Source: Nesterenkonia ebinurensis | GTDB taxonomy: Bacteria > Actinomycetota > Actinomycetes > Actinomycetales > Micrococcaceae | Assembly: GCF_008711175.1 (NCBI RefSeq) | Contig: NZ_VWNF01000032.1 | Span: 186,001-250,000 of the forward strand | Length of the DNA stretch: 64,000 nt | Direction of reading: 5' to 3' | Shown: positions 1 to 64,000 of the stretch, piece by piece | How the letters are laid out: every line of letters begins with the position of its first letter | How positions within the stretch are numbered: the stretch's first letter is position 1 | The notes under the pieces: model-generated | Told to the model about the DNA's origin: nothing | Databases searched by the model: none | Seen by the model: only the letters and a program-made list of their open reading frames with translations | Translations under genes and position numbers: made by a program

Positions 1-138
1 TTCCCCGTGTTCTCGCTCACGGACCGGTCCTCCCGTTCGTTGTCACGCTGCACGTGTCAGGAGCGTAGTCACACACCCGACAGTCAAGCTCTACCCTACG
101 CAATGGTCTGCAGGTCAGACGAACCGCTGCCTGAGGTC
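1..138. other. Intergenic edge, nothing recognised
   Basis: This stretch lies downstream of the MBL hydrolase gene. I see no credible gene, tRNA or strong hairpin terminator in it. The neighbouring gene on the left is outside the window. Confidence 0.5.
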
Positions 139-759
139 TTACCCATCAATGTTCTGCTGCTCCGCAGAGAGGGTGGTGGAGGGTCCGTGGCCGGTGTTGA
201 CTATGGTCTCAGCCGGCAGGGCGAAGAGCGTGGTACGGATCGACTCCACGATGGTGTCATAGCTGCTGTAGGACCGGCCGGTGGCACCTGGTCCGCCCTG
301 GAACAGGGTGTCGCCGGAGAACAGCACGGGGGCCTCCCCGAGATCCTCGGAATAGAAACAGGTAGAACCGGGCGAGTGCCCCGGGGTATGCAGTGCCCGC
401 AGCACAGCCCCAGCCACTTCGAAAGTGTCGCCGTGGGCAATCTCGGCGTCAGGGGCGAGGGCGTCATGCACCTGGTCCCAGAGCACACGGTCCTCGGGAT
501 TCAGATGGATCTGCCCGCCGATGCGCCCCTTGACCTCGAGCACCTGACGGATGTGGTCGTCATGGCCGTGGGTGAGCAGGATGGCGACCACACGGCGGCC
601 GCCCACCGCCTTGGCTACCTTCTCCGCACTGTGAGCGGGGTCGATGACGATCACCTCAGTGTCATCGCCGATGATCCAGACGTTGTTGTCCACCTCCCAG
701 GTGCCGCCGTCCAGGGAGAAGGTTCCGGAGGTCTCCAGGTGTTCGATACGTGCTGTCAT
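139..759 (-). CDS. MBL-fold metallo-hydrolase, mycothiol pathway partner
   Basis: A 206-residue single-domain metallo-beta-lactamase-fold protein. The zinc-binding motif THGHDDH lies at residues 63-69 (H64, H66, D68, H69); a further GHSPGS histidine and an SGDTLF aspartate follow, completing the binuclear site. A strong AAGGAG sits 8 nt before the ATG. It is the last gene of the formaldehyde/formate run, 47 bp after mscR. Mycobacteria carry the same mscR-MBL pairing, and glyoxalase II-like enzymes hydrolyse thioesters. I therefore infer hydrolysis of S-formylmycothiol, or of another mycothiol thioester, in the cytoplasm. The family call is firm; the substrate is inference. Confidence 0.85.
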   Translation of the reverse strand: MTARIEHLETSGTFSLDGGTWEVDNNVWIIGDDTEVIVIDPAHSAEKVAKAVGGRRVVAILLTHGHDDHIRQVLEVKGRIGGQIHLNPEDRVLWDQVHDALAPDAEIAHGDTFEVAGAVLRALHTPGHSPGSTCFYSEDLGEAPVLFSGDTLFQGGPGATGRSYSSYDTIVESIRTTLFALPAETIVNTGHGPSTTLSAEQQNIDG

Positions 760-806
760 TAGGGGTGCTCCTTGGATTGGTGTCTGAGGGGTCCGGTGGG
801 GCGGGT

Positions 807-1904
807 TCAGGCACTGAGCTCCACCACTGAGCGCAGCACATCGCCACGGTTCATGGTGTCAAACGCCTCCTGGACCTTGTCCAGCGTGGTTCGCTCAGTG
901 ACAAAGGCGTCCAGGTTCAGTCTGCCCTGCTGGTAGAGGTCCACCAGCATCGGGAAGTCCCGGGAGGGCAGGCAGTCGCCGTACCAGGAGGACTTCAGCG
1001 CCCCGCCGCGGCCGAACACATCAATCAGGGGAAGCTCCAGGGTGAACTTGGGGTCCGGCACCCCGACCAGCACTACCCGGCCGGCCAGGTCGCGGGCATA
1101 GAAGGCCTGCTTATAGGTTTCGGGGCGGGCGACGGCGTCGATCACCACATCTGCCCCGAACCCGCCGGTCAGCTCCTGGATCGCCTCCACCGGGTCATTC
1201 TCCGTGGAGTTCACCGTGTGGGTGGCGCCGAGCTCGGCGGCCTTCTCCAGTTTCCGGGCGTCAATGTCTACGGCGATCACAGTGGTGGCCCCGGCGAGCT
1301 TGGCCCCAGCGATGGCGGCAGTACCCACTCCGCCGCAGCCGATGACCGCCACAGATTCTCCGCGCTTGACCTCACCGGTGTTGAGGGCGGCGCCGATGCC
1401 TGCCATGATTCCGCACCCCAGCAGGCCTACTGCGGCGTTGGCAGAGTCTGGCACATCATCGATCACGGTGCACTGCCCGGAGTGGACCAGGGTCTTCTGC
1501 GCGAAGGCGCCGATGCCCAAGGCTGCCTCGAGCTCGGTGCCGTCGGTCAAGGTCATCTTCTGAGCGGCGTTATGGGTGTTGAAGCAGTACTTCAGCTCGC
1601 CCTTCTGGCAGGCCCGGCACTCCCCGCAGACTGCCCGCCAGTTCAGGATGACCTTATCGCCGACCTTGACGTTGGTGACGCCCTGGCCGAGCTCGGCAAC
1701 CCGGCCAGTGGCCTCATGGCCGAGCAGGTAGGGGAAATTGTCGCCGACCTCGCCCTGCTGGAAGTGCTGGTCAGTCTGGCAGACCCCGCAGGTGAGCACA
1801 TCGACCACCACTTCGCCTGGGCCGGGGTCGGGAACGATGATCTCGGTGATGGTGGCTGGCGCGTTCTTCTCGGTGACGACCACCGCGTTGACGGTATGCG
1901 GCAT
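807..1904 (-). CDS. mscR: S-(hydroxymethyl)mycothiol dehydrogenase
   Basis: A 365-residue zinc-dependent medium-chain alcohol dehydrogenase. It shows the catalytic zinc motifs CGVCQTD and GHEATG in the first 70 residues. The structural-zinc cysteine cluster [15 protein letters not shown] lies near residues 94-108, and an NAD-binding GCGGVG near 190. Length and sequence match actinobacterial NAD/mycothiol-dependent formaldehyde dehydrogenase (about 361 residues), which oxidises the spontaneous formaldehyde-mycothiol adduct. AAGGAG lies 9 nt before the ATG. It sits between the formate-dehydrogenase-like gene and the MBL hydrolase, consistent with one formaldehyde-removal pathway. A general alcohol dehydrogenase role is less likely given the context. 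Confidence 0.9.
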
Positions 1905-1940
1905 GGCAGGTGCTCCTTACGTTTGTGCTGATACACGGGT

Positions 1941-4262
1941 TCAGACGCGTTCAGGGCTCTTATGAGGGGCGAAACGGACGAAGACTGCTTTGAACCCGGG
2001 GGTGTTGGACTCCCTGGCCACCAGGTCGCGGTGCACCAGAGCATTGGCCTCCGGGTAATAGGCGGCCACACAGCCGCGCACAGTGGGGTAGGCCACCAGG
2101 CGAAACCGCTCAGCAGTGCGTTCCTCCCCTCGGAAGACGGAGACGACGTCGACCAGGTCCCGGTCTGCAAAGCCCGCCTCGGCCAGGTCATCAGCGTGGA
2201 TGAGGATCACCCGACGCCCTCCGGAGATGCCGCGGTAGCGGTCGTCGAGCCCGTAGAAGGTGGTGTTGTACTGATCGTGAGAGCGCATGGTCTGCAGCAC
2301 CAGATGGCCCTCCGGGGGTTTGAGGTACTCCAGATCCCGCACAGTGAAGGCTGCCCTACCGTCCCCGGTGGCGAAGGCCCGGTGGTCCCGTGGCGGATTG
2401 GGCAGCACGAACCCGTGCTTGTCACGCACCCGCTGGTTGAAATTCTCGGTACCGGGGATTACCCGGGAGGCGTGGTCGCGGATCACGTCATACTCCTCGG
2501 CCATCGCCCGCCAGTCCACCAGATGCTCTGTGCCGAAGATCGCCTGGGCCATCCGGGCGATGAGCACCGGTTCGGCCAGCAGGTGGTCGGAGATCGGTTC
2601 CAGCCGGCCCTGGGTGCGGCTGATCACCGACATGGAATTCTCAACGGAGAGGAACTGGGCACCGCCGGGGTGCTTATCGTCCTTATCGGAGCGGCCCAGG
2701 GTGGGCAGGATCAGCGAGGTTCCCCCGTGCACCACATGGGAGCGGTTGGGCTTGGTGGAGATGTGCACGGTCAGCCCGGTCTTCTTCAGCCCCTTCTCCA
2801 TCAGCGCAGTGTCTGAGTTGGCCATCGCCAGATTGCCGCCCAGGGAGACGAAGACGTCCACCTCGCCCTCGGCCATGGCGTACATGGCCCGGGTGGAGTC
2901 GTAGCCGTGCTCCCGCGGGGAGGTGATGCCGAACTCGGCGTCGAGCCTGGTCAGGAACTCATCCTTGGGCTTCTCCCAGATCCCGAAAGTGCGATCGCCC
3001 TGCACATTGGAGTGCCCGCGCACCGGACAGGCGCCAGCCCCGGGTTTGCCGAAGTTGCCCTGTAGCAGCAGGAGGTTGACGATTTCCTTGATGGTGTCCA
3101 CCGAATGCGGCTGCTGGGTGATGCCCAGCGCCCAGCAAAAGATGGTGGCTCGGGATTGGGCCAGCAGCTCGGCAGCGTGCTCAATCTGTGCCCGGGTGAG
3201 TCCGGTGGCCTCTTCGATGACTTCCCAGTCCATGGTGGCGCGGGCGTCCTCGTACTCCTTGAACCCACTGGTGGAGGAGGCGATGAACTCCCTATCCAGT
3301 ACGGTGCCGGGATTGGCTTTCTCCTTGGCCAGCAGCAGGTGGCCAAGGGCTTGGAAGAGCGCCTGGTCGCCGCCGACCTTGATCTGCAGGTACTCATCAG
3401 TGATCCGTTCCCCGCCGCCGGCCAGGCCCTTGAGGGTCTGCGGGTCCTTGAACTTCAGCAGGCCGGCCTCGGGCAGCGGGTTGACCGCGATGACCCTCCC
3501 GCCGTTCCTGCGGCATTCGGCCAGCGAGCTGAGCATCCGGGGGTGGTTGGTGCCGGGGTTCTGGCCGACCACGAAAATCAGCTCTGCAGCCTCCAGGTCC
3601 TCCAGCGAGACGGTGCCCTTGCCGATACCAATGGTGGGGGTCAGGGCGGTGCCGGAGGACTCGTGGCACATATTGGAGCAGTCCGGCAGGTTGTTGGTGC
3701 CCAGAGAGCGGGCCAGCAGCTGATACATGAACGCGGTCTCGTTGGCGGTGCGCCCGGAGGTGTAGAACACGCAGCGCTCCGGCGTGGTGGCCCGGACGTG
3801 TTCGCCGATGAGTTCGAAGGCCTCCGCCCAGCTGATCGGGGTGTAGTGCCCTTCACCCTCACGGATGACCATGGGGTGGGTGATCCGGCCGGACTGACCC
3901 AGCCAGTACTCGGTCTTCTGCTCGAGTTCGCTGATCGGGTGCCGGGCCCACCATTCGGGGGTGACGATGCGCTGGGTGGCCTCCTCGGCCAGGGCTTTGA
4001 CCCCGTTCTCGCAGAACTCGAGGCGTTTGCGGTCCCCGGTGGTGGATTCCGGCCAGGCGCAGCCGGGGCAGTCCACCCCTCCGGGCTGGTTGACCCGGGA
4101 CATCGAGCGCAGGGTGCGCGAAATCCCGGCCTGGCGCAGCCCCCGGTCAACGGAGACCTGCACGGCTTTCAGTCCGGCCGCATGCTCCTTGGGACCACGG
4201 ACCTCCAGGGAGTCCTCGTCGATATCGCTGAACCGGGCTTCTCTGCCGCGCACATCAGGCAT
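1941..4262 (-). CDS. FdhF/YdeP-family molybdopterin oxidoreductase (formate dehydrogenase-like)
   Basis: A 773-residue molybdopterin oxidoreductase alpha subunit of the YdeP/FdhF type. Near the N-terminus are C65, C68 and C84 in a CPGCAWPE context; only three cysteines are evident for a possible FeS cluster. The segment CSNMCHESSG (about 195-204) aligns with the metal-ligand region of FdhF, putting Cys199 where FdhF has selenocysteine, so this would be a Cys enzyme. The C-terminal dinucleotide-binding region contains MRSHDQYNTT. With fdhD, moeA and mobA upstream and mscR downstream, oxidation of formate to CO2 is the likely role. Characterised YdeP members are poorly understood, so the substrate is inferred. 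No obvious strong ribosome site precedes the ATG. Confidence 0.85.
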   Translation of the reverse strand: MPDVRGREARFSDIDEDSLEVRGPKEHAAGLKAVQVSVDRGLRQAGISRTLRSMSRVNQPGGVDCPGCAWPESTTGDRKRLEFCENGVKALAEEATQRIVTPEWWARHPISELEQKTEYWLGQSGRITHPMVIREGEGHYTPISWAEAFELIGEHVRATTPERCVFYTSGRTANETAFMYQLLARSLGTNNLPDCSNMCHESSGTALTPTIGIGKGTVSLEDLEAAELIFVVGQNPGTNHPRMLSSLAECRRNGGRVIAVNPLPEAGLLKFKDPQTLKGLAGGGERITDEYLQIKVGGDQALFQALGHLLLAKEKANPGTVLDREFIASSTSGFKEYEDARATMDWEVIEEATGLTRAQIEHAAELLAQSRATIFCWALGITQQPHSVDTIKEIVNLLLLQGNFGKPGAGACPVRGHSNVQGDRTFGIWEKPKDEFLTRLDAEFGITSPREHGYDSTRAMYAMAEGEVDVFVSLGGNLAMANSDTALMEKGLKKTGLTVHISTKPNRSHVVHGGTSLILPTLGRSDKDDKHPGGAQFLSVENSMSVISRTQGRLEPISDHLLAEPVLIARMAQAIFGTEHLVDWRAMAEEYDVIRDHASRVIPGTENFNQRVRDKHGFVLPNPPRDHRAFATGDGRAAFTVRDLEYLKPPEGHLVLQTMRSHDQYNTTFYGLDDRYRGISGGRRVILIHADDLAEAGFADRDLVDVVSVFRGEERTAERFRLVAYPTVRGCVAAYYPEANALVHRDLVARESNTPGFKAVFVRFAPHKSPERV

Positions 4263-4374
4263 TCTTCAAGTGTTTCACATCACACAGTGCTAGTCCCGCG
4301 GTCACGCACATGTCGCGGCCGCTCTGGCTCGGCTTGCGCCGAGCTTGGCACCATAAAGTCGGCTCTGCGCTTCG
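4263..4374 (-). repeat. Two-hairpin spacer between fdhD and the oxidoreductase gene
   Basis: The 112 bp spacer holds two compact inverted repeats. One is GCTCGGC-TTGC-GCCGAGC near 4316-4333; the other has GGCTCT and AGAGCC arms near 4354-4375, overlapping the fdhD stop. Neither is followed by a T-run, so they are not classic terminators. They could set mRNA stability between two operon genes, or belong to the GC-rich palindrome class seen elsewhere in the window. Confidence 0.45.
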
Positions 4375-5211
4375 CTAGAGCCTGACCCGCTGGCGATGTG
4401 TATAGATATTGAGGCTGTTGCCCCGGGAGAAGCCAGCCAGGGTGAGCCCGGCGGACTCGGCGAGCTCCACAGCCAAGGACGACGGCGCCCCCACTGCGCT
4501 GAGCAGTTCAATCCCGGCCAGTGCCGCCTTCTGCACCAGTTCAAACGAGGCCCGCCCGGAGACCTGCAGGGCGCTGCCGGACAGCGGGAGTCTGCCGTCA
4601 AGCAGAGCCCGGCCCACCACTTTGTCCACGGCGTTGTGCCGCCCGACATCCTCACGCAGGATCAGCAACTGGCCTTGGCCGGCGAACAGTCCGGCAGCGT
4701 GCACCCCACCGGTGGTCTCGAAGATCTCCTGGTTGGCCCGTAGGGTGTCGGGAAGCTGAAGGAGGGTTTCCGCGCTGAGGCTCAGCTGCGGTTCCGGGGG
4801 TTGTTCCGGCAGTGCTTTGTGCACCGCCTCGATGCTGGTGGTTCCACAGATCCCACAGGCTGAGGAGGTCACGGTACGCCGGCGTGCGCTGAGGGCGGCC
4901 TGCACCAGGGCGGGGTCCAGGTCCAGGTCGATCACGTTATAGGTCTGACGGCCCAGTTCATCGGTGCCGGAGCAGTAGCGGATACTGCGCAGCTGCTCAG
5001 CGGTGCTGACCAGACCTTCAGAGACCAGCAGCCCGGCGGCCAGCTCGAAGTCGTGCCCGGGGGTGCGCATGGTCACGGTGAGGGTCTCCCCGCCGACGCG
5101 CAGCTCCAGCGGCTCCTCTGCGGCCAGTACATCGTTGCGCGGCCGGCTGGTCACTCCAGCATCGGTGCGCTGCAGCCGGGTGACCCGGCGCCTGTTGGTC
5201 AGCCGTCCCAT
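4375..5211 (-). CDS. fdhD: Formate dehydrogenase accessory sulfurtransferase FdhD
   Basis: A 278-residue FdhD. The family delivers sulfur from a cysteine desulfurase to the bis-MGD cofactor of formate dehydrogenase. The key sulfur-carrying motif CGICG is visible in SSACGICGTTS (around residues 126-136), and GRHNAVDK, typical of the family, follows at about 205-212. I chose the start MGRLTNRR because a perfect AGGAGGT lies 6 nt upstream; an in-frame ATG 33 nt earlier lacks this. The gene overlaps the end of moeA by 13 bp, so the two are probably translationally coupled. Confidence 0.93.
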   Translation of the reverse strand: MGRLTNRRRVTRLQRTDAGVTSRPRNDVLAAEEPLELRVGGETLTVTMRTPGHDFELAAGLLVSEGLVSTAEQLRSIRYCSGTDELGRQTYNVIDLDLDPALVQAALSARRRTVTSSACGICGTTSIEAVHKALPEQPPEPQLSLSAETLLQLPDTLRANQEIFETTGGVHAAGLFAGQGQLLILREDVGRHNAVDKVVGRALLDGRLPLSGSALQVSGRASFELVQKAALAGIELLSAVGAPSSLAVELAESAGLTLAGFSRGNSLNIYTHRQRVRL

Positions 5212-6404
5212 GGCAGCACCTCCTGGGTGGGGATCGGCAGGCAAGTGACCTCCTGGCCTGCAGAGACACCTTCTGTGGGTACGACGGCGAGCGCTTGAGC
5301 ATGTGCCAGCCCGCGCATCATATGCGGGCGGTGGTGGGCGCTGGGATGCACGCCGCCTGGGGTGGTCACTGGGAGTAGCCGAGTGCCGCGGCGGGCCGGC
5401 TCCAAAGGCTGGGCGGCAGGCAGGCTCAGCTGTCTGCGGGTGAGCGGGTCTGGGGCGCCAGCCAGCGCGTCGATGAGCACTTGGCCCACCGCGATCAGTG
5501 CGGCATAGCCGGCCAGTGGATTTCCGGGTAAGGCCAGTACCAGGGTGCCCTGCGGCAGCCTGGCGAGGGTCATCGGGTGGCCGGGGCGCATGTCCACCGC
5601 CGGGATCAAGATTTCAGCATCTGCTTCGGCGAGCGCCGGCCTGACCGGATCGGCCGCCGAATGCTCGGTGCCGCCCACGGTGAGCACGATGCTGGCCTCG
5701 GCTGCTGCGAAGGCAGCAGTAAGGGCTGCGGCGTCGTCCTGGTTTCTGGAGACAGTCCCGGGTGCCGCGCCCATGGCGGTGAGCAGGGCAGGCAGGGCTA
5801 TGGTGAAGCTGTCGCGGACTTGGCCAGGGCCGGGCAGCCCGGTACTGATCACCTCGGTGCCGGTGGCGATGATCTGCACGGTGGGGGTGGGGCGCACCCG
5901 CACAGCGTCGTATCCGGCGATCGCGGCGGTGGCAGCCCGCAGCGGGGTGAGGCGCTGGGCTGCGGCCAGCAGCTCCCCACCTTGGGAGGCCTCCGCCCCG
6001 CAGGGGCGGATATTGCGGCCAGGAGTCAGGTCTGGGGTGTCCGGGGCAGCTCGGAGCCGATGGGTGGCATCGCTGTAGTCTGCGTGTTCGCTGCGCAGCA
6101 CGGAGTCAGCGCCCGGTGGGATCGGGGTGCCGGTGACCACGCCGATCGCCTGGCCGGACTTCAGCGTAGGGAGCAGGTCAGCAGGGCTGGTGGCGCCTCC
6201 GGGGAGAATCTCCCAGCCCTGCTCAGGCTGGGGGCCGGACACCGCCCAACCGTCCATCGCCGAGGTGTCGGTGTGCGGGATAGACTGCCGGGCGGTTACG
6301 GCCTCGGCCAGGATGCCGCCGACGGCCTCGGCCAGCGGCGGCTCCCAGGGCCTCAGCGCCGGCTGAGCCGCAGCAATGCGGCGTGCTTCGTCCAGAGGGA
6401 TCAT
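5199..6404 (-). CDS. moeA: Molybdopterin molybdotransferase MoeA
   Basis: A 401-residue MoeA, which inserts molybdate into adenylylated molybdopterin. Diagnostic segments are HTDTSAMDGWA near the N-terminus, the MoCF-binding core with TGTEVI, LTVGGTE and PGHPMTLA, and the closing ALPGNPLA loop. The reading frame stays open further upstream, but I place the start at MIPLDEARR: homologues begin here and this ATG lies 10 nt after the DUF6457 stop. It supplies cofactor to the molybdoenzyme downstream in the same run of genes. Confidence 0.92.
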   Translation of the reverse strand: MIPLDEARRIAAAQPALRPWEPPLAEAVGGILAEAVTARQSIPHTDTSAMDGWAVSGPQPEQGWEILPGGATSPADLLPTLKSGQAIGVVTGTPIPPGADSVLRSEHADYSDATHRLRAAPDTPDLTPGRNIRPCGAEASQGGELLAAAQRLTPLRAATAAIAGYDAVRVRPTPTVQIIATGTEVISTGLPGPGQVRDSFTIALPALLTAMGAAPGTVSRNQDDAAALTAAFAAAEASIVLTVGGTEHSAADPVRPALAEADAEILIPAVDMRPGHPMTLARLPQGTLVLALPGNPLAGYAALIAVGQVLIDALAGAPDPLTRRQLSLPAAQPLEPARRGTRLLPVTTPGGVHPSAHHRPHMMRGLAHAQALAVVPTEGVSAGQEVTCLPIPTQEVLPWDG

Positions 6405-6414
6405 GCCGGAACGT

Positions 6415-6720
6415 TCATTCTTCTGCCGAGTCAGCCATACCCTGGGCCGCGTCTCGGGCAGCCAGCAGCCGGCGGGCGACACCGGTGGCGGCATGCTGTG
6501 CGGTGCTGAAGTCGGCCTGGCCGGTAGCTTCGGCAAGCCCGGCCGCATAACCGATCAGGAAGGTGGTCATTGGGGCGGCGGGCCGGACCACGCTGTGTGC
6601 GGCCTCCCCGGCGATGCCCAGGATCGCATCGGTGTCCACCGGGGTGTCCTCGATCTCCAAAGCTCGGGCCAGCTCGGCCGCCCAGTCCTGCACAGCCTGG
6701 ATTCGGTGCTGATCACTCAT
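6415..6720 (-). CDS. DUF6457 family protein
   Basis: A 101-residue, alanine-rich, mostly helical protein matching the small actinobacterial DUF6457 family, which is commonly found beside molybdenum-cofactor genes. It has an APMTTFLIGYAAGLAE stretch and no signal peptide or catalytic motif I can point to. It lies between mobA (21 bp gap) and moeA (10 bp gap) on the same strand, so a helper role in cofactor synthesis or insertion is reasonable but unproven. Confidence 0.8.
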   Translation of the reverse strand: MSDQHRIQAVQDWAAELARALEIEDTPVDTDAILGIAGEAAHSVVRPAAPMTTFLIGYAAGLAEATGQADFSTAQHAATGVARRLLAARDAAQGMADSAEE

Positions 6721-6741
6721 AGTGACCAGGGTCTCACAGTC

Positions 6742-7365
6742 TCAGAGATCCACGCCGAGCTCACCGGCGTCCTCAGGCAGGTCCACGTCCCGTCCCAGTC
6801 CGTCCGGGAGCACCGGGTGCACGCTCCGGGCCCGCCCCAGCAGCCAGCGCAGCGACTGACCGCTCTCCTCCCCCGGGGCCAGTTCCGATACTCTGCGCCG
6901 CAGCCAGCTTCCGGAGACCGCAGAGCCCAGCATTTGGAATCGTCCCGCACGGTCACGCGGGACTACCGCCTGTTCCTCCGCCGCGCTGAGCAGGGACAAC
7001 CAGCCGGCCAGCCAGTCCAGCAGCGGGCCGGGGTCCACGGTATCCACTGCGAGCAGCAGCAGCGCGTCCTGCTGTTCCGCAGCCTCCGGCACACTGACTC
7101 CGGCACTGGGATCGGGAAGAGCGCGCACCCCGGCGCAGACTGCCGCTGCCGGACCGGACAGCGGCGGGGTCTCCCGGGTGAGCAGGAAGCCTTCGGGCAG
7201 GTGCCGGCGCAGGTGCTCACCACCAACGACGACGCCCCCCACCTGACGCTGCGCCAAGGCGGCGGTCCAGTGCTCCAGTAAGGTGCGACCGTGTCGAACC
7301 AGCAGGGCCTTATCCGCCCCGCCGAGCCGGGTACCGGCTCCACCGGCCAGCAGCACCGCCTGCAT
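6742..7365 (-). CDS. mobA: Molybdenum cofactor guanylyltransferase (MobA-like NTP transferase)
   Basis: A 207-residue nucleotidyltransferase. The N-terminal signature LLAGGAGTRLGGADKALL (residues 5-22) is the LxGGxSxRMGxDK motif of MobA/MocA enzymes. PLSGPAAAVCAG and LLLLAVDTVD (metal-binding Asp) follow. MobA attaches GMP to Mo-molybdopterin to make the guanine dinucleotide cofactor used by formate dehydrogenases. MocA-type CMP transfer cannot be excluded from sequence, but the adjacent formate-dehydrogenase-like gene favours MobA. It starts 13 bp after metB on the same strand. Confidence 0.85.
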   Translation of the reverse strand: MQAVLLAGGAGTRLGGADKALLVRHGRTLLEHWTAALAQRQVGGVVVGGEHLRRHLPEGFLLTRETPPLSGPAAAVCAGVRALPDPSAGVSVPEAAEQQDALLLLAVDTVDPGPLLDWLAGWLSLLSAAEEQAVVPRDRAGRFQMLGSAVSGSWLRRRVSELAPGEESGQSLRWLLGRARSVHPVLPDGLGRDVDLPEDAGELGVDL

Positions 7366-7378
7366 CAGTGCCTCCGGC

Positions 7379-8545
7379 TCACAGTCCGGCCAGTGCCCGC
7401 TCCAGATCCTCTACCAGGTCGGTCACATCCTCGATGCCCACCGAGAGCCGCAGCAGATTCTCCGGCACTGCCAGCTCTGTGCCGCGCACCGAAGCGTGGG
7501 TCATCTCGTGGGGGTAGTTCATCAGCGACTCCACCCCTCCCAGGGATTCGGCCAAGATGAAGAAACGGGTGGCCTCAGCCACCTTGCGGGCCGCGGGCTC
7601 CCCGCCGACCAGCTGAATGGAGACCATACCGCCGAAGTTCCGCATCTGGGCTGTGGCCAGCTCGTGCTGAGGATGGGAGGCCAGGCCGGGGTAGAGCACC
7701 CGCTCAATAGCCGGGTGACCCTCGAAGTGCTCCGCAATGGCAGCCGCGTTGGCGCAGTGCCGGTCCATCCGCACCCCCAGGGTCTTCAGGCCACGGGTGG
7801 TGAGATAGGCGTCCAAGGGCCCGGAGACAGCACCGACGGCGAACTGTTGGAAGGCGACTTTCTCGGCCAGGTCGGCAGCGGCGTCATCGGAGCCCAGCAC
7901 CACTGCACCGCCGACTACGTCGGAGTGGCCGCCGATGTACTTGGTGGTGGAGTGGACCACCACATCGGCACCGAGCGACAGCGGCTGCTGCAGGTAGGGG
8001 GTGGCGAAGGTGTTGTCCACCACCAGCAATGCCTTGTTGGCGTGGGCGATCTCGGCCAAAGCTGTGATGTCGGTGACGGCCATCAGTGGGTTGGAGGGGG
8101 TCTCCACCCAGAGGAGGGCGGCGTCGTCGTTCTCTAGTTCGGCCGCGACCCGGGCGTGGTCGCTGAGGTCCAGGGGCGTGTTGGCAACCCCCCAGGCGGA
8201 GTGGATCTTGTCGAAGAGCCGGAAGCTGCCGCCGTAGGCGTCATTGCCCATCACGATCCGCTGTCCAGGGCGCAGCAGGGCGCGGATGATGGCATCCTCG
8301 GCGGCAAGTCCGGAGCCGAAGCTGAACGCGTGGTTGCCGCCCTCCAGCGCGGCCAGCTGCACCTGCAGGGCAGTGCGGGTGGGGTTGCCGGCCCGGCCGT
8401 AGTCGTAGCCGTTGCGCAGATTGCCGATGCCGTCCGGAGCGTAGGTGGTGGAGAAATGCACCGGCGGCACCACCGCACCGAAGACCTGGTCCACTTCCTG
8501 TCCGGTATGGATCGCGTGGGTGGAGAATCCAGGCTGTTCACTCAT
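7379..8545 (-). CDS. metB: Cystathionine gamma-synthase/lyase family PLP enzyme
   Basis: A 388-residue Cys/Met-metabolism PLP enzyme. The cofactor lysine is K202 in HSTTKYIGGHSD. SGLAAEDAI, ETPSNPL and DNTFATPYLQ are all typical. I chose the start MSEQPGF because GAAGGA lies about 8 nt upstream; an ATG 18 nt earlier has no such site. The start overlaps the cbs stop by 8 bp, so the two are coupled. Sequence alone does not separate cystathionine gamma-synthase from gamma-lyase. Pairing with cbs suggests reverse transsulfuration from homocysteine to cysteine. Confidence 0.88.
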   Translation of the reverse strand: MSEQPGFSTHAIHTGQEVDQVFGAVVPPVHFSTTYAPDGIGNLRNGYDYGRAGNPTRTALQVQLAALEGGNHAFSFGSGLAAEDAIIRALLRPGQRIVMGNDAYGGSFRLFDKIHSAWGVANTPLDLSDHARVAAELENDDAALLWVETPSNPLMAVTDITALAEIAHANKALLVVDNTFATPYLQQPLSLGADVVVHSTTKYIGGHSDVVGGAVVLGSDDAAADLAEKVAFQQFAVGAVSGPLDAYLTTRGLKTLGVRMDRHCANAAAIAEHFEGHPAIERVLYPGLASHPQHELATAQMRNFGGMVSIQLVGGEPAARKVAEATRFFILAESLGGVESLMNYPHEMTHASVRGTELAVPENLLRLSVGIEDVTDLVEDLERALAGL

Positions 8546-10082
8546 CGATGGTTCCTTCGTCATTAGCAGGGCCCGAGAGATGGGCGAGCAGGTCGTTGCG
8601 GGTGAGCACCCCGACGATATCGCCGCGGTCGGCCACCAGCAGAGTGGGGTTGGCCCGCAGTTTTGCCAGGATCTGGGGCACAGTTTCGGTGATGCCCACC
8701 AGAGGCAGGTCGTCGCGCAGGTGCTCGGCCACCGGGTCGTTGGGGTCGGCCTGGCCCTCGATCACGTCCTCGGAGAGGTGCTCCACGTCCACAATCCCGT
8801 AGACTTCGCCGATCCTGGCGATGCCGCCTGGCCGGTCGATCACCGGCACAATATCCACCCCGTAGCGGTTCATCACGCTGACCGCCTCACGCAGGGTGGT
8901 GTCCCGGCTGATCGAGATGACCTCCGGCAGGGCGTCGGAGAACAGGTCGCGTTTTGCGGCCAGCAGGTGGGCCGCCGTCGTCGTATTCGGGTCTGTGCTG
9001 CCGGTGCCGGGGGCCAGCGGTGTGCTCTCGGCGCCGATCACCCCGGAGGCCACGGCCTGGCTGATCTCCTCAGCGGTCTTCACACTGAGCTCAGTGCCGG
9101 TGGAGGTGGAGACCACCTCGCCGAAGCCGTGGTCGATCATCCACTGGTCGTTGAAGATCTTGGCCAGGTAGCCGCGGCCGGAGTCGGGCAGCACGGCAAC
9201 CACCACATCCTCGGGACCCAGATCTTTGGCGACTTTCAGCGCGGCGAAGACGGCCAGCCCGGAGGAGCCGCCCACCAGCAGTCCCTCCTCGGTGGCCAGC
9301 CGGCGGCACATGGCGAAGGACTCCGCATCGGTGACCGCATGCTTCTCGTCCGGGATGGAGGGGTCATAGTTGGGGACCCAGACGTCCTCGCCCACGCCCT
9401 CCACAAAATAGGGCCTGCCCTCGCCGCCGGAGTAGACCGAGCCGTCCGGGTCGGCGACCACTACGCGGACCGGGCCCGAGTCGCGGTTGGCGGAGATCTC
9501 TTTCAGGTAGCGCCCGGTGCCGGTGACCGTGCCGCCGGTGCCGGCGCCGACCACCAGGTGAGTGATCTTCCCGTCCGTGTCGGACCAGATCTCCGGGCCG
9601 GTGGTCTCGTAGTGGGAGTTGGGTGCAGCCGGGTTGGAGAACTGGTCAGGCTTATAGCCGCCCTCGATCACTGAAGCCAGCTGATCAGAGATCCCGTAGT
9701 AGCTCAGCGGGGAGTCGGCAGCTGCCCCTGCAGGGCCGACGACGACGTCGGCCCCGTAGGCGCGCAGGACATCCCGTTTCTCCTGGGCCACCTTGGGCAC
9801 GGTGACGAATACCGACCGGTAGCCCTTCTGCTGGGCTACCAGGGCAAGGCCGACCCCGGTGTTGCCGGAGGTAGGTTCGACCACCACGCCGCCGGGCTTC
9901 AGAGTACCGGCGGCCTCGGCGTCCTCGATCATCTTGCGGGCGATGCGGTCCTTGATGGAGCCGCCGGGGTTGAGGTACTCGAGCTTGACGAGCACTGTGG
10001 CCTGGATTCCCTCGGTCACATGGTTCAGGCGCACCAAAGGGGTGCCGCCGATCAGCTCGACGACAGACTGGGCATATTTCAT
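8538..10082 (-). CDS. cbs: Cystathionine beta-synthase with C-terminal CBS pair
   Basis: A 514-residue protein: a PLP fold-type II catalytic domain (about 1-320) with the Schiff-base lysine K44 in NPGGSIKDR and the phosphate loop TSGNTG near residue 71. GAGTGGTVTG and GGSSGLA lie further on. A low-complexity linker (about 335-380) leads to two CBS domains (about 385-505). It condenses serine and homocysteine to cystathionine. It is somewhat longer than typical actinobacterial homologues because of the linker. A GGGGG tract just before the ATG may serve as ribosome site. It is the promoter-proximal gene of the metB run, divergent from the AlkA-like gene. Confidence 0.92.
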   Translation of the reverse strand: MKYAQSVVELIGGTPLVRLNHVTEGIQATVLVKLEYLNPGGSIKDRIARKMIEDAEAAGTLKPGGVVVEPTSGNTGVGLALVAQQKGYRSVFVTVPKVAQEKRDVLRAYGADVVVGPAGAAADSPLSYYGISDQLASVIEGGYKPDQFSNPAAPNSHYETTGPEIWSDTDGKITHLVVGAGTGGTVTGTGRYLKEISANRDSGPVRVVVADPDGSVYSGGEGRPYFVEGVGEDVWVPNYDPSIPDEKHAVTDAESFAMCRRLATEEGLLVGGSSGLAVFAALKVAKDLGPEDVVVAVLPDSGRGYLAKIFNDQWMIDHGFGEVVSTSTGTELSVKTAEEISQAVASGVIGAESTPLAPGTGSTDPNTTTAAHLLAAKRDLFSDALPEVISISRDTTLREAVSVMNRYGVDIVPVIDRPGGIARIGEVYGIVDVEHLSEDVIEGQADPNDPVAEHLRDDLPLVGITETVPQILAKLRANPTLLVADRGDIVGVLTRNDLLAHLSGPANDEGTIDE

Positions 10083-10418
10083 GGCCCCCAGGCTACAGGC
10101 GCCCGGTCCCAGACCCCAGCCCTCCCGACTTCTGGCGCAATATACAGTACGGGCCTACAGTTACGGTCCCCCTCACCCTCCGTATTCGGTTCCGGCGGCT
10201 GAATTCCTTCACCCCGCTCTCTGCGCAAGCGCAGCACTGCTCAATCGCCTGCCCGCATAGCGGGCAACCCTCAGTCGCCCCGGGCATTGCGCCGCAAGCG
10301 CCGGATCTCACTCGGCTCAGTCGGGTCTCAGAACACTTTGAGCAAGCTCCGGTCTTCTCTCGACTCAGTCGCCTTGCCGGCGAATACTGCACAGGCTCCG
10401 CGAGTACAGTGGGCAGAT
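10083..10418. repeat. Intergenic block packed with family-A palindromic repeats
   Basis: This 336 bp gap between divergent cbs and the AlkA-like gene holds at least three related elements in about 10216-10381. Read on the minus strand, 10373-10340 has GACTGAGTCGAGAGAAGACC, and 10325-10268 has GACTGAGCCGAGTGAGAT followed by a CGGCGCTTGCGGCG hairpin and CCGGGGCGACTGAGG. Next to these is the hairpin GCCCGC-ATA-GCGGGC (about 10251-10265). The same signature recurs inside mutY, the M13 peptidase gene and folP. The cbs promoter probably lies in 10130-10160, where a TATATT hexamer is visible on the minus strand. Confidence 0.75.
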
Positions 10419-11546
10419 GTGACGTATCTGGGCGAGCGGGTGGTGGACCTCGGGTCGCCCTATGATCTGGCCGGCACGCTGGGGGTGCTGCAGCGCGGGC
10501 ACGGCGATCCGGCAATCCGCTTGGCTGAGCAGCGCGCCTGGATGTGCCAGAGGATGTACGACGCCGTCGGGACTGAGTTGGGTGCTGTCACCTACCGGTT
10601 TGACCAGGTCAGCGCCTCGGAGGTTCGGGTACAGATAGCAGCCGATTCGGCCGAGGCTCTTGAGTCTGCACTGGACCGCTCCCCGACCATACTTGGCTCT
10701 GAGGACGACTGGACGGAGCTGGAGCTTCTGCTGGACGCCTTGGGCGACCGGATCTCCACCACTCTGGCGCAGGTGCGACGCCGCCACCCTGGGGTGCGTC
10801 TGCCCGCCACCGGGGCACTGTTCGACCAGCTGGTCACCGTGACCCTGGAGCAGAAGGTCACTCATGAGCAGGCGCGGTACAGCTGGCGGAACCTGCTGCG
10901 GAAGTACGGTGACCGGCCTCCGGGATGGGTCAGCTGCGAGCAAAGCGACGCAGCAACTTCAGGCGCGAAGGCCGCGGCAATGCGGCCGAGAGCCGTGCCT
11001 GACGGCGGCCGCGACGTCGGGGACTCGTACAAACAGTCTGCCGTTTGTGCAGACCACGTGGGGGTGTGCGCGCCGGTGGGACCGGCGCTGAGACTGCCGC
11101 TGAGCCCAACCCAGCTCAAAGCTGTGCCGAGCTGGGAGTGGCACCGGCTCTGGGTGCAGCCGTCGCTGTCGAAGACTGTGTTGCGGCTGGCCGAGCGGGC
11201 GCACAGCATCCACCGTCTGGGCGCCGCGACCACGGTGGACGCTTTTGAGGTGGGCGAACTGGCCGAACAGCTGATCGCGATCCCCGGCATCGGGCAGTGG
11301 ACTGTGGCCGAGGCACTGCAGCGTTCGCACGGGGCAGCGGATCTTCCAGCCGTGGGCGACTACCACCTGGCGCACTTTGTGGGCGAGGCGCTGACGGGTC
11401 AGCGCACCGATGACGCCGGGATGCTTCGTCTGCTGGAACCCTTCGCCCCGCACCGGCAGCGGATCATCCGTCTGTTGCTGCTCTCCGGGTTCCGGATGAG
11501 CCGGCTCGGCCCACGGCTTACACCGGAGGATCACCGCGAACGGTGA
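10419..11546 (+). CDS. AlkA-like DNA-3-methyladenine glycosylase
   Basis: A 375-residue base-excision glycosylase of the helix-hairpin-helix GPD type. The hairpin LIAIPGIGQWTVAEA is followed by the catalytic aspartate in AVGDYHL. I start it at GTG 10419: TACAGT lies 8 nt upstream as a possible -10, implying a leaderless message. The open frame extends to a TTG at 10287, but that extension consists of repeat sequence. A segment of about 35-45 residues at 10940-11075, just after KYGDRPPGW, looks inserted and contains a family-B repeat. The core fold around it appears intact, so the protein may still work. Confidence 0.85.
   Translation: MTYLGERVVDLGSPYDLAGTLGVLQRGHGDPAIRLAEQRAWMCQRMYDAVGTELGAVTYRFDQVSASEVRVQIAADSAEALESALDRSPTILGSEDDWTELELLLDALGDRISTTLAQVRRRHPGVRLPATGALFDQLVTVTLEQKVTHEQARYSWRNLLRKYGDRPPGWVSCEQSDAATSGAKAAAMRPRAVPDGGRDVGDSYKQSAVCADHVGVCAPVGPALRLPLSPTQLKAVPSWEWHRLWVQPSLSKTVLRLAERAHSIHRLGAATTVDAFEVGELAEQLIAIPGIGQWTVAEALQRSHGAADLPAVGDYHLAHFVGEALTGQRTDDAGMLRLLEPFAPHRQRIIRLLLLSGFRMSRLGPRLTPEDHRER
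10956..11022. repeat. Family-B palindromic repeat inside the AlkA-like gene
   Basis: It begins with ACTTCAGGCGCGAAGGCC, then the arms GGCCGC and GCGGCC, then GCCGAGAGCC. Near-identical openings occur at 13896 (intergenic) and, on the minus strand, in the start of the polyprenyl synthase gene. It is in frame and introduces a Ser/Ala/Arg/Asp-rich stretch. Confidence 0.6.
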
Positions 11547-11669
11547 TCAGCTAAGCCCCCGGCTGCCCGATTGGGCTGAATGCAGCCCGCAGCATGCGAG
11601 ACGTCCGAAACGATTGAGGGCATCTCCGCCTAGCGGAGGCACCACCGGCACCCGGGAAAAGGGGGCGGC

Positions 11670-12041
11670 TCAGGACTCAGCGCTCTGCTGCTCGTCGATC
11701 TGCTTGTGGACCTCGTCCATGTCCAGGTCCTTCACTGCGGTGACCACCTGGGTGAGCTGCTCGGCGTTGAGTGCGCCGGGCTGGGAGAACACCAGGACCT
11801 TCTCGCGGAAGACCATCAGAGTGGGGATGGAGCTGATCTTGGCCGCGGCGGCCAGCTCGCGCTCTGCCTCGGTGTCCACCTTGGCGAAGGTGACCTCGGG
11901 GTGTTCCTCGGAGACCTGCTCATACACCGGGGCGAATTGTTTGCAGGGACCGCACCAGTCGGCCCAGAAGTCGATGAAGAGAATATCGGAGTCCTCCAGC
12001 GTCTGCTGGAAGGCATCAGTGGTCAGTTCTGTAGTAGCCAT
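11670..12041 (-). CDS. trxA: Thioredoxin
   Basis: A 123-residue thioredoxin with the redox motif WCGPCK (active cysteines about 30 and 33) and the cis-proline SIPTLMVF. It runs slightly past the usual fold with a charged tail (DEVHKQIDEQQ). It reduces protein disulfides in the cytoplasm. I place the start at ATG 12041; a GTG 9 nt earlier is possible, and neither has a clear ribosome site. It converges with the AlkA-like gene and has no obvious operon partner. Confidence 0.93.
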   Translation of the reverse strand: MATTELTTDAFQQTLEDSDILFIDFWADWCGPCKQFAPVYEQVSEEHPEVTFAKVDTEAERELAAAAKISSIPTLMVFREKVLVFSQPGALNAEQLTQVVTAVKDLDMDEVHKQIDEQQSAES

Positions 12042-12133
12042 GGGCGCCACGATACGGGAGCGCTAGGCCGTTGTGGAGCCTTGGCGGGCATTAAGCGAGA
12101 GGCGAATCCGGGGAATAGTCCGCCCTCGATCCA

Positions 12134-12203
12134 CAACTACACTGAGTTTTCACACCTGCATCAGCTTATAACCCGGTGTACTCATGAAAAGTCGGTGTAG
12201 TTG
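12134..12203. repeat. Long inverted repeat, AGTTG-type hairpin 1
   Basis: Arms CAACTACACTGAGTTTTCA (12134-12152) and TGAAAAGTCGGTGTAGTTG (12185-12203) pair over 19 positions with one mismatch and one wobble around a 32 nt spacer. It lies between trx and tRNA-Tyr. It resembles the hairpins at 16117 and 46558 in arm length, TTTCA near the loop, and an AGTTG/CAACT core. Confidence 0.6.
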
Positions 12204-12293
12204 ACCAGGAACGCCTGTGGCCCTGGTGCAATAGCTGAGCCCGACCAGGACTGCCAGCCGAAGAAAAACTGAACGATGTCCGCTTACCCGAAA

Positions 12294-12333
12294 GAAGTGT
12301 CAGGACAATCGCGGAACGATGTCCTGACACTTC
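12294..12333 (-). terminator. Perfect 14-bp hairpin downstream of tRNA-Tyr
   Basis: GAAGTGTCAGGACA (12294-12307) and its exact complement (12320-12333) flank a 12 nt spacer, 8 nt beyond the tRNA 3' end. On the minus strand a short TTTC follows, so termination of the tRNA transcript is plausible though the T-tract is weak. The 11-mer GAACGATGTCC also occurs twice here (near 12271 and 12314). Confidence 0.55.
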
Positions 12334-12340
12334 ACAGCAG

Positions 12341-12422
12341 TGGCGGGTGAGGGATTCGAACCCACGTAGGCAGTGCCAGCTGATTTACAGTCAGCCCCCT
12401 TTGGCCGCTCGGGTAACCCGCC
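12341..12422 (-). tRNA. tRNA-Tyr (GTA)
   Basis: An 82 nt class II tRNA with seven-base-pair acceptor stem GGCGGGT/ACCCGCC and discriminator A; CCA is not encoded. The anticodon loop CTGTAAA gives anticodon GTA. The T arm is GTGGGTTCGAATCCC, and a long variable arm is as expected for bacterial tRNA-Tyr. A promoter-like TTGTCC, 17 nt spacer, TGCTAA lies just upstream and a hairpin just downstream, so it is probably a single-gene unit. Confidence 0.96.
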
Positions 12423-12428
12423 TGGTTC

Positions 12429-12457
12429 TTAGCATCCGCGCAGAACGCACCGGACAA
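12429..12457 (-). promoter_or_regulatory. Likely tRNA-Tyr promoter
   Basis: On the minus strand TTGTCC (12457-12452) and TGCTAA (12434-12429) are separated by 17 nt, with the -10 hexamer ending 6 nt before the mature tRNA 5' end. Spacing is canonical; the hexamers are imperfect. Confidence 0.45.
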
Positions 12458-12544
12458 CTTTACCGCAAGCTCGCGGCAAAACTCGAATCCGCCCAGAGCG
12501 TAGGATGGAGCGCAGATTCACTACCCGACCCGGAGGCTGCCGCG

Positions 12545-13855
12545 ATGTCTGAGCTCGACGCCGAGGAGCTGGCTGCCCGGCTCAGCAATCGGACCCCGGC
12601 AGGCATCGCCACCCAGATCGGTGAGCTGATCGAGCAGAAGGTGCTGCCGGTGGATTCCCGGCTGCCCACAGTCCGCGATCTGGCCCAAGAGCTCGGCGTC
12701 AGCGTGGGCACCATCGCCCAGGCCTGGAGCCATCTGCGCGAGCAGGACCTGGTGGAGACACGACGCCGCGGCGGCACCCGGGTGCTGCCCAAGGCCCGGC
12801 GTCGGGCGGAGGACTTCTCCGGCCCCGGAGCGCCGCTGAAGAAGCTGGGCTTTCTGACCATCGGCCTGTTCGACCCCGCTGACCCCGGTCCGGGACACGA
12901 GTCCACGCTGAAGATCATCGAGCTGGGTGAGCAGCTGGGCTTCGACTCCGCCTGGCTGCGCCACCGGCATCTGCAGTTCGGCATCTCCTCGCCGGTGGCG
13001 GTGATGGCAGCCGCCTCCCAGCGCACCAGCCGGATTGAGCTGGGCACCGCGGTGACCCCGTTGGGCTGGGAGAACCCGCTGCGGCTGGCCGAGGATCTGG
13101 CCACGGTGGATGTGCTCTCCGGCGGGCGGATCAACCCGGGTGTGAGCGTCGGCGAGCCCATGCACTATGACACTGTGCGGGATGCTCTGTACCCAGACGC
13201 GGCTGAGGTGGAGGATTTCAGCAAGGTCCGGGTACAACGGCTGGCGGACTTCATCGCCGGTGAGCCGGTCCGGGAGTTCTCCGGCAAACAGGGTGTGGTG
13301 GAGGAGTTCTCCCGCCGCGTGGAGCCGCACTCCCCCGGACTGCGGGAACGGCTCTGGTACGGGGCAGGCAGTATCTCCTCTGCCCAGTGGGCAGGCCGAG
13401 CAGGGCTGAACCTGCTGTCCTCCTCGGTGCTCTTCCCAGCCGGCGACACCGAAGACTCACCTGATTTCGCTTCGGTTCAGGCCGCTCAGATCCAGGCCTT
13501 CCGTACCGCCCACCCGGCCGGTGAGAGCGCCCGAGCCTCGCAGGGCCTGGTGGTCATCCCCACTGATACCGCCTCCCGGGAGCAGGAGGCCAAATACCGC
13601 GCCTACGCCCAGGAGCGGCTGCCACGCACCCGCCAGCCGCAGCAGCTGGGGCCAAAGCGTGCGATGTTCGCCCCAGATCTGGTGGGCAGCTCCGATGAGA
13701 TCGCCGATGCCCTGCTGGCCCACGCCGGCTATCTGGAGGTGGACGAGGTGGCTTTCGCTCTGCCGTTCAGCTTTGACTACGAGGACTATGTGCAGATCCT
13801 CACCGACATCGCCACCCGCCTAGCTCCCGCATTGGGTTGGCGGCCAAAAAGCTGA
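12545..13855 (+). CDS. GntR-type winged helix fused to luciferase-like flavin monooxygenase
   Basis: A 436-residue two-domain protein. Residues about 12-78 form a GntR winged helix (IATQIGELIEQKVL, SRLPTVRDLAQELGVSVGT, ETRRRGGTRV). Residues about 95-430 match the luciferase-like FMN/F420-dependent oxidoreductase barrel (EQLGFDSAWLRHRH, RIELGTAVTP, ATVDVLSGGRINPGVSVG). A GGAGG lies 8 nt before the ATG. This combination parallels MocR proteins (GntR plus aminotransferase), so the flavin domain may act as a sensor of a flavin or substrate, or the protein may be a self-regulating enzyme. No target gene is adjacent. Both family assignments are clear; the function is unknown. Confidence 0.85.
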   Translation: MSELDAEELAARLSNRTPAGIATQIGELIEQKVLPVDSRLPTVRDLAQELGVSVGTIAQAWSHLREQDLVETRRRGGTRVLPKARRRAEDFSGPGAPLKKLGFLTIGLFDPADPGPGHESTLKIIELGEQLGFDSAWLRHRHLQFGISSPVAVMAAASQRTSRIELGTAVTPLGWENPLRLAEDLATVDVLSGGRINPGVSVGEPMHYDTVRDALYPDAAEVEDFSKVRVQRLADFIAGEPVREFSGKQGVVEEFSRRVEPHSPGLRERLWYGAGSISSAQWAGRAGLNLLSSSVLFPAGDTEDSPDFASVQAAQIQAFRTAHPAGESARASQGLVVIPTDTASREQEAKYRAYAQERLPRTRQPQQLGPKRAMFAPDLVGSSDEIADALLAHAGYLEVDEVAFALPFSFDYEDYVQILTDIATRLAPALGWRPKS

Positions 13856-13895
13856 GCAGCATCGGGTGAGACACAAACATCAGCAATGTGCTGCC

Positions 13896-13982
13896 GACTT
13901 CAGGCGTGAAAGCCGGCGTCTCCCTGACGAGGCCCACACGGGTCCCCGACGTCAGGGGCCCTTGCAGCCGGCCGAGAGAGGC
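13896..13982. repeat. Family-B palindromic repeat, intergenic
   Basis: It opens with ACTTCAGGCGTGAAAGCCGG and closes with GCCGGCCGAGAGAGG. Between these, CCCTGACG and CGTCAGGG form a hairpin. It lies between the convergent GntR-LLM and yajQ genes and may also act as a bidirectional stop. Confidence 0.55.
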
Positions 13983-14014
13983 CACCTCACGGCGCGGGCG
14001 GCCACGGGACAGAC

Positions 14015-14503
14015 TCAGCGCATGTTGACGAACTGCAGATCGGCGTCCTCAAAGTCCTTGAGCATGGCGATCACGGCCTGCAGGTCATCCCGGGACTTGG
14101 AGCTGACCCGCAGCTCATCGCCCTGGATCTGAGCTTTGACCGACTTTGGCCCCTCATCACGGATCTGCTTGGAGATCTTCTTGGCCGTGGCCTGATCGAT
14201 CCCCTCCTTGATTCGCCCCTCGATCCGGTAAGTCTTGCCGAACTGCTTAGGTTCGGAGGCCTCATAGGACTTCAGCGAGATCCCACGCTTGATCAGCTTG
14301 GACTCCAGCACATCATTGGCGGCCTTGGCTCGCTCCTCGGCGTTGGCGGAGATGAGGATGATTTCCCCGTTCTGCTCCACCGAGGCCTCGGTGCCGCGGA
14401 AGTCGTAGCGCTGGGCAATCTCCTTGGCAGCCTGGTTCAGCGCATTGGAGACCTCCTGCGGGTCCACCTTGGAGACAATGTCGAACGTCGATTCCTTGGC
14501 CAT
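14015..14503 (-). CDS. YajQ-family nucleotide-binding protein
   Basis: A 162-residue YajQ family member of normal length. It starts with [20 protein letters not shown] and includes [13 protein letters not shown] and the C-terminal [13 protein letters not shown] typical of the family. Some homologues bind cyclic di-GMP and act with transcription factors; others bind nucleic acids. It is monocistronic on the minus strand and converges with the GntR-LLM gene. Confidence 0.93.
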
Positions 14504-14562
14504 GACAGGCTCCTTCAGTAGTCGGTCAGGTCTATCACCAGCTTACGTCCGATTGAGGCCAG

Positions 14563-14632
14563 TGGCGTCGTAGGCCGGTGTGGAGTCCTCCGAGGCGACT
14601 GATGAGCGCGAGCGAAGGGACGACGTCGCCCC
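14563..14632. repeat. Partial family-A palindromic repeat
   Basis: GGAGTCCTCCGAGGCGACTG followed by AGCGCGAGCGAAGGGACGACG matches the right half of the copy inside the M13 peptidase gene (53277-53363, minus strand) and the copy at the end of folP. It lies between yajQ and the MetE-like leader. Confidence 0.6.
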
Positions 14633-14676
14633 CACCCTTAACATTCTGAACATAAGTCTCACTGCACTCCGGATTG

Positions 14677-14838
14677 TGTAAGATCATTTCAGCAGCGCGC
14701 ATGCGAAGCCTCGCGCCAGGCCCCCGGGAGCATCCGGCTCGGCCGGCACCGCTGCGAACCGAGAACACGCACCGTGTGCTGTGCCGAGTGGTTCGCAGCC
14801 TCCTGAGAAGACGAGGCAGCTGAAGCCGTCGGCACAGC
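14677..14838 (+). ncRNA. Structured, pseudoknot-capable leader of the MetE-like gene
   Basis: After a possible -10 TAAGAT (14677-14682) the leader can form: P1, GCTGCGAACC (14751-14760) with GGTTCGCAGC (14790-14799), ten perfect pairs; an inner hairpin ACACG-CAC-CGTGT (14765-14777); and a ten-pair long-range helix between GCTGTGCCGA (14778-14787, inside the P1 loop) and TCGGCACAGC (14829-14838). The last is an H-type pseudoknot ending 10 nt before the AGAAAGGA ribosome site. A small GCCTC/GAGGC hairpin fits between. I could not match it to a riboswitch class I know. A methionine-pathway sensor is inferred from the gene it precedes. Confidence 0.5.
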
Positions 14839-14865
14839 GATACCTGAAAGAAAGGACGCAGCCGC

Positions 14866-16101
14866 ATGCCTGCAGTCTCCCAAGATCCCGCCCAGCAGAT
14901 CCTCACCTCCCATGCCGGCTCCCTGCCTCGCACCCCCGAGCTCATCGAAGCCAATGCGGCCCGGGAGTTCGAGGAGGACGGGTTCACCCTCAAGCGCACC
15001 GAGGAGTTCGAGCGCCTGCTCGCAGACGCCGTCAAGGATCTGGTTGCCCGTCAGAAGGCACAGGGCATCACCGTTCCCGGTGACGGCGAGTTCGGTAAGG
15101 CGATGAGCTCACCGGTGGACTACGGCGCCTGGTGGTCCTATATCTTCCAGCGTGTGGAGGGTCTGGAGCTCACCGGTGAGGACATGTTCAACTGGCCGCA
15201 CTACGAGTCCAGGCCCGGCGACGTCAAGCTCACCAATATGCTCAACCGGCGCGACTGGGTGAAGTTCAGCGAGGCCTACTCCGATCCCAGCTCCGGGATA
15301 TCCACCGGTAAGACCGCCACTGACTTCCCTGCGATCACCGGTCCGCTGAAGTACAAGGGCCGGGAGCAGATCCAGCAGGATGTGCAGAACTTCCGGGCAG
15401 CGCTCGATGCGGCCGGGTATGAGACCGGGTTCATCACCTCCCTGGCGCCGGGCTGCGCCGGGCGGATCGCGGACAGCTATTACTCCAGCGAGGAAGAGCG
15501 GATCTACGCCTGGGCCGATGCGCTGCGCGAGGAGTACAAAGCGATCATCGACGCCGGTCTCATCGTGCAGCTCGATGATCCCTCGATCGCGGAGAACTGG
15601 GACCAGATCAGCCCGGAGCCTTCGGTGGAGGACTACCGGAAGTTCACCCAGCTGCGTATCGAAGCGGCCAACTACGCGCTGCGCGATCTGCCGGAGGAGC
15701 AGATCCGCTTCCACCTGTGCTGGGGCTCCTGGCATGGCCCGCACACCACCGACATCGAGTTCAAGCACATTGTGGACCTGATGCTGCAGGTCAATGCCAA
15801 GTACTACTCCTTCGAGGCGGCCAATGTGCGCCACGAGCACGAGTACACCGTGTGGGAGGATGTGAAGCTGCCCGAAGGCAAGGTGATTGTGCCCGGCATT
15901 GTCTCCCACGCCACCAACGTGGTGGAGCACCCTGAGTTGGTCGCCCAGCGGATCACCCGGTTCGCTGAGCGTGTGGGTAAGGAGAACGTCATCGCGGCCA
16001 CTGACTGCGGCTTGGGCGGGCGCATCCACCGCCAGATCGCCGATGCCAAGCTCGTGGCTCTGGGCGAGGGCGCCGAACTCGCCACCGCCCGGCTCTGGTG
16101 A
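14866..16101 (+). CDS. Cobalamin-independent methionine synthase-like (core MetE)
   Basis: A 411-residue protein resembling the C-terminal catalytic half of MetE and lacking the N-terminal duplicated domain of the 750-residue enzyme. Expected zinc ligands are visible: HLCWGSWHGPH (H-x-C pattern, about residue 284) and a later cysteine in ATDCGLGGR. SHAGSLPRT near the N-terminus fits the substrate-binding region. AAAGGA lies 8 nt before the ATG. The reaction is probably methyl transfer to homocysteine, but relatives such as coenzyme M-linked transferases share the fold. Expression is likely controlled through the leader RNA upstream. Confidence 0.82.
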   Translation: MPAVSQDPAQQILTSHAGSLPRTPELIEANAAREFEEDGFTLKRTEEFERLLADAVKDLVARQKAQGITVPGDGEFGKAMSSPVDYGAWWSYIFQRVEGLELTGEDMFNWPHYESRPGDVKLTNMLNRRDWVKFSEAYSDPSSGISTGKTATDFPAITGPLKYKGREQIQQDVQNFRAALDAAGYETGFITSLAPGCAGRIADSYYSSEEERIYAWADALREEYKAIIDAGLIVQLDDPSIAENWDQISPEPSVEDYRKFTQLRIEAANYALRDLPEEQIRFHLCWGSWHGPHTTDIEFKHIVDLMLQVNAKYYSFEAANVRHEHEYTVWEDVKLPEGKVIVPGIVSHATNVVEHPELVAQRITRFAERVGKENVIAATDCGLGGRIHRQIADAKLVALGEGAELATARLW

Positions 16102-16116
16102 GGAACTGCAGCAGAA

Positions 16117-16177
16117 TACCCGGCAGTTGTTTCATATTTCGCCGTTTTCAGGCGTTCTTTGAAACAACTGCCGGGTA
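16117..16177. terminator. 18-bp perfect inverted repeat, AGTTG-type hairpin 2
   Basis: TACCCGGCAGTTGTTTCA (16117-16134) pairs perfectly with 16160-16177 across 25 nt that contain an inner CGCC-GTTTTCA-GGCG. Placed just after the MetE-like stop and before the end of the convergent Na/Pi gene, it could terminate both. It is related in design to the hairpins at 12134 and 46558. Confidence 0.65.
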
Positions 16178-16290
16178 AACGCGTAGGTGCCAGTCAGAGA
16201 ACTCCAGGGCGTCCTCATTCCCAGTCCAGTGGGTCGGTCTGGAGATTGTAGTCGGACTCGACGAGGCCCGCCGCGGGGATTAGAGGGGGA

Positions 16291-17574
16291 CTAGAGCAGG
16301 AAGATAAGTGCCAGCGGCAGGGCGATGAAAATACCCAGCACCCAGGCGAAGGCGGCCAGTTTGCGCTCTGCGGCCAGTCCGGAGAGCCATTCCGCACCCT
16401 TGAGCGGAATCTCCCGGATGCCGGGGATCCCGTAGATCACTGCGGTGCCGAGCAGATTGAAGAACAGGTGCACCAGGGCTGCGGTCAGCGCGATGGTGCC
16501 CAGGGCGCCGTCGAAGGCGAAGGCAGCCACCAGCGCGGTGATGGTGGTGCCGATGTTCGCGCCCAGGGTGAAGGGGTAGATCTGGCGCAGGCGCAGCGCA
16601 CCGGAACCAGCCAGCGGGACCATCAGGGCGGTGGTGGTGGAGGAGGACTGGACCATCACGGTCACCAGCGCTCCGGAACCGATGGAGGTGACCGGTCCGC
16701 GGCCGATCGCAGTGTTGAGCACCCGCTGAGCCCGGCCCACCAGCAGGGCCTTGAGCTTACGGCCGATCAGGTTGATCACCGTCAGGATCAGGACGATCGC
16801 CACAGCAATCATCGCCACTCCTGCCCAGGCCCCGGGCAGCCAGCTGAGGCTGAAAGTGACCAGGTCGGCCAGCGGCGTCGTCGCCCCCTTCACCACAGTG
16901 CCAACACCACCGAAGATGACCGCGAGGAACCCAGCTTCAGCTCCGGAGAGGACCTCGGCGGCTGCAGTGGCCAGCCGCTCCAGCAGGCCGAAGGCAATCT
17001 CCAGGGGCAGGAAGATCAGTACGGCCAGCAGGTTGAAGAAGTCATGCACGGTGGCCGCGGCGAAACCACGCCGGAACTGGGCTTTGTCACGCACCATGCC
17101 CAGGCTGACCAGAGTGTTGGTCAGGGTGGTGCCGATATTGGCACCCAGGATGATCGGCACTGCGATACTCAGAGGCAGTCCGCCGGCCACCAGACCCACG
17201 GTGACTGAGGTGGTGGTGGAGGAGGACTGGGTCAGCGCGGTGGCCACAATGCCGATCATCAGACCGACCACGGGGTTGGCGGCGAATTCGAAGAGCTCAG
17301 CGGCCTGGTCTCCGGCCGCCAGCGAAAAACCCGCACCGATCACATTGACCGCAGTAATCAGCACATAGACGCTGGCTGCTACGATCAGCCAGTTGAGAAT
17401 CGCGCTCGCGCGCGGGGTGAGCCGAGAGCCCCTGAGGTCTGGGACCCAAGCAGATTCCCGGGAATCTGAGTGGGCCACGTCAGGGAGGTGCAGTCCGCGG
17501 GGCAGATGGGGTGGGGTGGCCGCTTGGGGCTGGAGGCGGGTTTCGTGCTTCTCCGGTGCCGGCAGTACGGCCAT
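16291..17574 (-). CDS. Na/Pi cotransporter family membrane protein
   Basis: A 427-residue NptA/PNaS-type transporter. The paired family signature QSSSTTT appears twice, near residues 116 and 316, each within a re-entrant membrane repeat, and GANIGTT occurs twice. After a roughly 58-residue polar N-terminus there are 8-10 hydrophobic segments. It lacks the C-terminal PhoU-like domain of some homologues. GGAGAG lies 4 nt before the ATG. It should import phosphate with sodium at the cytoplasmic membrane. A PHO-box-like repeat 75-107 bp upstream suggests induction on phosphate starvation. Confidence 0.9.
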   Translation of the reverse strand: MAVLPAPEKHETRLQPQAATPPHLPRGLHLPDVAHSDSRESAWVPDLRGSRLTPRASAILNWLIVAASVYVLITAVNVIGAGFSLAAGDQAAELFEFAANPVVGLMIGIVATALTQSSSTTTSVTVGLVAGGLPLSIAVPIILGANIGTTLTNTLVSLGMVRDKAQFRRGFAAATVHDFFNLLAVLIFLPLEIAFGLLERLATAAAEVLSGAEAGFLAVIFGGVGTVVKGATTPLADLVTFSLSWLPGAWAGVAMIAVAIVLILTVINLIGRKLKALLVGRAQRVLNTAIGRGPVTSIGSGALVTVMVQSSSTTTALMVPLAGSGALRLRQIYPFTLGANIGTTITALVAAFAFDGALGTIALTAALVHLFFNLLGTAVIYGIPGIREIPLKGAEWLSGLAAERKLAAFAWVLGIFIALPLALIFLL

Positions 17575-17648
17575 CAGCTCTCCGTTCGCAGGTGCGAGGG
17601 CGGGTCCTCAAACAATGACTGGAGCGATCCAGTTGCTCTGTCTTCTGA

Positions 17649-17681
17649 ACAATGACAGTTCAAAGTGAACTTCAGGTAAAC
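17649..17681 (-). promoter_or_regulatory. PHO-box-like direct repeats upstream of Na/Pi transporter
   Basis: On the minus strand GTTTACCTGAA, GTTCACTTTGA and ACTGTCATTGT are three consecutive 11-mers. The first two match the GTTCACC-type 11-nt repeats bound by actinobacterial PhoP; the third is weak. Position and gene function agree. Confidence 0.6.
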
Positions 17682-17843
17682 AGACGAGGAACTATGCTCA
17701 AAAAGTCCAGCAGGTGAGGAAAGTCTCATGTAACCGAGTCTGCCCAAAGCGCCCTGATCTTCTCGCCGGAGCGGGGAAGAGCATGCCCGTAGAATGGCGT
17801 TGTTCTTAGTGAAACCGCTAGGTCATCGCACAAAGGAGCACCA

Positions 17844-18722
17844 ATGCATCATCACAACGGGCGACTGCGCACCCTGGGCCTGCTGGCGTTCATGTTCGCC
17901 CTGGTGCTGCTGATCGGTGCGCTGGTGTCCTGGACCTCCGGGGAGCCGGTGTTCCTGTTCATCTTCGCCGGGATCGGCGTGCTCAGCGTGGCCTACTCCT
18001 ACTGGAACTCGGACAAGATCGCTATCCGCGCTATGAAGGCCTACCCGGTCAGCCGAGAGCAGGCGCCGGCCCTCTATCAGATGGTGGAGGAGCTGGCCGC
18101 CCGGGCCCAGCAGCCGGTGCCGCGCATCTTCATCTCACCGCAACCCACTCCGAACGCCTTCGCCACCGGGCGCAACCCGCAGAAGGGCGTAGTCTGCTTC
18201 ACCGAGGGCATCCTGAACCTGCTCACCCCGCGAGAGCTGCGCGCGGTGACCGGCCATGAGCTGATGCACATCTACAACCGGGACATCCTGATCTCCTCGG
18301 TGGCGGCTGCGGTGGCAGGCTTCCTCACCACCATTGCGCAGTTCTTCATCCTCTTCGGCGGCGGGCGCGGACGCGGCGGCGGGGGCGGTAATCCGCTGGC
18401 ACTGGTGGGCGCGCTGCTGGCCATGATTCTGATGCCGCTGGCGGCCGGGCTCATCCAGTCGGCGATCAGCCGGACCAGGGAGTACGACGCCGACGCCGAC
18501 GGGGCAGAGCTTGCCCAGGATCCCTTGGCACTGGCCTCGGCTCTGGACAAGCTGCAGAACGGCATCTCACGGATTCCGCTGCAGGAAGACCCCAAGCACG
18601 ACGCGCACGCCCATATGATGATCGCCAATCCGTTCGGGCCGCGAGCACGCCAGATGTTCTCCACCCATCCACCGATGGAGGATCGGATTCAGCGCCTCAA
18701 GCAGATGGCCGGTCAGCGCTAA
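17844..18722 (+). CDS. htpX: Zinc metalloprotease HtpX
   Basis: A 292-residue M48 membrane protease. Two N-terminal transmembrane helices (about 9-30 and 35-53) precede the zinc motif HELMH (H138, E139, H142); the third ligand is the Glu in SRTREYDADADG. A glycine-rich GGGRGRGGGGG turn (about 173-183) separates two further hydrophobic segments. It degrades misfolded membrane proteins with its active site in the cytoplasm. AAAGGAG lies 5 nt before the ATG. Its stop codon overlaps that of the convergent fprA. Confidence 0.94.
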   Translation: MHHHNGRLRTLGLLAFMFALVLLIGALVSWTSGEPVFLFIFAGIGVLSVAYSYWNSDKIAIRAMKAYPVSREQAPALYQMVEELAARAQQPVPRIFISPQPTPNAFATGRNPQKGVVCFTEGILNLLTPRELRAVTGHELMHIYNRDILISSVAAAVAGFLTTIAQFFILFGGGRGRGGGGGNPLALVGALLAMILMPLAAGLIQSAISRTREYDADADGAELAQDPLALASALDKLQNGISRIPLQEDPKHDAHAHMMIANPFGPRARQMFSTHPPMEDRIQRLKQMAGQR

Positions 18723-20152
18723 GCGCGGGAAATCCGGATCATGTCCTCGCGGGGAACGACCTTGACACGCTCGCGCTGCACAGAGCTGGACTCAGTGGCC
18801 TGCTGACCGAGGCTGAGCTCGTGCTCGTCAAGCTTCAGCCAGCCCTCCCAGGTGGTGTACTCCACGCCACGGGAATCCAGCAGTTCAGTCACTGCATCCT
18901 CCTCCGGGTGCTGCGCTTGGGGGAGTCTGTCGGCGTCGCTGATCAGGCAGTCGATGGTCTCCATGGCATCGCCCTTGGTGTGGCCGATCAGCCCCACCGG
19001 ACCGCGTTTGATCCATCCGGTGGCATAGGTGCCGGGGATGTGCTGGCCCGCATCGTCGAGCACCCGGCCGGCCTCGTTGCGGATCACTCCGCGCTTCTGG
19101 TCGAAGGGAATGCCCTCGAGCTCGGAGCCGAAGTAGCCCACTGCCCGGTAGACCGCCTGGACCTCGTAGTCGAGGTGTTCCCCAGTGCCGGTGACGTTGC
19201 CGGTGCCGTCCAGCTCCATCCGCTCGAAACGGATGCCAGCGACCTTTCCGGTGCCGGTGCCGTCGCTGTTCTTGCCCTCCAGTATCTCCACCGGCTGGTG
19301 CAGGAAGTGCAGGTGCAGCCGGCGGGAGGCGGCAGGCTGACCCGACTCTTCACGCTCCTGAAGCTCGATGAGCCAGTTGCCCAGGGTGTTGACCATGGTC
19401 TTGATCTGGTTATTGGACTTGATGGCTTCATCGGAGGCCTCGTCGAAGTCGAAGTCCTCCTCATAGAGCACAATATCCACGTCCCGAGAGTGGCTGACCT
19501 CGCGCAGCTCAAGGGGGGTGAATTTCACCTGGGCGGGGCCGCGGCGGCCGAAGACGTGCACATCGGTGACCGGGGAGGTCTTCAGTCCCTGATAGACGTT
19601 CTCTGGGATCTCAGTGCTCAGCAGGTCCTCAGCGTGCTTGGAGAGCACCCGGGCCACGTCCAGAGCCACATTGCCGTTGCCGATCACCGCGATCTGCTCA
19701 GCCTCCAGCGGCCATTCGCGCGGGTAGTCGGGGTGGCCGTCGTACCAGGACACGAAGTCTGCCGCGCCGTAGGATCCCTCCAGGTCCACCCCGGGGATGT
19801 CCAGATCGGCATCCTTGATGGCACCTGTGGCGTAGATGACGGCGTCGTAATGTGCCTTCAGGTCCTCCATACTCAGGTCGGTGCCGATGTTCACGTTGCC
19901 CAGCAAGCGGATATCGCCACGGTCCAGCACCTTGTGCAGTGCCTTGATGATGCCTTTGATCCGCGGGTGGTCGGGGGCTACGCCGTAGCGGATCAGGCCG
20001 AAGGGCGCGGGGTAACGGTCGAACAGGTCGATGCTGAAGCGCAGGTCGTGCTTCTTCTGGGCCTTGGCCAGGATATCCGAGGCGTAGACCCCGGCGGGGC
20101 CAGCCCCGATGACGGCGACGCGGATGGGCCGGGAGTGGAATGTCTCAGACAC
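18719..20152 (-). CDS. fprA: FprA-like ferredoxin/adrenodoxin-NADP reductase
   Basis: A 477-residue flavoprotein of the adrenodoxin-reductase type. The FAD motif VIGAGPAGVYA lies at residues 14-24, the NADP motif VIGNGNVALDVAR at about 165-177, and FGRRGPAQVKFT, characteristic of FprA, follows. GTYATGWIKRGPVGLIGH near the C-terminus binds FAD. It passes electrons between NADPH and ferredoxins, for example for P450s or FeS metabolism. It ends inside the htpX stop codon (convergent, no terminator space). Confidence 0.93.
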   Translation of the reverse strand: MSETFHSRPIRVAVIGAGPAGVYASDILAKAQKKHDLRFSIDLFDRYPAPFGLIRYGVAPDHPRIKGIIKALHKVLDRGDIRLLGNVNIGTDLSMEDLKAHYDAVIYATGAIKDADLDIPGVDLEGSYGAADFVSWYDGHPDYPREWPLEAEQIAVIGNGNVALDVARVLSKHAEDLLSTEIPENVYQGLKTSPVTDVHVFGRRGPAQVKFTPLELREVSHSRDVDIVLYEEDFDFDEASDEAIKSNNQIKTMVNTLGNWLIELQEREESGQPAASRRLHLHFLHQPVEILEGKNSDGTGTGKVAGIRFERMELDGTGNVTGTGEHLDYEVQAVYRAVGYFGSELEGIPFDQKRGVIRNEAGRVLDDAGQHIPGTYATGWIKRGPVGLIGHTKGDAMETIDCLISDADRLPQAQHPEEDAVTELLDSRGVEYTTWEGWLKLDEHELSLGQQATESSSVQRERVKVVPREDMIRISRA

Positions 20153-20287
20153 TGTGCGGCGGGTTTCCTTTCGATGTGCGCGCTTTGATCTGCCTCGCTT
20201 GGGCGCGCGAATTTACCTCAGGACAGTATGCCTTATTCAAGAACGCGCTGGACCCAGCACCTTCTTCCCGCAGGATAGGCTGAAATC

Positions 20288-20776
20288 ATGGCGGAGATGT
20301 TCCTGGAGAAGTTCAAGGCCCTGGTTCCCAAGTACCTGGACGACCAGTGGACGCCCCAGGAAGGGTACACCCGGGATGAGCTGGCGGAGCTGCTGGCTGA
20401 CTCCGAGCTTCCTGACCGCACGCGGCTGCCACTGGTGCTGGAGGAGCTGTACCTGGCGCTGGGCCGCTGCGAGGAGATTCTGGAGGCCTACCACTTCATC
20501 TTCGACCCGGACGAGCTGGTCATCGAAGAGGGCTACCTGCTGTTCCTGGAAGATGAGGAGGAGCGCTGGGTCTGGGGCGTGCAGACCGCTGATCTCAAAG
20601 TGCCGGACCCGATCATCCACCGGCAAGAGAGGGGTCTAGGAAGCTCGGAGGACGCGAAGCGTTCTTCGAGAAAGAGCCCGAACGACAATGACAAGCACCA
20701 GTGGACCCCGGAGGGCGCCACGGTCAGCGAGTTCCTGTTCGACCTCCTCGAGTTCTCATTTGACGAGGAAAGCTGA
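20288..20776 (+). CDS. SUKH/SMI1-KNR4-like small protein
   Basis: A 162-residue acidic cytoplasmic protein. The pattern ILEAYHFIFDPDELVIEEGYLLFLEDEEERWVWG.. followed by DP.. and a closing WTPEG...SEFLFDLLEF resembles SUKH (SMI1/KNR4) proteins, many of which are immunity proteins; written here as separate motifs, the match is by pattern only. A polar stretch at about residues 113-137 (RGLGSSEDAKRSSRKS) sits between the DP and W motifs and may be a repeat-derived insertion. There is no toxin gene adjacent; the downstream HIT gene starts 3 bp after the stop, so the two are co-transcribed. Confidence 0.55.
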   Translation: MAEMFLEKFKALVPKYLDDQWTPQEGYTRDELAELLADSELPDRTRLPLVLEELYLALGRCEEILEAYHFIFDPDELVIEEGYLLFLEDEEERWVWGVQTADLKVPDPIIHRQERGLGSSEDAKRSSRKSPNDNDKHQWTPEGATVSEFLFDLLEFSFDEES

Positions 20777-20778
20777 GC

Positions 20779-21333
20779 ATGAGGAACCAGCATCCCAACT
20801 ACTCCTCTGCCCTGACTCGGCCCTGGGATAACGACGCCGCCGACCCACTCTGGCAGTCCCATGCCTCAGAGGACTATGAGTGCCCGTTCTGCCAGTTCGC
20901 CGCCGGGGACACCTCCGACCCGGGCAACCGCTGCGAACTGAGTGATCTGGTCTACCAGGATGAGGATCTGCTGGTGTTCATTGCCTGTGACGGGTTCGGA
21001 CCGCACCCCGGGCACGCGATGATCATTCCGACCGCCCACCGGGAGGCGCTCTACGACTTAGAGGATGAGCTGCTGGCCAAGATCAGCATCTTCTCCCGGC
21101 ATGTGACCCTGGCCATCAAGCTAGCCTGGAACCCGGAGGGCACCAGCGTCCGGCAGCATAATGAGCCGGCCGGGAACCAGCATGTCTGGCACTACCACTT
21201 GCACGTGTTTCCGCGCTACAGCGATGATCTGCTCTACCGACAGATCCGCCACCCACTGGGCGTGGAGTACCGGGCGAAGCTGGCCCTGGAGCTCAAAGCC
21301 GCACTTGATCAAGTTCTGGAAGCTGCGTCATAG
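20779..21333 (+). CDS. HIT-family nucleotide-binding protein
   Basis: A 184-residue histidine-triad protein. The catalytic triad motif HYHLHVF is in HVWHYHLHVFPRY near residues 136-148. CPFCQ at about 36-40 is the usual N-terminal zinc-type pair, and PGHAMIIPTAHRE is typical. These enzymes hydrolyse nucleotide phosphoramidates or dinucleoside polyphosphates. The start is 3 bp after the SUKH-like stop. It is convergent with the polyprenyl synthase gene, only 17 bp apart. Confidence 0.9.
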   Translation: MRNQHPNYSSALTRPWDNDAADPLWQSHASEDYECPFCQFAAGDTSDPGNRCELSDLVYQDEDLLVFIACDGFGPHPGHAMIIPTAHREALYDLEDELLAKISIFSRHVTLAIKLAWNPEGTSVRQHNEPAGNQHVWHYHLHVFPRYSDDLLYRQIRHPLGVEYRAKLALELKAALDQVLEAAS

Positions 21334-21350
21334 GATCGCGGCGATAGGAC

Positions 21351-22502
21351 TCATCCGTCTCTGTTGACAACGGCGTCTGCGAAGCTCAACAGGGCCGACT
21401 TCACGGTGGATTCCGGCAGCGGTGCGATAGCGGTTTTGGCCTTCTTGGCCCAGCCCCGAGCCACCGCCCAGGAGTCCTCGGTCACCGGATGCTCCACCAC
21501 AGCCTGCACGGCCTCAGTCAAGGCTGTGTCCTGGCTCAGATCCCTCTCCACCAGGGCAAGTGCAGTGGCAGCGTCATCATTTTTGTCGGCTTCCCGGCGC
21601 AGCAGCAGCACCGGAAGAGTGGGAACCCCCTCGCGCAGATCAGTGCCCGGTGCCTTTCCCGAGACTGAAGGATCAGCAGTGAGGTCAATCACGTCATCGG
21701 CAAGCTGGAAAGCAATCCCCACGGCCTCTCCGTACTCCTGCAGACTGCTGGTGGTCTCCGAGGCAGCCCCGCCGAACAGTCCGCCGAGCCGGGCTGCTGC
21801 AGCCACCAGGGACCCGGTCTTATCCGCGATGACCTGCAGGTAGTGCTCATAGGGATCTTCGCCTGACCGGGGGCCCACCGTCTCGTGGAGCTGGCCCATG
21901 ACCAGCCGTTCGAAGGTCTCGGCCTGGACCTTGGACCCTTCGTCGCCGAGCTCGGTCATCAGCGCCGAAGCCCGGGCCAGGATCAGGTCACCGGTGAGGA
22001 TGGCCACCGAGTTCCCCCAGACCTCATGGGCGCTGGGGGCGCCGCGGCGCAGCGGCGCAGAGTCCATCACATCGTCGTGGTACAGGGTAGCCAGATGGGT
22101 CATCTCCATCACCACGGCCGCCTGCAGCACCCGCGGATTGATCCCCCCGCCGAGCAGCGAAGTCAGAATGGTCAGCAGCGGCCGGATCCGCTTGCCGCCG
22201 GCCTCAGCAAGGTAACGGGCTGCGCTGTTGGCCAGCTCATCAGTACTGGAGAGCGCAGCCAGCAGCTGCTCCTCTACTGCATCGAGCGCCTCGAGCACCT
22301 CGGCCGAGAGCTGAGGGTCATCGGCGAGCACATCAAACCCGGCTGGAAGCAGCGCTGGTCCCGCGGCGCCGCTCGGGGCCCCTGACGCCTGGGACCGGTG
22401 CGGATCTTTGATACGTGCAGGCCGTTTCAGGGAGTCGCCCCCGCTCTCGGCAGGCAAAGCCTTGCCAGTCTTCGCGCCTAAAGAAGCATTCGAATCGGTC
22501 AT
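21351..22502 (-). CDS. Polyprenyl diphosphate synthase (menaquinone side chain)
   Basis: A 383-residue trans-prenyltransferase with both aspartate-rich motifs, YHDDVMD (first) and LADDVID (second), and GGKRIRP for diphosphate binding. It extends isopentenyl units to the long chain used for menaquinone. Its place 11 bp after menG supports this over carotenoid synthesis. About 60 N-terminal residues (SLGAKTGKALPAESGGD and on) are outside the family core; the first part derives from a family-B repeat. Start ATG 22502 or TTG 22511 cannot be separated; neither has a good ribosome site. Confidence 0.88.
   Translation of the reverse strand: MTDSNASLGAKTGKALPAESGGDSLKRPARIKDPHRSQASGAPSGAAGPALLPAGFDVLADDPQLSAEVLEALDAVEEQLLAALSSTDELANSAARYLAEAGGKRIRPLLTILTSLLGGGINPRVLQAAVVMEMTHLATLYHDDVMDSAPLRRGAPSAHEVWGNSVAILTGDLILARASALMTELGDEGSKVQAETFERLVMGQLHETVGPRSGEDPYEHYLQVIADKTGSLVAAAARLGGLFGGAASETTSSLQEYGEAVGIAFQLADDVIDLTADPSVSGKAPGTDLREGVPTLPVLLLRREADKNDDAATALALVERDLSQDTALTEAVQAVVEHPVTEDSWAVARGWAKKAKTAIAPLPESTVKSALLSFADAVVNRDG
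22418..22482. repeat. Family-B palindromic repeat in the prenyl synthase N-terminus
   Basis: On the minus strand it reads CTTTAGGCGCGAAGACTGGC, then a GGCAAGGCTTTGCC hairpin, then GCCGAGAGC. Same order of parts as the copy in the AlkA-like gene. It encodes residues about 6-30. Confidence 0.6.
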
Positions 22503-22513
22503 CAGAGTCAAGC

Positions 22514-23233
22514 CTAGCCGCTCTGGCTGGGCTTGAACGCACGGTGGATGGCCACAATCCCGCCGCTGAGATTGCGATAGCGCACCTGGGACCAGCCTGC
22601 CTGCTCAATCAGTGCGGCCAGGTGGTCCTGATCCGGCCAAGCCCGGATGGATTCGGCCAGGTAGACGTAGGCCTCCGGGTTGGATGAGACTGCCCGGGCC
22701 ACCGGCGGCAGGGCTCGCATCAAGTACTCGTTGTAGATGAGGTTGAAGGCCCTGTTCGTGGGGTCGGAGAACTCCATGACCGCTAGCCGACCACCTGGTT
22801 TGGTCACCCGCAGCATCTCCCCCAGCGCCACCGTGGTGTCCTCGATATTGCGCAGCCCGAAGCTGATGGTCACCGCGTCAAAGCTGTCATCGGCAAAGGG
22901 CAGGTTCATTCCGTCCCCAGCCACAAAGGTCAGTTCAGGGTGTTTACGCTTGCCCACCTGGAGCATACCGAGCGAGAAGTCGCAGGCCACCGCGGTGGCT
23001 CCGGCCTGCTGGAACGGCACGGTGGAGACCCCGGTGCCGGCGGCCAGATCCAGCACGTACTCACCGGGCTGCACATTCAGCGCCTCGGTGAGCTTCTTCC
23101 GCCAGCACCGGTCCTGGCCCAGGGAGATCACATCATTGGTGAGGTCGTAGCGCTCAGCCACCCTGTCAAACATCGAGGCCACGTCGTGGGGCTTCTTATC
23201 CAGGTCAGCGCGGGTTCCGGTATGGGGATTCAC
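22514..23233 (-). CDS. menG: Demethylmenaquinone methyltransferase MenG
   Basis: A 239-residue UbiE/MenG SAM methyltransferase. The SAM-binding motif is [11 protein letters not shown] (about residues 60-70), with [10 protein letters not shown] and the family segment [10 protein letters not shown]. It performs the last methylation of menaquinone. The open frame runs further upstream, but the GTG at 23233 ([15 protein letters not shown]) matches homologue starts. It is divergent from menF and coupled to the prenyl synthase gene. Confidence 0.92.
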
Positions 23234-23344
23234 CCCAGCATTCTCGCATGAGCCCGGCTCTGCGCCCCCGGCAGTTCTTCCCGGAGGATGCGTCAAGACC
23301 CCGCCTGCTGAGATGGCCTCTGGGCCGCGTAGGATGGTCTGGCT

Positions 23345-24640
23345 ATGACAACAGCCCCGCCCACACTGCATCTGACGGCGGTGGAAGTGGATCTTCCCGA
23401 CGCAGTGACCGGTCTGCTTCCCGCTGTGGAGCCCACCGGGGTCTGGCTGCGTGAGGGCGAGGGCCTGCTGGGTCTGGGCACTGCTGCCAGTGCCCAGATG
23501 ACCGGACCCCGCCGGTTCGCCGAGCTCGCCGCCTTCTGGGATTCCCTGACCATCGAGGTGGAGGCGGGGTCGAGCACCTCTGAACAGGTGGCTGGGGGCT
23601 TGGTCGGCTTTGTCTCGGTGAGCTTTGCCGCAGACTCCCGTTACGCCTCACATCTGGTGGTACCAGAGGTGCTCATTAAGCACGACGCCGCCCGCACCCT
23701 CCTGATCACCGCGACTGAACACCCATCAGACCTCGCTGAGATCCTGGTCCGCCATGGGCTGCGGCTTGAGAAGACCGCTGTGCTCCCCGGTCTGCACACC
23801 AGGGGCCCAGCACGGAGTTTGCCGCCGACTGCACTGCATCCGGGCGCCCAGTCTGAACGGCAGCATCTCAATGCAGTATCTGCCGGCCTCACCGCCATTG
23901 CTGACGGGACCGTGGAGAAGCTGGTGCTGGCCCGTGACGTGGTGGTCTCCGCTGAGCACCCGCTGCCGCTGAGCAGTGTGCTGTCCCGACTGTCCGGTAA
24001 GTACCCGCAGACCTGGACCTACCGGGTCGGTGATGTGCTGGGCGCGACCCCGGAGATGCTGGTGCGGATCCGGGGTGCGCAGGTGTCCTCTCGGGTGTTG
24101 GCCGGGACCATCAGCCGCAGTGCGGATGCTGCGGGGCTGGTCCGCGATGCCAAACAGCACCGTGAGCACGACCTCGCTGTACAGTCGCTGCTGGATGAGC
24201 TTGCCCCGCTCACTGAGTCATTAAAGTCTCCTGCTGACCCGGGTGTGCTGGAGCTGCCGAACGTCTACCACTTGGTCAGCGACATCTCCGGCACTCTGGC
24301 TGCCGATGAGACCGGCCAGCTGCCCAGCCCGCTGGCGGTGGCTGAGGCGGTACATCCCACCGCAGCGGTCTGCGGGACCCCGACCGCGGTGGCCGCCCAG
24401 CTGATTGCTCAGCTGGAGGGCATGGACCGGGGCCCCTACGCGGGGCCGGTGGGCTGGCTGGATGCCGCCGGCAATGCGGACTTTGGGATTGCCCTGCGCG
24501 GGGCCATGGTGGAGGATGATCGGACCCTGCGGCTCTGCGCCGGCGGGGGGATCGTGGAAGGATCGGAGCCGGAATCGGAACTGGCCGAGACCGAGATCAA
24601 ACTCACCCCCATGCTCGGTGCTCTGGAAGTCAGCCGGTGA
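23345..24640 (+). CDS. menF: Isochorismate synthase MenF
   Basis: A 431-residue chorismate-binding enzyme. The C-terminal half carries [47 protein letters not shown] and [11 protein letters not shown], which form the active site. It converts chorismate to isochorismate, the first step to menaquinone (siderophore use is possible but the neighbours are men genes). TAGGAT lies 9 nt before the ATG, as expected for a -10 of a near-leaderless message. It converges with the dipeptidase gene, 10 bp apart. Confidence 0.92.
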
Positions 24641-24650
24641 CAGGCGCCGT

Positions 24651-25673
24651 TCACCCGATGGCCTCGGTGATCACGCGTAGGATATTGCCGCTGGTCAGCT
24701 TGGCTAGCTCCTGCTCGGACCAGCCTCGCTCAGCCAAGGCGCGGAGCAGCACGGGGTAGCTGTTGACCCGCTCCATTCCGGAGGGGCCGGCAGGAACACC
24801 GTCATAGTCCCCGCCCAGGCCAATGTGCTCGATGCCCGCCACCTGACGGGCATGCTCTACATGGGCAACCACATCCTCCACCGTGGCCTCATTGTTTGTG
24901 GTGAGAAAACTGGGCACAAAGCTGAGCATGAGCACCCCGCCATTGGCACTGAGCCGGCTCAGCACCCCGTCGGGAACATTGCGCGGGTGGTCGGTGACCG
25001 CACGACAGCAAGAATGGGAGAAGATGACCGGCCGGCAGCTGACGTCCAGTGCATCGTGCATGGTGCGCTCATGGACATGGGAGAGATCTGCCAGCATCCC
25101 GATCCGGTTCATCTCCGCCACAACTTCCCGACCAAACTCGGTCAGCCCATAGTCCACCGGCGCTCCGGTGGCCGAAGCTGCCCATGCAGTGTTGTCGTTA
25201 TGAGTGAGCGTCATATACGTCACGCCCAAAGCGCGGAACATACGCAACACGGCCAGTGACCCGGCAATGCTGTGTCCGCCCTCAGCGCCCATGAGGGAGG
25301 CGATCCGATTCCCCTTCCAGGCGGTCTGGATATCGGTGGCAGTCTGTGCCAACTGCAATTCGGTGGGAAACTGACCCACCAGACGGTGCACACAGTCAAT
25401 CTGCTCCAATACTTGGACCGCCGCCTGAGATTCGGGCTGGTGAGACGGCACATAGACCGACCAAAACTGACCTCCTACCCCGCCGGCACGCAACGATGGC
25501 AGATCTGTATGGATACTTGGGTTGCCACTATCCAAGCAGGCTTCGCCGATGTCATAGCCGTACTCATTGCCCAGCACCATAGGTAGATCGTTATGGCCAT
25601 CGAGCACCGGAGCCTCGCTCAGCACTTTCTGGACCAGTTCTGCACTCCCTCTGCTCTTCCATTGAGAGTTCAC
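24651..25673 (-). CDS. Peptidase family M19 dipeptidase
   Basis: A 340-residue renal-dipeptidase-type amidohydrolase. Metal ligands are visible in order: HND (LDGHNDLP), the bridging Glu in GAEGGHS, the His in IFSHSCCRAV, and Asp in GLGGDYDG. M19 enzymes cut dipeptides including those with a D-residue. There is no signal peptide, so it acts in the cytoplasm. A strong GAAGGAGG lies 5 nt before the GTG start. As last gene of the muropeptide operon it probably splits D- or L-amino-acid dipeptides from imported wall peptides. Confidence 0.88.
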   Translation of the reverse strand: MNSQWKSRGSAELVQKVLSEAPVLDGHNDLPMVLGNEYGYDIGEACLDSGNPSIHTDLPSLRAGGVGGQFWSVYVPSHQPESQAAVQVLEQIDCVHRLVGQFPTELQLAQTATDIQTAWKGNRIASLMGAEGGHSIAGSLAVLRMFRALGVTYMTLTHNDNTAWAASATGAPVDYGLTEFGREVVAEMNRIGMLADLSHVHERTMHDALDVSCRPVIFSHSCCRAVTDHPRNVPDGVLSRLSANGGVLMLSFVPSFLTTNNEATVEDVVAHVEHARQVAGIEHIGLGGDYDGVPAGPSGMERVNSYPVLLRALAERGWSEQELAKLTSGNILRVITEAIG

Positions 25674-25732
25674 TCAACCCTCCTTCATCCTTAGTGGGTT
25701 CTAGGCCAGCAGAGACGTCCGGTGTTACATTT

Positions 25733-26638
25733 TTATGGCCGACCGTTCAGGCCGAGGAGCCGAGACGGAACAACGCTTGCTGCCTCCACGGCCTGCGTTC
25801 TGCTCACTCCGGCAGACACTGCCACCTCCACCGCCCTGTCCATGGTGAGCGTGGAACCAGCGAGAGTCTGTGTTCCGGCCAGCAGCGGCACTGCGTTGCG
25901 GACCTCCACGGGGAGTCCGCCCAGGCGATATTCACCGTCGCCGAGTCCGGTGGCAGACATGGAATCACTGACCAGCACGATCCGGCCAGGAGCCGTGGAG
26001 AACATTGCCCTGATCATCACCGGGTGGACATGGACACCGTCAGCGATGAGCTCCAAGGCTACATGGTCTCGGGCCAGTGCGGCGCCTACTGGACCGGGAT
26101 CCCGGTGACCCAGCCCGGGCATGGCGTTGAAGGCATGAGTCAGCAGTGCGGCCCCCAGATCGAAAGCTGCAGCTGCGGTCCCATAGTCAGCCTCGGTATG
26201 TCCCACCGCCACGGTGACGCCGGCTTCGGTGAAGCGCCGGATAGCCTCGGCCGCACCAGGACGCTCCGGAGCCAGAGTGACCTGCCGCAGAACTCCCTCG
26301 CCGGCTTCCAAGAGGGTATCCACCGCCTCGGGGGTAGGTGCGCAGAGCATACGGGGGTCATGTGCCCCGCAGCGGCTGGCCGTAAGAAAGGGTCCCTCAA
26401 GGTGGACGCCATGGACGGTGACTCCGCTGCTCCGTGTGATGTCCGGCAGCAGCCCACGGAGCTCCTGCAGCCTCTGCGCCAGCTGCTCGACAGGGGCGCT
26501 GACCAGGCTGAGCAGGGTGCCAGTAGTTCCGTGGGCCCGATGCACAGCCAGCGCCTGACTCAGCTGGGCCGTGGAAGCATCGTCATAGGCCCAGCCTGCC
26601 GCGCCATGGCTGTGCAGGTCGATATAACCGGGAGTCAC
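25733..26638 (-). CDS. nagA: N-acetylglucosamine-6-phosphate deacetylase, truncated at both ends
   Basis: 301 residues against about 380 for NagA. The barrel motifs are all present: YIDLHSHG, HLEGPF, VGHTEADYG, HAFNAMPGL and LVSDSMSATG, so metal and catalytic residues look intact. The N-terminal part of the small beta-domain is missing, and the frame ends at LLGLNGRP without the usual closing strands. Upstream, an ATG overlapping the nagB stop (26712) opens a 25-codon frame that stops before the barrel frame begins, suggesting a deletion plus frameshift. Either a decaying gene or a barrel-only enzyme reading from GTG 26638. Confidence 0.7.
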   Translation of the reverse strand: MTPGYIDLHSHGAAGWAYDDASTAQLSQALAVHRAHGTTGTLLSLVSAPVEQLAQRLQELRGLLPDITRSSGVTVHGVHLEGPFLTASRCGAHDPRMLCAPTPEAVDTLLEAGEGVLRQVTLAPERPGAAEAIRRFTEAGVTVAVGHTEADYGTAAAAFDLGAALLTHAFNAMPGLGHRDPGPVGAALARDHVALELIADGVHVHPVMIRAMFSTAPGRIVLVSDSMSATGLGDGEYRLGGLPVEVRNAVPLLAGTQTLAGSTLTMDRAVEVAVSAGVSRTQAVEAASVVPSRLLGLNGRP

Positions 26639-26712
26639 AGCTGCTCAGCCAAGTCGTCGAGGATCTGGTGGCAGTTCCGACCGGTGGCCCGGACTTTGGC
26701 ATCTACCGTCAT
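26638..26712 (-). pseudogene. Short leader frame, probable remnant of the nagA 5' end
   Basis: An ATG overlapping the nagB stop (ATGA) opens MTVDAKVRATGRNCHQ and stops after 25 codons, immediately before the NagA barrel frame. The coupling is what an operonic nagA would have, so this is best read as the original start of nagA with most of its small domain lost. Confidence 0.45.
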
Positions 26713-27467
26713 AGTGCCCCAGCGGCCAAGTAGTTGCCGGCGTGCTTCAGCTGCGAGGCCGCGGCTGCATCGGCGATCACCGTGACCCCGGGGTGAAGCT
26801 GCAGGGCCGAGGCCGGTACGGTTGATGTCACCGGCCCCTCCAATGCTGCAGCGAGTGCATGGGCTTTGTCGAGGCCGTAGGCAGCCAGGACCAGACGCTC
26901 TGCTTCCAGTATGGTCCCGATGCCCTGGGTGATGCAGTAGCTGGGGACATCTTCGGCGGCAGCGAAGAACCGGGAATTATCCCGACGGGTCTGTTGGGTC
27001 AGCCGGGCAATCCGGCAACGCGAAGCCAAAGATGTCCCAGGTTCGTTGAATGCGATGTGCCCGTTACGGCCTATCCCAAGTACCTGCAGAGTAATGCCGC
27101 CGGCAGCGCGGATGGCCTGTTCGTATCTGCTCGGAGCCGCTGAGTCCTTCCCGTCGTCGCCGGGGACCCGCACCAGTTGGGGGTTCAAACCCAGGGGGCT
27201 GGTGATCTCGCGCTCCACCACCGCCTGGTAACTCTCCGGGTGGCCCTCGGGGATGTCCCAGTACTCGTCCAGGGCAAAGGCCGGTACTGTGCTGAGATCA
27301 AGAGACCGGCACCGGGCCGCCAGTGCTCTCCAGATACTCTGCGGAGTGGAGCCGGTGGCGACGCCGAGAACGAAGCGGGCACCCACTGAGGTCATGGTCG
27401 CCGCAATCCGGTCGGCGGCCAGTTCTCCTCCCTCTGCTTGGGATGAGACGACGAAGAGCTCGGTCAT
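26709..27467 (-). CDS. nagB: Glucosamine-6-phosphate deaminase
   Basis: A 252-residue NagB. The phosphate-binding start LGVATGSTP, FALDEYW (catalytic Asp) and GIGRNGHIAFNEPG (catalytic region) are diagnostic. It converts glucosamine-6P to fructose-6P and ammonia. Its ATG overlaps the stop of the ABC gene (ATGA). Together with murQ upstream in the operon it completes entry of wall amino sugars into glycolysis. Confidence 0.92.
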   Translation of the reverse strand: MTELFVVSSQAEGGELAADRIAATMTSVGARFVLGVATGSTPQSIWRALAARCRSLDLSTVPAFALDEYWDIPEGHPESYQAVVEREITSPLGLNPQLVRVPGDDGKDSAAPSRYEQAIRAAGGITLQVLGIGRNGHIAFNEPGTSLASRCRIARLTQQTRRDNSRFFAAAEDVPSYCITQGIGTILEAERLVLAAYGLDKAHALAAALEGPVTSTVPASALQLHPGVTVIADAAAASQLKHAGNYLAAGAL

Positions 27468-29092
27468 ACAGCACCTGCCAGTGCGCTTCCCGGGATCGCG
27501 GCAAGCAGTTCCTTGGTGTAGTCGGACTCAGGTGCTGTAAACAGTTTCTGCGGGGTTCCTGATTCCACGATGCGTCCCTTCTGCATCACGTGCACCTGGT
27601 GAGAGATCATATTGACCACGGCAAGATCGTGACTGATGAAGAGGTAGCTCAGGCCCAGCTGCTCCTGCAGCCCCACCAGCAGTTCCAGGATCTGGTTCTG
27701 CACCAGTACGTCCAGGGCAGAGACTGCTTCATCAAGGACCACAAGCTCCGGTTTCAACGCCAAAGCACGGGCGATGGCCACACGCTGACGCTGTCCGCCG
27801 GAGAGCTCATGGGGCAGTCGATCCGCCACACTCCCCGGCAGCGCGACCTGCTCCAACAGCTCAGTGACGCGAGTACGGCGGCTGCTGTGACTGCCGATCC
27901 TATGCACCCGCAGCGGCTCTCCGATGGACTCGGCAACAGTGTAGCGCGGATCCAGCGATGCATAGGGGTTCTGGAAGACCGGCTGGATCTGGCGGCGGAT
28001 GCCCATCATCTGGCGTGAGGTGACTGCGGAGATGTCCACTCCGCCGATCAGGATGCTGCCCTCGGTGATGTCCTCTAGTCCCAGCAGCATTTTGGCTGTG
28101 GTGGACTTGCCTGAACCGGATTCACCCACGATGGCCACCGTACGGCCCCGTGGGATCTGGAAACTGACCTCGCGGGCTGCCCAGAATTCACCGGTGGACC
28201 TGCCACGCAGCTTGTACCTGCGGCCCACATCTTTGAGCTCGGCGAGCGCCTTGGGCGCTACGGGCTCCGACGGTGTGGTTTTCCGGTTCACAATCGGTTC
28301 AGTGACCAGCGATGGGGCTGCGGAGACCAGCCTACGGGTGTATTCATGCTGCGGGCTCTGGAGGATGTTCTCAGCGGGTCCGGACTCCACCAGCTCGCCT
28401 TTGTACATCACCAGCACCCGGTCGGCACGTTCAGCGGCCAGGGCGAGGTCATGGGTGATCAGCAGCACCGCTGTGTTGGTCTCGGCAGTGAGTTCTCCGA
28501 GCCGGTCCAGGATTCTGCGCTGAACGGTGACGTCGAGGGCACTGGTGGGCTCATCGGCGATCAGCAGCTCAGGCTCACAGGCCAGTCCCATGGCGATGAG
28601 CACGCGCTGGCGCATACCACCGGAGAATTCATGCGGAAACTGGCTGTAGCGGTCCTCCGGCGAGGGGATGCCGACCATCTCAAGGAGCTCGATCACCCGC
28701 TCCCGAGCCTGGCCGCGACGCGCTTTGCCGTGGACCTCGAGCGCTTCGGCGATCTGCTGGCCCACTGTGTGCACCGGATTGAGATTAGACATCGGGTCCT
28801 GGGGCACAAGTCCGATGCCCGCCCCGCGGATCGGCCGCATCTCACGTTCAGGCAGGGTGGTCAGCTCCCGGCCCGAAAAGCTGATCATCCCGGATGAGAT
28901 GCGGCCATTATCGGCCAGCAGCCGGTTGATACAGGCGGCCACGGTGGATTTTCCGGAGCCGGATTCCCCCACGACGGCCACCGTCTGCCCCGCCTCAAGG
29001 GTGAAGCTGACGTCTTTGACGGCATCGAACGGGCCGCTGGGGGTGGTGAATGTGACTCGAAGGTCCCGGACTGAGAGCAGCGGTTTGGTCAC
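27464..29092 (-). CDS. Dipeptide/oligopeptide-type ABC transporter, fused double ATPase
   Basis: A 542-residue protein with two complete ABC ATPase domains joined head to tail (DppD-DppF fusion). Each has a Walker [10 protein letters not shown] (about 40 and 325) and signature: [12 protein letters not shown] in the first, [14 protein letters not shown] in the second. Each domain ends with the oligopeptide-type extension carrying [10 protein letters not shown] or [10 protein letters not shown]. It powers the two permeases and binding protein encoded further upstream in the same operon. Overlaps of 4 bp at both ends indicate coupled translation. Confidence 0.92.
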
Positions 29093-30276
29093 TGTGCATC
29101 TCCTGTCTCTGCTTGATGGAGGGTCTTATTGGCAGAGGCCATGGCCCGCCGCCACATCTGATCCACAGGCATCAGCCGATCCCGGTCAGGCGGCGGCTGA
29201 CCGTGCAGACGGTTGGACAGCATCACCGAGATAACCTTCGGTGCCTCAGGAGTAGCCGGGGCTGCGGCAAGATAGGTGCCTGTGAATCCGGGGTGGGCGA
29301 GGAAGGTGCGTTGCTCACCGCGCCAAGGCAGCTGATACATCCGGGCACCGCGGCCCTGGGCGAAGCCAACCTCCCCGAAGTCCGGTGAATTCGGCGCGGC
29401 GGTGGCAAGCTGTGCGGACTGTTCTGCGCTGATTCCGGCATTCTCTGGAACCGCCAGAGCGGCGCCGAGGCGGAGCAGCCCGGCGGCGTCGCCGAACCAG
29501 CCGGCGTGCCCGGCGGCCTGGCCGGAGGCCGCGTCAAAGGCGTGGAAGGCGTTGCAGTCAGCGACCTCTCCGCGCAGCTGGTGTTCGCGCCACGGAAAGT
29601 CAGCGGCAGCAGTCTTGGTGCTGTCGTCCACAGGATAGGGCGTATTGCTGGCCACCATCTCCCGTTCGATCGCATCGCCCAAGGGTCCGGAGGTAACCGG
29701 GGTTCCGGCATGGGGCCGACCGGGGGTGATCGTCTCGATGCCGAGGGGCCCCAGGAGCAGCTCGCCCACTGCCTGGGAGAAAGACTGTGCAGTGACCTCT
29801 GCCGCAACTGCGCCGGCTACCTGCATCCCGAGGTCTGAATAGTGCCATTCGACACCGCGGGGGTAGCGGGCAGGCATTTCCAGGATCTGAGGGATCGGCG
29901 AGCTCTGCCGCCCCGGGCTGAGGTACATGGGCCACCATTCGCGGAAGCCGCTCTGGTGCCGAAGCAGGTCCTCCACGGTGACTTCACAGTGGGCACCTGC
30001 AACGGGGCCGAAGAACCGGGCCAGAGTGTCCTGGGGGGCCAGCTCGCCGAGGGTGAAGAGCCGCTGCAGAGTCAGGGTGGTGAGCAGCTTGCTGACCGAA
30101 GCCAGGTCATGTGCATGAGCTTGGGTCATCGCCTCGGCTGTCTCCAGGTCGGCGGTGCCACTTGTCCAGTAGTGTGTCTGCTCGCCTTCGGTGATGGCGA
30201 AGACCGCCCCGGGCGGAGAGTGCGCGTCTGCCGCCGCCGCCACGGTCGCTGCTGCGGGGTTGTCTGTCGTTGTCAT
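29089..30276 (-). CDS. Beta-lactamase-family serine hydrolase (YbbE/AmiE-like)
   Basis: A 395-residue class C beta-lactamase/DD-peptidase fold. The nucleophile motif SVSK (S60, K63) and a YSD motif near 150 in place of YxN are visible; HPGFTG near the C-terminus may hold the third motif. No signal peptide. It lies between AnmK and the ABC ATPase with 4 bp overlaps. Bacillus subtilis murQ loci also carry such a hydrolase, so cleavage of peptide or lactyl-amide bonds on imported muropeptides is inferred. An esterase is the alternative. Confidence 0.8.
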   Translation of the reverse strand: MTTTDNPAAATVAAAADAHSPPGAVFAITEGEQTHYWTSGTADLETAEAMTQAHAHDLASVSKLLTTLTLQRLFTLGELAPQDTLARFFGPVAGAHCEVTVEDLLRHQSGFREWWPMYLSPGRQSSPIPQILEMPARYPRGVEWHYSDLGMQVAGAVAAEVTAQSFSQAVGELLLGPLGIETITPGRPHAGTPVTSGPLGDAIEREMVASNTPYPVDDSTKTAAADFPWREHQLRGEVADCNAFHAFDAASGQAAGHAGWFGDAAGLLRLGAALAVPENAGISAEQSAQLATAAPNSPDFGEVGFAQGRGARMYQLPWRGEQRTFLAHPGFTGTYLAAAPATPEAPKVISVMLSNRLHGQPPPDRDRLMPVDQMWRRAMASANKTLHQAETGDAQ

Positions 30277-31973
30277 CTCTGCAGGTTCTCGATTCTTCGG
30301 CCCTGGAGCGTTCTGACCAGCCGGATCTGAGGTTCACCGTAGGCGGGGTCGGTATAGCGTGCGCCGTCGGGTGTCCAGCCGTGCTTCTGGTAGAAGCTGC
30401 GAGAGGGCATGTTGTCTTCAAAGACCCACAGCGAGATCTCGGTGAGGCCCTGTTCGGCCAAGCTGGCAACTGCCGTGTCTAGAAGGAGCCGACCGTAGCC
30501 GCCGCCCTGAACCTGGGGACTGACGTAGAGCGAGCGGATGTGGCCGTGGCCGGTGTCCTCGGGCCCGAATTTCACGACGCCGACCACACTCTCCCCCTCC
30601 ACCGCGACGAGCGCCTGCACCGCAGGGTTCGCTGCGGCCTCCTGAAGGCTCCTGCCCCACAGCTCACGGGCCTTTTCCCTGGTCATACGGGCCACGAGAT
30701 GCTCAGGCAGGGTCTGCGCGTAGCTAGTGGTCCAGCAGGACAGAAAAACCTCGGCGATAGCGTCACAGTCGGTGGCGGTGGCGGCTCGCAGCCTCGCCCG
30801 GCGGAAAACCAGGGAGGCGGGAGCCTGGGTACGAGGCTCGGGCAGTCGCAGAGGCTCCGCCCCCGGAGTGAGTGTCCCCAGAATCCGGTCCTGCTTAGCC
30901 CCAGTAGCAGTGGGCAGGTTGGCGGGAAGTCCGTGGAGTGAGAGCCAGCCGATCAGCGCCATCAGCACTGCCTCCTTCTCGTCGGCGCCGACGCCGAGTT
31001 CCTCGGTGGTGCTCACCGTGGTCCCGGGCAGCAGGCGGCGCAGTCCCGCGAGGATCACCGGGTTGTGCACCCCTCCACCGGAAACGAAGAGTTCATCGAC
31101 CCCCTCTGGCTTCAAAGCATCTGCAATGGTGCACACAGTCAGCTCGGTCAATGTGGCCACTAAGTCGGCCGGAGACGGCTCGGTCCCCGCCTTCCGGATG
31201 GCTTCCTGCACATAGGTCAGGTGGAAGAGCTCCTTGCCGGTGCTCTTGGGTGCTGACAGGGCGTAATAGGGCTCGGTAAGCAGATGCTCCAGCAACCTCT
31301 GATCGACGCTGCCTGATGCTGCGATCTTCCCGTCGCGGTCGAAGCCCTCGGCAGTCAGCCCCCTGGCAGTGACCACAGCGTCGATAAGGGCGTTGGCCGG
31401 CCCGATATCCCATGCCCGCAGTCCATTGTCCGAGGTGATGCTCACATTTGAGATGCCCCCGAGATTGAGGGCGGCGGCCCGGCCAGACCGCCCGGCCAGC
31501 AGTAGGGCGTCCAACGTGGAGGCCAAGGGAGCGCCCTGGCCTCCGGCAGTGATGTCACGGATGCGCACATCGGAGAGCACCGGTGTTCCCGTCCGCTCGG
31601 CGATCCAGGCCGGCTGGCCCAGCTGCAGGGTGCCAAGCACCTGCGCCTGCTCCCCGGTCCCCTCCACCCAGTGGTAGAGGGTCTGGCCGTGGGAGACGAT
31701 GAGATCGGCGCCTTCTGCGGCCTGGCGAAACTGCTCGGCAGCTTCGGCGAAGGCCTGCCCGATGAGCGTGTCCAATCGGGTCACTTCAGCGAGGGTGACC
31801 GGAGCTGGGGGCAGCGCCGCAACAAGGTCAGAGCGCAATTGATCGGGATAAGGCATCGATCCATGGGCCCGCACCTGGGCCTGCAGTTGGCCCTCGTGTA
31901 TCTCACTGAAGTCGACGACGGCCACATCAATGCCGTCGTGGGAGGTGCCGGAGATCATTCCGAGAATCCTCAT
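30273..31973 (-). CDS. anmK: AnhydroMurNAc kinase fused to GNAT acetyltransferase
   Basis: A 566-residue fusion. Residues 1 to about 370 are AnmK: ILGMISGTSHDGIDVA at the start, LNLGGISNVS, DIGPANALID and FVSGGGVHNP. AnmK opens and phosphorylates 1,6-anhydro-MurNAc to MurNAc-6P. Residues about 392-560 are a GNAT domain with RSLYVSPQVQGGGYGRLLLD (acetyl-CoA loop) and FYQKHGW. Both ends overlap neighbours by 4 bp, and there is no start signal at the junction, so this looks like a true fusion. The acetyl acceptor is unknown; an amino sugar or wall peptide amine is a guess. Confidence 0.88.
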   Translation of the reverse strand: MRILGMISGTSHDGIDVAVVDFSEIHEGQLQAQVRAHGSMPYPDQLRSDLVAALPPAPVTLAEVTRLDTLIGQAFAEAAEQFRQAAEGADLIVSHGQTLYHWVEGTGEQAQVLGTLQLGQPAWIAERTGTPVLSDVRIRDITAGGQGAPLASTLDALLLAGRSGRAAALNLGGISNVSITSDNGLRAWDIGPANALIDAVVTARGLTAEGFDRDGKIAASGSVDQRLLEHLLTEPYYALSAPKSTGKELFHLTYVQEAIRKAGTEPSPADLVATLTELTVCTIADALKPEGVDELFVSGGGVHNPVILAGLRRLLPGTTVSTTEELGVGADEKEAVLMALIGWLSLHGLPANLPTATGAKQDRILGTLTPGAEPLRLPEPRTQAPASLVFRRARLRAATATDCDAIAEVFLSCWTTSYAQTLPEHLVARMTREKARELWGRSLQEAAANPAVQALVAVEGESVVGVVKFGPEDTGHGHIRSLYVSPQVQGGGYGRLLLDTAVASLAEQGLTEISLWVFEDNMPSRSFYQKHGWTPDGARYTDPAYGEPQIRLVRTLQGRRIENLQR

Positions 31974-32878
31974 CCAGCAGTCTCCAGAGCCTTCAGTGCA
32001 TCGCGCAGCCGCCCGCCTGAGCGGTCCAGTGCCTGGCGGGCCTGGGCCGCTCCTAGACCAGTCTTGAGCATGACGACAGCGGCGGGCACGGAGTAGTCGG
32101 TGGCTTCCAGGGCTTGCTGCGCCTCATCCAGGGCGGAGCCGGTGATCTCCAGAACGATGTTCTGTGCCCGGCGCCGGAGCTTCTCATTGGAGGCTTGGAC
32201 ATCGACCATGAAGTTTCCGTAGGTCTTGCCCAGTCGGATCATGGAAATCGTGGAGAACATGTTGAGCACCAGCTTCTGCGCGGTGCCGGCTTTCAACCGG
32301 GTCGACCCCCGGACGATCTCCGGGCCCACGATGACCTCGATGCCGTGGTCTGCGGTGCTGCTCAGCGGGGTCTCAGGGTTGCAGGAGAGCCCGATGCCCA
32401 GTGCGCCGCGTTCCCGGGCTCGGCGCACCGCACCTATGACGAAGGGGGTCCGCCCGCTAGCGGCGACTCCCAGCACAGAGTCATTCCTGCCCACATCGGC
32501 CTCATCCATGGCGGCGGCGCCGGCGGCCTCGTCGTCTTCGGCACCTTCGGTGGCGTTGACGATCGCCTCAGGTCCACCCGCGATGATGCCCAGCACCTTC
32601 CCCCGGGTGGAGAACGTGGGCGGGATCTCCGAGGCGTCCAGGACTCCGATCCGGCCGGGGGTGCCGGCTCCGACATAGATCAGGCGTCCGCCGTGGGCCA
32701 TGCGATCACTGGCGGCTTCAATGGCGGGAATGATCTGCCCCAACGTCTTGCGTACGGCCAGGGGAACCTCCTGGTCGGCCTGGTTCATCAGCCGGGCTAT
32801 TTCGGCCACGCTGAGCGTGTCGATTTCCTGGTATCGGGGGTCGGCGGCCTCGGTGGGGAGGCCGTGAGAACTGTGCAA
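31970..32878 (-). CDS. murQ: N-acetylmuramic acid 6-phosphate etherase
   Basis: A 302-residue SIS-fold etherase that removes D-lactate from MurNAc-6P to give GlcNAc-6P. The active-site loop reads GAGTPGRIGVLDASEIPPTF; most family members have TSGRLGVLDASECPPTF, so the Ser and Cys positions are changed here. GVAASGRTPFVIGA and EIVRGSTRLKAGTAQKLVLN are typical. I use TTG 32878 because it gives the family length and follows the permease stop by 5 nt with AAGGGA upstream; the open frame extends earlier without support. Confidence 0.88.
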   Translation of the reverse strand: MHSSHGLPTEAADPRYQEIDTLSVAEIARLMNQADQEVPLAVRKTLGQIIPAIEAASDRMAHGGRLIYVGAGTPGRIGVLDASEIPPTFSTRGKVLGIIAGGPEAIVNATEGAEDDEAAGAAAMDEADVGRNDSVLGVAASGRTPFVIGAVRRARERGALGIGLSCNPETPLSSTADHGIEVIVGPEIVRGSTRLKAGTAQKLVLNMFSTISMIRLGKTYGNFMVDVQASNEKLRRRAQNIVLEITGSALDEAQQALEATDYSVPAAVVMLKTGLGAAQARQALDRSGGRLRDALKALETAG

Positions 32879-32883
32879 TGTAC

Positions 32884-33783
32884 TTATTTTCCCTTCCGGT
32901 TCGGGTCGAGGGCGTCGCGGAGCCCGTCGCCCAGGAGATTGAGGCCCACTATCAGCAGTACGAGGGTCAGGCCCGGGGCGAGCATGGTCCACGGCGCGGC
33001 CACCATGAGGCTCTGCGCGTCGTAGACCATGGACCCCAGGGAGGCGGCCGGCGGCGGGGTGCCGAAGCCCAGGAAGCTCAGTGAGGCCTCAGCCAGCACG
33101 GCCCAGGAGAAGGTCAAGGTCACCTGCACTATGAGGATTCCAGTGATATTGGGCAGGATATGCCGAGTCATGATGCTTGGAGCGCGCATCCCGGTGGCTC
33201 GAGCAGCGGCTACGTATTCCATTTCCCGCAGGGCCAACACTGGTCCGCGGGCCACCCGTACGAAGATCGGGGCAAACCCAACGGCGATGGCAACTGCCAC
33301 AGTGAACCAGTTTCGGGCGAACACTGAGGCAAGTGTGAGAGCCAAGAGCAGAGACGGGAAAGCGAACAGCACGTTGGTGACCGCACTGATCGCGGTGTCA
33401 CTGAGCCCACGCAGGTAACCCGCCACGATTCCGGCTACTGTGCCGATGACTCCTGAGATCACCACTGCTACCAGAGCAACACGTGCAGAGTTGGCCACTC
33501 CTGAGGCTACTCGTGAGAAGGTGTCGCGACCCAGTTGGTCGGTGCCGAACCAGTGCTCGACTGAGGGAGGCTGCAGACGGACTGTTGCATCCTGCGCAGA
33601 AGGCGAATGAGGCAGAAGACCTGCGGCGGAAACACCAGCCATCAGGATGAACAGTCCTACGATGAGCACTCCGGCCACTCCGCTGGGGCTGCGCAGCACC
33701 GCTCTGAGTGTCCGACTACCCACACGGGACTGTGCAGGCGGAGCTGCAGCCCCGGTCACAGTAGTTGCAGTTGTTGTACTCAT
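32884..33783 (-). CDS. Dipeptide-type ABC permease, DppC class
   Basis: A 299-residue inner-membrane permease with about six transmembrane helices, an N-terminal OppC-type segment (LRAVLRSPSGVAGVLIVGLF), and the coupling loop motif AARATGMRAPSIMTRHILPN. The mid-protein sentence HWFGTDQLGRDTFSRV is diagnostic of the DppC/OppC family. It pairs with the DppB gene, whose stop overlaps this start by 4 bp, and precedes murQ by 5 nt, tying the transporter to MurNAc recycling. Confidence 0.92.
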   Translation of the reverse strand: MSTTTATTVTGAAAPPAQSRVGSRTLRAVLRSPSGVAGVLIVGLFILMAGVSAAGLLPHSPSAQDATVRLQPPSVEHWFGTDQLGRDTFSRVASGVANSARVALVAVVISGVIGTVAGIVAGYLRGLSDTAISAVTNVLFAFPSLLLALTLASVFARNWFTVAVAIAVGFAPIFVRVARGPVLALREMEYVAAARATGMRAPSIMTRHILPNITGILIVQVTLTFSWAVLAEASLSFLGFGTPPPAASLGSMVYDAQSLMVAAPWTMLAPGLTLVLLIVGLNLLGDGLRDALDPNRKGK

Positions 33784-34751
33784 TCGGCGCGCACCCTTGG
33801 ATCAATTCGTTGGTAAAGCAGGTCAGTAGCTAGGTTGACCAGGACAAACAGCAGAGCAATGACCAGCACCGTGCTCTGCACCACGGCGTATTCCTGCTGG
33901 TTCATCGCCACCACTACCTGGCGTCCCAAGCCAGGCAGTGAGAAGATCTGCTCAACCACCACTGCACCGCCCAAGAGGAAACCGAACTGCATACCCGTTT
34001 GTGTGACCACCGGAACCAGGGAATTGCGCAGCACATGGGAGCGCCGCAACCGAGCCGGCGGCACGCCTTTGGCCTTGGCGGTACGGATGAAGTCAAGGCT
34101 ACGAACCTCCAGCACTGCGGTGCGAGTGGTCCGCATGACCGGTGCAGCAATGGCAAAGCCCAGTACCAGGGCCGGCATGAACATCTGCTGCAAGTTCAGC
34201 CAGGGATCGTCCCACAGCCGGGCGTAACGCAGTCCGTTGGGGTTGAATCCCCAGGACTGAGCGGCCATTCCTAGCACAAAGGTCCCGAGCAAAAAGGTGG
34301 GGATGCCCAGCCCGGCCAGCGCCACACCCTGGCCGAACCAGTCTCGCAGCGCGTTGGTGCGCGAGGCAGCCAGCATGCCTAATGGAATGCCTACCAGCAA
34401 GGCCACCAGGATGGCGAGCACCGAAAGCTGCAGAGTCACCGGCAAGGACTGTGCGGTCATCTCCAGAACGCTCTGTTGAGTGCGCGAGGAGTACCCCAGA
34501 TTGCCAGTGAGCACTGAGCCCAACCAGGTGAAGAACTGCACGATGAGCGGCTGGTCCAGTCCGTAATAGGCACGCAATGACTCGCGCTGTTCTTCGCTCA
34601 GGGCGGCTGCCTCAGTGCCGTAGATTGCGGTGATCTGATCCCCAGGGATGGCCCGCAGCATGATGAAGACCGCCACAGCACAACCGAAGAGGGTGAAGGC
34701 TGCCCCGGCGATGCGGCGCACGGTCGGGGCAGCCTGCAGACGTGTCAACAT
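33780..34751 (-). CDS. Dipeptide-type ABC permease, DppB class
   Basis: A 323-residue permease with an N-terminal helix ending in FIMLRAIPGD, the DppB signature YYGLDQPLIVQF, and the coupling motif FIRTAKAKGVPPARLRRSHVLRN. About six membrane spans. It forms the channel with the DppC-like protein. Starts 6 nt after the binding-protein stop. Confidence 0.92.
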   Translation of the reverse strand: MLTRLQAAPTVRRIAGAAFTLFGCAVAVFIMLRAIPGDQITAIYGTEAAALSEEQRESLRAYYGLDQPLIVQFFTWLGSVLTGNLGYSSRTQQSVLEMTAQSLPVTLQLSVLAILVALLVGIPLGMLAASRTNALRDWFGQGVALAGLGIPTFLLGTFVLGMAAQSWGFNPNGLRYARLWDDPWLNLQQMFMPALVLGFAIAAPVMRTTRTAVLEVRSLDFIRTAKAKGVPPARLRRSHVLRNSLVPVVTQTGMQFGFLLGGAVVVEQIFSLPGLGRQVVVAMNQQEYAVVQSTVLVIALLFVLVNLATDLLYQRIDPRVRAE

Positions 34752-34757
34752 TGGTTC

Positions 34758-36344
34758 TTACTGCTCCAGGGAGGTGTCTCTGAGACTCTTCATGGAGCCG
34801 TTGGCCATGGGCGTGTAGCCTGTGACTCCTTCGGCCAGAGCCGTGTACTCATAAGGCGCGAAGAGCCATACCCACACAGCCTCTTCCTCCAGCTCAGCAG
34901 AGACTTGGTCATAGATCTCTCGACGAGAGTCCTCCTCGGTCTCCTCCAGCCCCTGGGCGAAAAGCTCATCGAGAGTTTCGGAACTGTACCCGGCCACTTG
35001 GTTGAGGTTTCCATCGGAAATGAAGTACCGCCCGTACATCACATCGGGATCAGGCTGGCCACCGTTGAGAGCCAGAGCAAGTTCGAAGTCTGCCTCCATC
35101 CAACGGTCCACGTAGGAGCCTGACTCCAGTGCCTCAATCTGCACGGTGATGCCGATCTGATCTAGCTGGGCCTGGATGTTCTCGGCCTGGGCCACTGCAG
35201 TGGAAGGATAGCCGTCACCCATCACGATCATGCTGAGCGTCAGGCCGTCTGCGTAGCCCGCGTCAGCCAGATGCTGCTGTGCACGGTCCAGGTCGGGCTC
35301 GGGGCAGGGGCGATTGTCGGGATCGCTCAGGTATGCCGGGGACGTGATGGGGCCGGTGACTTCCCCGGCTCCCATGGCAGCTGACTCCAACACCTCGTAG
35401 CGGTCGACTGTGCATGCGATCGCAAGCCGGACGTCTACGTCGTCAAGAGGTTCGGTGTATCCGTTGAACTGGAGCACCTGGTAGCTGAGTTGGGGAGTTT
35501 CGTGAATCTCGATGTCGCCCCCGATAGTGTCAACCAGCACCGGATCGTCGAAAGCAGCCAGATGTACGTTTCCAGCCTGCAAGGCGGATACGATGGCGTT
35601 CTCATCGGGTATCACCCGAAACTCTACGGAGTCCAGCGCCGGCTCACCATCCCAGTAGTCCGGGTTGGCAGCCAGGGTCAGTGCCTCATTGGCTTCATGG
35701 CTCTCCAAGGCGAAGGGGCCGGTGCCGTTGGGCTCGTTCGAAATAGTGTCAAGGTCAGCATCAGCGGGCAGGATCGCAGTGCTTCCCAAAGCAAGCTTTG
35801 AAGGCAGAGCGCCATCGGGCGAGCTCAGCGTCAACGTCACCTCGTGGGTGTCGGTGGCCTCAACAGAATCGACGGCCGCAAGGTAAGTGGCAGAGACTGC
35901 CGCGGTCTCCTCATCCATGATGGCCTCATAGGAGGCGACAACGTCATCCGCAGTCAGATCGCTACCGTCGTGAAAAGTCACGTCCTCACGCAATGTGAAG
36001 GTGACTGTCAACGCATCCTCACTGACCTCCCAGTCCTCAGCGAGTCCCGGCACTACATTGAGCTCCTCGTCCAGCTCAGTGAGAGTGCCGTAGATGTTCT
36101 GCAGCACCCGCACTGAGTGGAAATGGGTCGCAGTCCACGGGAGGAGGTTGTCCACGTCGGAGGAGGTGCCCACCACCAGGTTCTGGGGTGCGGCGTCGTC
36201 CCCGTTGGCTGCTGATCCATTGTCGCCATTGGAACAAGCGGTAAGGGCTAATGCACTGATACTGAGGATCACCCCCGCTCCCCGTAGAGGGCCAGATGAC
36301 GCGCCTCTGCCGCCACGCGGTGTGCCAAAGATAGGGGTATTCAT
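34758..36344 (-). CDS. Peptide/muropeptide ABC transporter substrate-binding lipoprotein
   Basis: A 528-residue family 5 solute-binding protein (DppA/OppA/MppA type). A signal peptide ends in a lipobox LTAC with lipid-anchored C37, followed by a Gly/Asp-rich linker. TFTLREDVTFHDGSDLTADDVV is the family hallmark. The start MNTPIFG follows AAGGAG by 6 nt; an earlier ATG 36 nt upstream does not. It would sit outside the membrane and capture ligand. Context with murQ, anmK and an M19 peptidase suggests muropeptides rather than simple dipeptides; this is inference. Confidence 0.9.
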   Translation of the reverse strand: MNTPIFGTPRGGRGASSGPLRGAGVILSISALALTACSNGDNGSAANGDDAAPQNLVVGTSSDVDNLLPWTATHFHSVRVLQNIYGTLTELDEELNVVPGLAEDWEVSEDALTVTFTLREDVTFHDGSDLTADDVVASYEAIMDEETAAVSATYLAAVDSVEATDTHEVTLTLSSPDGALPSKLALGSTAILPADADLDTISNEPNGTGPFALESHEANEALTLAANPDYWDGEPALDSVEFRVIPDENAIVSALQAGNVHLAAFDDPVLVDTIGGDIEIHETPQLSYQVLQFNGYTEPLDDVDVRLAIACTVDRYEVLESAAMGAGEVTGPITSPAYLSDPDNRPCPEPDLDRAQQHLADAGYADGLTLSMIVMGDGYPSTAVAQAENIQAQLDQIGITVQIEALESGSYVDRWMEADFELALALNGGQPDPDVMYGRYFISDGNLNQVAGYSSETLDELFAQGLEETEEDSRREIYDQVSAELEEEAVWVWLFAPYEYTALAEGVTGYTPMANGSMKSLRDTSLEQ

Positions 36345-36382
36345 GCTGAGCTCCTTGTGATGCGAGTGGGTGGTAATCACAT

Positions 36383-36427
36383 GGTAATTATTTACCTAGA
36401 TGGTTTCAATAGAGAAAATAATTTTTT
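36383..36427. promoter_or_regulatory. AT-rich operator/promoter region of the muropeptide operon
   Basis: Two palindrome-like sites lie in the divergent spacer: GGTAATTATTTACC (36383-36396) and GAAAATAATTTTTT (36414-36427). Both are strikingly AT-rich for this chromosome. RpiR/MurR-type regulators bind such sites, and the regulator gene begins right beside them, so control of both the operon and the regulator is likely. Confidence 0.5.
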
Positions 36428-36474
36428 ACATGGGTGTTACGTCGCCTCGCTCGTGCATTAGGGTGGGATCCATC

Positions 36475-37401
36475 ATGGTGACCGAACACAATACAGGTGG
36501 AGCGTCTGCTCATGAGAGCGGGCGTCCGCAGTCACGTGCGATGCTCGTGAAAGTTCGGGGGCAGCTGCCCAGCCTCCGCCCAGCTGAGAGACGGATCGCT
36601 GAGGATCTGCTCTCCGACCCTGAAGGCTTTGCACGCTCGTCCATCAGTGAGACTGCAGTCCGAGCGGGGACCTCAACAACTACGGTAGTGCGCTTCTACA
36701 GACGCATCGGTTACCAGCGGTTCAAGGACCTTCGTCACGATCTCACACAGGAATCCGTCCGGGAACGGATGACAACCCATGAGTTCCCCGCTGAGGCCAG
36801 CGATATCGGCAGGAGGGACAGTCTGGCCCAGATAGTCGCCAAAGTTGCTCGTGATGAGACCCTGTCCATCAGTGATACCGCAACTATGCTGCAGACTGAA
36901 GAGCTCACCCGCGCTGTCCGGATCGCAGCACACGCTCAACGCATAGATATCTTCGGGGTCGGCGCCAGTTCTATTGTCAGCCGCGACTTACAGCGCAAGT
37001 TGGCTCGCATCGGTCGTACGGCAATCGACTGGCCGGAAGCACACTCAGCCTGGACTGCTGCAGCGGTGCTGAATGGAGACTCTGTAGCATTAGCAATCTC
37101 GCACTCCGGAGTCACCTCAGACACTGTCGAGTTTCTCCGGCTGGCGCGGCATTCCGGGGCCACCACAATCGCCATCACCAACGTTGAGGATTCAGTCTTG
37201 GCCCGCGAAGCTGATGTGGTGCTGTGCACCGCTGCTCGAGAAACCGCGTTCCGTTCTGGTGCACTCGGTAGTCGCATCGCACAGTTAATGGTGGTGGACT
37301 GCCTCTTCATCGGTGTAGCTCAGACACACTACGATGCTTCTCTCGAAGCACTGCGAACTACATACCAGGCAGTGCAGTCCAGGGCATCCCGGCCCTCCTG
37401 A
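36475..37401 (+). CDS. RpiR/MurR-family transcriptional regulator
   Basis: A 308-residue regulator with an N-terminal RpiR helix-turn-helix (RPAERRIAEDLLSDP, SISETAVRAGTSTTTVVRFYRRIGYQRFKDLR) and a C-terminal SIS sugar-phosphate domain (IDIFGVGASSIVSRDLQRKL, AISHSGVTSDTVEFLRLAR); these are quoted as separate short motifs. E. coli MurR senses MurNAc-6P with the same layout. Start MVTEHN chosen over an upstream ATG inside the operator region. It is divergent from the operon it most likely represses. Confidence 0.9.
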   Translation: MVTEHNTGGASAHESGRPQSRAMLVKVRGQLPSLRPAERRIAEDLLSDPEGFARSSISETAVRAGTSTTTVVRFYRRIGYQRFKDLRHDLTQESVRERMTTHEFPAEASDIGRRDSLAQIVAKVARDETLSISDTATMLQTEELTRAVRIAAHAQRIDIFGVGASSIVSRDLQRKLARIGRTAIDWPEAHSAWTAAAVLNGDSVALAISHSGVTSDTVEFLRLARHSGATTIAITNVEDSVLAREADVVLCTAARETAFRSGALGSRIAQLMVVDCLFIGVAQTHYDASLEALRTTYQAVQSRASRPS

Positions 37402-37405
37402 ACTC

Positions 37406-39346
37406 CTAAAGCTGTGCGGCGGCTTCGGCGATCCTGGCGTGCAGGTCGCGCAGCCGGGTCCGGTCGGTGCGGATCTCAATGATCCGTACGCCTAGCCGAT
37501 CGTCAGGGTGGGAAAGCGCCCGGCCGAGTTCCTCCAGGTCCTCGGCGTAGATGTACTCGTGCTGGTAGGCATCGGCAACCGCCTCCATATCCACTGTCTG
37601 CGGGGTACCGAAAAGCCGCTCCACGGTCTGCGCATGATCCGGCCGGCGGCCGACCTCACCGTGCTCCAGCTGGTCGAAGATCGCACCACCGGCATCGTTG
37701 ATCACCACCACATCCAGGTTGGGCGGCTGCTCGGTGGAGGGGATCAGCAAGGCATTGGTGTCATGGAGGAAGGTGAGGTCACCTACCAGGGCGGTGACCC
37801 GATGGCCGATCGCCAGCGCCATCCCGGCAGCGGCTGAAATGTTCCCGTCGATGCCGGCGATCCCGCGCAGCGCTTGAACCACCGGTGCAGCCGAGCTCCG
37901 GCTGCGGGTCAGTGCAGCGGCGAGGTCCACCTCCCGGATCACGGAAGAGGACCCCAGCAGCAGGGGTGCGCGGACTGTCTCGGCAACAAACTGGGCAGCA
38001 CGTACTGAGCTGAGTGAGCCGGCGTCGTCGTCCTCCTCCCTGAGCACTGAGTCGATGATGCTCTGGGCCTTCAGCCCGGTCTCCTCCCAGGCCTGGGTCC
38101 AGTTCGGATCGGCCTTGCCGGCAAACTCGGCGAGCATGTCGGTGGTGGTGATGACCCTGCGCGGCAGGCGCTGGTCATGCCAGGGCTCAGCCCGCGGTGC
38201 GTACTGGACCACCTCGAGGTCCTGCCGGCTGATCAGCCACTGGACTGAACGGGTAAGGGTGGGTCTGCCGGCCACCACCACCCGTTCGACGCTGCGCACC
38301 AGGTCAGCGGCTGGTGAGCCTTCCGGGGACTGCAGCAGCAGCCGGTAGCCCTGAATGGGGCCGAGATCGGTCCAGCGGGCCCCGGAGGTGGGCTCAGCGA
38401 GCATCGGATGACCCAAGCTGCGGGCCAGCTCAACAGCCTCGGGGGGAGCCGCATGGCCCATCACGAACAATGTTCTCAGTGCTGGTCCCGGCCACGGGTG
38501 CCGGTCCCGCTCGCCTAAAGTCCCATCCTCTGTACCGAAACCTTGCTCACCCTCCGTTGCGCTGGAGAGAACATCTGCTGAACGGAGATGCTCGGCCGGG
38601 GTGATTCCTCCCATGCCCCCTCTCCGGTACAAACGCTCCCGTTCCTTCGGCGGAATCACACCACGCCGCGCCCACCGCTGAGCACCCGGCTGCCGTGCCA
38701 GGGAATCAGCAGCAGGTACTAGCGGGTCGGCGAATCCGATGTTCAGATGCACCGGCCCCGGGGCTGAACGCGCCGTTGCCGCAGTAGCAGCCCGCAGCAG
38801 CAAGGCGGTCTGGGTCTCGGCGGCGAGCATATCGTCCCGGGAGACCGGCTCCAGGCGCAGGCTGCCTTCAGCGACGGCCGACTGTTCCAGGTCCAGTTCA
38901 TCGCGCACGCGGCCGCTGAACATGCCCTGCTGCCACACGGTCTGGTTGGCCCCGGTGCCATGCAGGGATTCGGGCCGGTCGGCAGTGATTGCCACCAGCG
39001 GCACCCCTGACATATCCGCCTCCATCACAGCAGGTAGCAGGTTCCCGGCGGCGGTCCCGGAGGTGGTCACTACTCCGGCGGGCTCCCCTGCGGCCAGGGC
39101 TATGCCGAGAGCAGTGAAGGCGGCGGAGCGTTCGTCGGTGCGGATGTGCAGGGTGATCGCACCCAGCTGCTCGGCCTCGGCCAGGGCGTAAGCCAGCGGC
39201 GCGGAGCGGGACCCCGGGCAGAGCACTACATGGCGCATCTGCAGGGTCAGGCCGCGGATGACCCGGCGGGCCAGGCGGAGGGATTCGGAGTCGTGGGAGT
39301 CGTCGAACTCTCGGAAGGGACCCCTCTCAGCTGCCATGGAGTACAT
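37406..39346 (-). CDS. menD: SEPHCHC synthase MenD
   Basis: A 646-residue thiamine-diphosphate enzyme joining isochorismate and 2-oxoglutarate. CPGSRSAPLAYAL, TTSGTAAGNLLPAVMEA and GDLTFLHDTNALL with the ThDP motif VVVINDAGGAIFDQLEHG are diagnostic. It is longer than usual: about 50 residues around residues 235-285 (PPKERERLYRRGG, LSSATEGEQGFGTEDG) look inserted and match a family-B repeat at their end. The start overlaps the menC stop by 20 bp; ATG 39346 or 39334 are both possible. Confidence 0.9.
   Translation of the reverse strand: MYSMAAERGPFREFDDSHDSESLRLARRVIRGLTLQMRHVVLCPGSRSAPLAYALAEAEQLGAITLHIRTDERSAAFTALGIALAAGEPAGVVTTSGTAAGNLLPAVMEADMSGVPLVAITADRPESLHGTGANQTVWQQGMFSGRVRDELDLEQSAVAEGSLRLEPVSRDDMLAAETQTALLLRAATAATARSAPGPVHLNIGFADPLVPAADSLARQPGAQRWARRGVIPPKERERLYRRGGMGGITPAEHLRSADVLSSATEGEQGFGTEDGTLGERDRHPWPGPALRTLFVMGHAAPPEAVELARSLGHPMLAEPTSGARWTDLGPIQGYRLLLQSPEGSPAADLVRSVERVVVAGRPTLTRSVQWLISRQDLEVVQYAPRAEPWHDQRLPRRVITTTDMLAEFAGKADPNWTQAWEETGLKAQSIIDSVLREEDDDAGSLSSVRAAQFVAETVRAPLLLGSSSVIREVDLAAALTRSRSSAAPVVQALRGIAGIDGNISAAAGMALAIGHRVTALVGDLTFLHDTNALLIPSTEQPPNLDVVVINDAGGAIFDQLEHGEVGRRPDHAQTVERLFGTPQTVDMEAVADAYQHEYIYAEDLEELGRALSHPDDRLGVRIIEIRTDRTRLRDLHARIAEAAAQL
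38506..38650. repeat. Probable repeat-derived insertion in menD
   Basis: On the minus strand the end of this stretch reads GGGACTTTAGGCGAGCGGGA, sharing ACTTTAGGCG with the family-B elements. The encoded segment is rich in Gly, Glu and Arg and interrupts an otherwise well-conserved protein. Confidence 0.4.
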
Positions 39347-40388
39347 GGTATGCCGCGCGCAGCCGGTCCAGCCACAAGGCTTCATGCTCCCCGGTCACGC
39401 GGTACCGGCTGATCAGCTGCGGATTCGGCTGCGGAGCGGAAACAACGACCACGCCACCTGGCGTCTCTGCCACCGGCACCTGTAGCTCGCCGCCAACAGG
39501 CACTAGCGGCTGATCCACCAGCTCACCGCCGAACATGGTCACTGTGCCCAACCCGCAGGCATAGGGCAGCTCCGGCAGCCGGGCAGCCAGGGCAAGCCCG
39601 GCGGTCAGCCCCACGGAGGTGTCCAGGGCTGAGGAGACCACGGCCGGCAGCCCGGCCTGCTGAACAATATCCAAGGCACGGTCCACACCGCCCAGTGGAG
39701 GCACTTTGACCACAATCAGGTCTGCGGCACCCAGCTGGGCTACTCGCAGCGGGTCCTCGGCCTTGCGCACTGCCTCATCAGCTGCGACCGGCACCGGAAC
39801 GCCCACCTTATGCAGCTGCTTGCGCAGCTCGGCCAGCGGTTCGATCCCGGCCACCGGCTGCTCGGCGTACTCGAAGCGCTCCCCGGCGATCTCAACGATC
39901 CGCTGCAGGGCCTCCACCGCCTCAAATAAGCTCCAGGCACCGTTGGCGTCCACCCGGATCCCGGCTCCCGGCACGAGCCGGCAGACCTCGGCGACCCGGG
40001 CGGCGTCGTGCTCAATGCCCTGACCAGGCTCAGCAACTTTGATCTTCACCGCGGGAATCGAGTCCAGATCCCCGTAGCGGCTCAGTACGGTCTCAACCTG
40101 ATCAGGGCTGACCGCCGGCATGGTGGCGTTGACCGGCACCACTGAGCGCAGCGGAGCGCCCAGCCCCTGCCAGGCGGCCTGTAAACCTGCGTCCAGCCAG
40201 TGCGCAGACTCCTCCGGACCGTACTCGGGGAAGGGGCCGAACTCCCCCCAGCCGGCAGGACCACGCAGCAGCAGCACCTGGCGGGCAGTCTGGCCGCGGA
40301 ATCGGGTGCGCATGGGCAGCGAAACCACCACGGCAGTCTCGAGGACCTCTGCAAGCTCCGGGAGTGAGGGATTGGGCACAGCACCCAA
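39327..40388 (-). CDS. menC: o-Succinylbenzoate synthase MenC
   Basis: A 353-residue enolase-superfamily enzyme. The catalytic lysine is in VKIKVAE, metal ligands in RVDANGAW, YAEQPV and ADEAVR, and the second lysine in DLIVVKVPPLGG. It dehydrates SHCHC to o-succinylbenzoate in menaquinone synthesis. TTG 40388 is the annotated start; a GTG 9 nt later is also possible. Overlap with menD and divergence from the PAP2 gene are clear. Confidence 0.9.
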   Translation of the reverse strand: MGAVPNPSLPELAEVLETAVVVSLPMRTRFRGQTARQVLLLRGPAGWGEFGPFPEYGPEESAHWLDAGLQAAWQGLGAPLRSVVPVNATMPAVSPDQVETVLSRYGDLDSIPAVKIKVAEPGQGIEHDAARVAEVCRLVPGAGIRVDANGAWSLFEAVEALQRIVEIAGERFEYAEQPVAGIEPLAELRKQLHKVGVPVPVAADEAVRKAEDPLRVAQLGAADLIVVKVPPLGGVDRALDIVQQAGLPAVVSSALDTSVGLTAGLALAARLPELPYACGLGTVTMFGGELVDQPLVPVGGELQVPVAETPGGVVVVSAPQPNPQLISRYRVTGEHEALWLDRLRAAYHVLHGS

Positions 40389-40432
40389 GTCTATGTTCGG
40401 CGATTGAGAACAGAGCTGGGAGAATGGTCGGC

Positions 40433-41398
40433 ATGTCTTCTGCTCTGCGTCCGCCTGCGGTGCGCACCGGCCTCTGGATCACCGGGGTGCTGGTGTGCAG
40501 TGTGCTGTTCCTGGTTGTCTACGAGTACTTTGTGCGTACCGAGTCCGGTCAGTTCCTGGACAATGTGATGCGCCTGACCGCAGACCACTTCAACCATCCG
40601 CTGCCGGAGCTGAACCCGAACAACCGGTGGATCGCGGTGATCATTGTGCTCCCGCCGGCGTTGATCTTCGCCATCATCGTGCTGGTCAAGCAGAAGTACC
40701 TTGCCGGGCTGATCGCGATAGGCACGGTGCTGGCAGCCAATATCTCTACCCAGGTGCTGAAGTACGGGATGCTGGACCGCCCTGATCTGGTGGACAACCC
40801 GACGTACTGGACCAATAACTCGCTGCCCAGCGGGCACACCACCATTGCCGCCTCGGTGGCGGTGGCGGTGTTCCTGGTGGCCAGTCCCAAAGCCAGGCCC
40901 GGGCTCGGCGTGTTGGCAGCCATCTGGGGCGGAGGCTGGGGCGCTTACCTGTTTATTGAGGCCTGGCACCGGCCTTCCGATATGATCGCGGCCTACCTGG
41001 TGGTGGCGGCCTGGGGCTTGGTGGGCGGCTGGCTGATCTTCCGCTCCGAGCCGCGGAACAACACAGTGATCGCCGATGCTGAGCCGGATGTGGCACCAGC
41101 TGCCGGGCTGTGCTGGTTCTTGGGGATTGTGCTGGGTATCGGGGCGGTGCTGTGCCTGATCTTCGCCGGGGGCTGGTCCGGGCTGGCTGCCAGCTTCGAT
41201 GATCCCAGCCTGTGGACCTGGATCGCCGGAACCCTGCTGTCTCTGGGGCCGGCGTTCCTCACCGCAGCAGTGGGCATCAACTTCTTCGGCGCCGAGACCG
41301 GCCGGCGGATGCGCGGAGAAGATGTGCCGGCTCCCAAGGGCGCCCGCATTGTGTATCCGATCCCGCCGGAGCTGCGCGAGCTCTACGAACGCGTATGA
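40433..41398 (+). CDS. PAP2-family membrane phosphatase
   Basis: A 321-residue integral membrane protein with the three phosphatase motifs: KYGMLDRP, SLPSGHTT and WHRPSDMIAAY. About eight hydrophobic segments. Such enzymes dephosphorylate undecaprenyl diphosphate or phosphatidate on the outer membrane face. GGGAG lies 9 nt before the chosen ATG; an in-frame ATG 9 nt earlier exists. Its stop overlaps the mutY ATG. Confidence 0.88.
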   Translation: MSSALRPPAVRTGLWITGVLVCSVLFLVVYEYFVRTESGQFLDNVMRLTADHFNHPLPELNPNNRWIAVIIVLPPALIFAIIVLVKQKYLAGLIAIGTVLAANISTQVLKYGMLDRPDLVDNPTYWTNNSLPSGHTTIAASVAVAVFLVASPKARPGLGVLAAIWGGGWGAYLFIEAWHRPSDMIAAYLVVAAWGLVGGWLIFRSEPRNNTVIADAEPDVAPAAGLCWFLGIVLGIGAVLCLIFAGGWSGLAASFDDPSLWTWIAGTLLSLGPAFLTAAVGINFFGAETGRRMRGEDVPAPKGARIVYPIPPELRELYERV

Positions 41399-42387
41399 GT
41401 CAGAAGCCGCGTGACCGATTGAGCCGAGTGAAGACCGGAGCTAGCTCCAGGTATTCCGGGGCGATCGAGGAAAGCGAGAGCCTTCGGCTCTCGCAGGCGG
41501 TGCACGAGGCCGCCGTCTCCTGGTATCACCGTGCTGCCCGAGACCTGCCCTGGCGCCGCCAGGACTGCTCTGCATGGGGTGTGCTGGTCTCCGAGACCAT
41601 GCTGCAGCAGACTCCTGTGGCCCGGGTGCTGCCCCGTTGGGAGGAGTGGATGCGCCGCTGGCCCACCCCGCACGAGACCGCCAAGGCACCTGTGGCTGAA
41701 ATCCTCACCGTCTGGGACCGGCTGGGCTACCCGCGGCGCGCGCTGCGGCTGCAGCAGACGGCGGCTGCGATTGTGGAACATCACGACGGCCAGGTGCCCA
41801 GCACCCGGGATGAGCTGCGCGCTTTGCCGGGTGTCGGTGAGTACACCGCTGCAGCAGTGGCCTGCTTCGCCTTTGGCGTCCCTGAGGTTGTGGTGGACAC
41901 CAATATCCGCCGGGTGCATACCCGGGTGTTCTCCGGGCACGCCCTGCCAGGAAAGACCTACACCGCGCAGCAGCGCAGGCTCGCCCATGATGTGTTCCCG
42001 GATCCGGAGCACGACTGCGGACAGTTTGCCTGTGCCTGGAACATCGCTGTGATGGAGCTTGGTGCTCTGGTCTGCACGGCCCGGGCCCCGCAGTGCGGAG
42101 CCTGCCCGGTGGCTGAGCTCTGTACCTGGCGGCGGGCCGGATTCCCGCCGCCCACCGAGGAGCAGAAGCCTCGTGGGCAGGCCTGGGCAGGCACCGACCG
42201 ACAGGTCCGCGGGGCGCTGATGGCGGCGCTGCGCTGTGGGCCTGCACAGCGCTCAGTGCTCATTGCTTCGCTACCCCTTCCGGCTGCGGACCTGGATCAA
42301 CGGCACCGCTGCCTGGAGTCGCTGCTGACAGATGGCCTGGCTGAGCAGCGCGGAGACCAAGTCGCCCTGCCGGGGGTGCTGCGCTGA
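41395..42387 (+). CDS. mutY: Adenine DNA glycosylase MutY
   Basis: A 330-residue MutY removing A opposite 8-oxoG. The catalytic region LPWRRQD...WGVLVSETMLQQT, the hairpin LPGVGEYTAAA with D in VDTNIRRV, and the 4Fe-4S cysteines in CTARAPQCGACPVAELC are present. The first roughly 35 residues (DRLSRVKTGASSRYSGAIEE) come from a family-A repeat and precede the normal MutY start region VSWYHRAARDLPW. ATG overlaps the PAP2 stop (ATGA). The C-terminal NUDIX-like domain of many MutY proteins appears reduced. Confidence 0.92.
   Translation: MSQKPRDRLSRVKTGASSRYSGAIEESESLRLSQAVHEAAVSWYHRAARDLPWRRQDCSAWGVLVSETMLQQTPVARVLPRWEEWMRRWPTPHETAKAPVAEILTVWDRLGYPRRALRLQQTAAAIVEHHDGQVPSTRDELRALPGVGEYTAAAVACFAFGVPEVVVDTNIRRVHTRVFSGHALPGKTYTAQQRRLAHDVFPDPEHDCGQFACAWNIAVMELGALVCTARAPQCGACPVAELCTWRRAGFPPPTEEQKPRGQAWAGTDRQVRGALMAALRCGPAQRSVLIASLPLPAADLDQRHRCLESLLTDGLAEQRGDQVALPGVLR
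41413..41494. repeat. Family-A palindromic repeat in the mutY 5' end
   Basis: GACCGATTGAGCCGAGTGAA, GACCGGAGCTAGCTCC (hairpin), CCGGGGCGATCGAGG and a closing hairpin GCGAGAGC-CTT-CGGCTCTCGC. Read in the same frame as the M13 peptidase copy: both give DRxSRxKTG...S.AIE. Confidence 0.75.
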
Positions 42388-42496
42388 TCCCGGCGACGGG
42401 CGCATCTCGCGCTCGTTCCCTGACGTGGCCCGCACCCTGGCTTCGCTGCTCAGCGCTGCGTGAGCGGGCAGACCTATGGAGTCTTAGACTTCTTAA

Positions 42497-43645
42497 ATGA
42501 CCTCCTCTGCCCGCAATCTCCGTCATCTGCTGGGCTCGGCCCGGCGGGCGACAGTAAACCGGGCGCGTACCGGGACGGTCCGGGCTCGGCGCTCGGTGCT
42601 GCCTGCCGCGCAGATGACTGCCGCCGGGGTCGGCGCCTATGTGATCTCTGAGCAGCTGCTGGGGCATGAGACCCCACTCTTCGCTGCAGTGGCTGCGCTG
42701 ATCGCTATGGGTTTCACCAAGGAACTGCGGCTGCGCAAAGTGGTTGAGGTCGCGGTGGGCTGCACCCTAGGCGTCTTCCTGGCCGACATGCTGGTGCACG
42801 GCCTGGGAGCCGGGGTGCTCACTGCGGTCATCGCGGTGTTCCTGGCGGTGATGCTGGCCCGATTCTTAGACCCTGGGGCAATGTTCGCTATGCAGATGGG
42901 CCTGCAGGCCCTGCTGGTGGTGATGGTGCCGGTGCCTGCTGAGGCGGCCCTGGGGCCATTCACCCGCTCGGTGGATGCGGTGGTGGGCGGCGTCGTCGCC
43001 CTGGCCATCACCCTGATCACGCCAAAGGATCCGCGCGGTGAACCGGTCCGTGAGCTGAAGGCGGTGACACAGACGCTGACGGTCTCGCTGCGCGATGTCT
43101 CTGCTGCCCTGCGCAGCTCGGACTCTCGGCAGGCCTGGCATGCGCTGATCCGGGCCCGCGGCCTACAGACCCAGATCGATGAGTCCACCCGGGCATTGAC
43201 TGCAGCCAAGGAGCTCACCCAGTTCTCACCCGCACACCGAAGGCACCGGCACTATGTGCGGAAGCTGGAGCGGGTGGCGGACAAGTTGGACCTGGCAGTG
43301 CGCAGCCTTCGGGTAACCGCCCGCCGCACGGTCAGCACTATTGACCACGCCGCCCTGAGCGATGCGGGCACGGAGAATCTAGCCACTGCAGTGCAGGGAC
43401 TGGCGGATGCCTCAGTACAGCTCTCGCGTGCCGTCGGCGAGTCCGGGCCGGGCTTCGAGAAGTCCATGGATGCTGCCCGGGACGAGCTGGCAGCAGTGGC
43501 GATCACCCTGCATCCGAAGCGGCTGGAGATCAGTGATCTGGAGGGGGAGGCCCTGGTGCTGCTGATCCGCACGATGGTGGTGGATCTGCTTGAGGCCACC
43601 GGCAGCACCCACGACGACGCCGTGGCCTACCTCCCAGCCCTGTAG
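42497..43645 (+). CDS. FUSC-family membrane protein (aromatic-acid exporter-like)
   Basis: A 382-residue protein. After a basic N-terminus there are five or six hydrophobic helices (about 35-180; FAAVAALIAMGF, LLVVMVPVPAEAALGPF), then a helical cytoplasmic domain with ITLITPKDPRGEPVRELK at the border. This layout is that of FUSC/ArAE-type proteins, which export aromatic acids in some bacteria. The substrate is unknown. The ATG follows TTAGACTTCTTAA closely, so a leaderless start is likely. Convergent with radA, two bases apart. Confidence 0.8.
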   Translation: MTSSARNLRHLLGSARRATVNRARTGTVRARRSVLPAAQMTAAGVGAYVISEQLLGHETPLFAAVAALIAMGFTKELRLRKVVEVAVGCTLGVFLADMLVHGLGAGVLTAVIAVFLAVMLARFLDPGAMFAMQMGLQALLVVMVPVPAEAALGPFTRSVDAVVGGVVALAITLITPKDPRGEPVRELKAVTQTLTVSLRDVSAALRSSDSRQAWHALIRARGLQTQIDESTRALTAAKELTQFSPAHRRHRHYVRKLERVADKLDLAVRSLRVTARRTVSTIDHAALSDAGTENLATAVQGLADASVQLSRAVGESGPGFEKSMDAARDELAAVAITLHPKRLEISDLEGEALVLLIRTMVVDLLEATGSTHDDAVAYLPAL

Positions 43646-43647
43646 CG

Positions 43648-45018
43648 CTAGCGGTCCCCGAGGATGAGGTCCAGGGCCTCGGGGAGTGAGCTGACCTCTC
43701 TGATCCGTATGCCGTCAGGGGCGTCCTCAGCGGCTCCGCGAGGGACGATCGCATGGGTGAACCCGAGCCGTGCGGCTTCCTGGAGTCTGCGTTTGATCCC
43801 GGCGACGGGGCGTACCTCCCCGGCCAGGCCAACCTCCCCGAAGGCCAGGAACCTGTTCGGCAGCGGCTTCTCCAGGGCAGCGGAGGCCACCGCCATCGCC
43901 ACCGCCAGGTCCGCTGCCGGCTCAGTGATCTTCACTCCGCCCACGGTGGCCACATAAGCCTCTGACTTCATCAGCACGGCAAGTTTGGCCCGCCGCTGAA
44001 GCACAGCCAGCAGCATCGAAACCCGGGGCGAATCCAGCCCTGAGACGGCACGGCGGGGCTGGGCGGCGGTTGACTCAGCCACCAGTGCCTGAACCTCTGC
44101 GGTCAGCGGGCGCCTGCCCTCCAGGGTGATGGTGATGCAGGCACCCGGCACTCGCTCGGTCACAGCCGAAACAAACAGTCCGCTGGGGTCAGCCAAGGAC
44201 TCCAGACCGTTCTCGGTGAGGTCGAAGCAGCCGACGTCATCAGTGGGGCCGTAGCGGTTCTTCACCGCCCGCAGCAGGCGCAGCCGGGAGTGCCGGTCAC
44301 CTTCGAACTGGCAGACCACGTCCACCAGGTGTTCCAGCATCCGCGGGCCTGCGATACCACCGTCCTTAGTCACATGACCTACCAGGATGGTGGTCATATT
44401 GCGCCGCTTGGCAGCCTCGATCATCGAGGCGGTGACCTCGCGGATCTGGGTGACCCCGCCTGCAGCACCGTCGATCTCTGCTGAGGAGAGAGTCTGGACC
44501 GAGTCCATGATGGTCAGCTGCGGGGAGACTTCTTCGATCTGTCCCAACGCCTGGGCGAGATCCGACTCCGCAGCCAGGTAGAGGCCCTCGGCCAGAGCAT
44601 TGGTGCGCTCGGCCCGCTTCTTCACCTGGGCGGCGGACTCCTCCCCAGTCAGGTACAGCACGGGTGCCGATACGTTCTTGCGCGCCACTGCGCAGGCGGT
44701 CTGCAGCAGCAGGGTGGACTTGCCGACTCCCGGTTCACCGGCTATCAGGATCACTGCACCGGGGACCAGCCCCCCGCCGAGCACCCGGTCGAGTTCGCCG
44801 ATTCCGGTGGGGCGGAACTCAGCTACTGAGGAGTCGACCTCAGCGATGGTCTGGGCTGGGGCAGTGAGGTTCCGTGAGGGCGTCGTACTGGCTTTGACCA
44901 CACCCTTCTCCACTACAGTGCCCCATGCCTGGCACTGAAGGCAGCGGCCGACCCACTTGACGGTCTGCCAGCCGCATTCGGTGCATTCGAATCCGGCGGA
45001 GGTCTTCTTCTTGGCCAT
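43648..45018 (-). CDS. radA: DNA repair protein RadA
   Basis: A 456-residue RadA/Sms. A four-cysteine zinc finger (CTECGWQTVKWVGRCLQC) opens the protein. A RecA-like domain with GEPGVGKSTLLLQ and the RadA-specific KNRYG follows, then a C-terminal Lon-protease-like domain (ASAALEKPLPNRFLAFGEVGL). It promotes branch migration in recombination. Start MAKKKTS is preferred; an upstream ATG 24 nt earlier is less likely. Confidence 0.94.
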   Translation of the reverse strand: MAKKKTSAGFECTECGWQTVKWVGRCLQCQAWGTVVEKGVVKASTTPSRNLTAPAQTIAEVDSSVAEFRPTGIGELDRVLGGGLVPGAVILIAGEPGVGKSTLLLQTACAVARKNVSAPVLYLTGEESAAQVKKRAERTNALAEGLYLAAESDLAQALGQIEEVSPQLTIMDSVQTLSSAEIDGAAGGVTQIREVTASMIEAAKRRNMTTILVGHVTKDGGIAGPRMLEHLVDVVCQFEGDRHSRLRLLRAVKNRYGPTDDVGCFDLTENGLESLADPSGLFVSAVTERVPGACITITLEGRRPLTAEVQALVAESTAAQPRRAVSGLDSPRVSMLLAVLQRRAKLAVLMKSEAYVATVGGVKITEPAADLAVAMAVASAALEKPLPNRFLAFGEVGLAGEVRPVAGIKRRLQEAARLGFTHAIVPRGAAEDAPDGIRIREVSSLPEALDLILGDR

Positions 45019-45061
45019 ACGTGACACGTTATCCTCTGGCACGGAGATGGGCAGCGCCCCG

Positions 45062-46327
45062 TCAGTGGTGGCGGTGCATGGCAGCCAGCATGCTCAGCAG
45101 ACTGATCAGCAGTGCTCCAGTCAGCAGTGCCATTCCAGCCGGGTAACCCAGTCCGGTATCTGCCAGCCACCCCACCGCGGCTGGGCCGCCGGCCCGGCCC
45201 AAGGCGATAGCCACAGCCTGGATGCCCATCAGGGCGCCGAAACTCGCCCCCGAGTACCAGTCGCTCATCACCACCGCCCGCAGCGGGATGAATGCTCCGA
45301 AGAGCAGGCCGAAGAGGATGAAGTGCCCGCTCATCTCCCAGAGCGCCGTCCCACGGACCGACAGCCAGACCGCTGGCATGATCAGCACGGTCGTCCACAC
45401 CCACAGCTTGGCGGAATCGAATCTGTTGGCCAGCATCGGCAGCAGGAAACGCGCCGGCAGGCTGAGCAGCCCGACCGCCGCCGCCCACCATGCCACGGTC
45501 TCTGTGCTGAACCCGGCGGCTTCGAACCGGGCCACCCGGTGCACGTTATAGGACTCCAGCACAGCCATGGTCAGGGCCACTGAGACCGTCAGCGGGATGA
45601 AACCGGAGGGCAGACCACGGCGCGACAGGGCAGTTCCGTCGGCAACATGCGCCCCGCCACTACCCGCAGCAGCAACGACGCCGGGACCACCGGATTCTGC
45701 CTCAGGCGGCAGGGCCTCGCTGCTCAGCTCCGGCGCAGCAGGCCGCGGGGCCGCCCGCAGCGCCCAGGAGGCGGTGAGGCCGGAGACTCCCAGTACGAAC
45801 ACCCCGAGCAGAGCTGCTGTGACACGCCAGCCGAAAGCCTCCACCAGGTAGCTGGTGGAGGGGATGAAGATAGGTCCGGCCAGGCCAGTGATCAGCGTCA
45901 TCGTTCCCGCTGCCCGATTGCGCTGGGACCGGCTGAACCACTGCTGGAGCGCGACGAAAGCCGGCTCGAACAGGACCATCGCACTGCCGGGGCCGATGAG
46001 CAGCCACCAGGCTGCGAGCACCTGCCAGGGCTCGGTGCTCAGCGAGAAACCCAGAAAGCCCAGCATCACCAGCACCCCGCCGGTGCCGATCAGGCCGCGC
46101 ACACCGTGCCTGTCCGCATGGCGTCCGATGCGGATCGAGCACAGCGCACCGGCGAGTACGGAACCGGAGAAGGCCAGCGAAAGCTGGGATACGGTGAATT
46201 CGGCACCGGCAGCAGATGAGGTGATCAGCACCGAGGTGCCGTAGAGGATCGCCCCGAAGCCGGCCCCCACGCTGAGAGCCAGTGAGTAGACCAGACGGCG
46301 AAAGTGCTGTGATGGAACGGGATTCAT
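45062..46327 (-). CDS. Major facilitator superfamily transporter
   Basis: A 421-residue protein with about twelve hydrophobic segments and a polar central loop (about 190-230, rich in Pro/Ala/Gly). The first inter-helix loop has RIGRHADRHGVRGLIG, the MFS A-motif. It resembles oxalate/formate-antiporter-like MFS members, but the substrate cannot be told. GGAGG lies 4 nt before the chosen ATG (MNPVPSQ). It ends 43 bp before radA on the same strand. Confidence 0.82.
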   Translation of the reverse strand: MNPVPSQHFRRLVYSLALSVGAGFGAILYGTSVLITSSAAGAEFTVSQLSLAFSGSVLAGALCSIRIGRHADRHGVRGLIGTGGVLVMLGFLGFSLSTEPWQVLAAWWLLIGPGSAMVLFEPAFVALQQWFSRSQRNRAAGTMTLITGLAGPIFIPSTSYLVEAFGWRVTAALLGVFVLGVSGLTASWALRAAPRPAAPELSSEALPPEAESGGPGVVAAAGSGGAHVADGTALSRRGLPSGFIPLTVSVALTMAVLESYNVHRVARFEAAGFSTETVAWWAAAVGLLSLPARFLLPMLANRFDSAKLWVWTTVLIMPAVWLSVRGTALWEMSGHFILFGLLFGAFIPLRAVVMSDWYSGASFGALMGIQAVAIALGRAGGPAAVGWLADTGLGYPAGMALLTGALLISLLSMLAAMHRHH

Positions 46328-46692
46328 GGATCCTCCTGCAGGGCATCGGCATAACGAACATGCCGACACTGCTCCTGGAGGTTTCTATCCCGTGAGATCA
46401 ATGCTGCTGAGCATCTGCGGTCTGCAGCATATTGTGGCGCTCGAACCAGACCCAGCATTTGTATGCTGGCGGAACCCTAGCCACCGGTCCTGGTCGGTAG
46501 ACCTCAGTATAGGGGTCTGGCTGCGACACTCCGCAAACCAACACCCACTGCCCAGCGCGGTGAGCGTAGTCGTTCCATGCTCATCCCGGCGTTTTCGGCC
46601 GTTTTCACACAGAAACAACTACGCTCACCGAACGACGGAGGGCCGGATCCGGGATGTTCTCCCAGAATCCGACCCTCAGCGTCGTCGTGCTT
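46328..46692. other. Intergenic region between MFS gene and clpC
   Basis: 365 bp without a gene. It holds a short palindrome CCAGCAT-TTGT-ATGCTGG (46452-46469), suited to an operator upstream of the MFS gene, and the larger inverted repeat at 46558-46630. Otherwise nothing recognised. Confidence 0.6.
46558..46630. terminator. Long inverted repeat, AGTTG-type hairpin 3
   Basis: CGGTGAGCGTAGTCGTT (46558-46574) and AACAACTACGCTCACCG (46614-46630) pair over 17 positions with one mismatch. The 39 nt loop contains GGCGTTTTCGGCC. It lies 63 bp after the clpC stop and may end that transcript. Confidence 0.6.
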
Positions 46693-49209
<2,517 letters not shown>

Positions 49210-49573
49210 AGCCAACTGACACTCCCTACAGCGTTGTCCTTGTGAGAGTTCAAGGCTACGTCGCCTTGGCGAGCATCCCTACCCTGTTCGCCACAGGGAA
49301 AAGCAGGACGAGGATGCGGGTGGCATTATTCCAGTATCAACGATCACCGCAGCCGCCTCCCCGATCCGCAACTGCGCACTCGCTGAACTCATCGCAGGTC
49401 CGAAGGTCAGGTGACCGGTATTGATCGGCACTTCTGAGGTATGGGCGAGATCATAGCGGCACACCACCAACACTGAGTGGCAGCGCACTTTCTCAAGACG
49501 CTGCAGGAAACAGCGGAGCCCCGGTGCCACCACATGGGCAGCATCGGGGCTCCGGGCGGGTCAGTCAGGCGAC
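49210..49573. promoter_or_regulatory. clpC upstream region with promoter
   Basis: On the minus strand TTGAAC (49253-49248), 17 nt, TGTAGG (49230-49225) form a fair vegetative promoter for clpC. The palindrome TCGCCAAGGCGA lies just upstream (about 49260-49275), reminiscent of but not matching exactly the ClgR box. The rest up to the lsr2 terminator shows nothing else I recognise. Confidence 0.45.
49514..49554 (-). terminator. lsr2 terminator-like hairpin
   Basis: CGGAGCCCCG (49514-49523) pairs perfectly with CGGGGCTCCG (49545-49554). It sits 20 bp after the lsr2 stop; only a short T-run (CTGTTTCC) follows on the minus strand. Confidence 0.6.
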
Positions 49574-49876
49574 TCAGCGCTTCTTGGCGTTGCGGTAGGC
49601 GTCAACAATGTCGCGGTGCAGGCGGCCGCGCTTGGCCACACTGTACCCATTGGCCACAGCCCACTCGCGGATCTTCCTGGCCTCGCTCTGGGGCGAGGGA
49701 GGTGCCACCGGGGTAGCTTTGCGCACGTACTTCTTCAACGAGTCCCGCAGTTCTTTTGCATTCTCCGAGGAAAGGTCAATAGCGTAAAAACGGTTGTCGA
49801 GACCAAAGTTGACAGTCTCCTTTGCGGGGGAGCCATCAAGATCGTCCACCAGAATCTCCTGGATTTGCTTTGCCAT
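49574..49876 (-). CDS. lsr2: Lsr2 nucleoid-associated protein
   Basis: A 100-residue Lsr2, the actinobacterial H-NS analogue that bridges and silences AT-rich DNA. The N-terminal dimerisation domain (ILVDDLDGSPAKETVNFGLD) and the C-terminal DNA-binding domain (IREWAVANGYSVAKRGRLHR, with the RGR AT-hook-like loop) are both complete. GAGGTG lies 9 nt before ATG 49876. The AT-rich stretch upstream may be an autoregulatory target. Confidence 0.96.
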   Translation of the reverse strand: MAKQIQEILVDDLDGSPAKETVNFGLDNRFYAIDLSSENAKELRDSLKKYVRKATPVAPPSPQSEARKIREWAVANGYSVAKRGRLHRDIVDAYRNAKKR

Positions 49877-50110
49877 GTTCAATGCACCTCACTGGGTTTA
49901 TCTGCAGTCCCAAAGAATTTCACCAGTTACCGGTTCAACTTAGGACAGCATTTTGGTCAATTATGGTCAGAGTGTGCAACTCTGACAACACCTTGAGTCT
50001 TTCAAAGAAAAACAAGAAGAGTCAACTCGCTAATAATCAGGAAAAATCAAGGTTAGTGGACACTCTAAGCGCTCTAATAGGGCCTGCGAAGCGAGTTCCC
50101 ATGAACTCGT
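49877..50110 (-). promoter_or_regulatory. AT-rich lsr2 promoter region
   Basis: About 230 bp that is clearly more AT-rich than its surroundings (runs such as AAAGAAAAACAAGAAGAG and AATAATCAGGAAAAATC). It contains an exact 8-bp palindrome GTCAGAGT-GTGCA-ACTCTGAC (49966-49986) and a CGAGTTC-CCAT-GAACTCG hairpin at its end (50092-50109) after the small-protein stop. Lsr2 binding to its own promoter is a reasonable inference. Confidence 0.5.
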
Positions 50111-50287
50111 TCAACCACGATGGGTGGTATTTTCCTCTGCCTGATCATTCAGCTCCTGGCGGATCTGCGCCTCCGTGGCCCGCTCATTACGGTCGGCACG
50201 GAAAATGGCGCGGATGGCCAGCCAGAACACCAGCCCCACTCCTACGGAGGGCGCCAATACTGAGAAATAGGTCCAAAATTCGTCCAT
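50111..50287 (-). CDS. Small single-pass membrane protein
   Basis: A 58-residue protein beginning MDEFWTYFSVLAPSVGVG, with one hydrophobic helix (about 8-28) and a charged tail RADRNERATEAQIRQEL that is probably coiled. A short protein of this type between lysS and lsr2 is common in actinobacteria. It starts 8 nt after the lysS stop, with GGAAAG upstream in the lysS end, so it is co-transcribed. Function unknown. Confidence 0.75.
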   Translation of the reverse strand: MDEFWTYFSVLAPSVGVGLVFWLAIRAIFRADRNERATEAQIRQELNDQAEENTTHRG

Positions 50288-50295
50288 GATTAAGA

Positions 50296-51810
50296 TCAGC
50301 TTTCCGGCTTGAGCAGGGGGAACAGAACTGTTTCACGGATTCCAGCGCCGGTGAAGAGCATCACCAGCCGGTCAAGTCCCAAGCCGATTCCACCCATGGG
50401 CGGTGCGCCGTACTCCAGCGCGCGTAGGAAGTCCTCATCCACCTGCATGGCCTCCGGGTCACCGCCAGCTGCCTTGAGCGACTGCTCCGCCAGACGCTCA
50501 CGCTGAATCACAGGATCCACCAGTTCGCTGAACGCAGTACCGGTCTCCACTCCTGCGATGATCAGGTCCCAGGCCTCGATCACTCCGGGCTTATCCCGGT
50601 GCGGCCGAGCCAGCGGCTGCGCGGCCGGCGGGTAGTCGCAGACAAAGGTGGGCTGCAGCAGGGTGGGCTCCACGATCTCGCCGAAGAGCTCGAGCACCAG
50701 CTTCTGAGCATCCCAGCCTGAGTCAATCTTCACCTCATGTTTCGCGGCGATCTCGCGCAGCACCTCCCGCTCAGTCTCCGGGCTGATCTCTTGGCCCACT
50801 GCCTCAGACAGCCCTGGGTACACCGGGAGCCAGACCCATTCCCCGTCCAGATTCACGGTGCCCTGCTCAGTCTGGATCTGCCGGCCAGCCCCCACCGCAT
50901 CAGCGGCGGCCAAGATCATTTCCTGCATGCGGTCGGCCATCACATACATATCACCCCAGGCCTCGTAGGACTCCAGCATGGTGAACTCCGGGGAGTGGGT
51001 AGAGTCCACGCCCTCATTGCGGAAGACCTGCCCGATCTCGAAGATCCGGTCGATACCGCCCACCACGGCCCGCTTCAGGTACAGCTCGGTGGCAATCCGC
51101 AAGGTCATCGGTTGGTCAAAGGCATTGAGGTGGGTGTGGAACGGCCGTGCCTGGGCGCCGCCGTGGATCAGCTGCAGGATGGGGGTCTCCACCTCCACAT
51201 AGTCGTGGGCGTGCAGGGTGTCACGAATCGCCCGGGTGATCGCGGCACGCTGGTAGACCATCTGGCGGGCCTCATCGCGCACAATCAGATCGGCGTAGCG
51301 CTGCCGGACCCGGGTCTCCTCATTGAGGTCGGCGTGCAGCACTGGCAGCGGGCGAATCGCCTTGGAGGCCACAGCGAACGAGGCCGCCATCACACTGAGC
51401 TCACCACGGCGGGAGGTGATCACCTCACCAGTGACCTGGATATGGTCACCGAGGTCCACCAGTGCCTTCCAGTCGGCCAGTTGCTCCTCGCCGACCTCTG
51501 CCAGGGAGATCATCACCTGCAGACGAGTGCCCGCACCTTCTGGTCCGCCCTCCTGGAGGGTGGCAAAGCAGAGCTTTCCGGTGTTGCGGATGAACATCAC
51601 CCGGCCGGTGATTGAGACGGTCTCCCCGGTGGAGGCCCCGGCCTCCAGGTCTGGGAAGCGCTCCCGCACCTCAGCCAGGGAGGCAGAGCGCTCGACCTTC
51701 ACCGGATAGGGCTCGATACCCTTCGCCAACAGCCGGGTGCGCTTGTCCATGCGCACCGCACGCTGGTCGTTGGTATCGATCTCGGCCGTCGCGGAACTCT
51801 GCTCAGTCAC
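50296..51810 (-). CDS. lysS: Lysyl-tRNA synthetase, class II
   Basis: A 504-residue LysS. An N-terminal OB-fold anticodon domain (about 60-165) is followed by the class II catalytic core: motif 1 around FLHAHDYVEVETPIL-type sequence, motif 2 FRNEGVDSTHSPEFTMLE, and motif 3 GIGLGLDRLVMLF. It charges tRNA-Lys. It begins with a polar tail (TEQSSATAEIDTNDQ). Confidence 0.95.
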   Translation of the reverse strand: MTEQSSATAEIDTNDQRAVRMDKRTRLLAKGIEPYPVKVERSASLAEVRERFPDLEAGASTGETVSITGRVMFIRNTGKLCFATLQEGGPEGAGTRLQVMISLAEVGEEQLADWKALVDLGDHIQVTGEVITSRRGELSVMAASFAVASKAIRPLPVLHADLNEETRVRQRYADLIVRDEARQMVYQRAAITRAIRDTLHAHDYVEVETPILQLIHGGAQARPFHTHLNAFDQPMTLRIATELYLKRAVVGGIDRIFEIGQVFRNEGVDSTHSPEFTMLESYEAWGDMYVMADRMQEMILAAADAVGAGRQIQTEQGTVNLDGEWVWLPVYPGLSEAVGQEISPETEREVLREIAAKHEVKIDSGWDAQKLVLELFGEIVEPTLLQPTFVCDYPPAAQPLARPHRDKPGVIEAWDLIIAGVETGTAFSELVDPVIQRERLAEQSLKAAGGDPEAMQVDEDFLRALEYGAPPMGGIGLGLDRLVMLFTGAGIRETVLFPLLKPES

Positions 51811-51854
51811 CCGGCCATTCTACGGTGTTCTACACACGGTAGTAGTCGGCAGAT

Positions 51855-53954
51855 TCACCAAATAGTTACCCGTTGCTCCGGGGCGAGGTACATGCTGTCA
51901 CCCTCTGCGGTGCCGAAGGCATGGTGGAAGGCGTCCACGTTCTTCACCGGCTGGGTGGCGCGGAACTCGGCCGGGGAGTGCGGGTCGATGCTCAACAGGG
52001 TCATCGCCCGCTCCGGACGGGTGACGTTCCGCCAACCCTGGGCCCAGGCGAAGAAGAACCGTTGATCACCAGAAAGACCGTCGATGGCGTCGTCGTCTGT
52101 GTCCGGACCGTCCACCTCGGTGATCGGCTTGTCCTGGTTCTTGGCCGCCAACCACAGCTTATAAGCCTTATGGGCGATGCCGATGCCGCCGAGATCGCCG
52201 ATGTTTTCACCCAGGGTGAGCTCCCCGTTGACGGTGTGCTCATCGTCCAACACAGTGGGGCTGAGCACCTGGTACTGGTCCACCAGCTTGGCGGTGCGCT
52301 TCTCGAATGCGGCCCGGTCCTCATCGGTCCACCAGTTGGTCAGTGAGCCGTCGGCGCCGAACTTTGATCCCTGATCGTCAAAGGCGTGACCGATCTCATG
52401 GCCGATCACCGCGCCGATAGCCCCGAAGTTCTGGGCCATATCCCGTTCCACGGAGAAGAACGGCAGCTGCAGGATGGCGGCGGGGAACACGATCACCGAC
52501 TCCAGCGGGGAGTAGTAGGCGTTGACCGTCTGCGGAGTCATATGCCACTCATCGGGGTCCGGACCCTCGTCGATCTTGGCTGTGTCCCGCTCCCAGGCGG
52601 CCACCGAGGCGGCAGAGACGTTGCCGACTACGTCATCTGCGGCAACGGTGACCTCAGAGTAGTCGATCCATTTGACCGGATAGCCGATCATCGGGCGCAG
52701 GGCCTCAAGCTTCTCCAGAGCCTTGGCCCGGGTCTGCTCGCCCATCCATTCCAGCTCGGAGATGGACCGGCGGTAGGCCTCCACCAGGGCAGCGATCAGC
52801 TCATCCATGGCCTGGCGGGCTTGCGGCGGGTAGTGCCGGGCCACGTAGATCTGAGCCACATCCTCACCCAGATGGGCATTGGTGAGGGCGACGCCGCGCT
52901 TCCACCGCTCCTTGAGCTTTGGAGTGCCGTTGAGAGTTTTGGAGTAGAACTCAAAGTGAACATCAACCAGCTCGGAGTGCAGCAGCGGGGCGAAGGCGGT
53001 GATGAGTTTGGCGGACAACCAGTGCTTCCAGGCTTGAAGCGGCTGCTCGATCAACGCAGACTGGAAGGCTGACAGCACTTCAGGCTGGGCGACCACGATC
53101 TCAGCGGCCTGGGAGTCGGTCAGCCCCCAGCCCTGGATCGCCTCAGCGACCAGCGGCATGGCCTCCTCCACCTCACCACGGGTCTTGAGGTTGTACTGCT
53201 TCTGGTAGTCGCGACAGGCAACCCGGTCCCAGTGGTGGGATGCCAAGGCGGTTTCCAATTCCAGAACTGAGGACGCCGCGTCGTTCGCACCTTCGGCGCT
53301 CATTCCCTCAATCGCCTCGGAAGACCCGGAACCGGTTCCGGTCTTCTCTCGGCTGGCTCGGTCACCATTGTCTGCGTATCCGGCGATAGCGAAGATGGTG
53401 GTGAGGTACTGCTGGTACTTCTGGCGGGTCTCAGCATGCTTGTCCTCGCGGTAGTAGGCCTCATCGGGCAGGCCCAGGCCGCCCTGGCCGATGAACCAGA
53501 GCATCCGGGTGGGATCACCCATGTCTCGCAGGGCCCCGGCGGAGAGCAGTCCGTCCACGTCCTCGCGCTGCCACTGGGCACTGAGTCGGACCAAATCTCC
53601 CGGGGTGCTCAGCGCCTCAATCTGCTCCAGCCGGTCTTGGATAGGTGCCAGCCTGAGCGCCTCTGCGAGGTCAGCATCCATGAACGCGGAGTAGAAGGTG
53701 CCGATGCGTTGTCGGATTGCACCGAAGTCTGGATCGAGGTCAGCACCTTGAGCGGTGGCGGCCTCAGCAGCCTCATCGAGGATGGCGCGCACATCAGCCT
53801 CAGCCTTGTCCCGCAGCTCCAGAAAGGATCCATAGGCATCCAGGTCCTCAGGGATTTCAGCGGTCTTCAACCATTCGCCGTTGACATGCTGGTTCAGGTC
53901 ATCCTGGGGCCGGACGGAGGGATCAAGGTACGGGAAGTCAGTTGCAGTGCTCAT
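51855..53954 (-). CDS. M13-family zinc metallopeptidase (PepO/neprilysin-like)
   Basis: A 699-residue M13 endopeptidase with the zinc motif HEIGH (in VIGHEIGHAFDDQGS), the downstream ENIGDLGG glutamate, and NAYYSP substrate-binding sequence. No signal peptide or N-terminal membrane helix, so it is cytoplasmic like other actinobacterial PepO proteins. Residues about 198-226 (GDRASREKTGTGSGSSEAIE and on) interrupt the conserved helical domain and derive from a family-A repeat. It is monocistronic, between lysS and the DUF4097 group. Confidence 0.92.
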   Translation of the reverse strand: MSTATDFPYLDPSVRPQDDLNQHVNGEWLKTAEIPEDLDAYGSFLELRDKAEADVRAILDEAAEAATAQGADLDPDFGAIRQRIGTFYSAFMDADLAEALRLAPIQDRLEQIEALSTPGDLVRLSAQWQREDVDGLLSAGALRDMGDPTRMLWFIGQGGLGLPDEAYYREDKHAETRQKYQQYLTTIFAIAGYADNGDRASREKTGTGSGSSEAIEGMSAEGANDAASSVLELETALASHHWDRVACRDYQKQYNLKTRGEVEEAMPLVAEAIQGWGLTDSQAAEIVVAQPEVLSAFQSALIEQPLQAWKHWLSAKLITAFAPLLHSELVDVHFEFYSKTLNGTPKLKERWKRGVALTNAHLGEDVAQIYVARHYPPQARQAMDELIAALVEAYRRSISELEWMGEQTRAKALEKLEALRPMIGYPVKWIDYSEVTVAADDVVGNVSAASVAAWERDTAKIDEGPDPDEWHMTPQTVNAYYSPLESVIVFPAAILQLPFFSVERDMAQNFGAIGAVIGHEIGHAFDDQGSKFGADGSLTNWWTDEDRAAFEKRTAKLVDQYQVLSPTVLDDEHTVNGELTLGENIGDLGGIGIAHKAYKLWLAAKNQDKPITEVDGPDTDDDAIDGLSGDQRFFFAWAQGWRNVTRPERAMTLLSIDPHSPAEFRATQPVKNVDAFHHAFGTAEGDSMYLAPEQRVTIW
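53277..53367. repeat. Family-A palindromic repeat inside the M13 peptidase gene
   Basis: On the minus strand: GCCGAGAGAAGACCGG, AACCGGTT (palindrome), CCGGGTCTTCCGAGGCGATT and GAGGGAATGAGCGCC. It matches the mutY copy in both nucleotide order and translation frame. Confidence 0.75.
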
Positions 53955-54060
53955 GAATCCACCCTACCGGCACAGTCCTCCCACTGATCCAGGGTGGAGA
54001 TTCGGCGGGGTATTCGGGGACAGCAGCACCGGCAGTGCGGCCAGCAGCGGGCCACCGGGG

Positions 54061-54495
54061 TCAGCACCATAGCCAGGATGCTGATGACTGCCTGAATTCG
54101 TCCCTGCTGGCTGGAGGCCTAGCGTCATCACCGTGCAGCCGGTTGAGTGCGGCGTTGAGCGCGGGGAAGCTGATCGCTGCGAGCATCAGAATGCCGAGCA
54201 CCGCGTATTCGGGCGTCCCGACCACGTCTGGGGTGACGGCGACGATGAGCATGGTGAAGGCAATCAGGATCACACGGCCACTGGCCAGGCACTTGAGCAG
54301 CCAGGGCGTGATGAAGCGTGCCAGTGAGCAGAGCCGAACAGCCGATGGGCCGGATCATCGCCCAGCGCGGCCGCCAGGAATGTCCCGGCGGCCGCACCGA
54401 GGACTACCAGGATTTACGGCTCCGTGGAGCAGGGCCTGAGAGTTGAGGCTTATGAGCAGTTCTTGGGCGAACTGAATCGGGGGCATATCAGTCAT
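54061..54495 (-). pseudogene. Frameshifted small membrane protein gene
   Basis: From ATG 54495 the frame reads MTDMPPIQFAQELLISL, but the hydrophobic continuation (ILVVLGAAAGTFLAAALG, then FITPWLLKCLASGRVILIAF and VLGILMLAAISFPALNAAL) lies in two other frames. Two shifts are needed, near 54415 and 54325. Restored, it would be a roughly 140-residue protein with three hydrophobic helices. It follows the 90-residue gene and shares its opening sequence. I do not recognise the family. Confidence 0.6.
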
Positions 54496-54533
54496 AACAC
54501 GACTTTCTGTGTGAAGAAGCGCTGAATGCGGCG

Positions 54534-54547
54534 GCGTGAGCTCACGC
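54534..54547. promoter_or_regulatory. Perfect 14-bp palindrome
   Basis: GCGTGAGCTCACGC is exactly self-complementary. It sits between the 90-residue gene and the broken membrane gene and could be an operator; no regulator match known to me. Confidence 0.35.
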
Positions 54548-54588
54548 GGTGAACGGTCATGCTGCTGCGGACACTGCGAGGATGCAGT

Positions 54589-54861
54589 TCAGAACTGCCG
54601 AGGCATCTGAAGCAGCTGATGGACCGCTGCCTCGCGCCGGAGCTCAGCCTCCCGCAGGCGGAGTTCTCGCCGGTGGGAGTCGTCCACGGACACTGCCGCA
54701 GACTTTTCTTGGCGCGCGGAGGCTTCGGCCCATCTGGCCAAGGCGGTCGATGCCGCCAGTGCCAAGTGCTGGAATCGACGTCGCAGCAGCGGCACAGGGG
54801 ATGGGATGAGAGGCCATCGAGCGGTTTTTGGGCGCACTGAATCAGGGGGTGTGCTACTCAT
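54589..54861 (-). CDS. Small helical protein of unknown function
   Basis: A 90-residue protein, proline-rich at the start, then an Ala/Glu/Arg-rich amphipathic helix (ALARWAEASARQEK, ELRLREAELRREAAVHQ) likely to form a coiled coil. AGGAAGG lies 7 nt before the ATG, supporting a real gene. Its first 40 bases resemble those of the broken gene at 54495 but in a shifted frame, so it may be a diverged or frameshifted paralogue. It follows DUF4097 by 83 bp. Confidence 0.5.
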   Translation of the reverse strand: MSSTPPDSVRPKTARWPLIPSPVPLLRRRFQHLALAASTALARWAEASARQEKSAAVSVDDSHRRELRLREAELRREAAVHQLLQMPRQF

Positions 54862-54944
54862 TGATCTGCCTTCCTAGGCTAGGGGGTCGCTATGTGGTGA
54901 ATCTGAACCTGATTCCGGCGATGTCAGACCTGACAGATGCCAGA

Positions 54945-55886
54945 TCAGGCGCGGTGAACGGAAACGTCTCCGCTGATCGTGCGGGCACGCAGCTCGAGTC
55001 GGTGCTCAGCTTCGCCTGGCCCTTCGGCGTTCTCCAGGGCAGAGCTAAGCCGCCCGGAGACCGTGGAGCAGTCTTGGAGCACGGCGGTCCCGGCGGGAAT
55101 GCCAACCTCGATGTCCCCGGAGGCTGCGGTGGCTTCGACGATCCCAGAAATGGCGCGCTGAACGCTGACATCGCCTGAGCCTGTCTTGCAGGTCAGGCGG
55201 CCGCTGAGCTGCCCGATCTCAATGTCACCGGAGCCTGCGAATGCTGAGGTGTCGGCCACGCGGCCCAGGCGGATCGCTCCTGACCCCGTTTTCAGCTCGG
55301 TACGCCCTTCAGCGGCACTGACCCGGATGCTCCCGGAGCCTGCCGTCAGACGGGCCTCCCCGACAGTGCTCACGCTGATCGCCCCGGAGCCGGCCGTGGC
55401 CTCCAGCTTCTCGGCACGATCCACCGTGATGGCCCCGGAGCCCGCCTTGGCTGAGATCTCGCGCGCCCGTTCCACAGCGATCCGGCCCGATCCGCAGGTT
55501 GCCGTGACCTGGTCCAGCAGGCCGGCGGCGGTCACGCTCCCCGATCCGGTCCTCGCCTTCATGCTCGAGCTCTCGGGCAGCTGAACGTCTATGGTATAGC
55601 GATGCGAGGTGAAGTTGCCGATCTGAATCGGACCGAACTTCAGGCCGCCGCCCTCGGTCTCAGGGACCTCGATGCGCAGGGTGCCCGCAGAGTATTCGAC
55701 GATGACATCCTGAGGGTCGGCATTGATGTGGACGCCTTTGGCCAGGGTCACCTTGACGGTGATCTGGTCGTCCGGACTAGTGGCGATGTTCAGGCTGCTG
55801 GAGCGCAGCTGGGCATCTAAGTACTGCGGACCCGAGGCGTCAAAGGTGTGTAGGACAGTGTTTTCGCCAGTCGTGGTGGTGGCCAT
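54945..55886 (-). CDS. DUF4097 family beta-strand repeat protein
   Basis: A 313-residue protein. The second half is a run of short beta repeats, each with a central (A/T/C)GSG turn (ARTGSGSVT, TCGSGRIAV, KAGSGAITV, TAGSGAISV, KTGSGAIRL and more), about every 17-21 residues: a right-handed beta-helix-like adhesin fold. No signal peptide is visible. Family members usually sit next to a ribbon-helix-helix protein, as here. Function unknown. Confidence 0.85.
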   Translation of the reverse strand: MATTTTGENTVLHTFDASGPQYLDAQLRSSSLNIATSPDDQITVKVTLAKGVHINADPQDVIVEYSAGTLRIEVPETEGGGLKFGPIQIGNFTSHRYTIDVQLPESSSMKARTGSGSVTAAGLLDQVTATCGSGRIAVERAREISAKAGSGAITVDRAEKLEATAGSGAISVSTVGEARLTAGSGSIRVSAAEGRTELKTGSGAIRLGRVADTSAFAGSGDIEIGQLSGRLTCKTGSGDVSVQRAISGIVEATAASGDIEVGIPAGTAVLQDCSTVSGRLSSALENAEGPGEAEHRLELRARTISGDVSVHRA

Positions 55887-55903
55887 GGGCCGTTCCTCTC
55901 TTC

Positions 55904-56404
55904 TCAGTGTGCCCAGCCGGTCATTCGCCGGCCGGAGCGCTTGACAGGGGGGGACTGTGGCCCGGCCAGCGCCTGGTGCGCGGCTTGGACGAGCCAGGTG
56001 TTGGTGGATTTGCCCTCAGCGGCAGCAGCCTTCTCGATCTCTGCTTTCAGCGAGTCGGGCAGGCGCAGGGTGAGCCGGGCGGTGTTGCCCTCCTCGGCTG
56101 GACCTGGCGGCGTGGGCGGCGCCGGTGGCGGGGGTGGGTCCGCTGCCATCTCGGCAGGGACCTCTGTCTGCTCCACCACCACCACGGGTTCACCGCCGCG
56201 GATGTGCACTTCCACCATGGCGCCGTCGAGCTCAGCGGTGATCTCCTCGGTGAGGTCGGAGGCGAACCGGGTCAGCGCCAGACGGGCTTCGGGCTCCAGT
56301 GCCTCGCCGATCAGCTCGGCGGTGCGCTGGACCTCTTCGGGGGCCAGACGGGTGGCTTTCGCGAGCCCGTGCTGCAGGGCTGTGACGTATTCATCGAACT
56401 GCAT
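55904..56404 (-). CDS. HicB-like protein with C-terminal ribbon-helix-helix
   Basis: A 166-residue protein. N-terminal helical part (about 1-75), a proline-rich linker (ADPPPPPAPPTPPGP, about 88-102), then a ribbon-helix-helix DNA-binding domain (TARLTLRLPDSLKAEIEKAA, STNTWLVQAAHQAL). Often labelled HicB-family antitoxin, but no HicA toxin is present. It starts 17 bp upstream of DUF4097. An array of seven phased TGnnrTCA sites covers its promoter, so autoregulation is very likely. Confidence 0.82.
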   Translation of the reverse strand: MQFDEYVTALQHGLAKATRLAPEEVQRTAELIGEALEPEARLALTRFASDLTEEITAELDGAMVEVHIRGGEPVVVVEQTEVPAEMAADPPPPPAPPTPPGPAEEGNTARLTLRLPDSLKAEIEKAAAAEGKSTNTWLVQAAHQALAGPQSPPVKRSGRRMTGWAH

Positions 56405-56475
56405 GACATCACTATAGCGTCATATTGACGTCATGTGAAGTCATGATGACATCGCACTGCTGTCATCTGGTGTCA
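56404..56475 (-). promoter_or_regulatory. Seven helically phased TGnnrTCA sites over the RHH promoter
   Basis: TGACATCA (56404), TAGCGTCA (56415), TGACGTCA (56426), TGAAGTCA (56436), TGACATCG (56447), TGCTGTCA (56458) and TGGTGTCA (56468): spacings 11, 11, 10, 11, 11, 10. A minus-strand TATAGT (56416-56411), 6 nt before the ATG, lies within the array. Tandem half-sites at one per helical turn fit cooperative ribbon-helix-helix binding and repression. Confidence 0.7.
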
Positions 56476-57450
56476 GGCGGGTGGGCGCAGCTCCATATTG
56501 TCGATCAGCCGGACAGGACCGACTTGCGCGGCGATCAGCGCCAAAGCCGCTGGGGCATCCCCGCGCACCGCCGCCATCATTCCATGGGACTTATGGGAGC
56601 TCGCAGCGGACGACGACGTCCCTAACACCTCATCTGCCCCCAGGGCGCCTTCAACGGGAACCAGCTCTTGGAGACTGAGTGGATCCACGACCACCAGGTA
56701 GTCCAGCTCCAAGCCCTCGGCCCGGTGGAGCTCATCCCGCAGCCCCGGCACATCCAAAGGCTCCCGCTTCTCGGTCCGGGCAGCCAGGGTGAACAGGACC
56801 CTGGAGAGGTGCAGGGCGGCGTCGTAATCTGCTGCATTCAGGCGCTGGTTGCGGCTGGAGAGCGCCAGCCCGTTCCCATCGCGGACCGTGGGCACCGTGC
56901 GGATGCCAACCGGAAGGTGCAAGTCAGCCACCATCCGGCGGATCACGGCCACCTGCTCAGCATCCTTGGCCCCGAACCAAGCCTCGAAGCGAGCCGGCGC
57001 CGGCGGAGCGATGATGGTGAACAGCTTGGTGACCACAGTAGCCACGCCGTCGAAGTGCCCGGGCCGGGAACGGCCCTCCCACCGGCGGCCCAGCTCCCCG
57101 GTGGTGACCCGCACCAGGGGGCCTTCCGGATAGTCGGGGTACATCTGCTCCAGCGGCGGGGAGAAGACCAGATCCACTCCGTGCTGGGCGAGGATCTCCA
57201 GGTCCGCCTCCAGCTGGCGGGGATAGTGCCGATAGTCCTTGGGGTCGTTGAACTGCAGAGGGTTGACGAACACGCTGGCGGCCAGAATGTCACCGCTGGT
57301 CCGGGCCGCCTCCAGCAGGGCGCCGTGCCCAGAGTGCAGGGCGCCCATCGTGGGCACCAGGCTGACCAGCGGTGACTGCTCCGCAGTATCTGAGACTGCC
57401 TGTCGGATCGCGGCCCGGAACTCCCGAGCAGTAGTAATAACGGTGGTCAC
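56473..57450 (-). CDS. panC: Pantoate-beta-alanine ligase PanC
   Basis: A 325-residue PanC, making pantothenate from pantoate, beta-alanine and ATP. PTMGALHSGH, FVNPLQF, FGAKDAEQV and ALSSRNQRL are the expected nucleotide and pantoate motifs. A Ser-rich stretch near 285-300 (LGTSSSAASSHKSHG) is unlike most homologues. Its stop falls in the last of the phased sites upstream of the RHH gene. Confidence 0.93.
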   Translation of the reverse strand: MTTVITTAREFRAAIRQAVSDTAEQSPLVSLVPTMGALHSGHGALLEAARTSGDILAASVFVNPLQFNDPKDYRHYPRQLEADLEILAQHGVDLVFSPPLEQMYPDYPEGPLVRVTTGELGRRWEGRSRPGHFDGVATVVTKLFTIIAPPAPARFEAWFGAKDAEQVAVIRRMVADLHLPVGIRTVPTVRDGNGLALSSRNQRLNAADYDAALHLSRVLFTLAARTEKREPLDVPGLRDELHRAEGLELDYLVVVDPLSLQELVPVEGALGADEVLGTSSSAASSHKSHGMMAAVRGDAPAALALIAAQVGPVRLIDNMELRPPA

Positions 57451-57470
57451 CGGATCAGTCTACGGAGTCA

Positions 57471-57550
57471 CCCGAACCGCTCTGCCGCAAGCTGTTCACC
57501 ATGCCGAGAGCTATAACGTACGGCAGGGCAATCAGCTTGCGGCGTTCGGG
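57471..57550. repeat. Long bulged inverted repeat between DUF2520 gene and panC
   Basis: CCCGAAC (57471-57477) plus GCCGCAAGCTG (57484-57494) pair perfectly with CAGCTTGCGGC (57533-57543) plus GTTCGGG (57544-57550), leaving a 6 nt bulge on one side: 18 pairs. The loop contains TGCCGAGAGC, a piece shared with family-B repeats. No T-tract follows. Confidence 0.65.
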
Positions 57551-57562
57551 GTAAGCGGTGGA

Positions 57563-58489
57563 TCAATGCTCCTCGGAGAGCAGATCGAGCAGCTCGGCGG
57601 CCTTGACTTCGGACAGCACGCCCAGGCTCAGGGCCCGCTGCACGGCAGACTGGGCCATTGCCGAATAGGCAGCGCGCACATCGGCAGGAAGATCCGGATC
57701 CGCCAGGGTCTGCAGATGCTTGCTCACGGTACCGGCATCGCCGCGGGCCACCGGGCCGGTCAGTGCACCGACACCGGAGGCCAGCGCATTGTCCAGGGAG
57801 GCCTGCATCAGCGGGCCCAGCACTCGGGCGGGGTCGGCCACTCCGAGCTGCTCGAGCACCTCAGCCGACTGAGCAGCAAGGATGTTCAGATGATTGGCGG
57901 CATGGCTCAGCGCAGCGTGGTAGGCCCCGCGGTGCTCCTCAGCCACCACCACCGGCTCCCCGCCCATTTCCACTGCGAGCGCCTGAGCCACCGGCAGCAC
58001 CTCATGTTCCGCCGTCACAGCAAAAGCGCAGGCACCCAGCCGCTGCAGGTCCAGACTCATCCCGGTGAAGGTCATAGCAGGGTGGACCGCCAGACCAATG
58101 GCGCCGACCTGCTCCGCCGGAGCCAGCACTGAAGTGCCGTAGCGCCCAGAGGTGTGCATCACCAGCTGCCCGGGCTGGAAGTGCCCAGCCTCAGCGGCAC
58201 CGGCCACCAACTCGGCTAGGGCGTCGTCGGGCACCGCCAGCAGCACCAACTCCGCACGGCGGAGTATCTCCGGAATCTCAAGCACCGGCACGCCGGGCAG
58301 CAGATGCTCAGCCCGGTCCTGGGACTCCGCAGAGACTGCGTGCACGCCCACCACCTGGTGGCCTGCTCCGCGCAGAGCTGCGCCCAGCACGGCTCCGACT
58401 TTCCCTGCGGAGATCACCCCCACGCCGAGCCGGCCGTCCCGGGCAGTGGGCGGCAATTCGGCGGCATAGGGGTCGATCGGTCTGTTCAC
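57563..58489 (-). CDS. Rossmann/DUF2520 domain protein
   Basis: A 308-residue protein with an N-terminal NAD(P)-binding Rossmann fold (VGVISAGKVGAVLGAALRGAG) and a C-terminal helical DUF2520 domain (HRGAYHAALSHAANHLNILA). It resembles the ketopantoate/6-phosphogluconate dehydrogenase fold and in actinobacteria is regularly next to panC, hinting at a pantothenate-linked reductase. GTG 58489 overlaps the PH-domain gene stop. Confidence 0.85.
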   Translation of the reverse strand: MNRPIDPYAAELPPTARDGRLGVGVISAGKVGAVLGAALRGAGHQVVGVHAVSAESQDRAEHLLPGVPVLEIPEILRRAELVLLAVPDDALAELVAGAAEAGHFQPGQLVMHTSGRYGTSVLAPAEQVGAIGLAVHPAMTFTGMSLDLQRLGACAFAVTAEHEVLPVAQALAVEMGGEPVVVAEEHRGAYHAALSHAANHLNILAAQSAEVLEQLGVADPARVLGPLMQASLDNALASGVGALTGPVARGDAGTVSKHLQTLADPDLPADVRAAYSAMAQSAVQRALSLGVLSEVKAAELLDLLSEEH

Positions 58490-60312
58490 AGCCCAGCCCC
58501 TGGCCGGCCGCCGAACTGCTGCGCCCCTGCTGCAGGTGATGAGCCGTGGGCAGCTGAGGCGGCGGGGGCGGCGTCGTAATCTGCCTCTTCCAGCTTCTGC
58601 TTGGCCTCGGCCACATTCTTCTCGAACTCGTCCAGCTCCTCGGGCTGCATCCACTGGTTCCGGTCGGCCAGCCGACGGGCCACAGCAGCATAGCCGGCCT
58701 CCTGCTCAAACAGCCAGCTGATCTGCTCCAAGTCCTGGTTCTTGGCTCGGGCGGTGATGGGTCCGGCCGGAATATGGATGTGCAGAGTGGCGATCCGGAT
58801 CATCCTGGCCAGCGGCCCCTGGTGCAGAGCGGCGGACTGGATGCGCTCATGCGGGACCATCGTCAGGGTCCGGGTCACCCGGCCGTCGCGGATCATCAGC
58901 GCGCTGGGGGTGACAAAGAATCCACGACGACGACGCACCATCGGATCGAATGCTCTGGCCCGCCTGGGCACCTCGGTGAATCCGCGCTCCGCGCCACGGC
59001 CGCGCAGCCCTTCGAAGAACACCTGCTCGGGGTTGTCCACCTGCAAGTCCGGGAACATCTCAGCGGTCAGCCGCATCACATCCTCAGCGCCGCCCACCGG
59101 CAGCAGTGTAGAGCGAGAGTCCAAGCCATAGCCGGCCACCGTCACGGTTACCGAGTACCAGCCGAAGGTCCGCCACAGCACTGGTTGGCGGATCTGGATG
59201 GCCTGCACGCGGCCGGGCGGAACGGTCTGGGTGTTGGTGGTGGTCAGCCCGTACTTCAGCCTCAGCCCGGCCTGGGTCATGGTCGCAGTGAAGTTCCAGC
59301 CGTTGGACAGCTGGTTCCAGAAGGCGAAGATCGCCCCGATGAGGATGGGGACGAAGAACGGCACGTTGATCTGGCCGAAGGCCTCTCCGATTGGTTCGTC
59401 CCGGACAAGCACAAAGAACGAGGCGATGCCCCCCAGGAGGGCGAACAGGCACAGCGCCAGGACGATGAACACCAGGGTACTGCCGCCCACCAGCACCGAG
59501 CCGATCAGTCGGGGCACCGGAACCCGCACGATCTGGCGGTCCTGGCCCCCAGGATGGTGTGTTGTTTCCCCTTGAATAGCCGCAGGCTCGGTGGTTTTCT
59601 GCGGATTTTGGCACACCGTGTCGCCAGGCGGGGCCTGGGAATCGCCGGAGTCGGGGGCAGCGAGGTCTGGGACTGCGGCGTCGTTCTCCTGTGACCTGGC
59701 CGGGGGCCGGCCGGCGGCGCGGTCCATGATCTCGGCGCGCAGCTGCTCGGCCTCGTGTTTGCGCAAAAACGCCAGAGTGGCTGCGGTGCCGTCACCCTCG
59801 GCCACCTCGAAGCGCAGCTCGGCCAGCTTGGCGATGCGGGCCAGCAGGGGTTGGCGCAGGTCTACCGCCTGCACCCGGTCGATCCGGGCCTGCCGATGCT
59901 GGCGGACGAAGATCCCGGACTTCACCATCACGTGCTCCTCGGTGACCTTGTACCGGGTGAACCACCAGGAGAGGGTGAAGCCCATGAAGATCAGCACCGC
60001 CAGACCGAGGAACAAAGCCCCGCCGATCAGGTAGGGGGTGGGGTTGGTCTGCAGGTTATCGACGAGCTCCCCGGACTGCCAGGCATTCCAGAGGTCAGAG
60101 AACATCTGCCAGTTGTAGGAGAAGAACGCCACCGGGATCGCCACCACGGTCACCCAGCCGCGCACCAGCGGGCTCAGCGGATGGACCTTGGTCCAGGTCT
60201 CATCGAACCAGCCTTCGGAGCTCTCCTGCTGAGGTTCCTGCCCCTCAGTGGTGGATCCGGGCTGCTCAGGGGGCGGGGCGTCGGCGTAGTGCTCTTCTGG
60301 GCGCTCTGTCAT
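58486..60312 (-). CDS. PH domain membrane protein (YdbT-like)
   Basis: A 608-residue protein with bacterial PH domains following membrane pairs: helices near 50-75 and 82-110, a PH domain starting RYKVTEEHVMVKSGIFVRQHRQARIDRVQ, a polar insert (about 205-260), helices at 285-340, and further PH units (LKYGLTTTNTQTVPPGRVQA; RDGRVTRTLTMVPHERIQSA). Segments are quoted in short. In Bacillus YdbS-YdbT protect against certain antimicrobial peptides; here the role is unknown. Coupled to the preceding and following genes. Confidence 0.85.
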   Translation of the reverse strand: MTERPEEHYADAPPPEQPGSTTEGQEPQQESSEGWFDETWTKVHPLSPLVRGWVTVVAIPVAFFSYNWQMFSDLWNAWQSGELVDNLQTNPTPYLIGGALFLGLAVLIFMGFTLSWWFTRYKVTEEHVMVKSGIFVRQHRQARIDRVQAVDLRQPLLARIAKLAELRFEVAEGDGTAATLAFLRKHEAEQLRAEIMDRAAGRPPARSQENDAAVPDLAAPDSGDSQAPPGDTVCQNPQKTTEPAAIQGETTHHPGGQDRQIVRVPVPRLIGSVLVGGSTLVFIVLALCLFALLGGIASFFVLVRDEPIGEAFGQINVPFFVPILIGAIFAFWNQLSNGWNFTATMTQAGLRLKYGLTTTNTQTVPPGRVQAIQIRQPVLWRTFGWYSVTVTVAGYGLDSRSTLLPVGGAEDVMRLTAEMFPDLQVDNPEQVFFEGLRGRGAERGFTEVPRRARAFDPMVRRRRGFFVTPSALMIRDGRVTRTLTMVPHERIQSAALHQGPLARMIRIATLHIHIPAGPITARAKNQDLEQISWLFEQEAGYAAVARRLADRNQWMQPEELDEFEKNVAEAKQKLEEADYDAAPAASAAHGSSPAAGAQQFGGRPGAGL

Positions 60313-60824
60313 CAGAGTCCTGCCAGACGTGCCTGGCCGCGGACGGAGAGCTCATCGCGCAGCCGCGCACCCTCGGAACGGACCGCACCAGGGATAGTGG
60401 CGTCAGTGGCTGCCGAAGCAGTTTTCAGCTGCACGGTGCACAGCCCGAACTTGCGCATCAGCGGGCCGGCCTCGATGTCCACATATTGCAGCCGGCCATA
60501 GGGCACGGCCACCACCCGCTGGAAGAGGATGCCGCGGCGGATGAGCAGGTCGTCAGCGCGCTCGAAGTAGCCGATGGCGCGCACCCGCCGGGGCACCAGG
60601 ACGATGTCGATGACCGCCCAGACCAGCAGCACCGCCAGGACGGGCCATTTCAGCCAGTCCGGGATGCCCCAGCCCAGCATCGCATCGGCTACCACGGGGG
60701 CGGCCACAATCGCAATGGTGATCAGCCAGCTGGTGATCGTGCTGATGTACCTGACCGTGATGTATTTATCGTCCACCCGGGTCCATTCAACCCCTGTCGG
60801 GTCGATGGCTTCAGAGTGCAGCAT
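60312..60824 (-). CDS. PH domain protein (YdbS-like)
   Basis: A 170-residue protein with two membrane helices (about 28-75) and one PH domain (FERADDLLIRRGILFQRVVA, PYGRLQYVDIEAGPL). Partner of the larger PH protein, whose ATG overlaps this stop (TGATG). GGAG lies 4 nt before the chosen ATG. Confidence 0.88.
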   Translation of the reverse strand: MLHSEAIDPTGVEWTRVDDKYITVRYISTITSWLITIAIVAAPVVADAMLGWGIPDWLKWPVLAVLLVWAVIDIVLVPRRVRAIGYFERADDLLIRRGILFQRVVAVPYGRLQYVDIEAGPLMRKFGLCTVQLKTASAATDATIPGAVRSEGARLRDELSVRGQARLAGL

Positions 60825-61356
60825 TGGGCTCCGTTCCTTCGTCGAATTCCGAATTCTCAAGGCCTGACCCCCGGTCGGGGGGTATCCGGCACAGGGTCTC
60901 TACCACGAACCCTATGATCACCCACAGCATTCCGCCGATCACCACCGTCAGGGCTGCGGTGACATTGGGGGTGCCAATTCCGGCTGCAGGTCCCAGGTCC
61001 AGCAGCACCCCGGCATGCCAGCCGGCGATCAGCGCCCCGGCGTAGGCACAAGCCTGGCCGGCAGCCACCACCCGCACCGCCTGCAACGGGTGAAGCCTGC
61101 GCCCGGACTGATCCGGGGAAGAACGACGACGCCGCCCCTCCTGATCCGCACCGCCCTCAAGTCGGCGCTGGTCCCACCAGACCACCAGACCCAGAGCCAG
61201 CACGATCAGTCCCACCGCCACCAGGGTAATCACCGATGACAGGGGTAGCACCGGAGAGCTGTAGCCGGCATTGCGCATCGCGAGCGTGGCCAGGTAGCCG
61301 GCCAGGGCGGCACCTGCGGCAATGATCAGCAGCCACAGCGGGCGCAGCTGGGTCAC
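60811..61356 (-). CDS. DUF3180 membrane protein
   Basis: A 181-residue protein with four hydrophobic helices (about 7-25, 37-60, 95-115, 130-150) and a polar middle loop (GGADQEGRRRRSSPDQSG). Matches the actinobacterial DUF3180 family, which is regularly found after folK. Overlaps both neighbours. Function unknown. Confidence 0.88.
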   Translation of the reverse strand: MTQLRPLWLLIIAAGAALAGYLATLAMRNAGYSSPVLPLSSVITLVAVGLIVLALGLVVWWDQRRLEGGADQEGRRRRSSPDQSGRRLHPLQAVRVVAAGQACAYAGALIAGWHAGVLLDLGPAAGIGTPNVTAALTVVIGGMLWVIIGFVVETLCRIPPDRGSGLENSEFDEGTEPNAAL

Positions 61357-62459
61357 GAGTCCAGCCTCACCACATCCGAGTAGTCCTCAGCCTCCTCGGC
61401 AAGCTCGCGCACTGGGCGGCCGCCCAGCAGGGCCACCGGATCCATCCAGCTCCAGGGCAGCAGCACGAATGCCCGCTCAGCGGCCGAGGGGTGTGGGACC
61501 TGCAGACGCGGGGAGTCGATCGTGGCGCTGGCATAGGTCACGATGTCCACGTCCAGGGTCCGCGGCCCGTGCCGCTGCTCGCGCACCCGGTTGTGGTCCT
61601 CCTCGATCTGCTGGGCCAGGTCCAGCAGCCCGTGCGGGGAGAGCTGCGTCTCGATCTCCACCACTTGGTTGAGATAGTCGCGCTGATGGGCTGGTCCACC
61701 CATCGGTTTGGTGCGCGCCAGCGGCGAGGTGCTGACTATCACGACGCCGTCGGCGGCCTCCAGTACCTGGATGGCCGAGGCTAGCGTGCTCCGGGAATCA
61801 CCGAGGTTGGAGCCCAGGGCCAACACACTGCGCACCGGGAAGGCTGCCTCCAGGTCCGGGTCGCGGTAGTGGGCCTTCGCCGCCTCCCCGTCCTCGCCGA
61901 GGTCAGCCAGGGACTTACGTTCGTAGTAGCCCAGCCCGGCGGTGGGAGTGGTGACTGTGGCTCCTTCTGGCGGGCTGGCTGCTGAATGGGCGGAGGCGGG
62001 GGTGGCGGCGTCGTTGTCCTCCACCAGTTCCCCCTCATACACCCCAGAGACTTGTTTGCGCGGCTCGCCCAAGGCGCGGCTGGCGCCGAGCTCATCACGG
62101 GTGCGGTGAATGATGACCGAGACGTCATCGAACTCATAGGGCATGGGTGCCTGGGGCTTGTGCACGGTGATGGTCACCGCCTGGATGCGGTCGTCCAGCC
62201 CCAGGATCCGCGCGGCACACTCGGCGGCGATCCGTTCGATCAGCCGGTAGGACTCGCCGGTGACCACCTGCTCGATGTCGAAGGCCACATCGGCGTAGGA
62301 GATGGTGTCCTCCAGATTGTCGGTGCGGCCGGCCGCAGCCAGGTCCACCTGCACCTCAGCGTCGATCACAAATGGCTGGGCGGTGCTGCGCTCATCGGGG
62401 AGCACACCATGGGTTCCTTCGAACCGCAGGCCGGTCAGCCGGATCAGATCGTAGCCCAT
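61353..62459 (-). CDS. folK: Bifunctional dihydroneopterin aldolase / HPPK
   Basis: A 368-residue FolB-FolK fusion. Residues 1-120 are FolB (LTGLRFEGTHGVLPDERS, SYADVAFDI, VTITVHKPQAPMP). A low-complexity linker (about 145-200) leads to FolK (SVLALGSNLGDS, RTKPMGGPAHQRDYLNQVVE, REQRHGPRTLDVDIV). It performs two consecutive steps of folate synthesis. The linker is longer than usual. Confidence 0.93.
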   Translation of the reverse strand: MGYDLIRLTGLRFEGTHGVLPDERSTAQPFVIDAEVQVDLAAAGRTDNLEDTISYADVAFDIEQVVTGESYRLIERIAAECAARILGLDDRIQAVTITVHKPQAPMPYEFDDVSVIIHRTRDELGASRALGEPRKQVSGVYEGELVEDNDAATPASAHSAASPPEGATVTTPTAGLGYYERKSLADLGEDGEAAKAHYRDPDLEAAFPVRSVLALGSNLGDSRSTLASAIQVLEAADGVVIVSTSPLARTKPMGGPAHQRDYLNQVVEIETQLSPHGLLDLAQQIEEDHNRVREQRHGPRTLDVDIVTYASATIDSPRLQVPHPSAAERAFVLLPWSWMDPVALLGGRPVRELAEEAEDYSDVVRLDS

Positions 62460-62488
62460 GCTTTAAGGCTACAGTGCTTATGCGGTGG

Positions 62489-63217
62489 TCAGACCAGGCG
62501 CGTCACCGTGTGTGCTGAGGCGATGACCTCGGGGTCGTGGCTGGCCACCAGGACCGCGGCCCCGGAGCTGGCGGCGGTGTGCATTGCCTCAATCACCGTA
62601 TTGGCGGTATTGCGGTCCAGGCTGGCGGTGGGCTCGTCCAGGGCCAGGGCGGTGGGTTCCAGCAACAGGCCACGCACGATTGCCAGCCGCTGTCGCTCAC
62701 CGCCGGAGAGGCTGCGCGCTTTTTGCCGCGTGGCGGCTGCCAGGCCGAAGCGTTCCAACAGCTCATTGGCGCGCTGGGTGATCTCTGCAGTGATGCCTTC
62801 GGGCATGGCGGGGATGAGCACATTGTCCAGCACGGTGAGCTCCTCGATGACTGTGGCTCCTTGGTCCACATACCCCATGTGTTGACGCCGGGCTGCGGCC
62901 AGCTGCTTGTGGTTCAGACCCACGATGGCGGACTCGGCCCAGCGCACTTCGCCTGAGGTGGGGGTCTGGGTGGCGGTGGCCACCCGCAGCAGGGAGGTCT
63001 TGCCGGAGCCGGATCGGCCGGCCAGGCAGTGCACCGCGCCCTGCGGGATGGTGAGGCTGAAATCCTGAACGATGACCCGCTCATTGCCGTCAGCCTCGGT
63101 GTAACGAATGGTCACGCCCTCCAACTCCACCGCTGGTGGACCGGTGGGCACCGGTCGTTGGACTTCGGCGCCCAGGATGTCGGCGGAGTGTTTGCGGCGT
63201 TTGAGCAATCCCCTCAT
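62489..63217 (-). CDS. Orphan ABC transporter ATP-binding protein
   Basis: A 242-residue ABC ATPase of the MacB/LolD type: Walker A GRSGSGKTS, signature LSGGERQRLAI, Walker B ALALDEPTA, switch SHD. No permease is adjacent; folB-folK follows by 29 bp and folP precedes by 42 bp. A partner elsewhere or a soluble role is possible. Confidence 0.88.
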   Translation of the reverse strand: MRGLLKRRKHSADILGAEVQRPVPTGPPAVELEGVTIRYTEADGNERVIVQDFSLTIPQGAVHCLAGRSGSGKTSLLRVATATQTPTSGEVRWAESAIVGLNHKQLAAARRQHMGYVDQGATVIEELTVLDNVLIPAMPEGITAEITQRANELLERFGLAAATRQKARSLSGGERQRLAIVRGLLLEPTALALDEPTASLDRNTANTVIEAMHTAASSGAAVLVASHDPEVIASAHTVTRLV

Positions 63218-63259
63218 GGCTATCCACCTTACACAGTTCGCTCGGGGCGGGAATGGAAT

Positions 63260-64000
63260 TTACGACCCCTGATTGAGCCGAGTGGAGAACGGCACGGGCG
63301 CCGGGTCTTCCGAGATTGAGGAGCGTGCGCGAAGCGAGACCGCCTGCAGCACCTTGAGCGTGTCGACGTTGGGTTGAGGAGCATGCACCCTGACCGCCCA
63401 GCAGCCGACCTGTGCGGCAAGCATACTCAGTGCCGCAGTGGCGGTCTCCCGCTGTTCGGCTGGCCGAGCGGTGCCGTGCGGATCTGCGAGCAGGGTGCCA
63501 AGGAAGCCCTTGCGGGAGGCCCCGAAGAGCACCCGCTGGCCCAGCGCTGTGAACTGGTCAAGGTTGCAGATCAGCTCCCAGTTCTGCTGATGTGTCTTGG
63601 CGAAGCCAATACCGGGGTCCAGGATGATCCTCTCCGGCACCACCCCGGCGTCCACGTAGAGCTGGCGGATCTGGAGCAGTTCGGCGATCACCTCTGCAGT
63701 GACATCGGTGTACTGGGTCTTGGACTGCATGGTCTGGGGGTCGTCCCGATTATGGGTGATGACCACATCACAGCCGTAGTCTGCGATGACCTGCGGCATA
63801 TGCGGATCGGTGAGCAGCCCAGAGACATCATTGATGATCAGCTCCTGAGCACGTGAGCCCGCCAGCTCCAGCACAGCCCGGGCGGTCTGCGAATGCCGAG
63901 TGTCGATGGAGAGCTGAATCGGAAGCTCCAGCAGCTCTTTGAGCACAGGAATCACTCGGCGCTGCTCTTCGGCCGGGTCCACCGGCTCGGCACCCGGCCT
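63260..64000 (-). CDS. folP: Dihydropteroate synthase FolP, 5' part beyond the window
   Basis: The C-terminal 246 or so residues of FolP. VDPAEEQRRVIPV, LSIDTRHSQTA, IINDVSGL, ILDPGIGFAKTHQQN and LFGASRKGF are the pterin and sulfonamide-binding motifs. The N-terminus lies past position 64000. The last 20 residues (SSISEDPAPVPFSTRLNQGS) are encoded by an inverted family-A repeat. Confidence 0.92.
   Translation of the reverse strand, partial: RPGAEPVDPAEEQRRVIPVLKELLELPIQLSIDTRHSQTARAVLELAGSRAQELIINDVSGLLTDPHMPQVIADYGCDVVITHNRDDPQTMQSKTQYTDVTAEVIAELLQIRQLYVDAGVVPERIILDPGIGFAKTHQQNWELICNLDQFTALGQRVLFGASRKGFLGTLLADPHGTARPAEQRETATAALSMLAAQVGCWAVRVHAPQPNVDTLKVLQAVSLRARSSISEDPAPVPFSTRLNQGS
63271..63342. 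repeat. Family-A palindromic repeat at the folP 3' end
   Basis: Plus strand: GATTGAGCCGAGTGGAGAAC, then CCGGGTCTTCCGAGATTGAG and GAGCGTGCGCGAAGCGAG. It lies opposite in direction to folP and supplies its final codons. Confidence 0.75.

What the first reader, a model, noticed from the sequence alone, without database searches (positions are those of the whole stretch)
10216..63342. A dispersed palindromic repeat family (A) that inserts in frame into proteins
Copies share GAYTGAGCCGAGWGAAGACC, a variable central palindrome, then CCGGGTCTTCCGAGGCGATT and GAGG. I count copies at 10216-10381 (at least two), 14563-14632 (partial), 41413-41494 (mutY), 53277-53367 (M13 peptidase) and 63271-63342 (folP). 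The mutY and M13 copies are in the same frame and give DRxSRxKTG..S.AIE. This is the behaviour of Rickettsia palindromic elements, which I do not know to be described in Actinomycetota. The homology is directly visible; mobility is inferred.
Basis: partly seen in the sequence, partly recalled or inferred. Interest (0 to 1): 0.85.

Follow-up and report, generated by a model that had tools for sequence, protein, structure and literature searches.

The report
In-frame hairpin repeat in Nesterenkonia
This bacterium carries about a hundred scattered copies of a 75-81-letter DNA hairpin, some of which sit inside genes without breaking their reading frame and add about 25 amino acids to enzymes, much as palindromic elements do in Rickettsia.

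Summary
The window's genome belongs to the genus of Nesterenkonia muleiensis. A covariance model finds 118 matches at E<=0.001 in its 3.74 Mb, 36 in N. muleiensis (G040), 16 in G015, 1-2 in five other congeners and none in 22 of 30 genus genomes (150 candidates scored per genome). Relatives hold empty sites: the insert is 75 nt (short second hairpin), 81 nt (long) or about 150 nt (tandem form) inside conserved genes; in turn G015 and G040 have copies where this genome is empty. Hosts include IleS, ArgD, biotin carboxylase, a carboxyltransferase and an M13 peptidase. Of 116 copies with context, 32 are in-frame, open insertions, 25 of them in one sense frame. Flanks and empty sites resemble GACGNC, which in coding DNA falls mostly as codons GAC GNC (80 of 157); this explains much of the frame bias. 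No Y1/RAYT transposase was found in this genome. Among 80 units compared no pair is 95% identical: the spread is old and its enzyme unknown. It works like Rickettsia palindromic elements; homology to them was not tested. A longer form encodes a zinc-ribbon-like peptide.

The parts
10220..10376 (-). Tandem composite A+B: A unit (BLAST 10327-10370), B unit (CM 10267-10329), then hairpin GCCCGC-TAT-GCGGGC; outer ends approximate
11562..11621 (+).
   Evidence: (E 2.5e-7)
14544..14618 (+). Weak diverged copy with short second hairpin (CGCGAGCGAAGG)
   Evidence: E 1e-5
41410..41494 (+). Copy in frame in the N-terminal part of MutY, long second hairpin GCGAGAGCC-TTC-GGCTCTCGC; right end approximate
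53286..53366 (-). 81-nt insertion (27 aa) inside an M13 peptidase; flanked by GGTGAC and AACGAC; absent in relatives
63264..63335 (+). Copy antisense to folP; encodes the C-terminal tail of the folP ORF (63260-63982, -)

Best explanation
A non-autonomous, hairpin-forming dispersed DNA repeat of the genus Nesterenkonia. Anatomy: a GACGNC-like 6-mer, CGATTGAGCCGAG, hairpin H1 (12-bp stem), CCGAGGCGATTGAG, a second hairpin H2 (short GCGAAGC form or longer forms, often with a GNA loop), and a second GACGNC-like 6-mer. It inserts at GACGNC-like sites in one orientation relative to the site. Such sites fall mostly in codon phase GAC-GNC in these GC-rich genes, the insert length is a multiple of three in the clean cases (75, 81, ~150), and the only open sense frame starts at that phase. 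An insertion in a gene therefore usually adds a hydrophilic ~25-residue segment (RLSRxKTGxxSxSSEAIE...) instead of disrupting it; selection removes harmful ones. Shown: copy number, empty sites, lengths, frame bias, H1 covariation, H2 complementarity, target-like flanks. Inferred: movement through a single-stranded hairpin intermediate and an unknown trans-acting enzyme, and target preference as the main cause of the frame bias.
For: 118 CM matches at E<=0.001, 112 places after merging 6 tandem pairs by hand. Clean empty sites: C46:95696 (5 of 5 relatives found), C46:98287 (5 of 5), C1:590763 (4 of 4 found; exactly 75 nt against G040), C1:591914 tandem form (3 of 3 found; 150 nt against G015). 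M13: in 26 of 27 other genomes with a match the alignment is split at residues ~192-202/216-226, and in the 17 of 27 rows read in the right frame the insert is absent. Reverse cases: G015 and G040 copies at sites empty in this genome. Empty sites mostly read GACGAC, GACGTC, GACGCC or GACGGC. 25 of 32 in-frame open insertions share one sense frame, P 4e-10 against equal use of the 4 open frames. H1: 86% of 307 cells paired; 19 double-changed cells vs 5.8 in shuffles. H2: 39 of 116 copies have a stem >=5 bp vs 10.5 in shuffles and 11 at a control position; 22 distinct closing stems. Hosts.
Against: Only 32 of 116 copies are clear in-frame insertions; 11 have same-strand coding calls in a different frame, 2 are in frame with a stop, 1 has opposite-strand calls, 51 have coding on one side, 19 on neither. 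Empty sites are not all GACGNC: GAGGTC, GACATC, GATGCC and GATGAG also occur in single relatives. Left and right 6-mers are not correlated in 29 short-H2 copies (120 of 174 matches vs 118.7 expected), so target-site duplication is not shown; in 15 long-H2 copies they are (39 of 90 vs 25.2) but subfamilies confound this; 65 of 109 copies had no classifiable H2 and were left out. Whole-element folding energy clearly beat shuffles in 1 of 6 copies. One covariation measure, pairs with a double change, was not above shuffles (6 vs 4.3, 83 of 500). No recent copies. 25:7 exceeds the GACGNC expectation 80:62 (P 0.009) and GACGMC 49:31 (P 0.03), so target choice alone may not be enough.
Confidence: 0.75

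Rival explanations
1. REP sequences mobilised by a RAYT (Y1 tyrosine) transposase, as in Pseudomonas or E. coli.
For: Hairpins, high copy number, dispersed, some in genes; intragenic REPs are described.
Against: No PF01797 match at E<=10 in this genome, while the control search rings in 10 of 14 genomes (6 over the cut-off) (congeners were not searched); no GTAG tag in the consensus; inserts are 75-81 nt with two different hairpins.
Confidence: 0.1
2. A MITE mobilised in trans by an insertion sequence that shares its ends and makes a 6-bp target duplication.
For: Direct GACGNC-like 6-mers flank many copies; non-autonomous size.
Against: No terminal inverted repeat seen between CGATTGAGC and the GCGAAGC end (by eye); the 6-mers do not vary together in short-H2 copies. 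Of 20 matches to the H2 end pattern, 18 adjoin model copies and 2 do not; of these two, C49:65650 is itself a longer, diverged copy and C50:31953 looks truncated in the 200 nt read. No transposase with these ends was met, but no systematic search for one was made.
Confidence: 0.15
3. A conserved RNA element (riboswitch, attenuator or terminator) with a function in cis.
For: Covarying stem.
Against: No Rfam match in the window except one tRNA; copies lie inside unrelated coding sequences and are absent from orthologues.
Confidence: 0.03
4. The inserts are a protein-level feature (mobile linker or zinc ribbon kept for its peptide).
For: Open frame, length multiple of three; Cys codons in the B module change less (mean 2.75 vs 5.25 nonsynonymous copies per codon, 17 copies).
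Against: No excess of synonymous change: 34 of 171 changed codons in B (expected 0.29), 34 of 200 in 21 genic A and 116 of 586 in 59 other A copies (expected 0.30); stems covary and so change the peptide.
Confidence: 0.07

Closest known systems
Rickettsia palindromic elements (RPE)
   Same: Short palindromic repeats inserted in frame in many unrelated genes and encoding a recurrent peptide (as described in PMC10969869, passages).
   Different: Different phylum; two-hairpin body with GACGNC-like flanks; 75/81/150 nt rather than ~150 bp; sequence homology not tested.
CGTC-tagged REPs (Di Nocera 2013, PMC3733652; includes RPE-4 and RPE-6)
   Same: GACG (CGTC on the other strand) borders the element; intragenic copies; no dedicated transposase known for them.
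   Different: Their stems are 8-9 bp with loops of 4-5 and mostly CCA tails; here H1 is a 12-bp bulged stem with a 2-nt loop and there is a second hairpin. The word Actinobacteria does not occur in that paper's main text.
Enterobacterial RU elements and MIRUs of mycobacteria
   Same: Small dispersed units that can lie in or overlap genes in frame (RU: start of abstract PMC2759123 in the listing; MIRU: recalled).
   Different: No shared sequence was tested; MIRUs (recalled) lie mainly between genes of operons.

Membership tests
Rickettsia palindromic elements | In-frame insertion in unrelated proteins, absent in orthologues | tested here: met
   absence in orthologues tested at M13 and at the sites only
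Rickettsia palindromic elements | Sequence homology to an RPE family | not tested
   No RPE sequence was fetched or aligned
CGTC-tagged REP | CGTC motif at one end | tested here: inconclusive
   GACGNC-like 6-mers lie at both ends, but empty sites hold them too, so they may be target, not element
CGTC-tagged REP | 8-9 bp stem, loop 4-5, CCA-like tail | tested here: not met
   H1 stem 12 bp with 2-nt loop; criteria
GTAG REP / RAYT system | Y1 tyrosine transposase in the genome | tested here: not met
   (own genome only, 98.65% complete, 50 contigs)
MITE | Terminal inverted repeats | tested here: not met
   By eye on the consensus ends
MITE | Target-site duplication | tested here: inconclusive
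Zinc ribbon (B module peptide) | Match to a zinc-ribbon profile above curated cut-off | tested here: not met
   Four 37-aa copies of 17, best E 0.0008-0.002, all below cut-off

The most novel reading that the evidence does not exclude
A selfish DNA element that is pre-adapted to life inside genes. Its target choice (GACGNC, read as an Asp codon plus GNC), its length (a multiple of three in every cleanly measured form) and its single open sense frame fit one another, so most sense-strand insertions are harmless added segments. Its long form drops a Cys4 zinc-ribbon-like module (CxxC-x9-CPxC) into host proteins, so such an element could be a source of new metal-binding domains. A relative with the same layout in another family of the order (G048) suggests a wider actinobacterial superfamily.
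Probability: 0.25. Interest if true: 0.82.

Novelty: new variant of a known kind. Interest (0 to 1): 0.66.

Why it matters
In-frame palindromic insertion is best known from obligate intracellular Rickettsia. An actinobacterial genus with about 110 copies in one genome, sister species with and without copies, and inserts in enzymes such as IleS and acyl-CoA carboxylase makes the old question testable: how such elements move, why they land in frame, and whether they feed new protein sequence. The target-phase idea is a concrete mechanism that can be tested on Rickettsia too.

Tried and rejected
Rfam search of the window: one tRNA only. RAYT search in the own genome: none. Plasmid and phage record searches with one copy: no match. 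Viral contigs: 5 pattern matches; the model gave nothing better than E 0.2 on those 5; the two-motif pattern gave 0. Whole-element DNA folding clearly beat shuffles in only 1 of 6 copies, so covariation was used instead. A first junction script printed no relatives for any copy; I changed its BLAST settings and flank limits and reran it. Of 9 sites, 4 are clean empty sites; C46:92914 and C22:267129 lack the element but with ragged flanks; C22:263675 is not alignable at the junction; C1:590020 gave only long, unreliable gaps; C46:99595 found no partner. In one search, 10 of 27 orthologue rows were a wrong-frame ORF picked by my script and were not used. Rows dropped: 8 of 30 copies for alignment A1, 4 of 30 for A2 (the model). 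Two of 118 copies (C8:29121, C9:37256) had no context when the frame table was made and were not added later. mutY was called mixed by the codon script because the upstream gene fills its left flank; it is not among the 25. From I first took a G040 copy (C8:2608) as shared with C50:69091; the check shows it is not.
Full report
What was checked. The left motif occurs five times in the window with up to three mismatches, against 0.01 expected in shuffles; the right motif with the same tolerance only once. An exact pattern scan of genome contigs (84,980 species; records of the window's own genome may be left out) found 6 stretches, in N. muleiensis and N. alkaliphila only.

Copy number. BLAST with one typed copy gave 43 matches at E<=10 in the own genome (40 of 67 candidates scored). 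A covariance model R1, built from 26 of 30 copies, gave 134 matches at E<=1 and 118 at E<=0.001 (150 of 3,088 candidates scored, so a lower bound). Six tandem pairs reduce the 118 to 112 places (counted by hand). In 30 genus genomes, 8 have a match at E<=0.001: own 118, G040 36, G015 16, and 1-2 in G001, G002, G004, G013 and G041; 22 have none (150 candidates scored per genome). In 297 genomes of the order, 5 have a match at E<=1e-4, the own genome and four others (18 candidates scored per genome, stricter filters). G048, of another family, holds two tandem copies with the same layout (CGATTGAGCCGAG, hairpin, CCGAGGCGATTGAG, then GGCCGTAGGTC); one begins at the stop codon of a long frame (by eye). 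The hits in G222, G233 and G312 are single and weaker (5.5e-9, 4.6e-6, 8.5e-5).

Anatomy. Reading 116 copies: GACGNC-like 6-mer; CGATTGAGCCGAG; H1; CCGAGGCGATTGAG; H2; a second GACGNC-like 6-mer. H1 is a 12-bp stem: 86% of 307 cells paired, 19 double-changed cells vs 5.8 in shuffles and covariation 0.259 vs 0.132 (0 of 500 shuffles as high for these three); further pair types 17 vs 12.8 (7 of 500); pairs with any double change 6 vs 4.3 (83 of 500), which is not above shuffles. Slid controls reach 0.115. The structure was read off these same sequences, which favours it. H2 is either short (GTGAGCGAAGCGAC) or a longer hairpin with loops such as GAA, GTA and GCA; 39 of 116 copies have a stem of at least 5 bp, against 10.5 in shuffles and 11 at a control position, with 22 distinct closing stems among the 39. 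Whole-element folding energy clearly beat shuffles in 1 of 6 copies. A second unit type, B, follows a 48-bp A unit in tandem forms such as window 10220-10376.

Insertion. The M13 peptidase carries a 27-aa segment that is missing in relatives. In one search, 26 of 27 other genomes with a match show the alignment broken there (the 27th, G020, is one gapped match); the 17 rows read in the right frame lack it; the DNA of G015 reads GATAAGGACGACGCC at the site. It also lies between the two stretches aligned with the solved protease 7k1v. Four further sites are clean in relatives: biotin carboxylase C46:95696 and a carboxyltransferase C46:98287 (75 nt; five relatives each), C1:590763 (75 nt against G040; other relatives have further indels) and a GNAT acetyltransferase, C1:591914, with the tandem form (150, 153 and 144 nt against G015, G040 and G001). 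At these sites the empty allele is GACGNC in most relatives, but GAGGTC, GACATC, GATGCC and GATGAG are also seen. Pfam and NCBIfam place inserts between domains of IleS and biotin carboxylase and within the family match of ArgD, the carboxyltransferase, a citrate-synthase-like protein and others.

Shared and private copies. Of 27 relatives' copies compared with the flanks of the own copies (20 of 36 from G040, 7 of 16 from G015), the check shows: G040 C16:85115 lies at the same place as C1:2113, G040 C29:65454 at the same place as C2:119931, and G015 C9:17852 at the same place as C10:6686, where G015 has a single unit and the own genome the tandem form. In contrast G015 C21:13343 and G040 C13:12730 lie at sites that are empty in the own genome, and G040 C8:2608 at one where it has unrelated, ragged sequence. 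Copies are thus partly inherited and partly lineage-specific.

Frame. Flanking 240-nt stretches were scored with a codon model from 28 window ORFs. Of 116 copies with context: 32 coding on both sides in one frame and open through the element, 2 in frame with a stop, 11 same strand but different frame, 1 opposite strands, 51 coding on one side, 19 on neither. Of the 32, 25 are in the sense frame GAC GCC CGA TTG AGC (24 of 31 after merging one tandem pair) and 7 antisense. Against equal use of the four open frames P is 4e-10. In 41,652 nt of coding sequence GACGNC occurs 80 times in sense phase 0, 15 times in the other sense phases and 62 times antisense. With this as expectation P is 0.009; with GACGMC it is 0.03; with the looser RRYGMC it is 7e-6. 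Target choice therefore explains much, perhaps not all, of the bias.

Target-site duplication. In 29 short-H2 copies the left and right 6-mers match no more than their composition predicts (120 of 174 vs 118.7). In 15 long-H2 copies they match more (39 of 90 vs 25.2), but these mix subfamilies; 65 of 109 copies were not classifiable. So the 6-mers may be a fixed target consensus, a duplication or element ends; this stays open.

The zinc-ribbon-like module. B copies in the sense frame read, as consensus, RLSRVKCGACGAMSEATEGCPQCGQAIEE. Four copies match several zinc-ribbon Pfam families at best E 0.0008-0.002, all below the curated cut-offs. Among 17 B copies (one weak match dropped) there is no synonymous excess (34 of 171, expected 0.29), though the Cys codons change less than others. 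The peptide is therefore probably a by-product of the palindromes or a relic, not clearly under present selection; a zinc ribbon remains possible.

Age and enzyme. Among 80 units of exactly 63 nt no pair is 95% identical; the best is 91% and the median nearest neighbour 79%. No Y1 transposase (PF01797) was found in the own genome. The moving enzyme is unknown.

Literature. Searches in the held library listed no paper that, by title and start of abstract, describes such elements in Actinomycetota or Nesterenkonia; I saw listings there, not the papers. Of PMC3733652 I saw the abstract, sections 6 and 15 and passages; of PMC10969869 passages only. RPEs, intragenic REPs and enterobacterial RU elements are the known kinds of in-frame repeats; MIRUs are recalled.

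Noticed in passing
L185:6026-6104 (G000:C46:96825-96903): A second dispersed GC-rich palindromic repeat (GTCCCGGCGGCGGGCGCATGTCCCGCCGCC...) also matched in G015, G040 and G004; by eye some intergenic copies of the studied element (C8:46634, C50:69091, C12:45301) abut or lie inside similar sequence.
   Followed up: partly
L185:559-619 (G000:C46:91358-91418): A third short repeat, matched in G040 at two unrelated places.
   Followed up: no
L280/L284 (G048:C14:143993-144130): Two tandem copies of the same layout in another family of the order, beginning at the stop codon of a long frame.
   Followed up: partly
window 48796-49168: Two direct copies of a 148-nt stretch, 71% identical, 225 nt apart, inside a long ORF.
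   Followed up: no
G000:C49:65650 and C50:31953: Two matches to the H2 end pattern beside no listed copy. C49:65650 ends a longer, diverged copy of about 123 nt; C50:31953 looks like a truncated copy inside coding sequence.
   Followed up: yes
G000:C10:6686 and G015:C9:17852: At the same place G015 has a single unit and the window's genome the tandem A+B form, so units may be gained or lost in place.
   Followed up: partly
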